A stretch of DNA of 64,000 bases from Tridacna crocea (lineage: Eukaryota > Mollusca > Bivalvia > Cardiida > Cardiidae), in contig OX031063.1 in the NCBI GenBank assembly GCA_943736015.1, positions 33,882,172-33,946,171 on the forward strand. The letters run 5' to 3'. Under the pieces are notes generated by a model. That model was not told the DNA's origin, ran no database searches, and saw nothing but the letters and a program-made list of their open reading frames with translations. A program made the translations under genes and the position numbers. Below, piece after piece: positions 1-64,000 of this stretch (positions within the stretch are counted from its first letter, which is position 1; each line of letters starts with the position of its first letter).

Positions 1-30
1 TTGAGACAAACACTTTACAACAACACAAAA

Positions 31-146
31 AGCTCATCCTGATACTCCCAAAGCCAGTTAATTTTCATTAAAAAAAAACCCAGTGGTCAAACACTATCCG
101 ACAACAAGAGAAATTAGAGATTTACTACGGCCCAGGTAGACACCGA
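31..146 (-). repeat. Dispersed repeat copy (partner at 10257-10366)
   Basis: Reverse-complemented, this stretch matches 10257-10366 (GGTGTCTACCTGGGC, GTAGTAAATCTCTAATTTCT, GGCTTTGGGAGT) at roughly 80 percent by eye. Nature unknown. Confidence 0.7.
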
Positions 147-149
147 TGG

Positions 150-335
150 GAAACACACATGGTTGGAAAAGGCAGAAATGCCTGTAAACAACATTTTCCC
201 AGCTTTACCTACAATGTTTAAATTCAACCCTGATATAGACAAATTTATTTTGGACCCATTGAATGTATCATCTGCAAATGTTTTCAATATTGTACAGTCT
301 TTTAATGACATGGTAAAGAGTTGAGGAAAATTTAT
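150..335 (+). mobile_element. MITE remnant, eroded
   Basis: A decayed core near 150-215 (ggcagaaatgcctg ... cattttccc) followed by a B arm with CTGCAAATGTTTTCAATATT and the end TGGTAAAGAGTTGA. Confidence 0.6.
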
Positions 336-346
336 CCTTAACGAAG

Positions 347-575
347 TTAACCCTTTACTACATAGATACTCATTTCTACGCATTGCTTGTAGGAGCCTTT
401 GGAAAACATTGCGGCAAAAGGTGAAATTGCTTGTGACGAGCAATTTCACCTTCTGACACAATTTTTTCTACATTATCAAAAGGTGTCATATACACATAAG
501 AAAAGGCTTCATCCTTGCTGTTATTTAGGGTCAATTAGAGAAATTAGAGAAATGCCTTATGGAGTAAAGGGTTAA
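347..575 (+). mobile_element. MITE subfamily D
   Basis: TTAA at both ends. The left arm has AGATACTCATTTCTACGCAT; the core has GTGGCAAAAGGTGAAATTGC-type halves (here GCGGCAAAAGG on the left, a decayed right half). Closely related to 41391-41620 and, inverted, 51889-52117. Confidence 0.8.
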
Positions 576-599
576 ATGATTTAATCCTGTACAACACAA

Positions 600-1011
600 T
601 CTTTATTTTGAAAACGCAGTACTGTACTGCAGAAGAGGGCTTTTAAAAACATTTTGGGAAAAGGAGGAAATGCTGGTTACCTGTATTTTCTCCTTGTCAC
701 AAAATGTTTGCTACCGTTTCAATGGCAGGTTTCGTTTAACCCACAGTTCTTGATTTTTTAGTTGCAAACTTAATGCTTTCAATTAACTCTTTACCACACA
801 AGAAAATTTTAGACTGGTCCAAATTGAAAGCATTTGCAGACGACAAAATAAAGGTGATTGAAAAATTGAAATTTGTTCTGGGAAGAGTAGAAAACACTAT
901 AGGAAAAGGAGAAAATGCTGGTTACCAGCATTTTCTCCTTTTCCTACAGTGTTTTCAAAAGGCTTCTTTCCCAGGGGCTTCAAAAGTAGGGATTGTGTGG
1001 TAATGGGTTAA
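600..1011 (-). mobile_element. Eroded MITE followed by a good B-A copy (783-1011)
   Basis: 600-782 is a weathered copy with a damaged core (655-710). The adjacent copy 783-1011 is intact with TTAA at both ends, B arm left, core with central GGTTACC and near-complete self-complementarity (one arm GGGA changed to AGGA, matched by TCCT on the other). Confidence 0.85.
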
Positions 1012-1800
1012 AGAAATTAGACCAGGCTAACAATTTTGTCACATGGTAAAGAGTCAAATTCTATTGGTAAAGTGTTATATTCTATATTTAGTTACAAATG
1101 ATGTAATAATGGGAACTTAGATTATGGCCAAATACATTGTTTTAGGATGTTCATTACTAAAGTTATGTCTTGATGGGAAAATTTTGTACGCATTTTTTTA
1201 CTCATCCATCATAATTTTACATCCTGAAGCCTCTATTACATGTATATCAATTTAACTTTTTCTCAAAGCCCCCTGACAAGAACCAGTTTCCAGTAGTAAG
1301 AGGTTACTGATTCAAGTCCCAGGTTTGGGTAATTTTTTTCCATTTTGATAGTAATTGCACCAGAATTCATCTCTCGCCACTGATTACTGTTTGGACAACA
1401 GTCGCCTGTGCAAGTGACCAGGAATTTCCGACATGTATTAATGGTTGCTGAACACCAAAAATGGTGCTAAACAAGGAGATTCTAGCTCTACCATTTGTTT
1501 TTATACTTCATTAATGATATAAATGAAAACTTTGAACAAAACAATTATTCAAGCTAAACGGTGAAAATTTATTCATACTGTTTTTTGCACATGGAGCAGT
1601 CCTATTCGCTCATTCACCCTCAGTCTTACAATCACTCCTAAATAAGTAACAAAACTATTGTCAATCTTGTGGGTTGAAAATCAATAGGAACAAAACAAAA
1701 ATAAAGAATAAAGATTTTTGAATTAGGATGACACTCAAAGTATGATTCAGGTGTTTACGTAACTTCATTTTTACCTCGCAATTTTTCATCTAGATTAACC
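1012..1800. other. Non-coding stretch with possible SINE fragment
   Basis: No exon seen. 1267-1485 has a box B-like GATTCAAGTCCC followed by a SINE-like body (CCTGTGCAAGTGACCAGGAA). It may be a 5'-truncated SINE, but without a second copy in the window this is weak. Confidence 0.35.
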
Positions 1801-1960
1801 TTAGGAAGAAGGTCTTTGAAAACTTTGTTGTTAAACAGCATTTTCTCCTTTTCCCACAATATTTTCCAACCTATCGATGATAAATCCAATCATATGAGCC
1901 TCATTTTACTTGTAGTCTGCAATTAATGCTTTCAATTTAGACAAGTCTGAATTCTTCTGG
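1800..1960 (+). mobile_element. MITE right half, cut by inverted-repeat element
   Basis: Remnant core (cagcattttctccttttccc) and B arm ending CAATTTAGACAAGTCTGAA. The expected TTTGGTAAAGAGTTAA tip is missing; a 194-bp inverted-repeat element begins at 1961. Confidence 0.65.
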
Positions 1961-2154
1961 GTCCATATTCACCAACCATTCTTAAGAACGTTCTTTGTCT
2001 TATTCTTCAAGATTTTCTGACAGTGAAAGTAACCGAACTTCTGATTGGCTAAACCATATGGTTTAGCCAATCAGAAGTTTGGTTACTTTCACACTGACGA
2101 AATTCTGAAGACTAAGACTAAGAATGTTCTTGAGAATGGTTGGTGAATATGGAC
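1961..2154. mobile_element. 194-bp inverted-repeat element
   Basis: Starts GTCCATATTCACCAACCATT and ends with its reverse complement. Its centre is a perfect hairpin around AACCATATGGTT, with arms CTTCTGATTGGCTAAACCAT. Exactly the same length as the copy at 51331-51524. Confidence 0.85.
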
Positions 2155-2160
2155 CCAGGT

Positions 2161-2342
2161 CTGGCATTATCTCCCGCTAGATGGAATGCATTCTACAAAT
2201 ACTCATCAATCTAATTTGGGCATACCCAGGGTACAGAACTGGACTACTTTTCTACGTGATAACCGTTACTTTGAATTTCAAACTGAAATAAACGTTTACT
2301 CAACAAAAAGGTACCTGGTGCAATTCATTCAGCTATGATCAG
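2161..2342 (+). repeat. Dispersed repeat (inverted partner at 16852-17042)
   Basis: Shares blocks with the reverse complement of 16852-17042: CTAGATGG, ATTCTACAAAT, GTTACTTTGAATTTC, TTTACTCAA and ACCTGGTGC. About 75 percent similar by eye. No terminal repeats noticed. Confidence 0.7.
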
Positions 2343-2621
2343 CAGTGTAGAGAAATCTGGAGCTGAAACAGGCCTTATTTCTCCTCAAACGTATTGATAA
2401 AAGCCATTTTCTCCATTGCTACTGTACAGTGCATATTATTTACATAAAAAGCCCCCCAAGCCCGCCCCCCCCTCCCCAGTATCGGGGAGAGTGATGCGTT
2501 ATATGAGACAGGTCAAATCTTCGAAAAAATATGACATGCGCATACAATATCTGGTCTGGTACAGAGCTTGTACAGTGGTAATACAACTGAAAGCAAACAC
2601 AGGTCAACTGTTTACTATAAA

Positions 2622-2782
2622 TTAAAATCTTAGACTAGTCTAAATCGAAAGCAATGTGACTCAAAAAATGAACTTTTTCCTGGTAAGGGTTACCAGCATA
2701 AATTTCTCCTTTTCCCACAAGGTTTTCAAAAGGCTTCTTTCTCAGACTCGTAAAACCCCGGGATTGTTTGGTAAAGAGTTAA
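2622..2782 (-). mobile_element. MITE, left core half deleted
   Basis: TTAA at both ends. B arm GACTAGTCTAAATCGAAAGC, then only one core half (ttctccttttcccacaaggt), then A arm and TTTGGTAAAGAGTTAA. Confidence 0.75.
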
Positions 2783-3498
2783 AACACTGACCTGCATAGT
2801 TTTTCACTGGCCTTCACATGATTACAAGTTCAAAAGGTAAAAGGCAGAATTTTTGATAATTTTCAGGCTCTATGATTTGAATTATTGATGATTATTTTCA
2901 TCATCTCTTTGATATTTTCAAGGGATCATTCTCAACATGCAAAGGTAACCCAGTTACAATGATTGATTGGTTGTGATTTCACATGTCTAATTTTAACTCT
3001 TTTTACGAAACATTATCCTATAGTAGTAATGCACCTTAGGAAAGATTATCATTGAAATATTGTGGGAAAAGAAGAAAATGCTGGAAACCAGGCTAATCAG
3101 AGATGGCACTTTACATCTACTTTTGTTCTTCAGTAGACTTGCACAAGACTGAAAAATACATGAAAGCGGAGAGTGTTGTTTGCATGCACTGTCAGACTGT
3201 CCAGATTGATCTGAAACAACACTTTACGCATCTGTGTGAATGCCTCTTTCTTGTGTGGCGGTTCATATAGTATTATTTGGTGCCAGAAAAGGGTTTACCC
3301 TAATCCAGGTAAATAAGGGAAATGAAACTTTCAAATCTATAGTAAAAACGCAAATTCTGCCATTTCCAAAGAATTTTTTGGGGAAAAATATTTCCCCTTT
3401 AGACAGTCTAGATTCTAGATCAGACTGTATGTTCTGTGCTCTCTGATCTTGGTCGTCCCAGTTGGCAAAATGTCCTTGAGTGGCATCTAGTTACCTAA

Positions 3499-5125
3499 AG
3501 GCCATGTCACACAGCCATTGACGAATAAATTTTGCATGATTTACGCATAAAAATTGAAAAATCTGGATTTGTATGCGGCGTTAATAGAAAAGTTGGTGGT
3601 TATACGAGAAATTTTGACAGATGAATCATGCAATAATGCACAAAAACTATGTATAAACTACGCATGAAACAGGAATAAACTGCGCAAAGAACATGCATAT
3701 CCATGGAAAAGCCAATTTTCTAGAGAATGAAACACACGTAATCACAAAAGAAATTTTGTATGACTTACGCATGATTTCTGTAAAGCATGAATGAATAGCA
3801 CGCGTACAGATTGCTGTTGTTGTAGATGTGCGCATCAGAGGAGGAACCTTTCTCAGAAACACACAAACTTGTAATCGGAGAAGATCTTGGCAAACAATAT
3901 GATACCAAAGAACCCCTTGTAGTTGTAGTATTCTGACCCAGAATCAGGTGGAGCCTTGCATGCTTCCCCTCGAATGGCCCTGATCGTATGGGGAAAGTTC
4001 CAACGCTTGTACCATTCATCAGCCATTTGTCTCTAGCCTTCCCCAGTGGTTGGTGATGTCATCTGCTTGTCAAGGTTCCAAGATGGCCTGACAGACTTCT
4101 CGAACCACCAAGCTGATAGTGTTGTGCGGCACCCTCCATGCATACTGTATGTCCTTATACCTAGCACCAGAGGCAAGGTGGCATACGGTCAGTGCCACTT
4201 TGAGTCCAGGATCAAGGACTGGTTGCCAGTTCATGTTCTGTTTCGTTATTCTTGGGGTAAGCCTCTCCGCAATCATATGCATGACGTTATGGAAGGATCT
4301 TTGATCTTCATTTCTCATCTCCATAATCAATCTTTCGTTGATCCCAAGTTCAAATCTTCTTCCAATCCAAGGCCTTACCCAGGCTAATCTGTATCCTCTC
4401 CCACGCCTTCTTCTTCTCCTCTTGTTCAGGATCTGCTGGACCAGTTGTTTGTTGTGCTACTGAAGGAGGAAGGCAAGAACTTCTCTGCATTTGGGGTTCA
4501 TGGTCTCCTCTCTTGGATGTCATATGACAGAGATGTCACTTCATGGTCGACTTGATGGAGACTGATGCAGCCGTCTGAAATCGGCCAATTTATATACCCT
4601 GTCCCCATACATGTTTCTTGCGTGAAGCATGCGTGATTCTAGCATAAATCTAAAGTACATGTAGTTTATCTGTTTTTATAAATGATCCATGTGTAATGTG
4701 CATAATTCTTAGCGGTATACATAAAATATGAGTGATACATCTGCAATACATGAGTGTTATATCCGTGAAAGGTTCGTTAGGCATGTGGATATACATGGAA
4801 TGATCGTGAAAATTGCCAACTTTGCGTAACAATCTTGTATGTATCTCGCACATATGCGTATGAATTACGCATGAATTACGTAAGAAGTACTGAAAACTAT
4901 GTAAATTATACGTGGATCGAACAGTCGAACACTTTTGTGCAGCTCAAAACCGTTTTCGTGTATGTCCACATAAGCTCACCCTTGATTCCACACGCTGCAC
5001 ACAGAGACAAATGAAATGAGCATGAAAAACATATGAATTATGTATATCGTGCATGTATTGCGTATCTTCGAAATGCCTCAAATTTTATACTTAGTGTATG
5101 CGTAAGTTCTGTGTGACACGGCCAT
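3499..5125 (-). mobile_element. Decayed PIF/Harbinger transposon
   Basis: The ends carry imperfect inverted repeats: GGCCATGTCACACAG at the left and, reverse-complemented, ATGGCCGTGTCACACAG at the right. Both flanks repeat TACGCAT/ACGCATGAATTACG motifs many times, as in elements with subterminal transposase-binding repeats. The minus strand between about 4456 and 3780 holds a broken transposase. No clean target-site duplication was identified. The element is too short for an autonomous copy and lacks the usual Myb-like second gene. Confidence 0.8.
3765..4456 (-). pseudogene. HARBI1-like transposase fragment
   Basis: Read on the minus strand from about 4456 to 4060, one frame gives LAWVRPWIGRRFELGINERL, then DPGLKVALTVCHLASGARYK and VPHNTISLVVREVCQAI, the hallmark N-terminal half of DDE_4/Harbinger transposases. 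A stop follows at about 4055. After a frame shift, 4019-3765 gives EGKHARL and EKGSSSDAHIYNNSNL, matching the family's GAIDGKH and GSxSDAxIFNxS motifs. The first catalytic Asp appears replaced by Glu and the final catalytic Glu region is absent, so it is non-functional. An in-frame stop also lies near 4468, just before the readable segment. Confidence 0.85.
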
Positions 5126-5155
5126 AGGGGTTCAGTTCTTCTTGGTACATGTACT

Positions 5156-5385
5156 TTAACCCATTACCACACAATCCCTACTTTTGACGCCCCTGAAAAA
5201 GGAAGGCTTTAGAAAACATTGTGGGAAAAGGAGAAAATGCTGGTAACCAGCATTTTCTCCTTTTCCCACAATGTTTTCTACCCTTCACTAAACAAATTTC
5301 AAATTTTCAGTCACTTTTATTTTGTCGTCTGCAAATGCTTTCAATTTGGACAAGCCTAAAATATTGTTGTTTGGTAATGAGTTAA
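5156..5385 (+). mobile_element. Palindromic TTAA MITE (archetype, A-B)
   Basis: Type copy of the dominant family. It runs TTAA to TTAA (230 bp). Terminal repeats begin CCCATTACCA (left) and, reverse-complemented, CTCATTACCA (right). The A arm contains CCCTACTTTTGACG and the B arm CTTTCAATTTGGACAAGC. The core 5213-5277 is a perfect 65-nt palindrome (TGTGGGAAAAGGAGAAAATG on one side) broken only by the central A of GGTAACC. TTAA flanks and CCYTTTAC-like tips suggest piggyBac-type mobilisation; no coding capacity. Confidence 0.9.
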
Positions 5386-6106
5386 TCCTGTACGAGATGA
5401 CGGAACTGTAGACTTGCGATACTGAAAACATTTGCAGACAATAAATCCAGTGTGGATCAAAATGATTATGTAGAGTGGAATACATTATGGGAAAAGGAGA
5501 AAATACTGGTAAACAGCTTTACAGCATTTTCTACTTTTTTCCCAATGTTTTCAAAGGTTCTCTTTTTCAGGTTTGTTATGCATGAGACAGTCTTCTAAAG
5601 ATCTAAAGGTTAGGAAATAGAGCTTAGAGATCAATAGTGTGGGTGTAAAATTACAAATAAATCAGTTTGTATGGTCCCACAAATCATTAGGCTGATTAAA
5701 ATTTTATGAATGGAAGATAGAACAAGCTGAAGAAATAAGTTATTTCTTTCACATCATATGTTTTCTTGTCCTAGAGGTAGAAAAACAAGATTTTACTCTT
5801 CATCAGAGTCTGACAATGGAGTAGGGGGGGAGGGGTGTTTTCAAGCAATGTAACATCAAAGAAATACAATTTCTGATTAGCTAAACTAAAACATTGATTG
5901 CAAAAGAAGTTCTACAAATTCTACATATCACTATAGATGATTGTGTCCTTGAAACCCTATAGATACATAATGTATTTACAGACAGAGGGTAAACAGATAC
6001 AGTTAAAAATTGATCATGTGTAGAATCTGGTCAGCTGTGTAAATGCAGATAAAAAAGTCTTGATAAGGTATATGGGATAAAGAAACTGAGGAGATTTAAT
6101 GTCAAT

Positions 6107-6335
6107 TTAACTTGTTACCATACGACATTGTTTTAGGCTTGTCTAAATCGAAAGCATTTGCAGACGACAAAATGAAAGTGACTGAAAATTTGAAATTTGT
6201 TTTATGAAAGGTAGAAAACAGTGAGGGAAAAGGAGAAAATGCTGGTTACCAGCATTTTCTCCTTTTCCCACAATGTATTCTAAAGGTTTCTTTCTAAGGG
6301 TCGTCAAAAGTAGGGATTGTGTGGTCAAGGGTTAA
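6107..6335 (-). mobile_element. MITE, B-A
   Basis: TTAA-bounded, 229 bp, core with GGTTACC centre and nearly perfect arms. Confidence 0.85.
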
Positions 6336-6523
6336 ACAACCACAGTGATGCTTTCAATTAGTCTTCAGAGACTGAAATACATTTCTTATCCATTGTAATC
6401 TCTGAAACCTTGCAACGGTCAGCAGCAATATTTGGCATGAAGGTACAAGAATGATTATAGTTTCATAACGTAAAGATGAAATTGCTAAAAAAAACTAGAT
6501 GAAAGCAAGTAAAGATATATCCT

Positions 6524-6749
6524 TTAACCTCTTACCACACTATCCTGTATGTGTTTTCATGGTCCTTGGAGAAGAGCATTTTGAAACTTTTTTTTTTTGA
6601 AAAGAAGAAAGTGCTGGTAACTGATGTCTTCTCCTTTTCCCACATTGTTTTCTACCTATTCTACAAATACATTAAACCGTTTCAGCTCTTTTCAACTTGT
6701 TGTCTGCAAGTTTTCAATTTGGACATGTCAAAAATTGGTATAGAGTTAA
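6524..6749 (+). mobile_element. MITE, A-B, decayed core
   Basis: TTAA-bounded. The left core half has been overwritten by a T tract (6589-6598); the right half CTTCTCCTTTTCCCACATTG remains. Confidence 0.75.
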
Positions 6750-7205
6750 ATTGTTGATCAAGCCTTGGTGTGTATGGTTTGGTTTCAAAGCTAAAAAAAA
6801 AAATCCCCCACATATAATAAGATTCAAACTTGAAGGGGCAATTAATTGCTCTATCCGTATACTACTGTCACCCTCATATCTAATATAGGGTCATAAGAAG
6901 TAATATATTAAGTCATGTAATTTGTCCAATAATTGGTCAAAATATTCGAGTAATGGCTTTCTTTTCATAAACATAAACATAATTTTTATGCTTCAGTAAG
7001 CAAATAAAGTCTTTTGATTGACTGAGCAAATGTCTTTTCACATTGATAAATCGTGACCACTATAATTTCTTAAATGGAGCGTAAATTTGAATATTTGTAC
7101 AATCTGTTTATGTATTACAGGAGTGGGTGGGTAACTGGCCCTTAGTCAAAGGTGTTAAATAAAAACACCCCATAAAATGTCAGTTTCAACTATATAGTTG
7201 TATAC

Positions 7206-7457
7206 TTGGGTGTGCGTTCGTTTCCCATGGCTGGCCATCTAAAATTACTAATAGTCTTTCGGTTGAGACAGTAAACTGAAGTCCTGTGTGTTGAAGCTGT
7301 ACACCGAGCATGTTAAAGATCCAGGCATAACTTAGGATGGGTTTCGTCATGTATCTGCACTATCCTCCGTAACACTTGAAACTAACAGTCTTCAGGGGGC
7401 ATAGCCCCTAGGGGAAACTGGTGGTGACGATAAATAATAACAAATTCAATCAATCAG
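7206..7457 (+). mobile_element. SINE, 5'-truncated, with target-site duplication
   Basis: Flanked by TAGTTGTATAC at 7195-7205 and 7458-7468. The body contains CATGGCTGGCCATC, AATAGTCTTTCGG and GATAAATAATAAC with an AATCAATC tail, shared with the SINEs at 32817 and 36901. Only the end of the tRNA-like head (box B region) is retained. Confidence 0.85.
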
Positions 7458-7846
7458 TAGTTGTATACATAGACTATGTAGATCAAGAAGTGTTTTTGTA
7501 AGATTCTGGCCAAAATGGCCCTCTCAAGAAATGCAGTGATTCATATTCTATAGTCTATACTTTGACTAGTAACCAGTTGTTAATGTGTTAAGATTTCATT
7601 TTTCAACAAAAAGAATTAAGAACAAAAATAAGAAAAATAGGCAATATATCAGCTCTGCCGAGGTTACTTTACATCATTTCTCTTCAAATTTAGCCACAAA
7701 ATAGTTTCAGTATTTATATACCCTTGTACATCTTATGCCGTATCTTTTTTACTCAATATTAGACTGCATGCTGAGTGTCCTGTCTGCTTAATAATATGGT
7801 CTGTGCTATGTGAAAACTTAAGTCACACATAGCACTGTTTAGGGAT

Positions 7847-8081
7847 TTAACCTATTACCACACAGTCCCAACTTTTGAGACCCTGAGAAAGAAGCCTGTA
7901 GAAAACATTGTGGGGAAAAGGACAAAATGCTGGTTACCAGCATTTTCTTCTTTTCCCACAATGTTTTCTACCCTTCACATAACAAATTTCACAATTTTCA
8001 GTCAGTTTTATTTTGTTGTCAGCGAATGCTTTCGATTTGGACAAGCTTAAAATGTTAAATTATTGTTTGGTAATGAGTTAA
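7847..8081 (+). mobile_element. MITE, A-B
   Basis: TTAA-bounded, core with one extra G on the left (GTGGGGAAAAGG) and TTCTTC for TCTCC on the right. Confidence 0.85.
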
Positions 8082-8770
8082 AGTATCCTAAAGATTATGG
8101 TGATAGCAAATATAATTTTGTACTATTTTAAGGATACCCAGTCATGAAAAAGTTCATGATCTGGATTGGGTTTTTTTGTCATAAAGTCACCAATAATAAT
8201 GTATAATTATGACAACCTCACCTGTATCATTTTCACAATCTATCAAATGAAAATAGCTTGTTTATTGAAGTGTAATGTATGTAATGACCCTGGGGAAGAT
8301 AAATTTGTGAAAAAAGCAGAGAAAATGCTGGTAACTAGTATTTTCTCCTTTCCTATGGTCATATTTACCTTTTCACAGACAGTTGCATAGTCTGGAGTTG
8401 CATTTGTCATTTGGACTAATTCAAAATTCTGTTTTCTGGTCCAGGGTACCTTTGATTTGTTCATAGCAAAACATTGTTTCTCAATTGATGTAAAATAAAT
8501 ATGTTTAAACTAAAATATTGTAATTTAGTCAAAATGACTGAAAATCAACTTTAACTAAGTTTGCTATCGACCATACATTGTTGTACTGGTACATAAAACA
8601 CTCATCTAGGGAATGCTCTAAAAAAAAATTGACTTTCAAAATTTTACAGTAACGTGGTGGCTCTTGGTACAGACACAATCCTTTGACATTCACAGTAAGC
8701 TTAAAAAGGACTTGCCATTGTTTTGTAGGGGAATTGGGGTTGGGATTCAGACTCCCCAAAGAAATACTTT

Positions 8771-9034
8771 TTAATTTTTTTACCACTCAGTCGCAACTTT
8801 TAACGACACTGAGAAAGAAGCCTTTTGAAAACATTGTGGGAAAAGGAGAAAATGCTGGTAACCAGCATTTTCTCCTTTCCCCTGAATGATTTCTTCCCTG
8901 CTGGAAACAAATTTCAATTTTTTGAGTTTCATTTATTTTGTTGTCTGTAAATGCTTTCAATTTGGACAGGGATTTTATATATATGATCTCTGATTTGGAC
9001 CAGTCTAAAGTTTTGTCATTTGGTAAAGAATTAA
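8771..9034 (+). mobile_element. MITE, A-B, with duplicated B tip
   Basis: TTAA-bounded, 264 bp. The extra length is a second partial copy of the B-arm segment: CAATTTGGACAGG is followed by GATTTGGACCAGTC, separated by a short TA repeat. Confidence 0.8.
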
Positions 9035-9413
9035 GAACTTTGTAGATGGGGATTCTTATGTATTTTGAGACCTGTTTTTGAACAAACTAAAAGTGGTGAT
9101 ACTGGACAATACCATTTCTAACTGAAAAACTGTTCCTGCCATAGCAGGATGGGCAGGATGTATTGGAATAGCTATGACAGACTTGTACTAGGAGAGAATC
9201 TATCAAAAAAGATTACCTAAACAATCTATTTATATAATGATAATCGATCACATGTATGCCATTATCAATAAACCAATCATTAGATCATTTAATGACACAA
9301 TTCATCACAGTCAATTATCAGTATATTACATAAACTGTCTTTTCTACCGAAATCAAATGCCCATAAATCCAAAACAGAATTGCATAAAGTCTGACAGGTT
9401 TAATATTGTATAT

Positions 9414-9864
9414 TAGACAACAAGATTTTAGCCTTGTCCAAATTGAATACAGTTGCAGATGACAATTTCAATCTAGATCGAATGCTATAATTGTTCTTTG
9501 ATAGAGAAAAAATTATTGCGGGAATAGGTGAAAATGCTGGTTACCAGCATTTTCTCCTTTACCCACAATTTTTTCACAAGGCTCCTTTCCTTGGGGCATC
9601 AAAACTTGTCACTGTGTGGTAAAGGGTTAGTAACCCTTTATCATATGATAATGTGTTTTCAATACCGGTGGAAAAAGCCTTTTGAAACATTGCGGAAAAA
9701 GAAAATGCTAGTGACCATCATTTTCCTCTCTCTTTTTATGCAATGTTTTCTACCCTTTGAAAGACAGATCTCATTAATGAAATCAAATGCACTTTATGCT
9801 TTACATTTGGACTAAAAAATTGTAAAAGTCTAACAAAATTGTTGTGTGCATGGCGAAGAATTAA
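9414..9864. mobile_element. Two adjoining MITEs
   Basis: 9414-9630 is B-left with a good core (AGGTGAAAATGCTGG) and a GGGTTAG end. 9630-9864 is A-left, more decayed, ending GAATTAAG. They share the junction. Confidence 0.7.
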
Positions 9865-10020
9865 GTCTTTACTTAAAGGTGGGTATTTAGAATTTTTACA
9901 TCTCACCAAATCAAAAAAAATATATATCACTGAAATTCATATGAAAAAATAATACAAATCATCAATAATTAAGATTCATGAAATTACAAAATAAAATTTT
10001 TTTGATGGTATTCCCTTAAA

Positions 10021-10256
10021 AGGCTACGTAGCCACTTAAGATATTTTTAGATTTCGCGCCAAAAATCAATAATGCATTTCGGGAATGCCTAGTGACTGGC
10101 ACGTGACTCATAACACTTTAATTCCATTACATAACAAACATATAATAATTATTTTCCATAAAGTCTTCTTCAAACGGTATGTTTGAAACTTCGTCTGTGT
10201 ATACCTGTTTGTAAATGAGCGAATTGATAATCTAAAAATAGAACGTGTATCCCCTT
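10021..10256. other. Non-repeat stretch with E2F-like site
   Basis: No exon recognised. TTTCGCGCCAAAA (10052-10064) matches the E2F consensus and is followed by CACGTGACTCA (E-box plus AP-1-like, 10101-10111). Might be regulatory or belong to the repeat that begins at 10257. Confidence 0.3.
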
Positions 10257-10366
10257 GGTGTCTACCTGGGCTGTAGTAAATCTCTAATTTCTCGTGTTGT
10301 TGGACGGTGTTCGACTACTGGGGTTTTATGATTGAAAATTAAAAGGCTTTGGGAGTGTAAGGATGA
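10257..10366 (+). repeat. Dispersed repeat copy (partner at 31-146)
   Basis: Inverted relative to the copy at the window start; the two were compared block by block. Confidence 0.7.
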
Positions 10367-10424
10367 TTTTTTTGCATTTTTGTACAATTTTCGTCCCAAG
10401 ACCTGAAGGGCCACCTTTAAAACT

Positions 10425-10605
10425 ACAAAATTTTAGACTTGTCCAAATTGAAAGCATTAAATTGAATATGGCGCAAAAATTAAAACTAAAAACTAAAATT
10501 TGTTTTGGTAAGGGTAGAAAACATTGTAGAAAAAGGAGAAAATACTGGTTACAGCCCAGAGAAAGAAGCCTTCCAAAAGCAGGATGGGAAAATATAAATG
10601 CAACT
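10425..10605 (-). mobile_element. MITE, truncated
   Basis: B arm (TTTTAGACTTGTCCAAATTG) and left core half AGAAAACATTGTAGAAAAAG; the right half and A tip are largely lost after 10560. Confidence 0.65.
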
Positions 10606-10902
10606 AAATACATAAATACAGTCATGACTTGTGAAAACCTTGTGCCACAGGTACAGATAGCTTAAGTTTGTCTCAAAATGATAGTGTCTGACAAAAGGAA
10701 ATGTCATTCAATACAAACATTTATTTCTCCCTTTGCTACAATGTTTCTCAAAAGTCAATTGCTGCAAGACTACAGTAATCTTCTGGCTGCTGTGACTACT
10801 GCAACTACTGCGGGTATGTCTATGTCTGCACAAAGTCGAAGTATTCATTTGGCAGAGGGAGTTTTTGCACTTTTGCTCATGAGTAAACAAAATGTTTTCC
10901 GC

Positions 10903-11134
10903 TTAACCCATTAGCACACAATGATCCTGAGTTTTAAAGACCCTGTATGAGAAGGCTTTTGAAAACATTGTGGGAAAAGGAAAAAATGCTGGTAACCAGC
11001 ATTTTCTCCTTCTCCCACAATGTTTTCTTCCCCATCCAAAACAAAAATCATCAGTTCAGTTATGTTTATTTTGTCGTCTGCAAATCCTTTCAATTTGGAA
11101 CAGTCTAATTTTTTGTAGCTGTGTAAAGAGTTAA
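10903..11134 (+). mobile_element. MITE, A-B
   Basis: TTAA-bounded, 232 bp, near-perfect core with GGTAACC. Confidence 0.87.
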
Positions 11135-11518
11135 GTATTGTCAAAAGGTGCCAGCTTGAAAGATTGGATGAGCAGTGAATATCGTTTCTTGTGTCACACT
11201 GTATTTTCTTTATGCTAAGCACTGCATAAATGTATGACAAATTATGTCTACAGGGCATGATATAAACTTATATAGCTATATAAAAATAAAGTAAAACTGT
11301 TTTGCCTAAATTAATGTAATAATTCTGTACCAAACAGTCCTGTGTGTTTCGCTGTCCTGAGGTGTTGTTAATGCTTTAGGAATCATGGGAAACGGAGGGG
11401 GACAATTGCTGATAATTGGCATTTATGCAGACAGTGTTCATCTTCAATCAGTCTGTACCTTGTTTGATGTCTCAGATCTCGATCAACAGTGTAAAGGAAT
11501 TAAAGCAAGGAAGTTGTT

Positions 11519-11747
11519 TTAAAGCATTACCAAACAACACTATTTTAGGTTAGTCCAAATTGAAAGCATTTACAGACGACAAAATAAAAGTGACTGAAAA
11601 TTTGAAATTTGTTTTGTGAAGGGTAGAAAACATTGTGAGAAAAGGAGAAAATGCTGGTTACCAGCATTTTCTCCTTTTCCCACAATGTTTTCTAAAGGCT
11701 TCTTTCTCAGGGGCATCAAAAGTAGGGATTGTGTGGTAATGGGTTAA
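11519..11747 (-). mobile_element. MITE, B-A
   Basis: TTAA-bounded, 229 bp, one core mismatch (GTGAG against CCCAC), GGTTACC centre. Confidence 0.87.
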
Positions 11748-11799
11748 GGCATTTTTAGTGATAAAATGTTTTTAACCATGTATACAAACAATCTTCTGT

Positions 11800-11950
11800 G
11801 TTTAAACCCTGGCGAAAGAGGCTTTTGAAAAAAATTGTGGTATAGCTGGTTACTAGCATTTTCTCCATTTTCCATAGTGTTTTCAAATGACTTCTGTAAA
11901 AACAGGACTTATCTGGGAAAGGTTTAAAGAAATCAAACATTTTGTTGTTT
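11800..11950. mobile_element. MITE remnants
   Basis: Weathered core pieces (aaaaaaattgtgg ... actagcattttctccattttcc) with no intact ends. Confidence 0.5.
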
Positions 11951-12280
11951 GTGAAAGGAATAAAGAGATAACTAGTTGAAGCTTGACCAAGATTGTCTCC
12001 GATTCTGTCCTGAGGGCATGAGAAGAATTGAAGCCCCAGACCATTGGTCGGAAATGTATGCATAATAAGTCAATTTTCACCCTCACAAATTTCTTGTAAT
12101 CAAATTTATATACCACACTATAATTTTCTCTGATAATTGCACTTCCTATGCTCTTTTGCCATTTCCACTGGACAGAGAGAAAATAGTTCTGCTTTACCCT
12201 TCACCAAGGGAGGTTATTCTGTAACTCTTTACAAGAACCAAATTCTGGATTTGATGAAATTCAGAGTTGCAGATGACACA

Positions 12281-12735
12281 TTATTTCATGCTTTCAGGTG
12301 GGATATCGAGAAAAAGCAGTGAAAATATTTTTCGATCTTACACTGGTTCCACCAGTGAAAATACCAATTTTCATGTTCTTGTTGCCTTGGTAAGTTGCGT
12401 GTGCCTAACAACCGGATGGGAAATATGACGTCATATACCTTACATTTCTCGGGCTTGACGTAATATTGCTATGGGTTGCAATGCGGGAGGGTTATGCCAC
12501 AGGGAATAACGGAAAAGAACTGTACTGGATTTTGATAAAGCTCCTCCTAGAATGGGTTAAAAGCATGAAATAAATAGAATATTTGTATTTTTCTGTGAAA
12601 GATCGAAATTTATTTCATCTTGTGAACACCATCGGTAATATTTTCACTCGTGGCTCCGCCACTCATGAAAATATTACCGATGGTGTTCACTTGATGAAAT
12701 AAATTTCGATCTTTCACCGAAAAATACAAATATCC
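12281..12735 (+). mobile_element. Composite element: TIR unit plus 156-bp palindrome
   Basis: Second copy at 30540-30985. The first part starts TTATTTCATGCTTTC, which reappears inverted at about 12560-12575 (AAAAGCATGAAATAA). The second part, 12579-12734, is a near-perfect palindrome: GTGAAAGATCGAAATTTATT and ACACCATCGGTAATATTTTC recur inverted around the loop GTGGCTCCGCCAC. No coding capacity. Confidence 0.85.
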
Positions 12736-12769
12736 TATATATATTTATACCTGTAATGATGATTTCTGT

Positions 12770-13080
12770 CTTTGATACTGGATAGAAAACAATTTGGGAA
12801 AAGGAGAAAATGCTGGAGAACAGCATTTTCTCCTTTTCGCAAAATGTTTTCAAAAGTCTTCTCTTTCAGGATCATTAAAACTGACAGGATTTTGTTGTTA
12901 ACAGTTAATACCCTTAGAAAGAAGGTTGTTTTCTTTTTCGAAACTTTTTATTAGAAACTGCTTCTTCTACAGTATTGTTTTCAAACTATACGAAAACAAA
13001 TTTTCGTATTCATGTTACAGTGCTTGCTTTTTGTGTAAGGATGTGCAGGTCTAATATTTTCTCATCTGATGAAGAGTTAA
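12770..13080. mobile_element. Two eroded MITEs
   Basis: 12770-12908 keeps a strong core (GGGAAAAGGAGAAAATGCTGG, centre changed to AGAACA). 12905-13080 is an A-left remnant ending GAAGAGTTAA, shared with the next copy. Confidence 0.65.
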
Positions 13081-13305
13081 TTCTTTACCACACGGCAAAA
13101 TTTTAGACCTAGCCAAATCAAAAGCTTTTGCATATGAAAATTTCAATGTGGCTGAAATGGTGCAACTGTTGATTGATAGACTAGAAAACATTGTGGGAAA
13201 AGTAGAAAATGCTGGTTGTAACCGGCATTTTCTCCTTTTCTGACAATGTTTTCCAAAGGCTTCTTTCTTAGGGTCGTCAAAAGTAGGGATTGTGTCAATG
13301 ATTAA
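13077..13305 (-). mobile_element. MITE, B-A
   Basis: TTAA-bounded; the centre has gained bases (GGTTGTAACCGGC). Confidence 0.85.
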
Positions 13306-13594
13306 CAATGTGATAACTTCTGTGTGGGCTAGTGTGGGTAATTTATAACATCTCCATAATTATGTCGGAAATTGTTTTGGAGCATCTGTCACTATTTGAT
13401 GTTTGCCCTATAATAGGTTGTCCAATGGCGGTCAAAGGCTCCTTCGGTCATTATCCCATATCCCCAGAACAGGTAGTGTGGTCAAAAGCCCCAGCATGAT
13501 TTAGCAAAGGCAGTCATTTATAATCCCCTTCATCAAATCTTAAAGATATGATTTTTTTCACAAAAGCCTATGTTGTAGGTACTCAAACCTTTGC

Positions 13595-13790
13595 CAGACT
13601 ATGCCAAGATTTGAAGATCCTGAGAATGAAGGCTTATTGGAAACTTTGTGGGAGCATTTTCTCCATGTTCCACAATGTTTTCTACTCTGACAAATTTCAT
13701 CAGTTTTGCCATATTATGATTTGTTACAGCTTACAAAATGCTTTCAATTTATATCAGTGTAACTGGTTTTGTCAAGGTTAATTGTCTTGT
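13595..13790 (+). mobile_element. MITE, eroded A-B
   Basis: A arm piece (GATCCTGAGAATGAAGGC), half core, and B arm AAATGCTTTCAATTTATATC. Confidence 0.55.
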
Positions 13791-13883
13791 TGCCTGCACA
13801 ACTCAAGTTTTTATGTTTACTACAGTCAAAGGGTCATTATTTTTCAGTCCAAATCCTAAACTCAAACCTGTATTCAAAAGCCA

Positions 13884-14113
13884 TTAACCCATTACCACGC
13901 AATCCTTACTTTGACGACCCTGAGAAAGAAGACTGTAGAAAACATTGTGGAAAAAGGAGAAAATGCTGGTAACTAGCATTTTCTACTTTTCCCACAATTT
14001 TTTCTACCCTTCACAAAAGAAGTTTCAAATTTCAGCCACTTTTATTTTGTAGTCTGCAATTAATGCTTTCAATTTGTACAAACCTAAAATTTTGTGATTT
14101 GATAATAAGTTTA
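13884..14113 (+). mobile_element. MITE, A-B
   Basis: Left TTAA; right end degraded to TTAT. Core intact except CTACTT for CTCCTT. Confidence 0.82.
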
Positions 14114-14832
14114 TAGGAAATAAGTAGGCTCTATAAAACATTGCTGAAAAAGCAGAAAATGGCATTGAACAGATTTTTCTCTTTTCCTCACAGTGTTGCT
14201 CATTGTTACAAAAATTATTCCCATCATTTATTATCATACGAGTTTGAACTGTTGTCAACAAATTCTTTTGAAATGGAAATTTTTATTTTCATTTTGTTTG
14301 GCCATTAAACAGGTTTCAATCAAAACAACTAGTAAAGGGATTTACAGACTGAAGTTCCTACAGATTTTTTCCCTCAATTATTAAATAAGACAAGATTAAA
14401 AAACAATCAAAATCCTTTCACGGTGGTGCCACCGTTTGTGTGGGTTGTTCGAAAGGCGTAGGATGACTTTTAACAACTTTATTTGAAAATACTGCTCTTC
14501 AGCTACCAATAAATTTGAAACCCTTCTTCAAAAAATTAGTTCTCCTCTTTCTGCAGCTTTCTGTAGAAAAAGCAGTAGAAAAATGGCGAAAATATATTTT
14601 TTTTTTGGCGAAAATATACTTCAGAGAATTTCCTGAAATCAACTTTAACCCATAGAGGGGGAAACAAGTACAATTTTAGGGTGACTTGTGACCAGAATGT
14701 ACAGCAAAGTGGACAATGCAGATTAAAGATCAGACTGCACATTTGCAGTGTGATTGTGATCTACTCTGGCTGCAAAAGGCAACTTTAGTTGTGAATAGTA
14801 CTTTTAGGTTTAAAATCATCATCGTCAGACTA
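14114..14832. other. Intergenic, mostly unique
   Basis: A fragment of MITE core (14140-14190) and a short hairpin repeat (14711-14766). No exon seen. Confidence 0.5.
14711..14766. repeat. Short GATCAGACTGCA hairpin repeat
   Basis: AAAGATCAGACTGCAC pairs with GCAGTGTGATTGTGATC. One of at least seven similar hairpins in the window. Confidence 0.6.
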
Positions 14833-15059
14833 TTAACCCTTTACCAAATGACAAAATTTTAGACGTCCAAATTGAAAGCACTTGCAGACAACAAAATAAA
14901 CGTAATTCAAAAATTGAAATTTGTTTCCAGTGGGATAGAAAACATTGTGGGAAAAGGAGAAAATGCTGGTTACCAGCATTTTCTCCTTTTCCCACAATGT
15001 TTTCAAAAGGGTTCTTTCTCAGGGTTGTAAAAACAAGGGATTGTTTGGGAAAGGGTTAT
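14833..15059 (-). mobile_element. MITE, B-A, perfect core
   Basis: The core 14939-15003 is a perfect 65-nt palindrome with a central T. Right tip TTAT instead of TTAA. Confidence 0.9.
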
Positions 15060-15750
15060 TTCATGTTTGTTTGATCTTGATCTTGTCAAAAAATGTTACA
15101 AGGCACAGATTATTTCAAGGTTTAGAATAAAATATTTTATATATGTCAAAGGCACAACTTATTACTTTGCATATCCTTACCACCTTAGACTAGTTTTTGA
15201 AAACATTGTGGGGAAATGAGCATTTTGCATCTACCCATATAAAACAGTATGCTTCTCAAATTTTTCGCTCTCCATAGTTTTTAAAATGTCATGCAAATAC
15301 CCTGTGGAGAACTGGATGAGTACCAGAGATGATAACCATGTTTGCTATCTTGCTCAGCATAAATTTATGGATTTTCCTGTAGATTTATATAAAGTTAAAC
15401 AAGATGACTATATCCTAAAAAACTAATTTTACATATTAAGATTTACATTTTTTTGAACTGTAATTAAGAGTTTAAGATGAAGAATTAATTGATGTAAATG
15501 TTTATCTATGAGAAATTGTTAGAAGTTATTAAGTGTACATTCTGTGTGGGAGCTACATAATTGTTTGTCTCAAGACATATATTCATTTTCAAATAATGGT
15601 TTAGGAATTTGGTGAAAAGTCCAATTTCTTTTATCATAAAGAATCATTAAAATATATAAAGTCCATTCCATCTTTTATTCACAATTTATTTGCTGTCTGA
15701 GAATGCTTTGAAATTGGGTTGGCATTTTTATGATGTTGTTTGGTAAAGAG
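15060..15750. other. Non-coding stretch
   Basis: A-rich, with a short MITE core fragment at about 15190-15230 and a B-arm remnant at 15680-15750 ending TTTGGTAAAGAGATAA. Nothing coding seen. Confidence 0.5.
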
Positions 15751-15966
15751 ATAACCCTTTACTACACAATGACGACTTTTGACGGCCTTGTGATCGAAGC
15801 CTTTTGAAAACATTGTGGGAAAAGGAGAAAATGCTGGTAGCATTTTCCCACAATGCTTTCTACACATCCCAGATCAAATTTTTATTTTTCAGTCACATTT
15901 ATTTTGTTTTCTGGAAATGCTTTCAATTTGGACCACTCTATAAATTTGTCGTTTGGTAAAGAATTA
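15751..15966 (+). mobile_element. MITE, A-B, shortened core
   Basis: The core has lost part of its right half (TGCTGGTAGCATTTTCCC). Its right TTAA is 38 bp from the first recognised lipoxygenase exon. Confidence 0.82.
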
Positions 15967-16004
15967 AATCAGTACTCTCAGTGCTTTGATTTTTCTCTTT
16001 TCAG

Positions 16005-16049
16005 GTCAAGGTAATGCCAGCAGATGAAGCATTCTCCTTCGATTATAAG
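16005..16049 (+). CDS. Lipoxygenase, first recognised exon
   Basis: A 45-nt exon between a strong acceptor (ttttcag) and donor (gtaagg) encodes VKVMPADEAFSFDYK. It joins the next exon in phase 0. An internal ATG (16014-16016) exists, but a start there would remove roughly the first 90 residues of the catalytic domain, so an upstream exon is expected. A MITE ends 38 bp before this exon. Confidence 0.8.
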
Positions 16050-19000
16050 GTAAGGATTTCTTTGTTATTAATAAATTAATGAATTAGAGAGTCTGATTAG
16101 AACAGCTCTTTATTTCTTATTAGCTGTATATGGATTTAGATCTATTACCAAGAAAACTTGGATCTACCTTGTATTTCAGTATTGCCCCTAAAGACTGTAG
16201 ATCTGCATAGTATTTAAACCTCTCTTATAGTTCATTTCTAACATTCTGCAAAAGTAGTGAAGCATCATGAACTGATGAAACCTTTCATTGGGAACAAAGG
16301 AATGGAGTCAAAAATTATGCAGACCTGTCAGCTCTAGATAAGATGAAGTGATAGTATTCAAACATCATATTTCTCTATTACTAGCTTCCAAAGTAGCTTG
16401 ATCAGAGCATAGCAATTTTAGGGGTAGAATGTCTCTGTTTTCTTTCAGTGGGATATTGTGAAGACCAAAGCCCAGTTGATTGTGACCAGTAAGATTGTAA
16501 TGCTCAACACTGGCATCTGGGAGTCTCTAGCTCATCTGAAAAATGTCTACACCAAGGAAATCTTCTGTGAACCATTGGTAAGATTCTGACTTACAACTGT
16601 AAAATTAACTCTTACAGGACCTTTCACAAGTGTTCTTGCTTTGTGGCCAGTGTAGATCAAGATTAGACTGTACAAAGTTGTGCAGTGTGATCTTTGATCC
16701 ACACAGTCCGCTTAGCTTAAAGTCTTTTGACATAAAATAAGCATTACATTGCAAATATTATTTCTAGTGGGATCCATTGGGTTTATTCGGCACTATTAGG
16801 ATGTTGTCTGCGCATGTCAAATTCTTCAAAGATTTAATAAATGGTCGGTACATACATTACATGCTAGCCTATCATTGCTAAATGAATGGCACCAGGTAGC
16901 ATTTTATTGAGTAAAAGTTTATTTTAATAGAAATTCAAAGTAACTGTTATTGTTTTGAAAAATACTCTGCTTCTGTACCAAGTATACCCAAATTTGATAG
17001 ATGTGCATTTGTAGAATGCCATCTAGTGGGAAATAATGACTGTTAGTGGGTTAAAGCCTTATAATGCCAGTGCAGTTTACCGGATGTTGAAAACAAAATT
17101 TTACACAATCAGACTTTCATATTTTTTATTTTCCAATTTAGAAAAACCTTTGGGAAAGCTTTTGCAGACGACAATTTCATTGTGACTCACTGATGAAATT
17201 TTTGTTTGATAAGTTAGAAAACATCATGGAAAAGGAGAAAATGCAGGTAACCAGCGTTTTCTCCTTTTCCCACGATGTTTTCAAAAGGCTTCTTTTTCAG
17301 GGTCGTTAAAAGTCTCCATTGTATGGTGAAGAATGGTTGGTTGAATTCAGACCCAGATGACAAAATGTAAGACAAGCTCCTAATGAAACCATTTTTAGAT
17401 GACTTCGTAAAAGTTGCATAAACGATCAGATTTTTTCATTGACAGGGTAGAAAACATTGCAGAAAATGGAGAAAATGATAATAGGTCAGAGTTCCTTGTT
17501 TTTGTCTTTTCAGGGAACAACAAGATGGAGCAATGATCTATTCTTTGGACTGCAGCGTATTGCCAGCATGAATCATTCATGCATTGAACTATGTACAGAA
17601 ATTCCTGACAAGTATGTAACAGATCTTTATATCTCTCCTTTGAATGCCTGCTATAGTTGAATTGTGGACAGTGTAGATCAAGAACAGAATATACAAAAGA
17701 TGCATTTTGATCTTGTATCTACACTCTGCTCTGTTTTGTAACACAGTCATTCTGGTGAAAACAGTTTAGAAAATAAAGAAGTGATCTGCTGCCAGAACAT
17801 TGCAACTACTATCATATATAACATTTGAGATAGTTTGAAACCCCATTAACCCCTTTTCTGCCATATGCAACCTGGATGACTTTTGCGGCGAGTATACAGC
17901 AAGATCATCTTGCACATACATGCAGTCTGATCTTGCTTTGTACCGTCATCTGCTTTGTAGGTAGTTTGGTCATATTTTTTCCAGCCCAAATCCTATGCCC
18001 AATTTAGCAAATTGTCCTCGTTTAATCGTCAACAATTTTTTATTCGGCAGGGTAAGGGTTAGAAAATAGTTAAAAGTACCCCGAACATTAGTGAGTTTCT
18101 TTATTTGTTTGTACGGCGAACAGTGGCTTATTCTACATTATTTCAGTGATATTACTCATTATTTTAGACTCATTCAAATTGAAAGCATTTGCAGATGACA
18201 AAATAAAAGTGACTGAAAATTTGAAATTTCATTTGGGAAGGGAAGAAAACATTGTGGGAAAAGGAGAAAATGCTGGTTACCAGCATTTTCTCCTTTTCCC
18301 ACAATGTTTTCAGAAGGCTTTTTTCTCAGGGTCGTAAAAACCTGGGGTTGTTTGGTAAAGGGTTAACAACATTCATGGAACCCCTGGCCAGTGGTGAGAG
18401 AAGAATCATAGCTCCTTTCCCAATAACAATCATCAGTCATCAGATAGAACTTTGGGCTAGGGGTTTGAACCTATAGTCCATTCTTTTCAAGCTGTATGCA
18501 TTACCCACTGATCTAAGCTTGGTTGAACATTTACTCTTTACAAAACAACAAAATATGACCCTGCTTTAAAGCTTGAAAGCATTTGAAGATGAGATATTAG
18601 CCCTTTGTCATACAAATATTCCGTCATTTTTATTTTGCAGCCTTCAAATGCTTTGAATCCGGACCAGTCTAAAATTTTATTGTTTGGTAAAGAGTTAAAG
18701 AGGTGATTTTGATCGCTGTTTTATATGGACGTCTTGTTATATTTTTCTGTAGTAAACAGGCTGCACTCTGCTGTAGAAAGTCCAATTGTAAAATAAAGTA
18801 TGACTATAATATAATATACCTATCTTAGGAAAATTGCTCTTATGTAATAAGCCCTTGTATACTTGGATTCCAGATGGAAAGATTTTAGACTTTTCCAAAT
18901 TAAAAGCATAACTGGGTGAAAAATACAGTGAACGCTTCTGTGATCCCCTTGTTGACATAATTAGAGTACAATTAGCAGATTCATGTCTTTATTCCAACTA

Positions 19001-22000
19001 TTTTCACACACAAAAATACCTCTGTGTGAGCGCTACTGGGCCTTTAATCACTGGATTTGTCTTTCAGACATTGGAAAGCGTTGTAGGCAAAGAAAAAAAT
19101 GCTTGTGACCAGCAATTCCTCCATTTCTGTCAATGTTATTAAAAGCTTTTTTCAACAGGGATGTTAAGTCTTTCCCAGACAACAAATTTTAGACTCTTCC
19201 AAACTGAAAGTGATAGCAGACGACAGTTTTGAACTTGATGAAAATGACTGAAAGTTCTCCAAAAGGGTAGAAAACACTGTGGGAAACCAAGAAATTGCTC
19301 ATTACAAGCAATTGCTCCTTTTTCCCACAGTGTTTTCAAAAGATTTATATTGCAGACACATAAAAACTAGGGCTTGTTTGGGAAATGGTTAAATAACAGG
19401 ATTCTTTGATGAATAATGAATAGTAAATTCTTGCTTGAAGTTGTTTGACATACACATACCCTGTAATGGTGTGATGGTTTTCTATTTGGTCACATTCCGA
19501 AAAGATGATAACTGATACTGCTAAATTAAATTTCACATGAATCACACCCATGTACAGTTGTATAAGCCATTTCTACGCTAATTTCATGTTTTATCTGTCC
19601 TAAAATCTCAGGTAGAACTTTAAAAAAACTCCTAGGGTGGAGTAACTGACGTTTTTGTTTTCTCGTAAGGATTGAAAGTTCAATTGTTGTTATTCTTTTT
19701 CTATTAATTAACCCTGTACCAATCCCGACTTTTAACAACCCTGAAAAAAAATCCTTTTGAAAATATTGTGAGAAAAGGAGTTTTCTCCTTTTCCCACTAT
19801 GTTTTCTGCCCTATCTAGGAAAATTTGTGTCATTTTTCGCAACTTTGTCATCTGCAATTGCTTTAAATTTAGACAAATCCAAACTTTTATCGTTTTGTTG
19901 AGTTAATAGCACATTTTACAGTTTTTGTTGCCTTTGCAGTAAGTTATTATCCAGATCAGACTTAAAACAATTTTTTATGTCCATTAGATCTTTTCCATTG
20001 CAACAACAAAATTGTTGATTTATCTGCTATGAAAGCATTTGTAAATGAAAATCGGATCATAGCTAAAATGATTCAAATTGTCATATAACGGTAGAAAGTA
20101 GTTTGGTCCATTCATTTTCTCCTTTTTGCAAATTGTTTTCAAAAGCCTATTTTGGTCAGGACCATTAAAGTCACAATAAAGTCCAAATGTAAAAAGGCCT
20201 GTTTATGATATAAAAGTAAATTTAATTTTTTACCATGTAAATAGATGGCAATTATTATAACTTTAATGATATGTAAAGATGCAGTTCGTAAAAGTTCCAG
20301 TCAATGGCAGAAGAATAAATTTTGAAACTAGAAGAGACCCTACTATAACTTCGCATTATCTGTTTGTTTACATTGATTAGTTGACTTTTCATCGTAAATC
20401 TCAGCTGTGACCTAATAATGACATAAAGACCATGTGACAATTCAGTGCATCAAACAAACTTACATTTACTTGATCATTTTGTGCCCATTCTTCGCTCAAA
20501 AAACTAAAGTGTATCAACATTGTAAATAGAAATGATGACACCGGCTGGTGCAGTTCCTTTTTCGTTTATCATCAATACAGGAAGAGTTCACTACACAGCA
20601 ATAAGAAAACAGGTTCAAAATGAGCTATCTTACTCTTGGATGATATAATATTGGAAGCATAAACAATTGTCCTTTGTACTATGACAGGCTTCTCCATGCA
20701 TTTTTGCACTTCTATATCTTGGCAACCAATGCAGTAACTGACAGTTTCAGGTTTTCTGACAGTTTCGGGTTTTCTCCAGTCTTGTTATGTTTGTTGTGAT
20801 GGGTTATCTGTTATAAATGATGAAAATTACCTATTTTTTGGACTTTACTTGGGCTTTAAAGCACAGGATTTTTTGTCAGTGGTTAGAAACAATCATATGT
20901 TAATATGTTAACAGAAGGCCAAATTTTGCCTTGCCCAAATTGAAAACATTTTGAAGGCGATAAAAGCATTGTTGCTCAAACAATGGAATTTAGCTTATAT
21001 TAGACAGTACTGTTGAAAAGGTCGGAAATGCTGGTTACATTTTCTTCTTTTTCCACAGGATTTTCAAATGCTTTCTTTATCAGGATCTTGAAATATCTTA
21101 TCATGTTTCAGACTTGGAGTAAACAATGAGATGCTGAAGCCGTTCTTGGAAGGCCTCACACTGGACCAGGTGATAGAGCAAAAACGACTGTTTATGGTAG
21201 ACCATAAAATCCTGACAGATATGCCATGCAGGGATGGTTTCTCGGTATGTCAAACTTAAACTTCTAAATCCCTTATCACACATTCCTGTGTTTAACCCAT
21301 TACCACACAATCCCTACTTTTGACGCCCCTGAGAAAGAAGCCTTATGAAAAAACTGTGGGAAAAGGAGAAAATGCTGGTAACCAGCATTATCTCCTTTTC
21401 CCACAGTGTTTTCTACCCTTTCCAGAACAAATTTCTATTTTTCAGTCACCTTTATTTTGTCGTCTGCAAATCCTTTCAATTTGGACCAGTCCAAAATTTT
21501 CTCGTGTGCTAATGAGTTAATCCTTTACTACTCAATTCTGAGTTTTAATAACCCCGAGACAGAGAGTCTTAGAAAACACAGTGGGGTAGGGAGACAATGG
21601 TGGTCGCCAACATTTCTACCTTATCACAGATCTTCATCTCATTTGAATCACTTGAAAAATTGCTGATGCTTTCAGTTTAGAGGAATAAAATATTTGTTTA
21701 GGAAAGAGTTAACTCTTTACCAGTCCGCAGTTTTTAAGACCCTGAGAAAGGAGCCTTCAGAAAACATTGGGAAAAAGAGAAAATGCTGGTAACCAGCATT
21801 TTCATCTTTTCCCACGATGTTTCCTACCCTTCTCATAACAAATTTCAGTTTTTGAGTTGCTTTAATTTTGGCATCTGCAAATGCTTCCAATTTGGACTAG
21901 TCAAAAATTTTGTTGTCTGGTAAAGACTTAAATGACCATTAGGAAGAAGGCCTTTGAAAATAATTATGGTAAGAAATGGAGAAAATGCTGCTACCTAGCA

Positions 22001-25000
22001 GAAACAAATTCCATAATTAAAGTCAAAGAGAACCTGTTGTTAAGTGTATAATGCTTTTATTTTGGACAAGTCTAGAACTTTGTCATATTGAGTGCATTTT
22101 TATAGATTAGGATCAGATTCAACCAAATTTACAGTGATTTTGAAATTGTCTCTAGCTGTCTTGTTACTTTGTTAGACATCTTGGCCAAAACTGCCGTTAA
22201 ACTCTTACATCTAATTGATGCATAAAAATCTTTAATCAGTTGTTGAGCAGTTAACTCTTTACCATATAATCCCTACTTATGAAGACCCTGAGGAAGAGGC
22301 CTCTTGAAAACATTGTGGGAAAAGGAGAAAATACTGGTAAACAGCATTTTCTCCTTTTCCCACTAAGTTTTATACCCTATTAAAGGAAAATTGCATCATG
22401 TGAGACACTTTTATGAAATTGTCGTCTGCAAATGCTTTCAATTTGGATGGGTCTAAAATTTTGCCATGTGGTAAAGGGTTAAGCTATCACCAACATTCCT
22501 TAGTTTTAATGACTTTTAGGAGAGATTTTTAACACACTATCGAAAAAGGAGACAATGCCACTAACTGTAAAGGGAAAAAATAAAATTTATGCATTATCCA
22601 GTTAAATTCCAATATTTTACCCTTTCCCACATAATAACGAAATTTGACCACCCTTGAGAAAGAGACCTTTTGAAAACATTGTGAGAAAAGGAGAAAATGC
22701 TGGTAACCAGCATTTTTTTTCTTTTCCCACAATGTTTTTTATGGCTATCAAAGAAAGATTGTACCATTTGAGCCAAACTGAAATTTTTGTCTGCAAATGC
22801 TTTCAATTTGGATGAGACTAAAATTTTGTTGTTTAGTAAAGGGTTACGGATTAAATTCAGGTGTCGAGTGAAAATCTGACTGAACATGATTGTTAGAGAT
22901 AACAGTGCAGTGGTGACATATTCAGCTCCCAGCACTTCTTGTTGTAACATACACCCGTGGCCTTGACATGCGAAGATTTTGTCTGACCCTGTACCAAACA
23001 ATCCTGTATTTTCACAACTCTGGGAAAGAGACTTTTGGAAAATATTGTAGGAAAAGGAGGAAATGCTGGCTATCTCCTTTTCCTACAATGTTTCTACCAT
23101 GTCAAAGAACTTCAATTTAAATGAACCATTATTAGACTTATTGTCTGCAGGTCTATGCTCTCCTTTTGGAAGATTGTAAAATCAGGGAAGGGGCCAATTT
23201 GGGGACAAGCAGACAAATATTTGACTGAACTACCAGTAAATGCAAAATCTTTTCTGTACCAACATAATACACTACAATGAATGCTATTGTTCAAAATGCG
23301 CATCAAGATCAGACTACAAACATTGTAAAGTTTTATCACTTACTGGCACTGTCACAATTGTTTGAATTGTTTGAGTGTAAACAGTATTGATGTAGATCTT
23401 GTGAACATATTTGGCAGAGAAGAATTTGTTTCATTCAAGCTGCAAAAAAGTGTTATATTGAGCAATTTCTCATTTTTACTACAATATTTTCAAGTATAGA
23501 TTTGTTTTTTTACGATAAATTCATGTTGATTATCCTTGCATTTCTTTGCTAGATGACAAAATTTTCATACACATCCAAAATGCAGGCATTTGCTGACAAA
23601 ACTGACTCGTGGCTCATATGATTGGATGTCCCTGTGACAAGACAGAAAGCATTATGGGAACAGGAGAAAATGCAGGGTACCAGCATTTCCTTCTTTTCCT
23701 GCATTGTTTACTGCCCTTTCAGAGACAAACCGAGAGACTCCATGAATGTTTGAAGATTCAGCCCCATGGCTGGCCATCTGAAATAGTTTTTCTGATGAGA
23801 TTTTTAACCATCTCTGGTCCTGTGTGATGGTGCTAGACACTGAGCAAAGAACCAGGCATATTTACCCTTTACCACATGACAAGATTTTAGACCTGTCTTA
23901 ATCGAAGGCATTTGTGGATGACACTTTCAATGCGGCTCATATGAAATGATTTGTCTTTGATAGGGTAGAAAACATTGTGGGAAAAGGAGAAAATGCTGGT
24001 AACCAGCATTTTCTCCTTTTCCCACAAAATCATTTTAAAAGCCCTCTCTTTCAGGGATTTTAAAAGTCTTCATTGTGTGGTAAAGGGTTAACTTAGATGG
24101 ATTTCATCCTGTATAGTGTTCTACCCCACGTAACAAAACTAACCACTTTTATGGGGTCATTGCCGATAATATTGGCAACAAGTGGCGACAATAAATAGAG
24201 GCAAATTCAAAAAATCAAAATTTCTAATGTCTAAAATCTACTTGTAGCAACAAATTTGAGTATAAAGACTGTAATAGGGCTTGTCTAACGACAAAGAGTA
24301 ATGGCTAATTCTCATATAGTTATCAAATACATCTTCTTTTGCCTTTGGCTAAATCTGTTTCGTGACGGAAGACCAATTTTATACTTTTTCACCACTTTTT
24401 ATTCCCACACAACCAACCTTACCATTTATGCATGATTGCACTATGAAATCACAACTGAATTTGTCACATCTTAGGAAAGTTGTAAGAGCGTTTTACTTGA
24501 TGGCAGAATGTTTGTTTGGTTTGATACTTTTTGCTGACTGTAAATTACCCCACTTCCAAGCAATTTTGCATTTTATCAACCCAAGGGAGATGCCTTTTGA
24601 AACATTATGTGGAAGGAGAAAGCGCTGGTAACCAGTATTTTCCCCTTTTTAACCCTTTACCAGACGACAAAATTGTAGTCCAGTCCAAATTCAAAGCATT
24701 TGCAGGCAAGATTTTCAGTGTCATTCAAATAGTGCAATTGTTTATTGAAATGGAGGAGAAAACATCATGGATAAGGGAGAAAATGCTGGTTACCTTAACT
24801 GTTTAATTAAAATTTGTGTACTTAGCTCTTTTTACTGACTGAAACATAATTTAACCCATTACCACACAATCCCTACTTTTGACGTCCCTGAGACAGAAGC
24901 CTTTTGAAAACACTGAGGGAAAAGGAGAAAATGCTGGTAACCAGCATTTTCTCCTTTTCCCACAGTGTTTTTTACCCTTCCCAGAGCAAATTTCAATTTT

Positions 25001-28000
25001 TCAGTCACCTTTATTTTGTTGTCTGCAAATGCTTTCAATTTGGACCAGTCTAAATTTTTCTCGTGTGGTAAAGAGATAAGCTATGCTATCTGAAAAGGAA
25101 ATGGAATGCATCTGCAAAAAGTATCAGCCCTGGTCAACATGCACAGTCCAAGCAGGCTGGCCTTGATCAATACTTTTTCCTATTGGGCAATTTTCTCCAT
25201 GCCCAAGGACCAGTCTCCTTTATGATTAACCCTTTCCCAAATGACAAATTTTGGACCCTTCCAAACTGAAAGAGTTTGCAGATGACAATTTTTGGTTTGG
25301 AGAAAATAGCAGAAAGTTCTCAAAAAAGGGTAGAAAACACTGTGGGAAAAGGAGAAATTGTTCGTTACGAGCAATTTCTCCTTCTCCCACGGTGTTTTAA
25401 AAAGACTTTTACTGCACTCATGTTAAAACCAGGGCTTGTTTGGGAAAGGGTTAAGTGGATTTTTTTTTAAAAAAAGGGACTATCCATGGATTAATGATAA
25501 TATAATGGCTTTCTTGGAATTTCAGTATCACAGAGATCCATTAACACTGTACCAAATGACAAAATTTTGGACCTGTCCAAATTGAAAGCATCTAAATTTT
25601 GCAGATGACAAAATGAATGTGACTTAAAAATTGAAGTTTGATTTTGGGATGGGTAGAAAACTTTGTGGGAAAAGGAGAAAATGCTGCTTATCAGCATTTT
25701 CACCTTTTCCTACAATGTTTCTAAAAGCCTTCTTTTTCAGGCTTGTCTAAGTCGGAATTGTTTGGTAAAGAATGAATCCTTTACCACATAATGAGGACTT
25801 TTAACAACTCTAATTAGGGAGCCTTATGAAAACATTGTGGGAAAAGGAGAAAATGCTGGTAACCAGCATTTTCTCCTTTTCCCACAAAGTTTTCTACCCA
25901 TCAAAGAAAAATTGGATCATTTTAGCCTCAATGAAATTTCCGTCTGCAAATGCTTTCAATTTGAATAGGTCTGAAATTTTGTCGTCAGGTAAAGAGTTAA
26001 GCCCCCATTCTCTAGAATATGGCTCATAATATTTCACTTTTTTATGCTTGAAGGATTAAGAGGATGCACATAAAGTAAATTACATATACACATATCCATG
26101 ATACATTAGAAGATAGTAGCACAGATTTTACGTTCTCCCCTTTAACTCATTACCAAACGACAATATTTTAGGCTTGTCCAAATCGAAAGCATTTGCAGAC
26201 GACAAAATAAAAGTGATTGAAAATTTGAAATTTGTTTTGTGAAGGGTAGAAAACATTGTGGGAAATGGAGAAAATGCTGGTTACCAAAGGCCTCTTTCTC
26301 AGGGGCGTCAAAAGTAGGGATTGTGTGGTAATGGGATAGTTTTTGAAACTGATCAACTTGGCCAGAAATCACTTAACCCATTACTGCCCGCCCGGGTGGC
26401 TCAGTTGTGAGGGTGTCGGACTCATGACATGGTGAATGTGAGTTCGATACCCGGTTGAGGCAAACTTTCTTGCCGGCGTATTTTCACTTTTCACCTCTGC
26501 TGAAGCATGTGAGAAAAGTAGTCGGTGGCTTTGGAAAGAAAGTTGTGTTAGTACTGGTGTGAGAAAACCAGGAAACACATGTGTGTCACTGACCGCCATG
26601 ATATGACCTTAGCTGTTAAAGTGGGGTTAAACCCCAATACAACCAACCAACCAACTTAACCCATAACCACACAATCCCTACTTCTGATGACCCTGAGAAA
26701 GAAGCCTTATGAAAACATTATGGGAAAAGGAGAAAATACTGGTAACCAGCATTTTCTCATTTTCTCACTATGTTTTCTACCCATCACAAAACAAATTTCA
26801 AATTTTCAGTCTCTTTTGCTTGGTCTTGTGCAAATGCTTTGAATTTGGACAAACCTAAAATTTTGTTGTTTGATAATGAGTTAACCCATTACCAAACAAC
26901 AATATTTTGGACTGGTCCAAATTGAAAGCAATTGCAGACGACAAAATAAAAGTGACTGAAAATTTGAAATTTGTGCTGTGAAGAGAAGAAAACATTGTGG
27001 GAAAAGGAGAAAATGCTGGTTACCAGCATTTTCTCCTTTTCCCACAGTGTTTTCAAAAGGCTTCTTCCTGAGGGGCGTCAAAAGTCGTCATTGTGTGGTA
27101 AAGAGTTAAAGGTGGAGAACCACAAACGAAAGTTTGAAAGGTTGCTATAATGTGTGTTGAAAGCGTGGCCTTTTGGCCGTCCCTTCATGCATTCAATATG
27201 TGCTTGAATAATTAATAGATACCCTTTCATTACTGACCAAATGGCGGGGAAATGATCATATCCATTTTAGACATTATTGAAATTTTTCATGACACAAGGG
27301 CAGTGCTCTCATTTGACTCTTTACCAAATGACAAAATATTGAACCAGTCCAAATTAAAATGATTTGCAGACGACAAAATGAATGTGAATCAAAAATTGAA
27401 ATTTGCTCTGGAAAGGGTAGAAAACATTGCGGGAAAAGGAGAAAATGCTGGTTACCAGCATTTTCTCCTTTTACCTCAATGATTTCAAAAGGCGTTTTCC
27501 TCAGGGTCGTTAAAACTCGGAACTGTGTGGTAAAGAGTAAACCTATGTTTATAATTAAAACTAATTTCTCTCAAATGAGATAAGTGAAATTTTACTCGGT
27601 GTATTTATCATTGTATCAACGAATGCTTCCCATATCAACTTGTACTGTTGGATATCATATTTTCAATGTGAACAATTTCGGATAGCATAATTATCGTCAG
27701 CCTGGCATAATCCTGACAGAATCAAGCCCATTTGTCCGATGCCTTTGCAAAAGGAAGCTTAACTCTTTACCAAACGACAAAATTTTGGACGAGTCGAAAT
27801 TGAAAGCATTAGCAGACGACAAAATAAATGTGAATCAAAAATTGAATTTTGATTTTGAGAGGGCAGAAAACATTGTGGGAAAAGGAGAAAATGCTGGTTA
27901 CCAGCATTTTCTCCTTTTCCCTCAGTGTTTTCAGAAGGCTTCTTTCTCAGGGTCGTTAAAAGTCGGGATTGTGTGGTAAAGCATTAATGCATGTCATAAC

Positions 28001-31000
28001 CCTCATTGAAGAAGTACATGTAACTGTTGTGTTACATTCAGATTTTAAGAATTCTTGAGACTAAGAATGCTGTATAGAACATTTTGTGGATACAGTTCCA
28101 GAAAGTCTCATCAAAAGTGAACAGTACAGGTCAAAGACTGTACCAGACCATATACTTTGTTGATCTTATATTAACTCAATACCAAATGACAAAATCTTGG
28201 GTTTGTTCAAGTAGAAAACATTTGCAGATGACAAAATGAAACTGACTGAAAATTTGAAACTTGTATTGTGATAGGTAGAAAGCATTGTGGGAAATGGAGA
28301 AAATCCTGGTTACCAGCATTTTCTCTTTTTCCCACAATGTTTTCTAAAGGCTTCTTTTTCAGGCCGTTAAAAGTAGGGATTGTGTAGTAATGGGTTAATC
28401 AAGCTAAGCTGCAAAGGTTACTAAACTTGTGACCAGCTAGGCTTTAACTCTGTACGAAACGACAAATTTTTCAGCTGGTTCAAATTGACTGGTTACCAGC
28501 ATTTTCTCCTTTTCCCACAATGTTTTCAAAAGGCTTCTTTCTTAGGGTCTTAAAAGTCGAGATTGTGTGGTAAAGAGTTAAGTCTGTACCAAATGATGAA
28601 ATTCCAGACTTGTCCAAATTGAAAGCACTTGCAGATGACAAAATAAATGGGGCTCAAAAACTAAAATTTGTTTTGGGACGGGTAGAAAACGTTGTTGGAA
28701 AAAGATTTTTCTTCTTTTCCCACAATCTTTTAAAAAAGCTTCTTTTACAGGGTTGTTAAAAGTAGGGATTCTGTTGTAGACGGTTTAACTATTTACCACA
28801 CAATGCTGACTTCTGACGTATTTTGAAAAGATATTCTGAGAAAAGAAGAAAATGCTGGTCACCAGCATTTTCTTCTTTTCTCACATTTTATACTCTATCA
28901 AAGAAAAATTACACCTTTTGAACCTGTTGATATTTTTTACTTCTTCAAACAAGTATTTTGTTGTATTTATTTCAGTGCTGTGTTCCAATAGCCTTGTTCT
29001 TCATCAATAGCAACCAGCAGTTGGTACCAGTTGCTATACAGTTGTTCCAGCAGAAAGCAGATGACAACCCTGTAAGTTTATTTGCTTTATTCATGATAAG
29101 TCTCTTTTTAATAGATGTTTCACAGAATTTCCCTTTATATGAAGAACTGAACTTCTTACAGTTCCTCATCTGCTAATTTTAGGCTATCTAGAAATGCTAA
29201 ATATTAATGTGCACATACAATATTTGCATTTCTACTGTCCTTAAAATCATACCTGCTGCAGAAAATCATAAATTAATCTCTTTACCTGGCAAATAATCCT
29301 AGACATGTCCAAATTTAACACTTTTTGCTGGATGCAAAACTCATAATTGGTGTTTTGTAGAAAACATTGTAGGAGAAGGAGAAAATGCTTTTACATGCAT
29401 CAGAATTATCTCCTTTTCTATCAAAAAGTAAAAAAAGAAAATTCATTCAGGTCACTGAAACAGGAGTTAGCATGATTAACCCTTTCCCAAACAATCCCTG
29501 TTTTTAAATGGTCAGGAATAGAGGCCTCTTTTGAAACATTGTTGGAAAAGGAGAAAATGCTGGTAACCAGCATTTTCTCCTTTTCCCACAATGTTTTCTA
29601 CCCTGCCATATAGAAAAAAATAATCTTTTTAGCAACTGTTAATTTGTCACCTGTAAAATGCTTTCAATTTTGTCTGGTCCAAAATTTGCCATTTGGGAAA
29701 GGGTTAAAGAATATTTTTATATAGTTTTCTACAACAATTACTTTTCAATATTACTGTGTTTCCCTTTTTTGTTGGGGTACTGTCTACAAATTGTGGTCAG
29801 AAAGAACACTTGATGCTATAATGATTAATTTCGAACAGTCGTCTTATACCTCTTGTAAACTATGCATGTTTTACCAAATACAGTCAGGGACTTCTGTCAT
29901 CTTAAAAAAATTGAATTCAACACTCTGCTCTAAATGATGGCTAGAGAAAACAGTTAACTCTTTACCAAATGACATAATTTAAGACTGGTCCATTTAATTG
30001 AAAAGCATTTGCAGGCTACAAAACAAAAGTGACTGAAAAATTGAAATTTGTTTTGGAAAGGGTTGAAAACATTGTTGGAAAAGGAGAAAATACTGGTTAC
30101 TAGCATTTTCTCCTTTTCCCACCATGTTTTCTACTCTTCCAAGGTTAGGTTCAATATTGCTGATTTACATTTACTTTGTAGTCTTCAAGCGCTTTCAATT
30201 TGGACTGAAAATTTTGTCATTTGGTAAAGAGTTAAGGCTTTGTTGTCTGAAAAGGCTTAATTTCCATTTGATAAAGTCTGAATGCTGTCATGTCATAAAG
30301 AGTTAAGACAAGCGTAAAATATCATTATCTGGTAGAGAGGGGGCAACACTGATATTACCTGAGATATGTCGGGTATTGTCTCACATAATGTGATTGCCTT
30401 TCATCACTTCATGTTTAATTGAGTTATTTCCCTTGAGGCCTCATTGAAATTTTCAGTCACGTGAGTTCAGGCTACTTCTACCCTTAGGCCACTAAGGATG
30501 ACTTTATGCATATTTTGTTGAAAGGTGTAGATTATTGTTTTATTTCATGCTTTCCGTTAGGATATCGAGAAATAGCAGTGAAAATATTTTTCGATCTTAC
30601 ACTGGTACCACCAGTGAAAATACTATTTTTCACGTTCTTGTTGCCTAGGTAAATTGTGCGTGCCTGACAACCAGATGGGAAATATGACCTTACATTTCTC
30701 GCGCTTGACGTAATATTGTAATACGTTGCTATGGGGGAGGGGTACGCCACGGGGAATAATGGAAAAGAACTGTACTGGAGTTTGATAAAGCTCCTCCCAG
30801 AATGGTTTAAAAGCTTGAAATAAACAGAATATTTGTCTTTTTCGGTAAAAGATCGAAATTTATTTCATCTCGTGAACACCATCGGTAATATTTTCACTCG
30901 TGGCTGTGCCACTCGTGAAAATATTACCGATGGTGTCCATTTGATGAAATAAATTTTGATCTTTCACCAAAAAAGACAAATATCCTCTATATCTACTATC

Positions 31001-34000
31001 TTACCCTGCCCCCATACAGTGAGATTTTTGCTAGCACAAAGATTTTTGAAACAGATTGATCAAGCAATGTTTTGTTTTAACATGTGCTAAAAATTTTTAT
31101 TTATTTTGCAATCAAAGGGTTTATAGTTTAAGATTTCCATTAATGATCTGCTGTAATCATTTTTATGGAAGATTACTAACCCATTACCTGATTTGAAATA
31201 TTTTGAATAATTTGAATAAATAAATGAGAAAAAAAGAGATACTGAATAATGTACTAATAAAATCGGCATTTGAAATAAATCAATTTATGTTAGATAATAA
31301 GATCTAAAATTGGAGAAATGATAAGAGGCATCACTCTGACTATCTAAAATCCTTGTACATTTTCTTAACTCTTTGCCACACAATCTGGGGTTTTGAACGA
31401 CCGAAGTAGGCAGCTTTTGAAAACATTGTGAGAAAAGAAGAAAATACTGGTAACCAGCAAATCGCATCGTTTCAAAGACAAATCTCATCATTTTAGCTGC
31501 ATTCACCTGAATGTCTTGAAGTGCTGTCAATATTGACAGGTTTTAGAATTTATTCTTTAATCAACTGTTTCATGATTTGACCAGAGGGGTCTGTAGTTTG
31601 ACTCCTGTCTCCCATAGACTATATGTGATAAACGTATGGTCTATGGGTGCCCGGAATCAAACTAGGGACCCCTATGGATTTGACAAGGTTACAGACTCTT
31701 CAATTTAGAAAGCAGTAACCATTTACCACACAATCCCTACTTTTGATGACCCTGAGAAAGAAGCCTTTAGCAAACATTGTGGGAAAAGGAGAAAATGCTG
31801 GTAACCAGCATTTTCTCCTTTTCCCACAATGTTTACTACCCTTCACAAAACAAATTTCAATCTTCAGTCACTTTTATTTGTTGTCTGTAAATGCTTTCAA
31901 TTTGGAAAAACCTAAAATATTGTCATTTGGTAGTTGACCAAATTAAATCTGGTACAACTCATGGTGTTTGTCTTTTACAGGTAGAAAACATTGTAGGGAT
32001 TAGAAGAATATTCTAAATATATATGTACATGTATGGAAAAGTCTGAAAAGAACAACCAGAAATATTTCACAAAGTTTTGGTATTTATTGGTCAAAGATCA
32101 GACTGCAAATGTATTTGATATTAATGAAGTTACTTTCACTGCTCTAAAGGTTAACATTGTATGAACATGTAATATTATAACCAGAGAGGGAGTGAGGGTT
32201 TTTTAAATCCATTATTTCTCTTCTAAACCCTATGTTGTGGGTACACGTTAGAATAGTCTTGTTGAGACTATTCTAATGAGTGCACACAACATAGGGTTTA
32301 GTGGAGAACAATTAATATTTTCAATTTTAAAACCAAATTCAGTCCCTCTATCTGGAGCTCTGTGATAACCAGTCTATTTTTGATGTGTCAAACCTTAAAA
32401 ACTTAATGGAAAAATATCATTACCCTTACAAATAACACATAGAGAAAAATGTATTTGTAACAAATTTGTCAATCTCATATTGGCAGATTTGATCCAGACC
32501 TCTCCTCATTTAAGTTCATGAAACAAGGATATCAGTTTTGACTGACAGCAACAAACAGAAAATTTCAGCACTTTTTCAGTAATCTGCTAATTCCAATTTA
32601 TTGCATTTAACTGACAAACTGCAATTGCCATCTGTTTTAATACCTCTTTAACATCTCCATAGAGAAATGTTAAAATATTGCAATCATCTGATGGATTACC
32701 TCTGAAAATGTCAAAACAGATATGCACAAAGCAATATGCATTTTTGCAGAGCACAGAGTGTCAATGTGTGAAAATGATAACCATGCTGAATACATGCTAT
32801 ACTTCTTCATATTATGGGGGACCAGCCTGCATAGCTCAGTTGGAAGAGGGCAGAACTTATGTTATTGAGGATGTGGGTTCCATACCCATGGCTGGCCATC
32901 CATGATTATTAATAGTCTTTGGATGAGACATTAAACTGAGGTCCGGCGTGATGGTGCTACTCACCAAGCATGTTAAAGAAGCAGGCAAAACTTAGAATCT
33001 GTTTCATTCTGTATCTTCACTATCCCCCATAACAATACAAACAGCTTTCAGGGGGCAGTGCCCTTATGAGAAACAGGTGGCAACGATAAATAAATGCAAA
33101 TTCAGTCAATCATATTATGAGGACATTGTTTCTTGTATCATTGCCCATGCTGAATACATGCTTTATTCCTTCATATAAAAGGGGACTTTCTTTTCTAGGG
33201 TCAGTATTAGCTGGGCTATTTTTAAAGAGAGGGTCAAGGTACTTTCATATCTCCATCTGCATCTGTCATTGTGGTCTGAACATTTTTACATTTTCTGAAA
33301 ACTCTTAAAAGATAAAGCTCAGACTGCACAATGGATCCACGTTTTTTTTTTTAACACTGTCATCTATGAAAAAAAAATCGATGATGTCAGACTTGTTTTG
33401 TGATATTTGTCAAAGAAAAACCACTTTGAGTTCAAAATTGAATTTTGAAGACCATGTATCATATTTTGTGAAAAGCCTTGGAAATGAACCCAATTTTTCT
33501 TTGACAAATGAGTTTTTTGGTACCACTCAGATATGTATTTGAAAATGGCATTTAAAATACACTGGGTGAGGCCATCGATTTTGGAAATGGTAATTTTTCA
33601 TTGAAAATAGCTTCACTTGCTCATATTGTTCTATTGGCGCAATGATACAAAAAGCATCCATTTGCTTAGTTGAACTTGATTGAAAGTTGGTTGACTTTCA
33701 AGGTAACATTTGAATGATATTTCTCTTTTTTGTTTTCAGTCTAGAAAAACAACCTACATGTAAATAGACCTACTTGTACTCGTAACAGCAATTCAAGATT
33801 ACTTCTAGCCAGAATATTTCAGCATTGCAGACAAATAAAAAAGATCAATGACATGCTGAATGAATTTCATTTAGAATGCTTCAATGTTTTAGTTCTGGCA
33901 TTCTTCAGGATTTCTCCAAATTAAAAACTACATGATCAAAGCGTTGAGAATGCTGAAGAGGTATTTGTCGAAATCTAAATAAAAAGACTGGTCTTCTGAT

Positions 34001-37000
34001 TTGTTGAAAAAAAATTATCTAGGAATGAACTCTTTATCATAGAACTATATTTAAGACCTGTCTGAATTGAAAGGATTTGCTGACAAGATAATAAATGTTG
34101 AAAAAAATAATGATATTTGCCTGCGAAAGGTTAGAATTCATTGTGAGAAAAGTTACAGAAAATGACAGTTTCCAGCATTTTCTGATTTTCTCCCACAATG
34201 TTTTCGTTAGCCATTTTCATTATGATAGTTAAAACACCATACTGTTATGGTAGAAAACTTTGTAGGAAATGGAGAAAATGCTTGGTCCCGTCATTTTCTC
34301 CTTTTTGTCCACAATTTTTTCTACAGAAATTTTCCGGAGGGTAGAATTGTTATGCAGAGAGGTAAACTGTAATGAGGTATTTTGATTTATCTATGTAGGT
34401 CTTTTTACCGACTGATCCACCATATGTTTGGATGGCTGCAAAGATGTGGTTCAACAACGCAGATGCAAATGTACACCAGTCTTTGACACATTTGGGTATG
34501 CTTTCCCTTCCTTCATATTTGAAAAATCTTTTGACAGGTCACATCCTACAGAAAACTTTTTTTGATATCTGACTGCATGAAAAACTTTGGAAAAATTGAG
34601 GCAAAAGGAGGAAAGATCATTTCATGCAGTCTGAATTAATCATTACAGTCCACTAAAGCTTGGACTGTGTGTTCATCTCTTAGAAGTTTGTTTTTTCTAA
34701 GGCATCAAAATGGAAGAACTGTCCAAAAAGAAAGCAGATGCAGAGGACACATGTTGCTCAACTTTGGATATTTGTGTGGTATGTTGAAGGGTAGAAAAGA
34801 TTGCCTTTTCTCTTTTTCCCACTATGTTTTAAAAGCCTTTTTCTCCAGGGTCATATAAAATGCTGGAATGCTTATGTAAAAGGTTAATGGAATTTTGTTC
34901 AGGATATATACTGCATTAACATTCAAAGTACTTGCATCATTTTTTGTCAACCCTTTACCAATCAACAAAATTTTAGACTGGTCCAAATTGAAAGCATATG
35001 CAGATGACAATTTATACATGCCTCATACAAAAAAAAAATGCCCATAAAAGGGAAAAACAAATTGGGAAGAGGAGAAAATGCTGGTTACCAGTATTTTCTC
35101 CTTTTCTCAAATTTTTTTTCCAAAGTCTTTTTCATCAAAGTTGTCAGTCTTGTGATTTTCATATAAAGTGTTAAATCAGCAGATACATTTCAGAACATCA
35201 GGATATAAGCTGGTGCAATAGCGTATAAAAAGCCTTTTTTGTGGAGAGCTTTGTAATTTTAAGGCTTATGTTAGCTTTTCTATTGCAAATGGTTGATGAA
35301 GATAAATTGCATACCATTATAATATGAATGAAAGAAACAGCCTACCTGTGAAATTGAAATGAGATATACCAGGATGGTTGATACTTGAAAAGACATGTAT
35401 CCTTCATTTTATTTAACACTTGCCGCAACCCATCCCATATGACTAAGGTTAGACACTTTCAAATTCAGAACATCTGTAGACAACAAATTCAAATCTGGTA
35501 CAGATGAGCTTAAGCTCTCTGATAGGGTGAAAACATTGAGGAAAAAGGAGGAAATGCTATTTACCAGCATTTTCTCCTCTTGCCTACAATTTTTTCAAAA
35601 GATCTCTTTCTCAGGGTCATTGAAAGTCAGGGTTGTTTGGTAAAGGGTTGATGAAAAAAATCAGTGTTTAAAGACTCTAAGAAAAGCCTTTTTGAAAACA
35701 TTGTCTGAAAAGTGGAAAATGCTTTCACCTTCTTGTTACTACAATGTAAATGCTTTCTACCCTTTCAAAGGCAAACCGACCAAAAACAGGATGAGGCATT
35801 TGGAGAAGACTATAGGAAAACAAAAAATACTGATTACCAGCATTTTAGTACTTTTCCCACTATGTTTTCCTCCCTTTTAAAGACAAATCCCACTATATGA
35901 CCCACACTGGTCTGCAAATTCATTAGATTTATACAGGCAAAAAATTTGGTTGCATTTTAAGTCAAGTTTAAATCCTTGCTAAACGGTACAAATTCTAGGC
36001 TGGTGTAAATTGAAAGCATTTGCAGCAGTAAGTTAAAGATCTGATGAATTTGTTCTTGATAGAGTAAAACACATTGTGGGAAAGGGAGAAAATGCTGGTG
36101 ACCAGCATATTCTGTTTTTGCCACAATGTTTTATAAAGGCCTCTTTCCAGATTTAGTCAAACTCAGTATTGTTTGGTGATGGGTTAAGATACATGTATAT
36201 TGAAGGACTTTACAGACAACGATGTTTTTTATATAGCAGTGTTTGTCCTTAAATAAGTAGATATAGCCACAATATAATGTGATAAAATCAGAAAATGTAG
36301 GTACCAGCAACCAGCATTTTCTCTTTTACCAACAGTGTTTTCAAAAGCCCTTCTTTCTAGGGTTTAAACCCGGGATTGTTTGGTAAAGGATTAACCAAAC
36401 TACTCTTTACCACACAATCCCAACTTTTAACGACCCTGAGAAAGACAGCTTATAAGAACATTGTGGGAAAAGGAGAAAATGCTGGTAACCAGCATTTTCT
36501 CCTTTTCCCACACTGTTTTTTACCCTCCCCAAATGCAATTTAAATTCCTGATTCACATTTATGTTGTCGGCTGCAATTGCTTTCAAATTGGACCAATCCA
36601 AAATTTTGTGGCTTGGTAATGAGATAATTATCCAGTTTTTAGAAACTTTGATTGAGCTGTTTTAGAAGCTTGAAGAATTTTTGGAAAAAAAGTTAGATCA
36701 TTATGTATCAATAATTCTTTTTCAGGCTTCACTCACTTACTGATGGAGGGTGTCACTGTGGTCACACACAGGAACTTGTCACAGTCCCATCCTGTTTTTA
36801 AACTTCTGGCTCCACACTTCCTCTACCTGATTGCCATCAACACGTAAGTGAACTCTTAGTCTGCTGTATGTAGGTGAATGGAATAAGCCATTCTCTGTGA
36901 CAACCAGCCGATATAGCTCAGTAGGTAGAGCGTAAGACTCGTGAACATAATGTTTCGGGTCACTACAGGTTGTGGGTTTGAATCCCCAACTGGCCAACTA

Positions 37001-40000
37001 AAATTACCAATAGTCTTTCGGATGAGACATTAAACTGAGGTCCCGTGTGACAGTGCTATATGCAGAGCACTTAAAGGACCAGGCGAAGCTCTCAGTAAGT
37101 TTCTACCTGTATCCTTGCACTATCCCCCATAACAACTAACTGTCTTCTGGAGGTGTCGCTCAGATGGGTAACCGGTAGCGACGATAAATAAATGCAAATA
37201 ACCAACCATTCTCTGTGAAAAAGGATGTTCAATGAATATGCAAAAAACTATCATCCCAGATCAGCCTTTGAAGTCTAACCTTCTCTGCATCACACTTTCT
37301 CTACCTTACTGCATCATCAACACAAATGTGGCTCTGCTCTGTAAATGAATAATATACAGGTAAATGAAATGAGCTATTCCCTCTGAAAAGGGAGTTAATG
37401 TATCTGCAGAAAGTATTGATTTAGATCAGCCTATGCAGTCCTTTCAGGCTGACTTGAGTTGAAACTTGTGGCTTTATGTGTAGTTAATTTTTTATAATTT
37501 TTTCATCATGAAGGTTCTAGTATACATGAACTTCTTGTTAGGTTGCATTATTATATCCCCGCAAAACGAGTGTTTTTGGGGGTGTACTGGAATCAGCTTC
37601 CCTGTTTATGTGTCCATCTGTGTGTCCGTCTGTCGGCGAAACACAAGTAAATTGCCTGTTTCTGTCAAAGCACTGGCGGAGGTATTTTAAAAGTCACATT
37701 CAGTGCCAGCTCTGGTATTTATTCTAACCCTTTCAGTTCCATGAATGGAAAATGGCTTTAACCCTTTACTATACAACCCTGACTTTTGACTATTCCGAGA
37801 AGAAAGCCTTCTGAAAACATTGTGGGAAAAGAAGAAAATGCTGGTAATCATTTTCTCTTTTTTCCACAATGTTTTCAAATGGATTCTTTCTCAGGGTCAT
37901 TAAACATTGGGATTGTGTTGTAAAGATATAACAGAGGTGAAATTTATAGATTTAGCACAGAAAGAGATTAAATGAATTTTATCATCACCTTATTTTTCAG
38001 GAGGGGTTTAGAGTTACTGGTATCACCCAATGGCTGGGTAGACAAAACCATGAACATTGGAATAAAAGGAATGTTTGAACTCATCAGAAGAGGGTAGGTA
38101 TCTTTCTGTTATTTATAGAAGGAGTCTGCAACCAAGACTTTCCAGAGAAAGTAATATTTTGCCTTAACCCTTTTTCAAACGACAAAATTTAGGCTGGTCC
38201 AAACTGAAAGCATTTGCAGATGACAATATAAACATAACTCAAAAATTGAAATTTGTTTCTAGCAGGGTAAAAAACATTGTGGGAAAAGGAGAAAATGCTG
38301 GTTACCAGCATTTTCTCCTTTTCCCACAATGTTTTCAAAAGACTTCTATCTCAGGGTCTTGTATGGTAGTGGATTAAAGAGGCAAACTTACCAGCTTTTT
38401 TCAGTCTAGAAATAAGACCTAGATACTTTCAATAGTCAGTATCATTTTTGTCAAGAATGTATGAGCAAAATAGTTTGTACAGATCAAAGATCAGACTGCA
38501 TGTTTTATGCTGTTTTATCTTGATCTACACTAGCTGCAGGGCTAAGTATAGTAGTGAGAAACACACTTCAATGGTTGATTCATCCTTTACCAAGTGATCT
38601 ATATATGTCTACAGCCTGGAGTAAGAAAGGCATTGAAAACATTGTGGAAAAGGATGAAATGCTGATCATTATGTTAAAACCAGTATTTTCTCCCTCAAAC
38701 CTCTTTTCTGCTCCCCTCCCCCACCAAATAGTTTGAAATATTGTCAGAAAAGGAGAAAATACTAGCTACCAACATTTTATCTTTTCCTACTATTGTGTTT
38801 CTATCATTTCACAGACGGTGATCACTTTTTCAGCCACATTTAACTCTTTACCAAATGACAAAATTTTGGACTCTAGCAGATTGAAAGCATTTGCATACGA
38901 CAAAATTATTGTAGTGCTACAGGTTACTGTAAACTTTGATTCACAACAATGTTGGAATAGGAGAAAATGCTGGTTTTCAGCATTTTCTCCTTTTCCGACA
39001 ATGTTTTCAAAAGTCTTCTCTTCAGGGTTGTTAAAGCTCCAGATTGTGTGGTAAGAGTCAATTTTTTGGCTGCAAATAATTTCAATTCAGTTGAGTTTTG
39101 GCTATTTTGTCAATTGTTAAGGAGTGAATTAAAGCAAGTGACAGAGAGATGGATTTCTTTTTTCAAAGGAGTTCTAAATGTGTAGAGTAAATGACAGTTT
39201 TTTTCCATGCAGCTATTTATGACATTTGTAACTTCATGTATTTCTTCAGAATCAACTTGTGGAGAATGGATGTACACGGAACCTTACCCGAGGATCTGAA
39301 AAGACGAAAGGTCTGATAAAGCTGTGCTTTATAGCATTATGATTCGATCTTCTTTCATAAAAAAAGGCCCTATACAGGCTAAATGTACATAGCTCTTGAA
39401 GTGCTATAAAACATCATTCATTTATTTTTCCCAAGTTTAACTCTTTTCCAAACGACAACATTTTGGACTAGTCCAAATTCAAAGCATTTGCAGATGACAA
39501 CATAAATGTAACCTGAAAACTGAAATTTGTATTGAGAAAGGTAGAAGACATTTTTGGAAAAGGTGAAAATGCTGGTTACAGCATTTTCACCTTTTCCAAC
39601 AATGTTTTCAAAGGCTTTCTTTGTCAGAATATTTGACATTATTGTTGATAACTGCAGATACATTCAGTAAGAACCCTTTACCAGATGACAAAATTTCAGC
39701 CTTGTCCAAATTGAAAGCATTTGCAGACAGCAATTTCATTGTGGCTCAAACAGCGCAAATTATCTTTGATAGGGTAGAAAACATTGTGGGGAAAGGAGAA
39801 AATGCTGGTTACCAGCATTTTCTCCCTTTCCCACAATGTTTTCAAACGGCTTCTTTTCCAGGAGCGTCAAAAGTTGGCATTATGTGGTAAAGGGTTAGAT
39901 AATGAATAAATGGACCCCTCCAGGCATGAATTTAACCTCTAGCACATTCATTTGCTTATGTAGATAATGTAGATCAAGATTAGAGTGCACTAAATGAGTA

Positions 40001-43000
40001 TTCTAATCCAAAATGGAGAGTAGGAGTTATTTCAGATGTGATATTGTGCTGCTTTGGTATTGCAAAACATAGAAAAAGCAATGCTTTTAATGTTGGCAAT
40101 TTCTAAAGTTTTTGTTGCCCTGTAAAAAGTTCAATGGCTTTATTGTCATGGCAACACAAAATCTGTAGGGATTGCTTCTGTAATTTCCACATTTCTCGAT
40201 ATTTAGTTTTTGCAATGAAAATACTGAAAAAAATATTTAAAAAAAATCTTCAGATTTTGTGATATCTTCTACATTTCTTAATTTCCTGTTTCATTCCAAA
40301 TGATTGTAGCTTTAATGTGACTCGGATTTCATATGATAAATCAACTCCTTCACAACTGAATAAATATATTACATCGTTTTAAAGGCTAAAAATACATTTT
40401 CCTCCACAAGACCAAGAGACGGCTTTGTCACAATCTAAAATATATCAGTGACGATGTAGATCAGAGATCTGCAGTCTGATCTTGATCTACAATGTCCAGA
40501 TGTGATCAGATGGTAAAGACATAGTTAACCCTTAGAGCTGCTAAAAGACTAACACAAATGCAACTCAAAGGTTGTTTTTGTCAAAATGGTGATGTGATAT
40601 GGGCAGTGTAGATCAGAGATCAGACTGCTGTACTGTGCTGTAAAATCTGATAGTGGTCTGTATCAAAGCTTGCTGCAAAATAAATAAATGTAATAAATAG
40701 CACTGTACAGTTTAAAGACTATGTTCCTTGACAGACATTTTACATTAACCCTTTCCCACATGACATATTTTGGACTCTTCCAAACTGAAAGAGTTGGCAG
40801 ACGACAATTTTACATTTGGAGAAAATGGTTGAAAGTTCTCGTGAAGGGTAGAAAACACTGGGGGAAAAGGAGATATTGCTCATTAGGAGCAATTTCTCCT
40901 TTTCCCACGGTGTTTTCAAAAGACTTTTACTGCAGACACGGCTTGTTTGGGAAAGAGTTAATCATTTTTCCTATATAAGTGATATTAGATAACATCATAT
41001 AAATATGATATGATTTTGAAGGCAAATATTTTCTTACTCTCTCGTTTCTTATACTACTCTTAGCAAAGGTCATTAAAGGTTTCAATTTGAGGGTGACTCT
41101 TGACCAAAGGACAAAATTTTAGACTGGTCCAAATTAAAAGGATTTGCATACTACATAAGTAATATTGGAATCTGGACAGGTAGAAAACGTCATGGGAAAA
41201 GACAAAAATGCTGGTTACCAGCATTTTCTCCTTTTCCCAAGATGTTTTCAAAAGGCTTCTTTTTCAGGATTGTGTTAACCAGAGATTGGTTTGGAAAGGG
41301 TAAAGACATTTTACATTAATCATTTTTTTCTTTATGAGAGGTGTTTGATAATATGATATAAATATAATGTGGTAGGTGAATCTTTTTCTTTTTACCCTTT
41401 ACTCAATAGATACTCATTTCTACACATTGCTTGTAGGAACCTTAGGAAATCATTGTGGCAAAAGGTGAAATTTCTCATGACGAGCAATTTCACCTTTTGC
41501 CACAATGTTTTCTATGCTATCAAAAGGTGTCATAATACACATAAAAAAACAGGTTCATCCTTGCTGTTATTTAGGGTCAATGGAGATACCATAAAAATGC
41601 CTTACGGGGTAAAGGGTTAACTTGTTTAGACTTGTCCAAATTGTTAACATTTTCTGAATGTCAGAGGACCATTTTACCTCATGATTTAGTTGGTTGTTAA
41701 ACAAAATGGCTTCATAATGATGTAATGTCTATTATGTCTATTGTGATATTATGTAATATGGAGATGTATGTTAACCTCTCATGCCAGAGCAAAAAAGATC
41801 TAGTTCTAATCATTATTAAGATTCGTAGAATTTTGATTTTTGAATCCCATAAGCTGAATATTGCTTAGAATGGACTTTAATCACATCCGCTAATCTTATT
41901 TATATTTTGGTCAAACTGTAATTTGAGTAGGGTTTCAAGCTAGTTTGGGTCCGAACTGACTGTTTAGTAATATCATTCCATGATATCTTATACCATTATA
42001 CTTTTACTATCCCTACGCGTTAACAAATGTGTTTTGATTTTGTACTATGTACTTGTATAGGGGCTGGTAGCCTATGAATGCAAAGAATATTAAAATGAGA
42101 ATTAGAGTCAAATTTGCATCCAAAAACAATTAAACATCAAGTACTAGTGAGATATTCAATATGAATTAATTAAGGTGCAATAAATGTATTAAAAAAAAAA
42201 AAGAAGACATTTTGGGAAAAAGAGAAAATGGTGGTTACCACAATGTTTTTCAAAAGGCTTTTTTTTTTCTAAGGTTGTTAGAAATCGGGATAGTGTGATA
42301 AATGGTTCTTAATTTTGTTTCATGTTTTACAGGTATATGACTCTAATGTACTGCCTGGCTACCACTTTAGAGATGATGCTTTGTTGTTGTATGAGGCAAT
42401 CAACAAATATGTCAAAAAATATGTAGACTTGTACTATGGTAAGTATTTTTTTTAAGGCTTTGGAAAAAGGAGGAATGGTAATTGCTCCTTTTACCGCAAC
42501 ATTTTCCATGTAAGTTAAAGAATACTTTTTTTATCTATCATTGATATTGTGATTATGCAGTGGTGCAACATGCCCAAATCTGTATTGTTGTTGCAATATT
42601 TCCAAGAGATAAAAGTCATTTATATTCATGAAGCAAATGAACCATAAATAAAGGATGGTTAAACCCACAAACCGTAAGTGAGCTGTTAAAATTTTACAGC
42701 TAGCATACTGTAGAACAGTATTAAAATATTTAACCCTTTCCCGAATGACAAAATTTTAGACCAGTACAAATTGAAAGCATTTGCAGATGACAAAATAAAC
42801 GTAACTCAAAAATTGAAATTTGTTTCCAGCTGGGTAGAAAACCAGCATGTTCTCCTTTTCCCACAATGTTTTCAAAAGGCTTCTGTCTCAGGGTTGTACA
42901 AACCAGGAATTGTTTGGTGAAGGGTTAAGTCCTGCATGTTTTAGTAAGTTTCTATAAAGTTTTCCTAATAATAAAGAGCATTTTTCCTGAAGTTTTATGG

Positions 43001-46000
43001 ACGTTTTTTCTATACTCTTAATTTACCAATAATTCATGTTAATTTCCTGACCCTACATGTGGTTCTACCAGGCAAATAGAAATGGTAAGTTTTTAACTGT
43101 TAATTAATTGTTATACAAAAACTCAATGTGAAAAGAATAAATGAGTTTTCCTGGTCTTTGAAAGAGTCTTGCTGTTTTACAGATTCAAGTGACAAGATCA
43201 CAGGAGACTGGGAAATACAAGGCTGGGCAGCTGAGCTTGTAAAGGAGAGAGAAAAAGGAGGCTGTGGCTTATTGGTATGATATAATGATACATGTACAGT
43301 TCAGCTTTTATTAAGTCATTACCCTGTGGAAAAAAAGGAAGCTTTTATTGAATCAGTTTACTATATGGATGAGTTACATACGTGTATCAAGTCTTGGTAC
43401 ACCGTCTTATTCTGATCTTCACTATCCACCAATTATAGACTCTTTTAACTCATTACCAAATGACAAAATTTTAGGCTTGTCCAAATTGAAAGCATTTGCA
43501 GACGACAAAATAAAAGTGATTGAAAATTTGAAATTTGTTTTGTAAAGGATAGATAACATTGCGGGAAAAGGAGAAAATGCTGGTTACCAGCATTTTCTCC
43601 TTTTCCCACTATGTTTTCTAAAGGCTTTCTCTCAGGAGTGTCAAAAGTAGGGATTGTGTGGTAATGGGTTAAAGATGAAAGCATGTGCAGATGAGGTATT
43701 GGAAATCAGAAAAAAAAAATACTGACATTCTTTGAAGGTTTAAAAAACATTGTGGGAAATCTGAGAAAACGTTGGTTACCAGCATTTTCTCCTTTTTCCA
43801 ACGATATTTTCTAAAGGTTTTTTCCTCCCCAGGGTGGATAAAGTAAGGGATTGTTTGGTAACATAATACTTGGAATACTTGAAATAGCTAATCACTTCTT
43901 GATTTCAATGCAGGGTGTTCCAGGAAATGGCAGTTTCACCTCAAAGGACCAACTATACATTGTTCTGACCAGTATCATCTACACCTGCAGTGTGGCCCAT
44001 GCATCAACTAACTTCCCCCAGTACGATGAATATGCTTTCCCACCCAACTACCCTGCCTTCATTACAGGAACGCCTCCAAAAGACAAGGTAACAAATGAAC
44101 GTTATGAGTGCATCGATGTTTGGTTGACCCATTACTAAAATTTCCTAGTTTTAAAAGCCCTATGAAAGTTGACCTTGAAAAACATTGGGGGAAAAAGGAG
44201 AAAATGCTGGTAACCAGCATTTTCTCCTTTTTCCCCCCACAATGTTTTTTAACAATTTATTAAAACCTTATTATTAGATTCACATTATTTGGCACCTGCA
44301 TATGCTAAATGACTTTGGATCAGCCTAAAATATGGTCATGTGGTAAAGAGTTTTAAAATCAATTCTGAGGTCCATTGATCCTGAAGAAGAGGGCTTGTTG
44401 AAATGCTGATTATCAGAATTTCTTCTTTTTCTCAAAATATTTTCATTTCTTTTTTTAAAAAAAAACTAGTCTGTGGTTTGAGCTACACATTATTTTTTTG
44501 TGCATATTCTCCTTTCATAACTTTGTTTTCTATCCTTTCAAAAAATACCCATAATTTCAGAGACATTTTATTAAGATACATGTACTAGCAGATGAAAAAT
44601 CATGTGTGCAACGGTTGTTAGATGAACCCAGGCCAACTCTACTTAAGGAGGTAATTAGACTCATAAGTTACATGTACTTGCTCTAGATCATTTACCTGTT
44701 ATATTTTCACAATGTAGACCCCACTAGAGGAGAGCCAGATTGTGAAATCCCTACCAGACAAACCTACAACCTTGGATGTGATGACAGTGACCAAAATACT
44801 CAGCCAGAGAGGAACAAAAAGTCTAGGGGACTTTGAAGTCCAGTACATTTTTGAACCAGAGGCTAGAAAGATTGTTGATGAGTATGTAGAATGTATTAAC
44901 CCTTAACTCTTTACCACACCATCTCTAATTTTAACAACCCTGAGAAAGAAAGGCCTTTAAAAATATTATGGGAAAAGGCTTAAGAAGAAAGCCTTTGAAA
45001 ACATTGTGGGAAAAGGAGAAAATGCTAGAAACCAGCATTTTCTTCTTGTCCGACAATGTTTTCTACCCTTTCCAAATCAAATTTCAATTCTCATTCACAT
45101 TGATTTTATTTTGTCGACTGCAAATGATTTAAATTTGGATTAGTCCAAAATTTTGTCATTTGGTAAAGAGTTAATCTGCCAAGCATGACTCTGTCATCTT
45201 TTGTGGACAGTGCAGATCAACATCAGACTCCATAAAATATGTAGTGTGATCTTGGATCTGCAGTGTTTGATATGGAGATATTTTTCCTAAAAAAAAAAAA
45301 ATAGATTAAAAGTAGTATTATTCAGGGATTTACCATAAGACTGAAAGTTCCATGTAACTAGGATAAGTGTTAAGCCTTATCAACATGAAAGTGTGCACAA
45401 TGTTTTTGAAAGCTATAAACTTCAGGTCCTAAACTGTTTACTATAATATCCCTAGGAAATTTTTGAAAACAATATTGAAAAAAAAATAAAGACTTTTGTG
45501 ACCAACATTTTCTTTTCTTTTACGAAATTGATTTTACCCTACCTGGTATGAATCCGTTCTATTTTTGTCACATCTAATTTGTAGTCTGCAGATTCACATA
45601 CAGTATAACCTGTATTCAGAGACCACCCAAGGGAAGTAATAAAAGTGGACTTTTACAGCAGGTGGTCTTTAAATGCAAGTCATATTCGGTAGATTTAAGA
45701 AGGGATGTAGTATCAGAATAGTAGTCTCCTATAGAAGTAGATTGTTTAATGCAGGTGGTCTCTAACACAGGTTTAACTGTACTTGGACCAGCTCAAAAAT
45801 ATATTGACAGGTGAAGAGTAAGAAAGTTTAATTCAGTGGATCAATTTGTTTCATTTACCTCTATTCTCGTAAACAGGTATGAACATCAGTCTTTTGAAGC
45901 CAACTATGAATAAGAAGTTGTAACAATTTTTTTGTGTAGGATTTATTAAAAATACCTAAGATTTTTTACAAGTTTAACCCATTACCACAGAATCTCTACT

Positions 46001-46517
46001 CGTGACAACCCTGAGAAAAAAGCCTTTAGAAAACATTGTGGGAAAAGGAGAAAATGCTGGTAACCAGCATTTTCTCCTTTTCCCACATTGTTTTCTACCC
46101 TTTACAAAACAAATTGTAGATTTTCAATCACTTTTATTTTGTCGTCTGCAAATGCTTTCGATTTAGACAAGCCTAAAATATTGTCGTTTGGTGATGAGTT
46201 AATGGATAATGTACACTAAAGATTATAAGAATTTGTAGTTAAATCCTACTCCCCTGCAGATGGTTTTGATTTTGAACAATCTTAAGTAGGAGTAACAGTC
46301 CATTAATTTCCTTGGCATGCAGTATAAAACAAAACCCTCAAAGCATAAAAGTTATTTACTTAAATGTTATGATCTATACAATATCTGTCTGTTATTTCAC
46401 AGATTCCGTGAAGACCTTGCAGAGATTAGTAAGATAATCAAGGAAAGAAACACGAAGAGGAATCCACCGTATACAGTGTTAGATCCTGAAACTGTTCCTA
46501 ACTCCATCAGTATCTGA
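16005..46517 (+). CDS. Lipoxygenase gene, 14 C-terminal exons (5' part missing)
   Basis: Fourteen exons join without a frame break into 506 codons plus stop: 16005-16049, 16449-16577, 17514-17611, 21112-21244, 28976-29071, 34399-34495, 36726-36843, 38001-38093, 39250-39310, 42333-42438, 43183-43274, 43914-44087, 44718-44881, 46403-46517. Lipoxygenases are non-heme iron dioxygenases that insert O2 into polyunsaturated fatty acids such as arachidonate. The family signature is clear: iron ligands His in VHQSLTH (both His; codons 34474-34476 and 34489-34491), His and Asn in HASTN (43998-44000 and 44010-44012), and the C-terminal Ile of PNSISI. FRDDALLLYEAI and HPVFKLLAPH match conserved animal LOX blocks. 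By comparison with human 5-LOX the model starts around residue 210, so the PLAT domain and first catalytic helices are absent. The true start codon is not in the model. Whether it is a plain LOX or the LOX half of a fusion (as in coral AOS-LOX) cannot be told. Family assignment is firm; specificity is unknown. Confidence 0.93.
16449..16577 (+). CDS. Lipoxygenase exon
   Basis: 43 codons starting WDIVKTKAQLIV and ending EIFCEPL, flanked by tttcag and gtaaga, phase 0 at both ends. It corresponds to the helical region of animal LOXs just before the conserved DLMFGYQ-type segment. Confidence 0.9.
16648..16706. repeat. Short GATCAGACTGCA hairpin repeat
   Basis: CAGTGTAGATCAAGATTAGA pairs with the inverted TGATCTTTGATCCACACAG. 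Confidence 0.65.
16852..17042 (-). repeat. Dispersed repeat (inverted partner at 2161-2342)
   Basis: See the partner entry for matching blocks; the copy lies in a lipoxygenase intron. Confidence 0.7.
17060..17330 (-). mobile_element. MITE, eroded B-A
   Basis: B arm TTTTGCAGACGACAATTTCA variant, good core (TGGAAAAGGAGAAAATGCAGG), A arm GGGTCGTTAAAAGTC. Confidence 0.7.
17514..17611 (+). CDS. Lipoxygenase exon
   Basis: Encodes GTTRWSNDLFFGLQRIASMN through CTEIPDK, matching the human 5-LOX block around EDLMFGYQFLNG and CTELPEKL. The donor is placed at gtatgt (17612), so the exon ends in a split Lys codon; the later GT at 17616 would break the frame with the next exon. Confidence 0.92.
17668..17725. 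repeat. Short GATCAGACTGCA hairpin repeat
   Basis: AGTGTAGATCAAGAACAGA pairs with TTGATCTTGTATCTACACT. Confidence 0.6.
18150..18366 (-). mobile_element. MITE, B-A
   Basis: Left tip lost, core near perfect with GGTTACC, right TTTGGTAAAGGGTTAA. Confidence 0.82.
18597..18698 (+). mobile_element. MITE, internally deleted
   Basis: Only an A tip (TTAGCCCTTTGTCATAC) and a B arm remain; the palindrome is gone. Confidence 0.65.
19163..19392 (-). mobile_element. MITE subfamily C
   Basis: Tips use CTTTCCCA instead of CATTACCA. Core GTGGGAAACCAAGAAATTGC is followed by a diverged partner (GCAATTGCTCC), so this is the least symmetrical C copy. Confidence 0.8.
19708..19906 (+). mobile_element. MITE, core shortened
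   Basis: TTAA-bounded. The central ATGCTGGTAACCAGCAT is deleted, leaving GAAAAGGAGTTTTCTCCTTT, a shorter but still self-complementary core. Confidence 0.8.
19907..20930. other. Intron, little recognisable
   Basis: A decayed MITE at about 20000-20180 and otherwise AT-rich unique sequence. No exon of the lipoxygenase is missing here: flanking exons join in frame. Confidence 0.5.
20925..21095 (-). mobile_element. MITE, eroded
   Basis: B arm GCCCAAATTGAAAACATTTT, weak core, A arm piece CTTTATCAGGATCTTG directly upstream of the exon at 21112. Confidence 0.55.
21112..21244 (+). CDS. Lipoxygenase exon
   Basis: Acceptor tttcag, donor gtatgt. It completes the Lys codon and continues LGVNNEMLKPFLEGLTLDQ through ILTDMPCRDGFS, equivalent to the LPVTTEMV...FIVDFELLDGI stretch of human 5-LOX. 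Confidence 0.92.
21292..21931 (+). mobile_element. Chain of three MITEs sharing TTAA junctions
   Basis: Copies 21292-21520, 21517-21712 and 21709-21931, all A arm left. Each right TTAA is also the left TTAA of the next copy. The first and third have good cores; the middle one is decayed (GTGGGGTAGGGAGACAATGG). A fourth, very worn copy may follow to about 22090. Confidence 0.88.
22251..22482 (+). mobile_element. MITE, A-B
   Basis: TTAA-bounded, 232 bp, good core with AATACTGG against CCAGCATT. Confidence 0.87.
22616..22847 (+). mobile_element. MITE, A-B
   Basis: Ends degraded (TTTA, TTAC). The core right half has a T expansion (GCATTTTTTTTCTTTTCCC). Confidence 0.8.
22984..23160 (+). mobile_element. 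MITE, truncated
   Basis: A arm and shortened core: GTAGGAAAAGGAGGAAATGC is followed by CTCCTTTTCCTACAATGTTT, so the G-to-A change in one half is matched in the other. Confidence 0.7.
23763..24215 (+). mobile_element. SINE interrupted by a MITE
   Basis: The left part, 23763-23860, carries CCATGGCTGGCCATCTGAAA and TGTGATGGTGCTAGACACTG. The right part resumes at 24092 with CTTAGATGGATTTCATCCTG and ends GCGACAATAAATAGAGGC. In the uninterrupted SINEs these segments are contiguous (AGGCATAACTTAGGATGGGT at 7323). Confidence 0.82.
23861..24091 (-). mobile_element. MITE nested in a SINE
   Basis: B-A copy flanked by TTTA (23861) and TTAA (24088). Core near-perfect, with a CACAAAATCATTTT change at the right. 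Confidence 0.85.
24590..24800 (-). mobile_element. MITE fragments
   Basis: A half core at 24595-24645, then a B-left copy from 24648 that stops after the first core half (GGAGAAAATGCTGGTTACC). Confidence 0.65.
24851..25079 (+). mobile_element. MITE, A-B
   Basis: Left TTAA, right ATAA. Core arms CACTGAGGG and CCCACAGTG differ by one base. Confidence 0.86.
25226..25454 (-). mobile_element. MITE subfamily C
   Basis: TTAA-bounded. Left tip CCCTTTCCCAAATGAC, right TTGGGAAAGGG. Core AGGAGAAATTGTTCGTTACG against CGAGCAATTTCTCCTTCTCC: a different sequence from A/B but again self-complementary. Confidence 0.85.
25541..26000. mobile_element. Two MITEs sharing a junction
   Basis: 25541-25775 (B-left) and 25772-26000 (A-left) meet at a TGAA, a mutated TTAA. 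Both have good cores; the first reads CTGCTTATCAGC at the centre. Confidence 0.82.
26142..26338 (-). mobile_element. MITE, right core half deleted
   Basis: The deletion starts exactly at the palindrome centre: GAAAATGCTGGTTACC is followed directly by AAAGGCCTCTTTC of the A arm. Confidence 0.83.
26385..26653 (+). mobile_element. tRNA-derived SINE, second family
   Basis: Head GCCCGGGTGGCTCAGTTG (box A) and GAGTTCGATACCC (box B), tail of CCAA repeats. Flanked by 14-bp duplications, ACTTAACCCATTAC (26371-26384) and ACTTAACCCATAAC (26654-26667), so it inserted into the tip of a MITE. No match with the body of the 7206/32817/36901 family. Confidence 0.85.
26656..27109. mobile_element. Two MITEs, opposite orientation, shared TTAA
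   Basis: 26656-26884 (A-left) and 26881-27109 (B-left) share TTAA 26881-26884. The second has a near-perfect core; the first has TCATTTTCTCACTATG in the right half. Confidence 0.88.
27316..27541 (-). mobile_element. MITE, B-A
   Basis: Right end GGTAAAGAGTAAAC (TTAA lost). Core GCGGGAAAAGG against CCTTTTACCTC. Confidence 0.8.
27759..27987 (-). mobile_element. MITE, B-A
   Basis: TTAA-bounded, 229 bp, GGTTACC centre, one core mismatch. Confidence 0.87.
28171..28398 (-). mobile_element. MITE, B-A
   Basis: TTAA-bounded. Core GGGAAATGGAGAAAATCCTG against CAGCATTTTCTCTTTTTCCC. Confidence 0.85.
28444..28930. mobile_element. Chain of three MITEs running up to a lipoxygenase exon
   Basis: 28444-28581 (B-left, left core half deleted), 28578-28788 (B-left) and 28785-28930 (A-left, B arm lost) share TTAA at 28578-28581 and 28785-28788. 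The last copy has a symmetrical core (GAGAAAAGAAGAAAATGCTG against CAGCATTTTCTTCTTTTCTC) and gives way to the exon acceptor at 28975. Confidence 0.83.
28976..29071 (+). CDS. Lipoxygenase exon
   Basis: 32 codons, CCVPIALFFINSNQQLVPVA then IQLFQQKADDNP, matching the PICLLYKN...VPIAIQLNQ block of 5-LOX. Phase 0 at both ends. The preceding intron is about 7.7 kb and packed with MITEs; a MITE remnant runs to within about 50 bp of the acceptor. Confidence 0.94.
29476..29707 (+). mobile_element. MITE with C-type tips
   Basis: TTAA-bounded. Tips read CCCTTTCCCAAAC and TTTGGGAAAGGG, but the core is the standard A/B sequence with GGTAACC. An intermediate between subfamilies. Confidence 0.83.
29954..30235. 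mobile_element. Symmetrical MITE with two B arms
   Basis: TTAA-bounded, 282 bp. The left arm reads GACTGGTCCATTTAATTGAA and the right arm, reverse-complemented, TTTCAGTCCAAATTGAAAGC. The whole element is therefore one long imperfect palindrome, unlike the usual A-B structure. Confidence 0.83.
30540..30985 (+). mobile_element. Composite element, second copy
   Basis: About 88 percent identical by eye to 12281-12735. The palindromic part (about 30829-30984) has loop GTGGCTGTGCCAC and arms ACACCATCGGTAATATTTTC and its inverse. Confidence 0.85.
31365..31560 (+). mobile_element. MITE, right core half lost
   Basis: A arm, then GAGAAAAGAAGAAAATACTG and GTAACCAGC, then directly a B arm. The breakpoint is again at the palindrome centre. 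Confidence 0.72.
31585..31673. repeat. 89-bp hairpin element
   Basis: AGGGGTCTGTAGTTTGACTC pairs with GGAATCAAACTAGGGACCCC, and CCCATAGAC pairs with GTCTATGGG, leaving a loop of about 19 nt. Confidence 0.75.
31713..31936 (+). mobile_element. MITE, A-B
   Basis: Ends lack TTAA (agtaacc, tagttga). The core has one mismatch (ATGTTTACT). Confidence 0.82.
32223..32301. repeat. 79-bp hairpin element
   Basis: CTAAACCCTATGTTGTGGGT pairs with CACACAACATAGGGTTTAG, and TTAGAATAGTCT with AGACTATTCTAA, around the loop TGTTG. Confidence 0.8.
32817..33109 (+). mobile_element. tRNA-derived SINE with target-site duplication
   Basis: TCATATTATG flanks at 32807-32816 and 33110-33119. The head contains ATAGCTCAGTTGG (box A) and GGGTTCCATACCC (box B). 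The body matches the copies at 7206 and 36901, ending GATAAATAAATGC and AATTCAGTCAA. Confidence 0.88.
33410..33545. repeat. Dispersed repeat (partner at 51078-51241)
   Basis: Shared blocks: GATCATGTAT or GACCATGTAT, GGAAATGAACCCAAT, GACAAATG, CAGATATGTATTT or CAGATGTATTT. Type unknown. Confidence 0.6.
34030..34370. mobile_element. Two eroded MITEs
   Basis: Cores at about 34138-34205 and 34250-34322, both with several mismatches and lost tips. They end about 30 bp before the exon at 34399. Confidence 0.6.
34399..34495 (+). CDS. Lipoxygenase exon with two iron-binding histidines
   Basis: Encodes VFLPTDPPYVWMAAKMWFNN followed by ADANVHQSLTHL. The two His of HxxxxH correspond to His367 and His372 of human 5-LOX. 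It ends on the first base of a Gly codon finished by the next exon. Confidence 0.96.
34950..35174 (-). mobile_element. MITE, B-A
   Basis: Tip caacccTTTACCAATC, shortened left core half, right end GTGTTAA. Confidence 0.75.
35414..35650 (-). mobile_element. MITE, B-A
   Basis: Left TTAACACTTGCC, core GAGGAAAAAGGAGGAAATGC with a diverged partner, right TTTGGTAAAGGGTTGA. Confidence 0.72.
35651..36394. mobile_element. Cluster of worn MITEs
   Basis: At least three decayed copies: about 35655-35950, 35970-36186 (B-left, ends GATGGGTTAA) and 36270-36394 (half core, ends GTAAAGGATTAA). Confidence 0.65.
36404..36626 (+). mobile_element. MITE, A-B
   Basis: Near-perfect core (CCCACACTG at the right). 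Ends without TTAA (CTACTCTTTACC, GAGATAA). Confidence 0.82.
36726..36843 (+). CDS. Lipoxygenase exon
   Basis: Encodes FTHLLMEGVTVVTHRNLSQS then HPVFKLLAPHFLYLIAINT. This matches the conserved LVSEVF...LPAVHPIFKLL...INT segment of animal LOXs. Acceptor ttcag, donor gtaagt. A complete SINE sits only 57 bp downstream. Confidence 0.96.
36901..37205 (+). mobile_element. Full-length tRNA-derived SINE
   Basis: 13-bp target-site duplication CCATTCTCTGTGA at 36888-36900 and 37206-37218. Box A TAGCTCAGTAGGTAGAGC and box B GGGTTTGAATCCC are both good pol III promoter elements. The body ends GCGACGATAAATAAATGC. It is the best-preserved copy of the family and lies in a lipoxygenase intron, sense orientation. 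Confidence 0.92.
37758..37930. mobile_element. Symmetrical MITE with two A arms
   Basis: Left TTAACCCTTTACTATACAAC and, reverse-complemented from the right, TTATATCTTTACAACACAAT. Both arms include the GAGAAGAAAGCC / GAGAAAGAATCC block of the A arm. 173 bp, no B arm. Confidence 0.82.
38001..38093 (+). CDS. Lipoxygenase exon
   Basis: Encodes RGLELLVSPNGWVDKTMNIG then IKGMFELIRRG. This region aligns with the part of animal LOXs holding the Ala/Gly residue that influences R or S stereochemistry; a proper alignment is needed to say which residue occupies that position here. Confidence 0.94.
38164..38377 (-). mobile_element. MITE, B-A
   Basis: TTAA-bounded, near-perfect core, part of the A arm deleted (GGGTCTTGTATGGTAGTGG). 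Confidence 0.83.
38478..38531. repeat. Short GATCAGACTGCA hairpin repeat
   Basis: GTACAGATCAAAGATCAGAC pairs with the inverted TTATCTTGATCTACAC. Confidence 0.6.
38570..38810. mobile_element. Worn MITE fragments
   Basis: Two core remnants (about 38630-38700 and 38735-38800). Confidence 0.55.
38840..39061 (-). mobile_element. MITE, B-A
   Basis: Left TTAA. Core centre GGTTTTCAGC, right TCAA. Confidence 0.78.
39250..39310 (+). CDS. Lipoxygenase exon
   Basis: Encodes INLWRMDVHGTLPEDLKRRK. The donor is AAAG|gtctga, weaker than the other donors of the gene, but the frame and homology (PEDIKARG-type segment) support it. Confidence 0.88.
39437..39650 (-). mobile_element. MITE, B-A, divergent core
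   Basis: Core TTGGAAAAGGTGAAAATGC against GCATTTTCACCTTTTCCAAC: two substitutions relative to the standard core, each matched on the opposite half. Confidence 0.78.
39668..39897 (-). mobile_element. MITE, B-variant arm
   Basis: The B arm continues CAATTTCATTGTGGCTCAAA instead of ACAAAATAAA. Core GGGGAAAGGAGA against TCTCCCTTTCCC is matched. Confidence 0.8.
40454..40492. repeat. Short GATCAGACTGCA hairpin repeat
   Basis: TGTAGATCAGAGATCTGCAG pairs with CAGTCTGATCTTGATCTACA. Confidence 0.65.
40603..40660. repeat. Short GATCAGACTGCA hairpin repeat
   Basis: CAGTGTAGATCAGAGATCAG with a weaker inverted partner (TGATAGTGGTCTGTATC). Confidence 0.5.
40745..40961 (-). mobile_element. MITE subfamily C
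   Basis: TTAA-bounded. Core AAAAGGAGATATTGCTCATT against AGGAGCAATTTCTCCTTTTC, arms with one mismatch. Tips CCCTTTCCCACATGAC and TTGGGAAAGAG. Confidence 0.83.
41090..41303 (-). mobile_element. MITE, eroded ends
   Basis: B arm, symmetrical core (CATGGGAAAAGACAAAAATG against CATTTTCTCCTTTTCCCAAG), A arm, GGAAAGGGTAAAG. Confidence 0.72.
41391..41620 (+). mobile_element. MITE subfamily D
   Basis: Left TTTA, right TTAA. Core GTGGCAAAAGGTGAAATT against AATTTCACCTTTTGCCAC. The arms are unrelated to A and B except for the CCCTTTAC tips. Confidence 0.87.
41621..42332. other. Intron, little recognisable
   Basis: Mostly unique AT-rich sequence with an eroded MITE at about 42195-42305 immediately before the exon at 42333. 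Confidence 0.5.
42333..42438 (+). CDS. Lipoxygenase exon
   Basis: Encodes VYDSNVLPGYHFRDDALLLY then EAINKYVKKYVDLYY. It matches the IPYYFYRDDGLLVWEAI...VDIYY block of 5-LOX. Acceptor tttacag, donor gtaagt. Confidence 0.96.
42730..42928 (-). mobile_element. MITE, left core half deleted
   Basis: TTAA-bounded. GGGTAGAAAACCAGCATGTT shows the deletion running from the start of the core to its centre. Confidence 0.82.
43183..43274 (+). CDS. Lipoxygenase exon
   Basis: Encodes DSSDKITGDWEIQGWAAELV then KEREKGGCGLL, with WEIQGW at the position of the PELQDFV segment of 5-LOX. Acceptor ttttacag, donor gtatga. Confidence 0.93.
43445..43863 (-). mobile_element. MITE plus adjoining truncated MITE
   Basis: 43445-43672 is intact with TTAA ends and a near-perfect core. 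From TTAA 43669-43672 a second, B-left copy lacking its tip continues to about 43863, 50 bp before the next exon. Confidence 0.83.
43914..44087 (+). CDS. Lipoxygenase exon with third His and Asn iron ligands
   Basis: 58 codons. SKDQLYIVLTSIIYTCSVAH is followed by ASTNFPQYDEYAFPPNYP. His (codon 43998) and Asn (44010) occupy the His550 and Asn554 positions of human 5-LOX (HAAVNFGQYD). Acceptor gcag, donor gtaaca, phase 0 both ends. Confidence 0.97.
44125..44354 (+). mobile_element. MITE, A-B
   Basis: Starts 37 bp after a lipoxygenase donor. Core symmetrical with expanded runs (GGGGGAAAAAGGAG against CTCCTTTTTCCCCCC). Confidence 0.8.
44403..44600. mobile_element. Worn MITE fragment
   Basis: Residual core (AAATGCTGATTATCAGAATT) and traces of a B arm. 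Confidence 0.45.
44718..44881 (+). CDS. Lipoxygenase exon
   Basis: Encodes TPLEESQIVKSLPDKPTTLD through FEPEARKIVDE. The donor gtatgt at 44882 leaves a split Glu codon completed by the last exon. A full MITE begins 22 bp after this donor. Confidence 0.94.
44903..45174 (+). mobile_element. MITE with duplicated A segment
   Basis: TTAA-bounded, 272 bp. The block GAGAAAGAAAGGCCTTTAAA is repeated as AAGAAGAAAGCCTTTGAAAA before the core, accounting for the excess length. Confidence 0.8.
45208..45266. repeat. Short GATCAGACTGCA hairpin repeat
   Basis: CAGTGCAGATCAACATCAGA pairs with TGTGATCTTGGATCTGCAG. Confidence 0.62.
45974..46202 (+). mobile_element. MITE, A-B
   Basis: TTAA-bounded, 229 bp, core with a single mismatch (CACATTGTTTT). 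Confidence 0.87.
46403..46517 (+). CDS. Lipoxygenase terminal exon and stop
   Basis: Encodes FREDLAEISKIIKERN, then TKRNPPYTVLDPETVPNSIS and the final Ile, followed by TGA at 46515-46517. The C-terminal isoleucine supplies the last iron ligand through its carboxylate, as in all canonical LOXs. Confidence 0.97.
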
Positions 46518-47159
46518 GTAGACATCAATGCTTTTCTCCAGAAAAATTAAACTCCTTTGGTGCAATCCTTCATTAACATTTCTTCATTGGTATATGACAA
46601 TCTTGATGTTGGAAAGGATGGATATATCAGAAGCATCACAGTTATTCAGAAGTTTCAGTCTCCTGTTGATTCACCTTTTTGTGTAATACATTGATTCATC
46701 CTCTGCCATTATACATGTATTATAATCAAATCAAAATTGAACTTGTGAATGTTGTTTTCAGGTTGTACATCTTTGTGCTAGAAAGGCATAATTCAGTACC
46801 ATTCTGTTTTGAACATTAGCATGGATGGAATGATCACCAAAAAATTCAGCATTGTTAAACATTTCTACAGTTGATTCCATGTTTTTCCCATCATAAGAAA
46901 GATGGCTTTTGAAAACATATTGGGAGAAAGAAAAACCAAAGGCAAAAATGCATCACATTTGTCATCCTGATGGAAGGGAAAATACCCAAATAATCCCTGA
47001 AGCATGTCTGAATCCATATTGATAGAGGGTTAGGAACCCCTCTCAGTTTAATTCTCAAGTTGTTACTGTGCCATTTGCAATGTAGTCATTTAATCTTATT
47101 GCATAATCACCAAGAAAACTTTTTACAACAGGATTCTAGCTTCTTTAGTTGAATGTGTA

Positions 47160-47165
47160 ATTAAA
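47160..47165 (+). promoter_or_regulatory. Possible poly(A) signal ATTAAA
   Basis: ATTAAA variant hexamer about 640 bp after the lipoxygenase stop codon. No AATAAA was noticed nearby. Such hexamers are common by chance in AT-rich DNA. Confidence 0.25.
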
Positions 47166-47217
47166 ATGACCTATGTACTAGATTTGGTATACATGTACAT
47201 TGTACTTCACTGACCAA

Positions 47218-47460
47218 GCTTTAAGCCTTTACCAAACAATCCTAACTATTAACAAGCTTTTAAGGATAAAGGCTTCGAAAACATTATGAAAAATGGAGAA
47301 AAGGCTTTTTCCATTTCCCACAATGCTTTTTACTTCTTTTCCCAAAATGTTTTCTGATCTTTCACAGATGAATCTCAGTATTTCTGTTACATTTTAACTG
47401 TTGTCTACAAATGCTTTCAGTTTGAACAAGTTCTAATAGCAGGGTTTTCCTTGAAGCATG
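47218..47460 (+). mobile_element. Worn MITE in probable 3' UTR
   Basis: TTTAAGCCTTTACCAAACAA start, broken core, B arm AAATGCTTTCAGTTTGAAC. Confidence 0.6.
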
Positions 47461-48078
47461 ATTTGTATTAATGCATGATTTTCTGCATTTTGATATATTT
47501 TGAGGAAAATGATCCACAGGTTTTCCAGTGATACATCATTCTTGACTTACAAATACAATGAGAGTTACTAATATGTATGTACTACAGGCACTGTTACATT
47601 GCAATTAGGTGAAAATATCTGGAGTGCAAAGAGAAATTGGACAAAACACTGTGTATAGATTTTACTAAAATACCATTGGTTTTTGAATGGTCTAAACTAA
47701 ACCAGTCGATCTTTATTGAAAACAGTACAGCTTCTGTCAAGATTATCATCATTCTTGCTGTCTGTAATGACTCCCACTAACAAAAATCAAATGATAAAAC
47801 ACCTTGCAACAGTATCATGAAACACATTTCAAGGTCTTGAGGGTAACTGCAAATTGATTACTTTGTTGTTTGTTGAAAATAGCGGCATGATTATGATCCA
47901 TGGGTCAAAATACAGATATCATACCTTAGGAGAAATCAGTTTACTTTCAGCCGATATGGATATTCTGTAGCTAGAAAAACAATAATTATTTCTCAGTCTG
48001 GCAGACTACAAGCTATTTCAGCAACTAAATTGTCAATTCCTGTGATAAAAAAGACAAAGGAAAATAACCCTTTACCAG

Positions 48079-48098
48079 AGAGAGAGAGAGAGAGAGAG
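48079..48098. repeat. (GA)n microsatellite
   Basis: About ten uninterrupted GA units directly after an aacccTTTACCAG remnant resembling a MITE end. Confidence 0.85.
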
Positions 48099-49300
48099 GC
48101 TGAACAAAAGTGGAAATTCAACCTTAAGTTTGTACATCATCAAAAGGCTAGTGGTCATGATGATACCCTTGAAAGATTAATATTAGAGAAATCTGCATGA
48201 AAAAGTATACCCTAAAATATGAAAAAGGTGCCAACTATGTTGTAAGCTTCTCAATATACAGAAAAACTCTGGTGTTATTGTGTATTTATCACCATATAAT
48301 TACACATATCTAGGGTGTACAAATATTTACTGTGAATAGAGCACAAAAAAAAAACACACACACAAATAGTTCAACAACTAGTAACTTTTTTCTAAGCCAG
48401 TTACATTTTGTTGTGACCCCCATAAGTTTAAAATGAACCCCACTTTTACTAGAAGGTCATAATGACCCCCTATTTTTGTTGCCAAGGGAAAACTTTAAAA
48501 CTGTTTTAGTTTTGTATGTGGTTAATGCATACTACAAAGTAAGTTTAGAAAAAGCGAAAAACAAACAACTTGTTGTTTTGAGAAATATCACTTGATGCAA
48601 CATTCAGGAAAGGAAGAAAATGCAAGTAACCCCCCACCCCCTTTGTCCCTTTATTTTCAGCAATACTTTATATCCTACCAAAATCAGTTGGCCACCATTT
48701 GAACCACATAGATGTTGTTTACAAATGCTTTCATTTTTTACAAGTCTAAAATTTGTCACCTTGTAAAGAGTTAAAGCTTCTTGGGCCAGAGGGGCAGATT
48801 ACCATGTGAGGGTAATTTGTAATGGCAATTCATTGTAAACTATTTGTTTCAAAGAGCTCTGTAAATTTATCACATATTTTGCTATTATTATTATTGTTAA
48901 TTTGTTTTACTGTTGTGTCACATTATATTTTTCTCTTATTCATTGTTGTTGCAAGCATACCATGTATTTCCATTCCAAACCATCTTCTATCGCTGACTTT
49001 GTTTTTTTTTTGCTGGAAGATATTTTTTGCATTCACTGCTGAATATTATAAAGGAAGCATATATTGCAAAATTTTAAATCTGTCATAAACAACTAATTTA
49101 GAACAAACAGTTATGTCAGTGAAGTCTGGGCTCCATCCTGATCATTTTTGTTTCTTTTATATTTTATTTAAAAATTCTGATATTATATCAAATAGTCATT
49201 AGAAAGCCAAAGATTTTTGGAACTGTATAGCTCATGAAAGGAAACCATGAAGGAAAGATTGAAAAAACTATGACCATCTATGCCAAGGCTTATATTAGGG

Positions 49301-49528
49301 TTAACCCATTACCACTCAATCCCTACTTTTGACGCCCCTGGAAAAGAAGCCTTTTGAAAACCCTGTGGGAAAAGGAGAAAATGCTGGTAACCAGCATTTT
49401 CTCCTTTTCCCACAGTGTTTTCTAGCCTTCCCAAAACAAATTTCAATTTTTCAGTTACATTTATTTTGTCCTCTGCAAATGCTTTGAATTTGGACCAGTC
49501 TAATTTTTTCTCGTGTGGTAATGGGTTA
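49301..49528 (+). mobile_element. MITE, A-B
   Basis: TTAA-bounded, core mismatched only at its base (ACCCTGTGGG against CCCACAGTGT). Confidence 0.87.
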
Positions 49529-49551
49529 AATAGAATAAGTAGAACAAGTTC

Positions 49552-49960
49552 TTCCTAACCCCTATACCAAACAATCCAGTTTCGACAAACCTTTGAAGAA
49601 GGCTTTTGAAAACAATTTTGGAATAGGAGAAAATGCTGGTACATATACCAGTATTTTCTACTTTTCCAACAATGTTTTCTACCTTTTCCACAAAGTATAT
49701 GATTCTTTCAAAGTCAACATTTAAGTTGCTATTAACCCATTACCACACGAGAAAAATTTAGACTGGTCCAAATTGAAAGCATTTGCAGACGACAAAATAA
49801 AGGCTACTGAAAAATTGAAATTTGTTCTGGGAAGGGTAGAAAACACTGTGGGAAAAGGAGAAAATGCTGGTTACCAGCATTTTCTCCTTTTCCCACAATG
49901 TTTTCAAAAGGCTTCTTTCTCAGGGGCGTCAAAAGTAGGGATTGCGTGGTAATGGGTTAA
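49552..49960. mobile_element. Worn MITE then intact B-A copy
   Basis: 49552-49735 is eroded, with an altered centre (GGTACATATACCAG, still palindromic). 49732-49960 is intact with TTAA ends. Confidence 0.82.
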
Positions 49961-50469
49961 ACTTTATGTCTGTAGAAGCTTCAAATATGGGAGAGCCTAA
50001 TATTTTGTTATGTGGGAAAAAGTTATATCACTAAGGTTTGTTTTTCAATATTTTGTTGAAAAAAGTTTCATAATTTTGCTTTGTCTAAGTAATCTCCATT
50101 TACCATTTGTTGTTGTAAATGTACTTTTATCAAACAGTGTTTCAGTTCTAATTGTTTATAGATTTTTGCCCTTTTGAATGTTAAAAAATTTATATTTCTA
50201 AAATTTTTCGCTTGTCTGTGGTGACCTATGGTCATTTGTACATTGACATTTTACCATCCTACTGTATATATCATTATGTGTGGTACTGTTTACAATGGCA
50301 TAACTCTCCTTTAAAACTAATGATGTTTTCATGTAATATATATACATGTATATCTTTGGCAGAATGGAAAAATAAGATTTCTTTTTTGGTTATAGAGATT
50401 TAAACTAAAGTTTTTAAATTTTTGGGACACAAGAACAAGTTTAAAGTAGATTCTACTTAAATATGTGTT

Positions 50470-50640
50470 TTAACACTTTCCCAAACAATTTCAAGTTTTA
50501 ACGATGCTGAGAAAGAAGCCTTTTGAAACTAGCATTTTCTATTTTTCTCACAAAGTTTTTTACCGTTCCAAAAAAACAACCAAATTTCATTTTTTCCTGT
50601 CACTATTTTGCTAAAATTTTGTCACTTGGTATAGAATTCA
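50470..50640 (+). mobile_element. MITE, left core half lost
   Basis: A arm GATGCTGAGAAAGAAGCCTT jumps directly to ACTAGCATTTTCTATTTTTC. Confidence 0.65.
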
Positions 50641-50732
50641 GCAAGGTACCTGTATTGTGGGACTTTTAACATAGTGCTTGTGCGATATATATGAAATATA
50701 CATGAATTTTTACAATTTCTTCATTTATGACA

Positions 50733-50963
50733 ACTTTAACCTGACACCAAATCACAAAGTTTTTTACTGGTCCAAATTGAAAGCACTTGCAGATGACAAA
50801 ATAAATGCCACTCAAAGATAAAAATATGTTTCCAGCAGAGTAGAAAATATTGTGGGAAAAGGAAAATATGCTGGTTACAGCATTTTCTCATTTTACCACA
50901 ATGTTTTCAGAAGGCTCTTTCCTCTGGGCCGTAAGAACCAGGTATTGTTTGGTAAAGGGGTAA
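50733..50963 (-). mobile_element. MITE, B-A
   Basis: Core TGGGAAAAGGAAAATATGCT with decayed partner. Right end GGTAAAGGGGTAA. Confidence 0.78.
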
Positions 50964-51077
50964 CCCTGTTTTACCCTTTTTAGGACTACATGTAATTCCA
51001 TAATTTTAGCCACATAAAAATTGTCATCTGCAAATGTCATCACAAATTCCAACCAGTCTACAATTTTATGGCATTTG

Positions 51078-51241
51078 TCAAAGACAATGCCACTATGAGA
51101 TCAATGATAAATGTTCAGATATAAATTCTAAAGATCATGTATGGTATTTTTTGCAAAACCGAAGGAAATGAACCCAATTAAACTCATTTTTTTCCAGACA
51201 AATGGGATTTTTCAAAAACAATCAGATGTATTTTTCTTTGG
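51078..51241. repeat. Dispersed repeat (partner at 33410-33545)
   Basis: Same orientation and block order as its partner. Confidence 0.6.
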
Positions 51242-51303
51242 TAAAGAGTAAATCTCATGTCTTGCACTGCAGCAGCATCAAAAATTTCTTGCATGAAGTT
51301 TAC

Positions 51304-51732
51304 TTAACTCTTTTACCAAACAATTCCTGGGCCCGTATTAACCAAACATTCTTGAGAATATTCTTAGTCTTATTCTCCAAGGTTTTCCAAATTTGTATGT
51401 AACACAACTTCTGATTGGCTACAGCGAATGCTGTAGCCAATCAGAAGTTGTGTTACTTACAAATGTAGAACATTCAGGAGAATAAGATAGAGAACGTTTT
51501 TAAGAATGGTTGGTGAATACGGGCCCTGGTTTTTATAACCCTGAGAAAGAACCCCTTTGAAGGCATTGTAGGAAAAATAGAAAATGCTGGTTACCAGCAT
51601 TTTTCTCCTATTCCTTCATTGTTTTCTACCCTTACAAAAAAAAAAGAAAAATTCTTGAGTCACTGATTTTGTTGTCTGCAAATGCTTTCATTTTGGATCA
51701 GTCCAAAATTTTGTTGATTGGTATCAAGTTAA
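51304..51732 (+). mobile_element. MITE split by inverted-repeat element
   Basis: 51304-51330 and 51525-51732 together form one A-B copy: ACCAAACAATTCCTGG and, after the insert, CCTGGTTTTTATAACCCTGA continue the A arm. Confidence 0.85.
51331..51524. mobile_element. 194-bp inverted-repeat element, nested
   Basis: Starts GCCCGTATTAACCAA and ends TTGGTGAATACGGGC. The central hairpin is CTTCTGATTGGCTACAGC and its inverse. Bordered by a 5-bp duplication CCTGG. Confidence 0.87.
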
Positions 51733-51797
51733 GGGGTAAAAAAAGACTGAGGTACCAGTTTATACCCTTTGATCTCTAAATATATGAGTCATACTCT

Positions 51798-52242
51798 TTA
51801 TAACTCTTTACAAAACAACAAAATTTTTGACTGGTTCAAATTGAAAGCACAAAGTCTTGCAGACGACAAATTAAACATAACTCATAAATTAACCCTTTAC
51901 CCCATAAGGCATTTCTATGGTATCTCTAATTGACCCTAAATAACAGAAAGGATGAAGCTGTTTCTCATGTGTATATTACACCTTTTGATAGCATAGAAAA
52001 CATTGTGGCAAAAGGTGAAATTGCTCTTCACGAGCAATTTCACCTTTTGCCACAATGTTTACCAAACGCTCCTACATGCAATGCGTAGAAATGAGTATCT
52101 ATGGAGTAAAGGGTTAAAACTTGTTTCCAGCAGGGTGAAAAACATTGTCTGAGTCAACAGCATTTTTTCCTTTTTCCCAATGTTTTTAAAAGGCTCCGAA
52201 ATCAAAGTCATAAAAATCAGGGATTGTTTGGTAAAGGTTTAA
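51798..52242 (-). mobile_element. MITE split by a subfamily D MITE
   Basis: The outer B-A copy reads GACGACAAATTAAACATAAC before the insert and ACTTGTTTCCAGCAGGG after it, continuing as in intact copies (compare 42790-42836). Confidence 0.85.
51889..52117 (-). mobile_element. MITE subfamily D, nested
   Basis: Clean TTAA at 51889-51892 and 52114-52117. Core GTGGCAAAAGGTGAAATTGC is answered by a perfect inverse. Inverted relative to 41391-41620. Confidence 0.9.
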
Positions 52243-52919
52243 AATGGGGATTAATATACTAATATAATATGATATATTATTGATTCATGTTAGCCTCCTC
52301 AGTCCATTATTGTTATTGTTGGGGAGGGCGGTTACCTTAATACATCAAAACTGATTAAGAAAAGAAACACTTTTCATAGATAGATCTACATGCACATGTA
52401 AAACTTAACTAGAATAAATTCTACAACATAGTTTAGATGTTTGTTTTCTATTAATCTATTTCATGCTTGTTTTCTATTAATCCATTTTCATACAGAGACA
52501 GCTTGTTGAGCCAATACAGTGAGATGCCCATACAGTTGACACTATAAGAGACTTTATGGATAAAATATAGGTTGTTTTCATGAACATTGGCAAGTTCTAA
52601 TTGGCTGAATTTTTTTTTCATAACTCTGTGCATGGACTACCTTTGCAATAATATAAACAAGCATGTATACGAGATTTCAGAATGGTTTTATTTCTGATTT
52701 CTGATCTTTATCAGTCTCAAGTTCAATTTGCTAGCTGAATTTATTTTCTCAAAAAATTGAAGGAAAAAAAATCCAGCCGTAAATTCAACGAGAGAGCGGC
52801 AAACTCATTGTCACTTTGCTGGGTTCTAACAATCATATTGAACTTCTAATAATAAATCTACTGAACTTGCAAAATTTATGTTCAATACTACAATGATGCC
52901 AAACATTTCCTTCATTGTT
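52243..52919. other. Non-coding stretch before the tandem array
   Basis: AT-rich, no exon and no MITE recognised. It may contain the left end of the array-bearing element, but no boundary is visible. Confidence 0.45.
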
Positions 52920-54213
52920 AAGTCATGAACCAGCAGTTCATTGGGTGACCCTTTTCAAAAACTGTTCGCGAAATTTTGATCCGTCAAGAAAAATGGCTCT
53001 GGTGAATGGGGGCTTCTTGCACTATACAGAAATGAAGAAATTCTTAAAAATTCTTCTTCTCTGAAACCGCTGGCCAGATTTTAAAAGAATTTCACAGAGA
53101 TGTTCCTTGGGTGACCCTTTTTAAAAGTTGTTCGAGAAATTTTGATCCGTCAAGAAACATGGCTCTGGTGAATGGGGGCTTCTTGCACTATACAGAAATG
53201 AAGAAATTCTTAAAAATTCTTCTTCTCTGTAACCGCTGGTCAGATTTTAAAATAATTTCACACAGATGTTCCTTGAATGACCCTTTTCAAAACTTGTTTG
53301 GAAAATTTTTGATCTGTCAAGAAACATGGCTCTGGTGAATGGGGGTTTCTTGCACTATACAGAAATGAAGAAATTCTTAAAAATTCTTCTTTTCAGAAAC
53401 CGCTGGCCAGATTTTAAAATAATTTCACAGAAATGTTCCTTGGATGACCCTTTTCAAAACTTGTTCGCGAAATTTTGATCCGTCAAGAAACATGGCTCTG
53501 GTGAATGGGGGCTACTTGCGCTATAAGGAAATGAAAAAATTCTTAAAAATTCTTCTTCTCTCAAACGGCTGGTCAGATTTTAAAACAATTTCACAGAGAT
53601 GTTCCTTGGGTGACCCTTTTCAAAAATTGTTCACGAAATTTTGATTCATCAAGAAACATGGCACTGGTGAATGGGGGCTACTTGCACTATAGGGCAATGA
53701 AGAAATTCTTTAAAATTCTTCTTCTCTGAAGGCTGGTCAGATTTTGGAAAATTTTCACAGAGATATTCCTTGGGTGACCCTTTTCGAAAATTGTTCGTGA
53801 AAGTTTGTTTTGCCGAGAAATATTGCTCTGGTGAATGGGGGCTACTTGCACTATATGGAAATTCTTGAAAATTCTTCTTCTCTGAAACGGCTGGTCAGAT
53901 TTGAAAATTGTTTCACGGAAATATTCCTTGAATGGCCTTTTTCAAAATTTGTTTGAAATTTTGATAGGTCAAGAAACATGGCTCTAGTGAATGGGGGCTA
54001 CTTGCACTGTATGGAAATTAAGAAACTCCTAAAAATTCTTCTTTTTTGAAACTGCTGGTCAGATTTTGAAAGGACTTTTACGGGTAACCTTTTAAAAATT
54101 GCTTGGCAAAATAATGATTTTGTTTCCAGTGTTTCATTACCTTCAAAAAAAAAAGGCTATGGTCCTCTCAAAAATTCAGGTGAGCGATCCAGGGCCATCT
54201 TGGCCCTCTTGTT
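52920..54213 (+). mobile_element. 166-bp tandem array with 3' hairpin (Helentron/pearl-like)
   Basis: Unit starts (TGACCCTTTTC motif) fall at 52946, 53112, 53278, 53445, 53611, 53775, 53933 and 54085, so spacings are 166, 166, 167, 166, 164, 158 and 152. Each unit contains ATGGCTCTGGTGAATGGGGG and AAATTCTTAAAAATTCTTCT. After the last unit come GTGAGCGATCCA and a hairpin GGGCCATCTTGGCCC (54192-54206) then TCTTGTTT. Non-autonomous Helitron-type elements of bivalves, such as pearl, have a core tandem repeat of about 160 bp and a hairpin near the 3' end; assignment is by analogy. Confidence 0.75.
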
Positions 54214-54220
54214 TTTCGTA

Positions 54221-54345
54221 GGTAACACAACTTCTGATTGGCTAACCATTCTGTTTAGCCAATCAGGAGTTGTGTTACTTACAAATTTAGGAAACGTTGG
54301 AGAATAAGACTTAGAATATTCTCAAGAATGGTTGGTGAATACCAG
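54221..54345. mobile_element. Inverted-repeat element, right two-thirds
   Basis: Keeps the central hairpin (CTTCTGATTGGCTAACC and inverse) and the right end GGTTGGTGAATACCAGC. The left end is missing where the tandem-array element abuts. Confidence 0.8.
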
Positions 54346-54534
54346 CCCTGGTGTTAAACAATTTCAATTTGTAACCATCCCAAATAAGCACACTCGGAAC
54401 ATTGTGAAAACAAAACTTTTTTTTTAATTTACCAACAATTTATGTTTTCTCTCCTTTCAAAGAAATATTCTACTCTTTTGTGTAACGTTTTATTTGTCTT
54501 CTGCAAATAGGTTGAGTTTGGTTTAATCTGCCGA

Positions 54535-54680
54535 GGCCCCATAGCTCAGTCAGTAGCATACAGGACTTGAGAACAGGTGTTGCAGCTTCCATCTCTAGCT
54601 TGGCCAATTTTCTTTTCAAGGACTGATGATAGTCATTACAACAGGACACATTTCTCTTCCCCTGCTGACCATTGTAACAG
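54535..54680 (+). mobile_element. tRNA-derived SINE, degraded
   Basis: CCCATAGCTCAGTCAGTAGC resembles box A; the box B region GCTTCCATCTC is poor. No TSD identified. Confidence 0.5.
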
Positions 54681-56030
54681 TATGAAACAGAAATATACAT
54701 GTATATATTGACATTACTGTACTAAAGATCACAACCTGTAATCACAAAAGGCATTTTTTAACTTAACTTGGCATTTTCTAATAAATGATATTCAATTTAA
54801 GTTTGCATTTATAAAACGGTCTGATTTGAGTAAATGAGTTAAGCTTCATGATGCCTTCTTTATTCCATCAATTTTGGGGAGGGGGATATTATATTGCTGT
54901 CTAAGTAAATTCTAAATGGTTGATAAATAAGGATAAATAAGGATTTATGCAGAAATAATATTTTAACACATTTCTAACGGATCAGAAATTCTATAAATTT
55001 ATGTCTATCTTGAAATTATTTTTTAATAGTTTTATTAGTTTTCAGAAAAGGGGGGCTAATTATTATCTCTTTTGAATTGAGAATATAGAGGTTAAAACTT
55101 TTAGATTTATAATTGATAATTCAAAGATGGAAAAAATGAATCGGTGAAAGTACTACAATAATAGATCTACTCATTTTTAATTATAGCTAATTTTGCAGGA
55201 TGATATTTTAGTGGAAATAGCTGTTTTCCATTACACAGGTCTTACCTTAAGTGTTACAAATATTGTAAGAGATTTTAAGGATAAGTTCTGAATGATTTCA
55301 TCCTCTAGGAATCAATCTATTCCTAACACAATATTGCTCTTCTGTGGGAAATAAATTGGCATGAAACCTGCTCTCCGGCGAATTTAGATCTATTATATCG
55401 CAGGGAAAGATTTTTTTGGAAAAAAATAAAAATCTATAAATACATGAGGGCCTGTTATTCTCCTATCTCTTCTAGTAAAGACCAAAAGCTGTGAATTTTC
55501 AAAAGTGGTGCCTACATAATTAGATCTCGTCATATTCGACGATCAAGTTTCGGAATGAAAATGATCATGTTAATTTTAAGTGCTTCATAAGATTCATGAT
55601 AAAATGTATCAATTAATTACACAAATATACACAGTGGATTAAGTTCGCATTTTTTCGATAAAAAAAAACGTATTTCCCAATTTAAATTTTGGCGGTTGCT
55701 TTGTTTACGAATAAAGGGAGACCACCACCAAGTACACGAATTTAAACGTGTCGAAATGTTTTTGGTGATATCAAGGTATTTGTCAACAGTTATAATATAG
55801 GCATGAAACTATACTTATTTTTGTAACGACTCGTCAATAAGAAAGGAATAAATATTCTTTATACCGATGATCTTGACGATCGTACTGTATACGAGTTGAT
55901 TTCTAAACTTTTAAGTAATATTAAATAATATTCGCCTTTAGATCTAGTTATATTCTGTACACAAAGTAAGTGACGTGATTGCACATGGTGTAGGAAAGAT
56001 AAAAGAATTAACGCGTTTCCTCCTCACCCC
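54681..56030. other. Long stretch without recognised features
   Basis: AT-rich sequence with no MITE, SINE or exon identified. It would be a natural place for weakly conserved CEP89 N-terminal exons or a regulatory region, but nothing supports a specific call. Confidence 0.5.
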
Positions 56031-56031
56031 T

Positions 56032-56261
56032 CAACCCTTTCCCAAACAATCCCTGGTTGTTACGGGTCTGGAATAGTAGCCTTTTGAAAACATTGTGGGA
56101 AAAGGGGAAAATGCTGGTAGCCGGCATTTTCTCCTTTTCCCGTGCAATGTTTTTTACTCTATCATAGACAGAAATCCTCTTTTCAGCAAGAGATGAATTG
56201 TCGTCTGCAAATGCCTTCAATCTGGTCTAGTTCAAAAGTTTGTCGTTAGGGAAAGGGTTGA
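56032..56261 (+). mobile_element. MITE with C-type tips
   Basis: TCAACCCTTTCCCAAAC start and GGGAAAGGGTTGA end (both TTAA mutated). Core has GGTAGCCGGC centre. Confidence 0.8.
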
Positions 56262-57160
56262 TATCCATAACAGCGGTTTCTCCTTTAGGTAAAAAAACAT
56301 AGTCATGAAAGCAATCCTAGAACATGGCACATATTTAAATGTTTTGAAATAACCTTTCCCTTGTAAATTGTTGCTATGCGCAATATTCACGCTTTTGAAA
56401 AAAAAATTTTTTTTGGATAATCAGATTTTGTTCAATATGGGTTACTTCCTAAAGTGTTCTTGAAAAGTACTTGGTCAGTATGCAAGAATTTTTCATTCGT
56501 TTCAATTCCGTAACATGGGCAATATATACCGCAAGTTGAACTACAGTGACGTCGCTAACCGTAAACAAATATGGAGGCAAACGGAAAAAGTTACCCATTC
56601 TTTGTAAACAAAACTAGCAATTAAAACATCAGTCAGACACTCTATTCAGTCGCAAATCGTACACATATAACAGCAAGCTTGAAGAAATGTCATCAGAGGA
56701 AATTTTGTTTTTAAAAGACCAAGGTTGGTAGAAATTGATGCTACTATGAATGATTTGCAACAAGTTCAGACATGGCAAATTTAGTGGGTGGGGATATGGT
56801 AGCCTCAAGAATGACATAATACGGTGATTTGCTGTATATTTGTATATTTACTGTTCGCCATACCAGCTCAAGTTCTTTGTATTTTTTGCAGCAGCAAAGA
56901 TAGAGCACATTACTGACATTGTTTCATTGGTTTAATCTGTATTGCAGCAATCTGCAATTTTCTGTCAGTATCGTACTAAACATGACCAAAGGCAAATAAT
57001 CAAACCTTCCATTACCTGAAGAGCTTGTAGAAGTCGTATATAACATGCAAATCTAGGAAAACAAATTGATGAAATCTATCTTGTGTGGCGGCCATTTTTT
57101 TTTTATTTTCCGCAATGTGAATTACTTGAGTAACAGATAAAATGAACTGTTTTACTTATG
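56262..57160. other. Non-coding stretch with possible promoter
   Basis: No transposon recognised. Contains the CRE-like and YY1-like motifs around 56547-56578. Confidence 0.35.
56540..56600 (+). promoter_or_regulatory. Possible TATA-less promoter upstream of CEP89
   Basis: A CRE-like TGACGTCG (56547-56554) lies 13 bp before AAATATGGAGGC (56567-56578), which resembles a YY1-type AANATGGCGGC element of housekeeping start sites. This is the most promoter-like spot between the two genes, but no first exon can be identified, so the link to CEP89 is inference. Confidence 0.25.
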
Positions 57161-57386
57161 TTAACTCTTTACCACACAAAGAAATTTTAGATTAGCCCAA
57201 TTTGAAAGCATTTGCAGGTGACACAATAAATGTAACTCAAATGATACTTTTTGTCTTAGATAGGGAAGGAAATGTGGGCAAAGGAGAAAATGCTGGAAAC
57301 CAGCATTTTCTCCTTTTCCCATAATGTTTTCAAAAGGGTTCTCTCCCAGGGTCGTTAAAAGTCGGGATTGTGTGGTAAAGAGTTAA
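57161..57386 (-). mobile_element. MITE, B-A
   Basis: TTAA-bounded. Core left half slightly short (ATGTGGGCAAAGGAG), centre GGAAACC. Confidence 0.85.
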
Positions 57387-57622
57387 GAGTGTAAATTAAA
57401 AAAAAAAAATGTACTTCAAACGAAGGATTATGGAATATATGTGCAAGCAACAGGTATTTTCAAATAATAGTTTTATGCTGTATTTGTGAATTTATGAGAG
57501 TTCAAACTTGCACATCAAAATCTGTGCAGAGTTTTTAACTGATTTCTCTTGATTGTCTGTCTACCCAAAGGCAACCAGTCAAAAAGTAACACCACCTTTT
57601 AGGACAGCTATCTGTACTAGGG

Positions 57623-58455
57623 CAGGGTTCGGAATTCCCATATATTTACTCGCAAAATGCAAGCCAGAATTGGAAAATGCGAGTTGAAATTTCAAGCACT
57701 TGCAAAAAAAATGCGAGTGCAAATTATTGAAGAACAGTTACCAAATGTACTAAATTTTATATATGAATAAAAAAAAAAGGGTAATTCTTTTTGTTCTGGA
57801 TAAACATTGGTCATATCGCACTGAGAACACCCTTCGAAGTTCGACGGATGTCGGTAATTTTACATGTCGCCTCCGAATTGTCGTTCGTTACCCGAGATTC
57901 GTGAGTTTCGTCTGCACTCACAGCCGATACTGAGGTTTTGCGTTTTTTTATTCTGAAAAAAAAAACGGTATGCGAAGTCAATCTCTGATTTGAAAAAAAA
58001 ATCATTTGTCAATCTTTCATGAAAAGATAAATTATCATGCACAACTAGCAACAAGAAGCAAGTCGTACGTGGTGGACTCGCTAAACCAGTTACCGGACAC
58101 GCAGATATTCAGATGTTTTTCACGTCCGTTGTTCATTTACAAAATCGTCCACCAGTGTAAGTTTTGTAGAAATTTAACCTCGCATTAGAACAGAAATTCA
58201 ACTGAAATTGAATTGATTGTTAAATGAGAGTTTTAATGTCAATTAACGTTCCTTTCGTGTGGTTGTTGTCTCGGGTTGACAGGTTACGTAATAGAATAGA
58301 ATTGAAGTTTGTACCGGCCATTCGTCCTTTACAAGTGGTAGGCAAGCTCAGAGCTTCAAAAACAAACATGTGAGTCCAGTTTTAATTTTGCAAGTGGAAA
58401 TAAAAGCTACTTGCTAAAATTTGCAAGTGGATAAAAAAATGAAATTCGAACCCTG
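57623..58455. mobile_element. hAT-like non-autonomous element (tentative)
   Basis: Imperfect terminal repeats CAGGGTTCGGAATTCC and, inverted at the right end, CAGGGTTCGAATTTC. The sub-ends share tracts such as GCAAGTGGA and CTCGCAAAATGCAAG. No transposase reading frame and no clear 8-bp duplication. Confidence 0.5.
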
Positions 58456-58819
58456 TAGGGGATATGGTAGCCCCTACCTTCAGTCTGCTCCTTGTTATTT
58501 TCACGTTAATTTTCTTATGACAGTTTGATTTGTGTTTTCCTTTTCTGTGTATTTGCATCAGATGAAATAATCATGGAACTTGAATAGGAATTCTTCTTTG
58601 TAGATTATGTAATGACTGTTGTTTCCAATAACTGCCTCAGTATCAGAAACATGTTGCAATAGTGCATTGAATTGTTTGGTGAAGTGTTAATGAACAAGTA
58701 GTCCTGCAGTTGCGGTATCATTAATAATGCATTTGAAATCTTGAGGTGGGATAGTTCAGTCCTTAGTCTCAAAATTTAAACCTGGTTTATCTTATGATAA
58801 ACTTTAACCAGTTTACTTC

Positions 58820-59052
58820 TTAACTCTTTAGCACACTGTCCCGAATTTTAACGACCCTGAGAAAGAAGCCATTTGAAAACATTATTGGAAAAGGAGAAAA
58901 TGCTGGTAACCAGCATTTTCTTCTTTTCCCACAACGTTTTCTACCCTTCCTAAGACAAATTTCAATTTTTGAGCCATACTTAGGTTGTCGTCTGCAAATT
59001 TATGCTTTCAATTTGTACTGGTCTACAAATTTGTTGTTTGGTAATGAGTTAA
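58820..59052 (+). mobile_element. MITE, A-B, next to CEP89 exon
   Basis: TTAA-bounded, 233 bp. The right TTAA is 35 bp from the exon at 59088. Confidence 0.87.
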
Positions 59053-59087
59053 TCTATATCTTTTTTTCATTTCTTTCTCTATTTAAG

Positions 59088-59155
59088 TGCATAGACTCAG
59101 TCATGAACTCTCCAGGTACAGACAGCAGCATGGTGGTATTCCAGATCCTATAGAG
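59088..59155 (+). CDS. CEP89: CEP89 exon
   Basis: Acceptor tttaag, donor gtaagt. After two bases of a split codon it encodes HRLSHELSRYRQQHGGIPDP then IE. The acceptor uses AAG rather than CAG or TAG. A MITE ends 35 bp upstream. Confidence 0.85.
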
Positions 59156-62100
59156 GTAAGTCAAAAGTAATGGTGAAGAAATATTTATAATATTCAAGCT
59201 GTAATATATTTATTCTGATGTTTCAAATGATCACAGTCAATGTGCCTGTCAAAAAGTTTCGTCTTAGGTCTGTACAAAACAGTCCTTTGTTTATACCATC
59301 CTTACAGCTTTTGAAAACATTGTGACATTAAGAGAAAATGATGGTTAGCAGCATTTTTGATTTTCTAACATTGTTTACTATCATTTCAGAGACAAATCCT
59401 GTCACTAGAGCCACATTCAATTTATTTTCTACAATTACTTCTAATATGGCAGAGTATAGATATTCTATTTGGTGACAGATATTTCATCTTTCACCTGATG
59501 TATGCTTGTTTCGGATGATACCCGAAGAAAAAAAGAGGGTTGATATGAACTGTTTTGAAAAAATAGAGATAATATTTATGATGACACAATGAAATGAAAT
59601 AAGTGAACTTATTTCGAAACTATGATTGTCCAGCTAATTTTCATTAAACATTTTTTCCTTGACAACGAATCATAAAGAAATAAAGAGCAAGAATTGCAAC
59701 AAATCTTCCCAATTTACAGAAAACAATACTTCCTTGTAAAATATTATTATTAATATTAAATGAAATATAAATTTGAAAATATTAAAACAAAAGGAAGAAT
59801 GCTTATTCAGGGTGATTATTCCTTTTGCTACAATGTTTTCAAAACTGATCTGGTTCAAGACAAAAAAAAAAAAAGTACCAGTGGGAGGAGGTACCAGCAT
59901 GAGAAAATACTCATTTAGGATAAAAATGGTTGTGTGCAAAGATATGTTTTACAAATTAATGTTGTAAATCGATATTATTTAATTTTTAGACCGGCTTACA
60001 CACAGATGCTCCACCTGCACCATGGCTAACAGAGAAAAGGTATACACTTAACTTAAATTTACGACTGCAAACAGCACTGTAATCATAATATTAATTCTTT
60101 CATCCAAGCTGTATAATCATACAGTGTACCCGAATGATTAGGATATTACGGTAATAGCTCTAGGTAATTTGTTAATTAGAATGCTTATAACTACACTAGG
60201 TTTACCAGCAGAAATGATCATACCTTTGTCTTACTTAAGGCCTTGATTCCTTGATGAAAAAAAAAACATTTTGAATGTCGAAAGTGAAAGTAAAATATGA
60301 ATGGTTTGCTACACTTTTGGTCTGATAATAAGTTTCTGTACCTTACATTATGAATGTGAGCCTGGGGTTTGTTCATTTTACATTTATAACCCTTAGAAAG
60401 CTTATCTTAATTTTTATCCAGGTCTTTAAGATCAGACTTGCTGTGTGTCACTTAATAGGTAACAAAACTGCACATGGTGCATGAAGTAAAAGAGTGAGAT
60501 ATGTAGAAGTTTGGTTCATCTAGAGCTATTTTTTCAAGGTTCACAATGTTTTGATTTAGGTATGTTACTTCATCAGTAAAATAGCTACCTAGAATATATG
60601 AAAATATATGTGGTCTGAATTTTGCCAGTGATTTAGGTAATCCATTATTATACAGACTTTTAAGATATACAAGTACATAATACTTTCATGGAAAGAAAAA
60701 GATCAGGTTTTTACCAAAATAATTTTAGGATAAAGAGAATCACTTGGAGCTAGTAGCTGCTTTTCCCCTCACAATGTTCTCCAAAACATTCAACCTCAGG
60801 GGCATAAAAATCAAATGTTTAAGTAATAGGTTAAATTAAAACAATGGTAAAATGTCATGTACATATATACATGAATATTTTTTTTTTAAATCATTTTTAG
60901 CTTGTTATCACCACTGCTTGCTGAATATGATGCACAGATTAAAGATCAGCAACAACTTATCATTGCATATGAGGTAAGACAAAGTAATTTTTTGTAACAG
61001 TGATACTTTTATGAAGAACATAATTTTTTGTCTGTACATGTTTTCATTGGGGATATAACTTAATGACATTCCTGGTGCTTGTATTGATGGTGCCATGTGT
61101 GAAAATTTAATATTAAGACCAAAGTCTCAGCTACATACATGTATCAAACATTTTCATTGCAGCAACAAGCAAATACAAGCACTAAGGTAGTTACTACATA
61201 TACATAGAAGAATTTCTTCTTTCTTTTTCATTAATGATGACATTTATTTCTCAAAAAGCTTATGAAAAAGTTATGGTTTCAGTTCTTCACACCCTTTACA
61301 GTATGACATTATTTTAGACTGTTCTAAGTTGAAAGCGATTGCAGACGACAAAATAAACGTAACTCAAAAATTGAGACTTGTTTCAAGTAGGGTAGAAAAC
61401 ATTGTGGGAAAAAGAGAAAATGCTGGTTATCAGCATTTTCTCCTTTTCCCACAATGTTTTCAAAAGGCTTGCATCTCAGGGTCGTTAAAGCAAGGGATTA
61501 TTTGGTAAAGAGTTAAAATTCTACACCAAACAACAAAATTTTAAACTTGACAAATGCAATAGTAGTTGCTGATGTCAAAATGACTTTTCTGAAAGAAATA
61601 GGATTGAAACTTTTCCATGTGAAGGCTAGTGTCTTGCTTGATAGTCTGGAAAACTACAGTTTGATTTGGAAATTAAAATTTTTCATTGTTATTCATTTGT
61701 AAAAAAAGGAGGAGCTCAAAGGATTGAGAAGTGAAGTATCCAGATTAGTTCAAGAGAATGAAAGGTTGGTATATTTTGGGGATATCTTACTTTCAAAAAG
61801 AAAATCTTTCTATTGTGTTTGCAAATTTGCTTGCTTGATTAATTTTTGTTTTCAATGTTTAGTATTTAAAGCCACATCCAAATGTTTTGAAAGTTGAACA
61901 AGAGAATTTATCCCAAGGTAGATTAACATTTGATAAGCATTATGGTCTCTTGCTGCTTGGAAAAACAACAGCAAAAATTCTGTTTCAGTGCTTTTCATTA
62001 AGCTGTAGGTTCTGTTGTAGCAGTCACTGTTATGGTTAACCACATGAAGTATTTTTTTATCATTTTATTTTTTTCAGAAATATTTATTGCTACATGGAAA

Positions 62101-63176
62101 AGACAATAAAAACTCTATATGAAAGGTTGTCATTACTTTTGAATCCTAAGCTTTACTGTATAGTTGTTTATGTGGTATACCACATGATAAAACATTTTTT
62201 GATTTCTCATCTACTTTATTTTTTTAATTGGATGGTAGATTGAATGATAAGCTGAAGAATGCAGTGTACAGCCAGCTCGGGGATAAGGGGGGAGAGATAG
62301 AACAGCCCACAGAACTCATACAGACTGACGAGCAGATGCTACAAAATATGCAGTATCAGATAGACACAGCATTACAGGTAAAGATTTAGTACAGGCCACA
62401 GGATATCCTCGTTTATTTGTTACCCATTACCTCACAATTACAAGTTATAATAAGGATAAGCAGGAAGGCCCTTGAAAACAACGTGAGAAATAGAGAAAAT
62501 GCTGGTAATCAATATTTTCTCCAATTCTCACAATGTTTTCTATCCTATTCGAGACAAAAATCATTCATTGAGCTACATTTAATTTGTCATGTGCAGATGC
62601 TTTCAGTTCAGTCTAGCACAAAATTTTATAGTACATGTATTGTAAAGAGTTAATCCATCGGTGAACATACTTCATTTGAATGTATTAACTCTTTACCAAA
62701 CAATCCAGACTTTTAACACCCCTGCAAAAGAATCCTTTTGAAAACATTGTGGTAATCAGCATTTTCTCCATTTCCAGCAATGTTTCCTACTTTTTCCAAA
62801 ACAAATTTCATTTTTTGAGCAATGTTTATTTTGTCATTGAATTTGGACCAGTCCAAAAATTTGTTGTTTGGTAAAGAATTAAAGTTTTTGCAATTGGTAA
62901 AGGGTTAGCAAAATAACATAAATAACAAACGCTGTTGATGTTATTTGTATTTGTCATCAAAATAGAAACTACAATTACAAAATGGAACATTGATTTTGTT
63001 TCTAATGAGTAATTTTTCTCTTTTTACTCATACAAACTTTAAAAAAGCTATGATTTGCATTTAGATTTTTATTTTCAATTTTTCTATATGAACATTACAT
63101 CTAGGAAAAAGATGCTGCCATAGAGAAATGGCATGAGGCAGATGCCGAGATAGACAGACTTCAAGGACAACTGCAG
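59088..63176 (+). CDS. CEP89: CEP89 (centrosomal protein 89), internal exons
   Basis: Eight exons join in frame into 176 codons: 59088-59155, 59990-60039, 60901-60973, 61163-61186, 61709-61764, 62078-62125, 62239-62377, 63105-63176. CEP89 is a coiled-coil protein of the distal appendages of the mother centriole, needed for ciliogenesis. Recognition rests on order and similarity of blocks: HRLSHELSRYRQQHG resembles human VHRLNVELSRYQ; APWLTEKSLLSPLLAEYDAQ resembles [29 protein letters not shown] resembles VVKENEEL. From 62078 on the similarity fades into acidic, Gln-rich coiled-coil sequence. In human CEP89 about 300 residues precede the first block, so N-terminal exons must lie further left; none is recognised in 46518-59087. 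The gene continues past the right edge. Human sequence is recalled from memory, not aligned. Confidence 0.8.
59270..59480 (+). mobile_element. Worn MITE in CEP89 intron
   Basis: GCTTTTGAAAACATTGTGAC, then a damaged core and a B-arm trace. Confidence 0.55.
59990..60039 (+). CDS. CEP89: CEP89 exon
   Basis: 50 nt encoding TGLHTDAPPAPWLTEK, followed by a split Ser codon. PPAPWL matches the Pro-Pro-Trp-Leu motif of vertebrate CEP89. Acceptor tttttag, donor gtatac. Confidence 0.85.
60901..60973 (+). CDS. CEP89: CEP89 exon
   Basis: Encodes SLLSPLLAEYDAQIKDQQQL then IIAYE, the most diagnostic block (LSPLL-x-x-Y). Acceptor tttttag, donor gtaaga. Confidence 0.88.
61163..61186 (+). CDS. CEP89: CEP89 24-nt microexon
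   Basis: Eight codons, QQANTSTK, between ttgcag and gtagtt, phase 0 both ends. It could be skipped without changing frame, so it may be alternatively spliced. Confidence 0.65.
61288..61516 (-). mobile_element. MITE, B-A
   Basis: Left CCCTTTACAGTATGAC (TTAA lost), right TTAA. Core near perfect, centre GGTTATCAGC. Confidence 0.83.
61709..61764 (+). CDS. CEP89: CEP89 exon
   Basis: Encodes [18 protein letters not shown] and a split Arg codon, with a heptad-like coiled-coil pattern. The acceptor is a run of A followed by AG, with a weak polypyrimidine tract; frame and homology (VVKENEEL-type) favour it. Confidence 0.75.
62078..62125 (+). CDS. CEP89: CEP89 exon
   Basis: Encodes NIYCYMEKTIKTLYE between split Arg codons. 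Acceptor ttttcag, donor gttgtc. Weakly conserved. Confidence 0.7.
62239..62377 (+). CDS. CEP89: CEP89 exon
   Basis: 46 codons after a split Arg: LNDKLKNAVYSQLGDKGGEI, then a Gln/Glu-rich stretch ending QNMQYQIDTALQ. Donor gtaaag. Predicted coiled coil. Confidence 0.82.
62421..62653 (+). mobile_element. MITE, A-B
   Basis: GTTACCCATTACC start, TTAA end. Core GTGAGAAATAGAGAAAATG against AATATTTTCTCCAATTCTCA keeps one matched change. Confidence 0.78.
62685..62882 (+). mobile_element. MITE, left core half lost
   Basis: TTAA-bounded. GAAAACATTGTGG joins GTAATCAGCATTTTCTCC, deleting the left half up to the centre. Confidence 0.8.
63105..63176 (+). CDS. CEP89: CEP89 exon, last in window
   Basis: 24 codons, EKDAAIEKWHEADAEIDRLQ then GQLQ, phase 0 both ends, acceptor tctag, donor gtaaag. 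No later exon is recognised before 64000. Confidence 0.82.
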
Positions 63177-63429
63177 GTAAAGTCATAATCGCCTTATCTT
63201 GCTTGAGATCAAGTAAATCTAATTATAGTGTTCCAGGCTTGTTTTAAGAGAAACCAAATTGGAAGTAAGTCATTGCTATAATCATTTCTGAGGCCTGATG
63301 AAGATCATTGCATCAAGAAGGACTTGTCTCTTCCTGCTGTCATTTACAAGTGGACTTTATGTTAATTAATTTTGACGGAAGGCACTTTCACCTTATTTTG
63401 TTCTTACATTACAAAACCAATTGAGTATT

Positions 63430-63900
63430 TAACCTTTTTAAAAAGGATTTGGAAAATATTATGAGAAAATTAACAAAATGCTGGTAACTAGCATTTTGCC
63501 GTTAACTGCAATGTTTTCTACCCCAACAAAAGAAAACTCAAAAAAGGTAGAAAAATAAAATAAAGAAGAAAAAGATTTTTTTTTTTTTTTCAGTAATATT
63601 TATTTTGTTGCCTGCAAATGCTTTGAATTTAGTTAAGTCTGAAATTTCACCTTTGGTAAGGAGTTAAATGTATTTTTGTGGATGGATGTGTGTACTCACT
63701 TTCTGCCACAACAACAAACTTTCAGACTTCCCCAAATTGATAGTACATGTATCTGCTGATTATAGATATAACCTAAAAGCCTTTTATCAATGAGAGGCTA
63801 GAAAATACTGTGCAAAAAGAAGAAAACATACTGTATCCAATATTTTCTCCTTTTCCACAGTGTTTTCAAAGAACTTCTTCCACAGGATAATTAATACAGG
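63430..63900. mobile_element. Two worn MITEs at right edge
   Basis: 63430-63665 (A-left; core AAAATGCTGGTAACTAGCAT; ends GGTAAGGAGTTAA) and about 63700-63900 (B-left, degraded core). Confidence 0.62.
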
Positions 63901-64000
63901 GAATTAATTGGCATTGCCTGTCATGGGTACACAAATATTTGCAGTAAAGTTTGGATTAGGGTATGACATACAAATTATTTGAAGCAAGAAAATTGTACTG

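Follow-up and report, generated by a model that had tools for sequence, protein, structure and literature searches.

The window analysed here, a 64,000-nucleotide stretch of the Tridacna crocea genome, combines parts of a host lipoxygenase gene with a dense family of MITEs (Table 1). Three collinear lipoxygenase exon pieces are free of MITE sequence, and the span between them is 43.6% MITE. The initial annotation had supposed that the copies are transcribed as part of introns, and for part of the window this is supported, as the exon pieces bracket a MITE-rich span. In 20 further open frames, no Pfam match exceeded its cut-off.

Table 1. Positions of the MITE family, selected copies and lipoxygenase exon pieces in the window
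Feature	Position	Strand	Remark
Whole MITE family, 128 profile matches	126..63913	65 on +, 63 on -	36% of window
Best-scoring copy	49730..49963	-	262 bits to profile
Two full copies, abutting	26655..27111		one common TTAA at about 26881
Full copy, perfect palindrome	5154..5387	+	35+1+35 at 5210-5280
Full copy	14831..15061	-	exact arms 33
Near-full copy	18156..18369	-	exact arms 33
Near-full copy	38161..38372	-	exact arms 32
Near-full copy	31713..31935	+	exact arms 31
Full copy	780..1013	-	stem with a compensated pair of its own (G-C to A-T)
Copy of small clade S3	25224..25456	-	stem differing from S1 at several compensated pairs
S3-clade copy	40743..40964	-	
S2 copy	348..575	+	termini and palindrome plan as S1, right half different
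S2 copy	41392..41620	+	
S2 copy	51889..52116	-	
Core-deleted copy	42729..42931	-	30-column deletion across palindrome centre
Core-deleted copy	2603..2785	-	31-column deletion in core
Core-deleted copy	19706..19907	+	19-column deletion across palindrome centre
Host lipoxygenase exon piece	34399..34497	+	aligns to 5-LOX chain residues 355-386
Host lipoxygenase exon piece	about 43926..44090	+	approximate borders
Host lipoxygenase C-terminal exon piece	about 46398..46514	+	approximate borders

Size, age and affiliation of the MITE family

A profile search of the window, in which non-overlapping matches at E<1e-3 were counted, gave 128 MITE matches, three of them pieces of subfamily S2; 119 lie below E<1e-5 and 110 below E<1e-10, and the best match of the same profile to the reversed-sequence decoy reached only E=1.1. 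Near-full-length copies, defined by E<1e-10, a profile start of at most 30 and an end of at least 210, number 69. The family had initially been put at about 75 copies occupying about a quarter of the window: its density and abundance stand, whereas the count is replaced by 128 pieces with 69 near full length, and the share by a measured 36.0% (36.5% if the three S2 copies are counted whole). The description as a TTAA-bounded element of roughly 230 bp is accurate, the consensus measuring ~229 bp from TTAA to TTAA. Exact TTAA lies within 2 bases at 109 of 153 termini and at both ends in 30 of 51 two-terminus elements, against a background of TTAA starting at 0.8% of window positions; in fixed alignment columns it is found at both ends of 29 of 69 aligned copies. 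The TTAA target, short inverted termini (TTAA C-Y-C-W-TTACCA), uniform length, absence of detected coding sequence and occurrence in both orientations agree with the original designation of the family as a MITE. Self-targeting was considered, with 29 of 127 neighbouring matches lying within 10 bp and nine junctions having one common TTAA, yet chance suffices: if every TTAA site were equally likely to be hit, 36.7 insertions would be expected to abut (95% range 28-45), and no preference for self-insertion is therefore indicated.

The abundance extends to the whole host genome (1.049 Gb), where the inner 33-nt palindrome occurs 180,061 times without mismatch (reversed control, 0) and a right-flank string specifying one base more occurs 20,755 times. 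The initial annotation had named a low genome-wide copy number as a finding that would count against it, and the count points in the opposite direction. MITE sequence covers 14.8% of twenty 10-kb genome samples (SE 2.4 points), and extrapolation from these 20 stretches gives roughly 0.9 million pieces, or ~15% of the host genome. In our judgement, this number of pieces from one non-autonomous family is extreme for a MITE, and such abundance would shape introns throughout a 1-Gb animal genome. Searches of prokaryotic and viral collections with two patterns returned no exact core. Divergence from the consensus among 153 copies ranges from 6 to 38% and the closest dispersed copy pairs are 3.9-5% apart, which points to long-lived or repeated activity; in the "recent or repeated burst" proposed earlier, "recent" is not supported.

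The left end, over 69 copies, is mostly CCCT (C55, C45/T18, C57, T48/A19), and the right end is mostly CTCT, one base off the piggyBac hallmark CC[C/T]T. This hallmark was used for comparison together with the listed piggyBac starts CCCTT, CCCAT, CCCTC and CACTA. The host carries 118 matches to the piggyBac transposase domain PF13843, some of them fragments, as against none in 14 control genomes, and 26 of the first 30 of the 118 matches listed are stop-free inside. An autonomous element with MITE termini (TTAACYCWTTACCA) was not found on the 5' sides of 22 of the 118 transposase matches (1.0-1.6 kb each); the clear MITE-type termini located there belong to MITE copies, and three weak partial profile matches lie beside transposase matches (E 1e-4 to 0.006). 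Judged by its sequence, the family appears to be a non-autonomous TTAA element of piggyBac type. Membership in Kolobok, as a T2-type TTAA MITE, would be compatible with the TTAA target, common to Kolobok and piggyBac, and with the departure of the right end from the piggyBac hallmark. However, Kolobok/T2 termini begin AG or AGGRR, whereas the termini here open with CCC[T/A]T or CTC[T/A]T; the piggyBac starts on record include both CCCTT and CCCAT, and this affiliation is very improbable.

Conservation, compensation and loss in the palindromic core

The internal palindrome is ~67-71 bp long and has a single unpaired base at its centre, as the initial annotation correctly stated. Its description as often perfect over 65 nt was too strong, since only 4 of 106 core-spanning matches have exact arms of 32 or more (13 have 25 or more, and 21 have 20 or more). 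With at most 3 mismatches, the inner 33-nt palindrome is found 47 times in the window and 0 times in 100 dinucleotide shuffles; under the same mismatch limit, 38 inverted repeats have arms of 30 or longer, up to five of them from other families. Each S1 arm contains a Su(H)/CSL-like string, TGTGGGAA; S2 has TGTGGCAA instead, and such a site is therefore not what is kept.

The core is about half as diverged as the flanking parts, at 0.091 versus 0.221/0.236 in the 69 window copies and 0.103 versus 0.204/0.212 in 84 sample copies, of which 78 have a core below the left flank and 78 a core below the right. Among copies found by a right-flank profile alone (78 found), the core is below the left flank in 57 of 59 alignable ones, and among those found by a left-flank profile alone (71 found) it is below the right flank in 56 of 57; these profiles were trained on copies originally detected through their core, and core-deleted copies may be among the 19 of 78 and 14 of 71 excluded because they could not be aligned. 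Terminal-branch changes per copy and site amount to 0.065-0.072 in the core versus 0.122-0.132 in the flanks. In the young clades yB and yA the core stands at 0.026 versus 0.030/0.046 and 0.038 versus 0.066/0.080, respectively, and within S2 at 0.040 versus 0.047/0.075. Because this advantage is small among the youngest copies, we infer that constraint acted in source lineages that are themselves unobserved.

The S1 and S2 consensus sequences agree at 59 of 68 aligned positions in the core (87%), 35 of 54 on the left (65%) and 52 of 102 on the right (51%). The eight differences between their arms form four compensated pairs, and one uncompensated right-arm change is common to 4 of 10 S2 copies. 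In 40 gap-free cores, 35 cells are changed on both sides of the stem, whereas shuffles give 7.4 and no slid register exceeds 13; across the 153 copies there are 73 compensated changes versus 22 expected, distributed over 29 pair/type classes. One stem pair counted genome-wide shows 98 compensated doubles versus ~23 expected; part of this surplus could stem from copies differing in age. Uncompensated single changes nonetheless outnumber compensated ones, 627 to 73 in the 153 copies and 4,080 to 98 at the genome-wide pair. On internal tree branches, stem-breaking singles exceed compensated changes by 44 to 4 (33 to 4 on a flank-only tree), and lineages thus also pass on imperfect stems.

The palindrome is a deletion hotspot of the MITE: 11 of 15 deletions of at least 15 columns fall in the core, which makes up 30% of the length (p=7e-4). 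Two deletions in common had suggested a core-deleted subfamily, which was rejected when the 166-185 gap common to two sample copies proved on realignment to be an artefact; without this gap the figure for sample-copy deletions, 7 of 11, would provisionally become 7 of 9. New here are the palindrome's divergence of about half that of the flanks, the excess of compensation, the compensated S1/S2 stems and the core deletion hotspot.

Why the palindrome persists

We lean, somewhat above even confidence, towards a long-lived piggyBac/TTAA MITE family in which palindromy itself is favoured in amplifying copies, most likely acting as DNA. Palindromy is taken to be favoured because the core is the part least stable within a copy and most constant between lineages. 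PiggyBac transposases would presumably move the MITE into TTAA sites, and the palindrome, as DNA, could offer a transposase dimer or a host factor a site with two-fold symmetry; alternatively, it could act as an extruded hairpin at replication. Such action would raise transposition or copy gain, and the RNA hairpin in introns would be a by-product. Against a palindrome acting as a signal stands the fact that piggyBac palindromes on record are much shorter than that of the MITE. It is a tentative extension of this reading that the amplification signal may be symmetry and not sequence, the 67-71 bp palindrome, costly in being deletion-prone and kept by compensated changes in the lineages that amplify, having driven the family to its present share of the genome.

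MITEs of the piggyBac superfamily are not known to need much besides their termini, and the palindrome may be passive, with a recent-ancestral, shared core and flanks that were exchanged or diverged. The predominance of uncompensated changes, internal branches included, and the small core advantage in young clades would suit such a history. However, linkage between left and right flanks (r2 0.039) is as strong as that between equally spaced sites of the right flank (0.044), giving, at low power, no sign of flank exchange. The same comparison lends no support to the core as a hotspot of exchange or conversion, though r2 is low throughout. Moreover, S2 has a different right half, yet its consensus palindrome was kept through four compensated pairs, and a deletion-hotspot palindrome without function should disappear over time; we consider a passive palindrome unlikely.

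An RNA role, for which the initial annotation had suggested ADAR, Dicer or small-RNA pathways, would have intronic hairpins undergo editing or dicing, with the RNA stem maintained by selection on the host or the element. This reading draws on the very stable predicted fold of one copy (-89 kcal/mol, z -11.6) and on the location of copies in lipoxygenase introns. It appears improbable, given that Rfam yielded no window match at gathering scores and that strand preference is lacking both in the window (65/63) and in the lipoxygenase span (13/15), although a palindrome could act either way. Correction between the arms would operate on an extruded hairpin, mismatch-repaired in each copy, and would homogenise the palindrome without selection. 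The spread of compensated changes across pair/type classes, the excess of doubles at the genome-wide pair and the fewer terminal-branch changes in the core are all consistent with it. Were such correction frequent, compensated changes would rival singles, contrary to both counts given above, and correction alone would not explain why the arms have diverged so little from the consensus of the family, so that this process is decidedly improbable as the explanation. The preferred reading remains palindromy favoured in amplifying copies.

Comparison with known systems

Palindromic MITEs of the MADE1/miR-548 type resemble the present family in their near-perfect hairpin and intronic location, and differ from it in being mariner-derived, in their TA target and in the palindromy of the whole element. 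Xenopus T2-MITEs (Kolobok) likewise form an abundant, long-lived MITE family with a TTAA target; their termini are AGGRR (PMC6004289), whereas those of the present family are CYCWT. The ends of piggyBac and piggyBat contain subterminal palindromes bound by paired C-terminal domains of the transposase dimer; the piggyBac palindrome is 19 bp and that of piggyBat imperfect and ~14 bp, in contrast to the internal 67-71 bp palindrome of the MITE (PMC11707139).

The closest precedent is provided by the CMITEs of Acropora corals. They share with the present family the TTAA flanks, a piggyBac-type start (CC[C/T]T, which here the left ends mostly match) and an internal region better conserved between families than the termini, as is the S1/S2 core here; tandem arrays are also described, and the authors suggest that the internal region acts in transposition (PMC2872659). 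CMITEs are, however, about 100 bp long as opposed to 229, are estimated at about 1,600 copies in A. millepora as opposed to ~0.9 million pieces here, and have an internal region that is not described as a palindrome in the part of the text covered (PMC2872659). Sequence kinship, including a common 60-bp internal sequence, is not indicated: 1,151 of 2,000 shuffles match the local score of S1, and 1,228 of 2,000 that of S2. The CMITE authors left open why the internal region is kept; in the present family that region shows a readable property, its palindromy, which evolution tests twice, through compensated pairs and through loss by deletion.

Abundance, architecture and genomic setting of the element

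The element occupies 36.0% of the 64-kb window, where a profile built on 32 seed copies gives 128 non-overlapping matches at E<1e-3 (110 at <1e-10), balanced in orientation (65 vs 63); the best match in the reversed decoy reaches only E=1.1. Near full-length copies account for 69 of the 128, and a repeat search recovers 86 copies of the 60-nt core string at no less than 60% identity. The consensus runs for ~229 bp from TTAA to TTAA. Its ends are the mutually inverted TTAA-C-Y-C-W-TTACCA-M-A, the remaining flank sequence is not inverted, and the internal palindrome, with arms of ~33-35 nt and a single unpaired base at the centre, is placed off-centre (consensus columns 61-131 of an element aligned over 8-236). 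The initial annotation described this palindrome as often perfect, which is too strong, as exact arms reach 32 nt or more in 4 of the 106 core-spanning window matches.

The host assembly (1,048,827,098 bp, 31 contigs), in which the window is G000:C8:33882172-33946171, holds 180,061 exact sites of the inner 33-nt palindrome (reversed control, 0); the 22 in the window represent ~2x the genome density. A fixed sample of twenty 10-kb stretches, one at 5 Mb and one at 20 Mb in each of contigs C1-C10, yields 169 matches. These cover 14.8% of it (SE 2.4 points), between 0 and 36% by stretch, and scaling up gives 886,000 pieces genome-wide (SE 146,000). Exact cores number 25 in these stretches vs 34 predicted from the count over the whole genome; the sample thus does not overstate abundance. 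Among 153 copies, divergence from consensus spans 6 to 38% (median 17%) and the closest pairs are 3.9-5% apart, leaving aside one identical pair. These values argue for activity that was long-lived or repeated, and against the recent burst initially proposed as one possibility. The identical copies, 854 bp apart in one genome stretch (L021, 6368-6601 and 7222-7455), are probably a local duplication.

Part of a lipoxygenase gene is present in the window, in three collinear pieces (see table). The 11.9 kb between the outer pieces contain 28 MITE matches, 43.6% of the span, none of which overlaps the three pieces; part of the family is thus intronic, as had been suggested from the first reading. 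Further repeats are also present, including a tandem array around which MITE density is the lowest in the window (8% of 52001-56000).

Features of the window other than the TTAA MITE
Feature	Position	Strand	Remarks
Lipoxygenase piece	34399	+	PDB chain residues 355-386; Pfam none
Lipoxygenase piece, middle	about 43930	+	PDB chain residues ~547-602; Pfam Lipoxygenase over cut-off
Lipoxygenase piece	about 46398	+	PDB chain residues 653-691; Pfam none
Second palindromic repeat family, ACTTCTGATTGGCTA arms	2020-2095, 51385-51470, 54218-54282		Long inverted ends in 2 of 3; no evident likeness to the TTAA MITE
Third hairpin repeat, GTGAACACCATCGGTAATATTTTCACTCGTGGC arms	12622-12690, 30873-30939		Two similar copies, flanks similar
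Tandem array	52936-54071		166-bp unit, ~6.9 copies; 333-bp period likewise called
tRNA-Ile(TAT)-like sequence	32825-32897		Perhaps head of a tRNA-derived SINE
Open frame, 128 aa	4073-4456	-	Taken to resemble N-terminal part of Harbinger transposase; Pfam nothing over cut-off, PDB no match

Conservation and instability of the core

Divergence from consensus in the 69 window copies is 0.091 in the core vs 0.221 and 0.236 in the left and right flanks, and in 84 other copies from the genome sample 0.103 vs 0.204 and 0.212. Since the full profile leans on the core, flank-only profiles were run with the training copies unchanged. The core is less diverged in 57 of 59 copies with alignable core and left flank (right-flank profile, 78 copies) and in 56 of 57 alignable copies (left-flank profile, 71 copies), in a comparison whose omitted non-alignable rows may include core-deleted copies. 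Genome-wide, the 32-base core is counted 180,061 times vs 20,755 for a 33-base string taken from a well-kept stretch of the right flank.

The core advantage is small in young groups of copies: 0.026 vs 0.030/0.046 in clade yB and 0.038 vs 0.066/0.080 in clade yA (CpG sites excluded), and 0.040 vs 0.047/0.075 in the second subfamily, S2. Trees built from the 69 window copies place 0.065-0.072 changes per copy and site on terminal branches in the core vs 0.122-0.132 in the flanks; these branches hold much unsampled lineage history, given some 0.9 million pieces. We read these comparisons as decay that would be near-neutral once a copy is inserted, with constraint falling on amplifying lineages.

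Palindromes are known to cause breaks and deletions, as stated in part of a review (PMC7999016). Of the internal deletions of at least 6 columns in the 69 window copies, 14 of 27 touch the core, one merely at its edge (p=0.015), and 7 of 27 cross the palindrome centre; 11 of the 15 spanning at least 15 columns lie within the core, which makes up 30% of the length (p=7e-4). Deletion midpoints in the genome sample fall in the core in 7 of 11 cases (p=0.022), or in 7 of 9 once two alignment artefacts are taken out. That the part lost most readily is also the part kept best suggests selection for the palindrome.

Compensated changes in the stem

In a set of 40 cores free of gaps, 37 from among the 69 copies of the first subfamily, S1, and 3 from S2, 35 cells are altered on both sides yet paired. 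Across 500 shuffles such cells average 7.4, and sliding the register by 1-3 columns yields no more than 13. The 153 copies contain 73 complementary doubles vs 22 expected, spread over 29 pair/type classes (slid registers, 12-20 vs 9-13 expected). When right arms are permuted on the 69-copy trees, the 4 compensated events on internal branches compare with a mean of 0.1-0.3 (maximum 3 over 100 permutations), and the 9 or 12 on terminal branches with 4.1-4.6 (maximum 9 or 10). Uncompensated changes are far commoner, with 627 cells in the 153 copies; internal branches of the same trees carry 44 or 33 stem-breaking single changes vs the 4 compensated, which means that even lineages leaving further copies did not preserve the stem strictly. 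Genome-wide, one pair changing from C-G to T-A is found as 98 doubles, 4,080 singles and 180,061 intact, the doubles exceeding the ~23 under independence, an expectation that mixed copy ages could raise.

S2, represented by 3 full copies in the window and 7 in the genome sample, shares the kind of termini and the length of S1 and differs in its right half, with consensus identities of 87% in the core, 65% left and 51% right. Its consensus core is a perfect 33+1+33 palindrome. Of the 9 core differences from S1, one is the centre base and the other 8, in the arms, form 4 compensated pairs; the consensus stem thus altered in sequence and remained a stem as the right half was replaced. One uncompensated right-arm change is common to 4 of 10 S2 copies.

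Transposase source, proposed role of the core and precedents

Judged on sequence, insertion at TTAA and starts of the form CCC[T/A]T agree with piggyBac by criteria in passages of PMC10813416 and PMC2872659; the right end starts mostly CTCT. Kolobok/T2 membership is unlikely, as the AG or AGGRR starts described in a section of PMC6004289 do not match these termini. The genome has 118 piggyBac transposase-domain matches, fragments among them, vs 0 of 14 control genomes, and 26 of the first 30 listed are free of internal stops. For 22 of these 118 the 5' side was inspected over 1.0-1.6 kb, and no autonomous element matching the MITE was identified there: several loci carry TTAACCC... starts of their own, clear MITE termini belong to copies inserted nearby, and three partial profile matches are weak (E 1e-4 to 0.006; L030, L033, L043). 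Several piggyBac loci match one another in both score and frame length, three with 303.3 bits/624 aa and four with 298 bits/492 aa, which suggests recently active autonomous elements.

Beyond the demonstrated abundance, target site, termini, conservation, excess compensation and instability, we infer that the symmetry of the core aids amplification, acting as DNA. A transposase dimer would be a plausible reader of the symmetric core; alternatively, the core might be recognised by a host factor or form an extruded hairpin at the replication fork. The hairpin of one copy is predicted to fold very stably, as RNA and as DNA. In piggyBac and piggyBat, palindromic subterminal sites are bound by paired C-terminal domains, although these are far shorter than the MITE core (both from part of PMC11707139).

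Searches of the open-access literature yielded no account of a TTAA MITE whose long palindromic core is maintained by compensated changes, nor of a single piggyBac-type MITE near 15% of a genome. The closest precedent is the CMITEs of Acropora corals, unrelated in sequence, which according to PMC2872659 share with the MITE the TTAA site and piggyBac-type starts, and whose internal region, like the core described here, is better kept than the termini.
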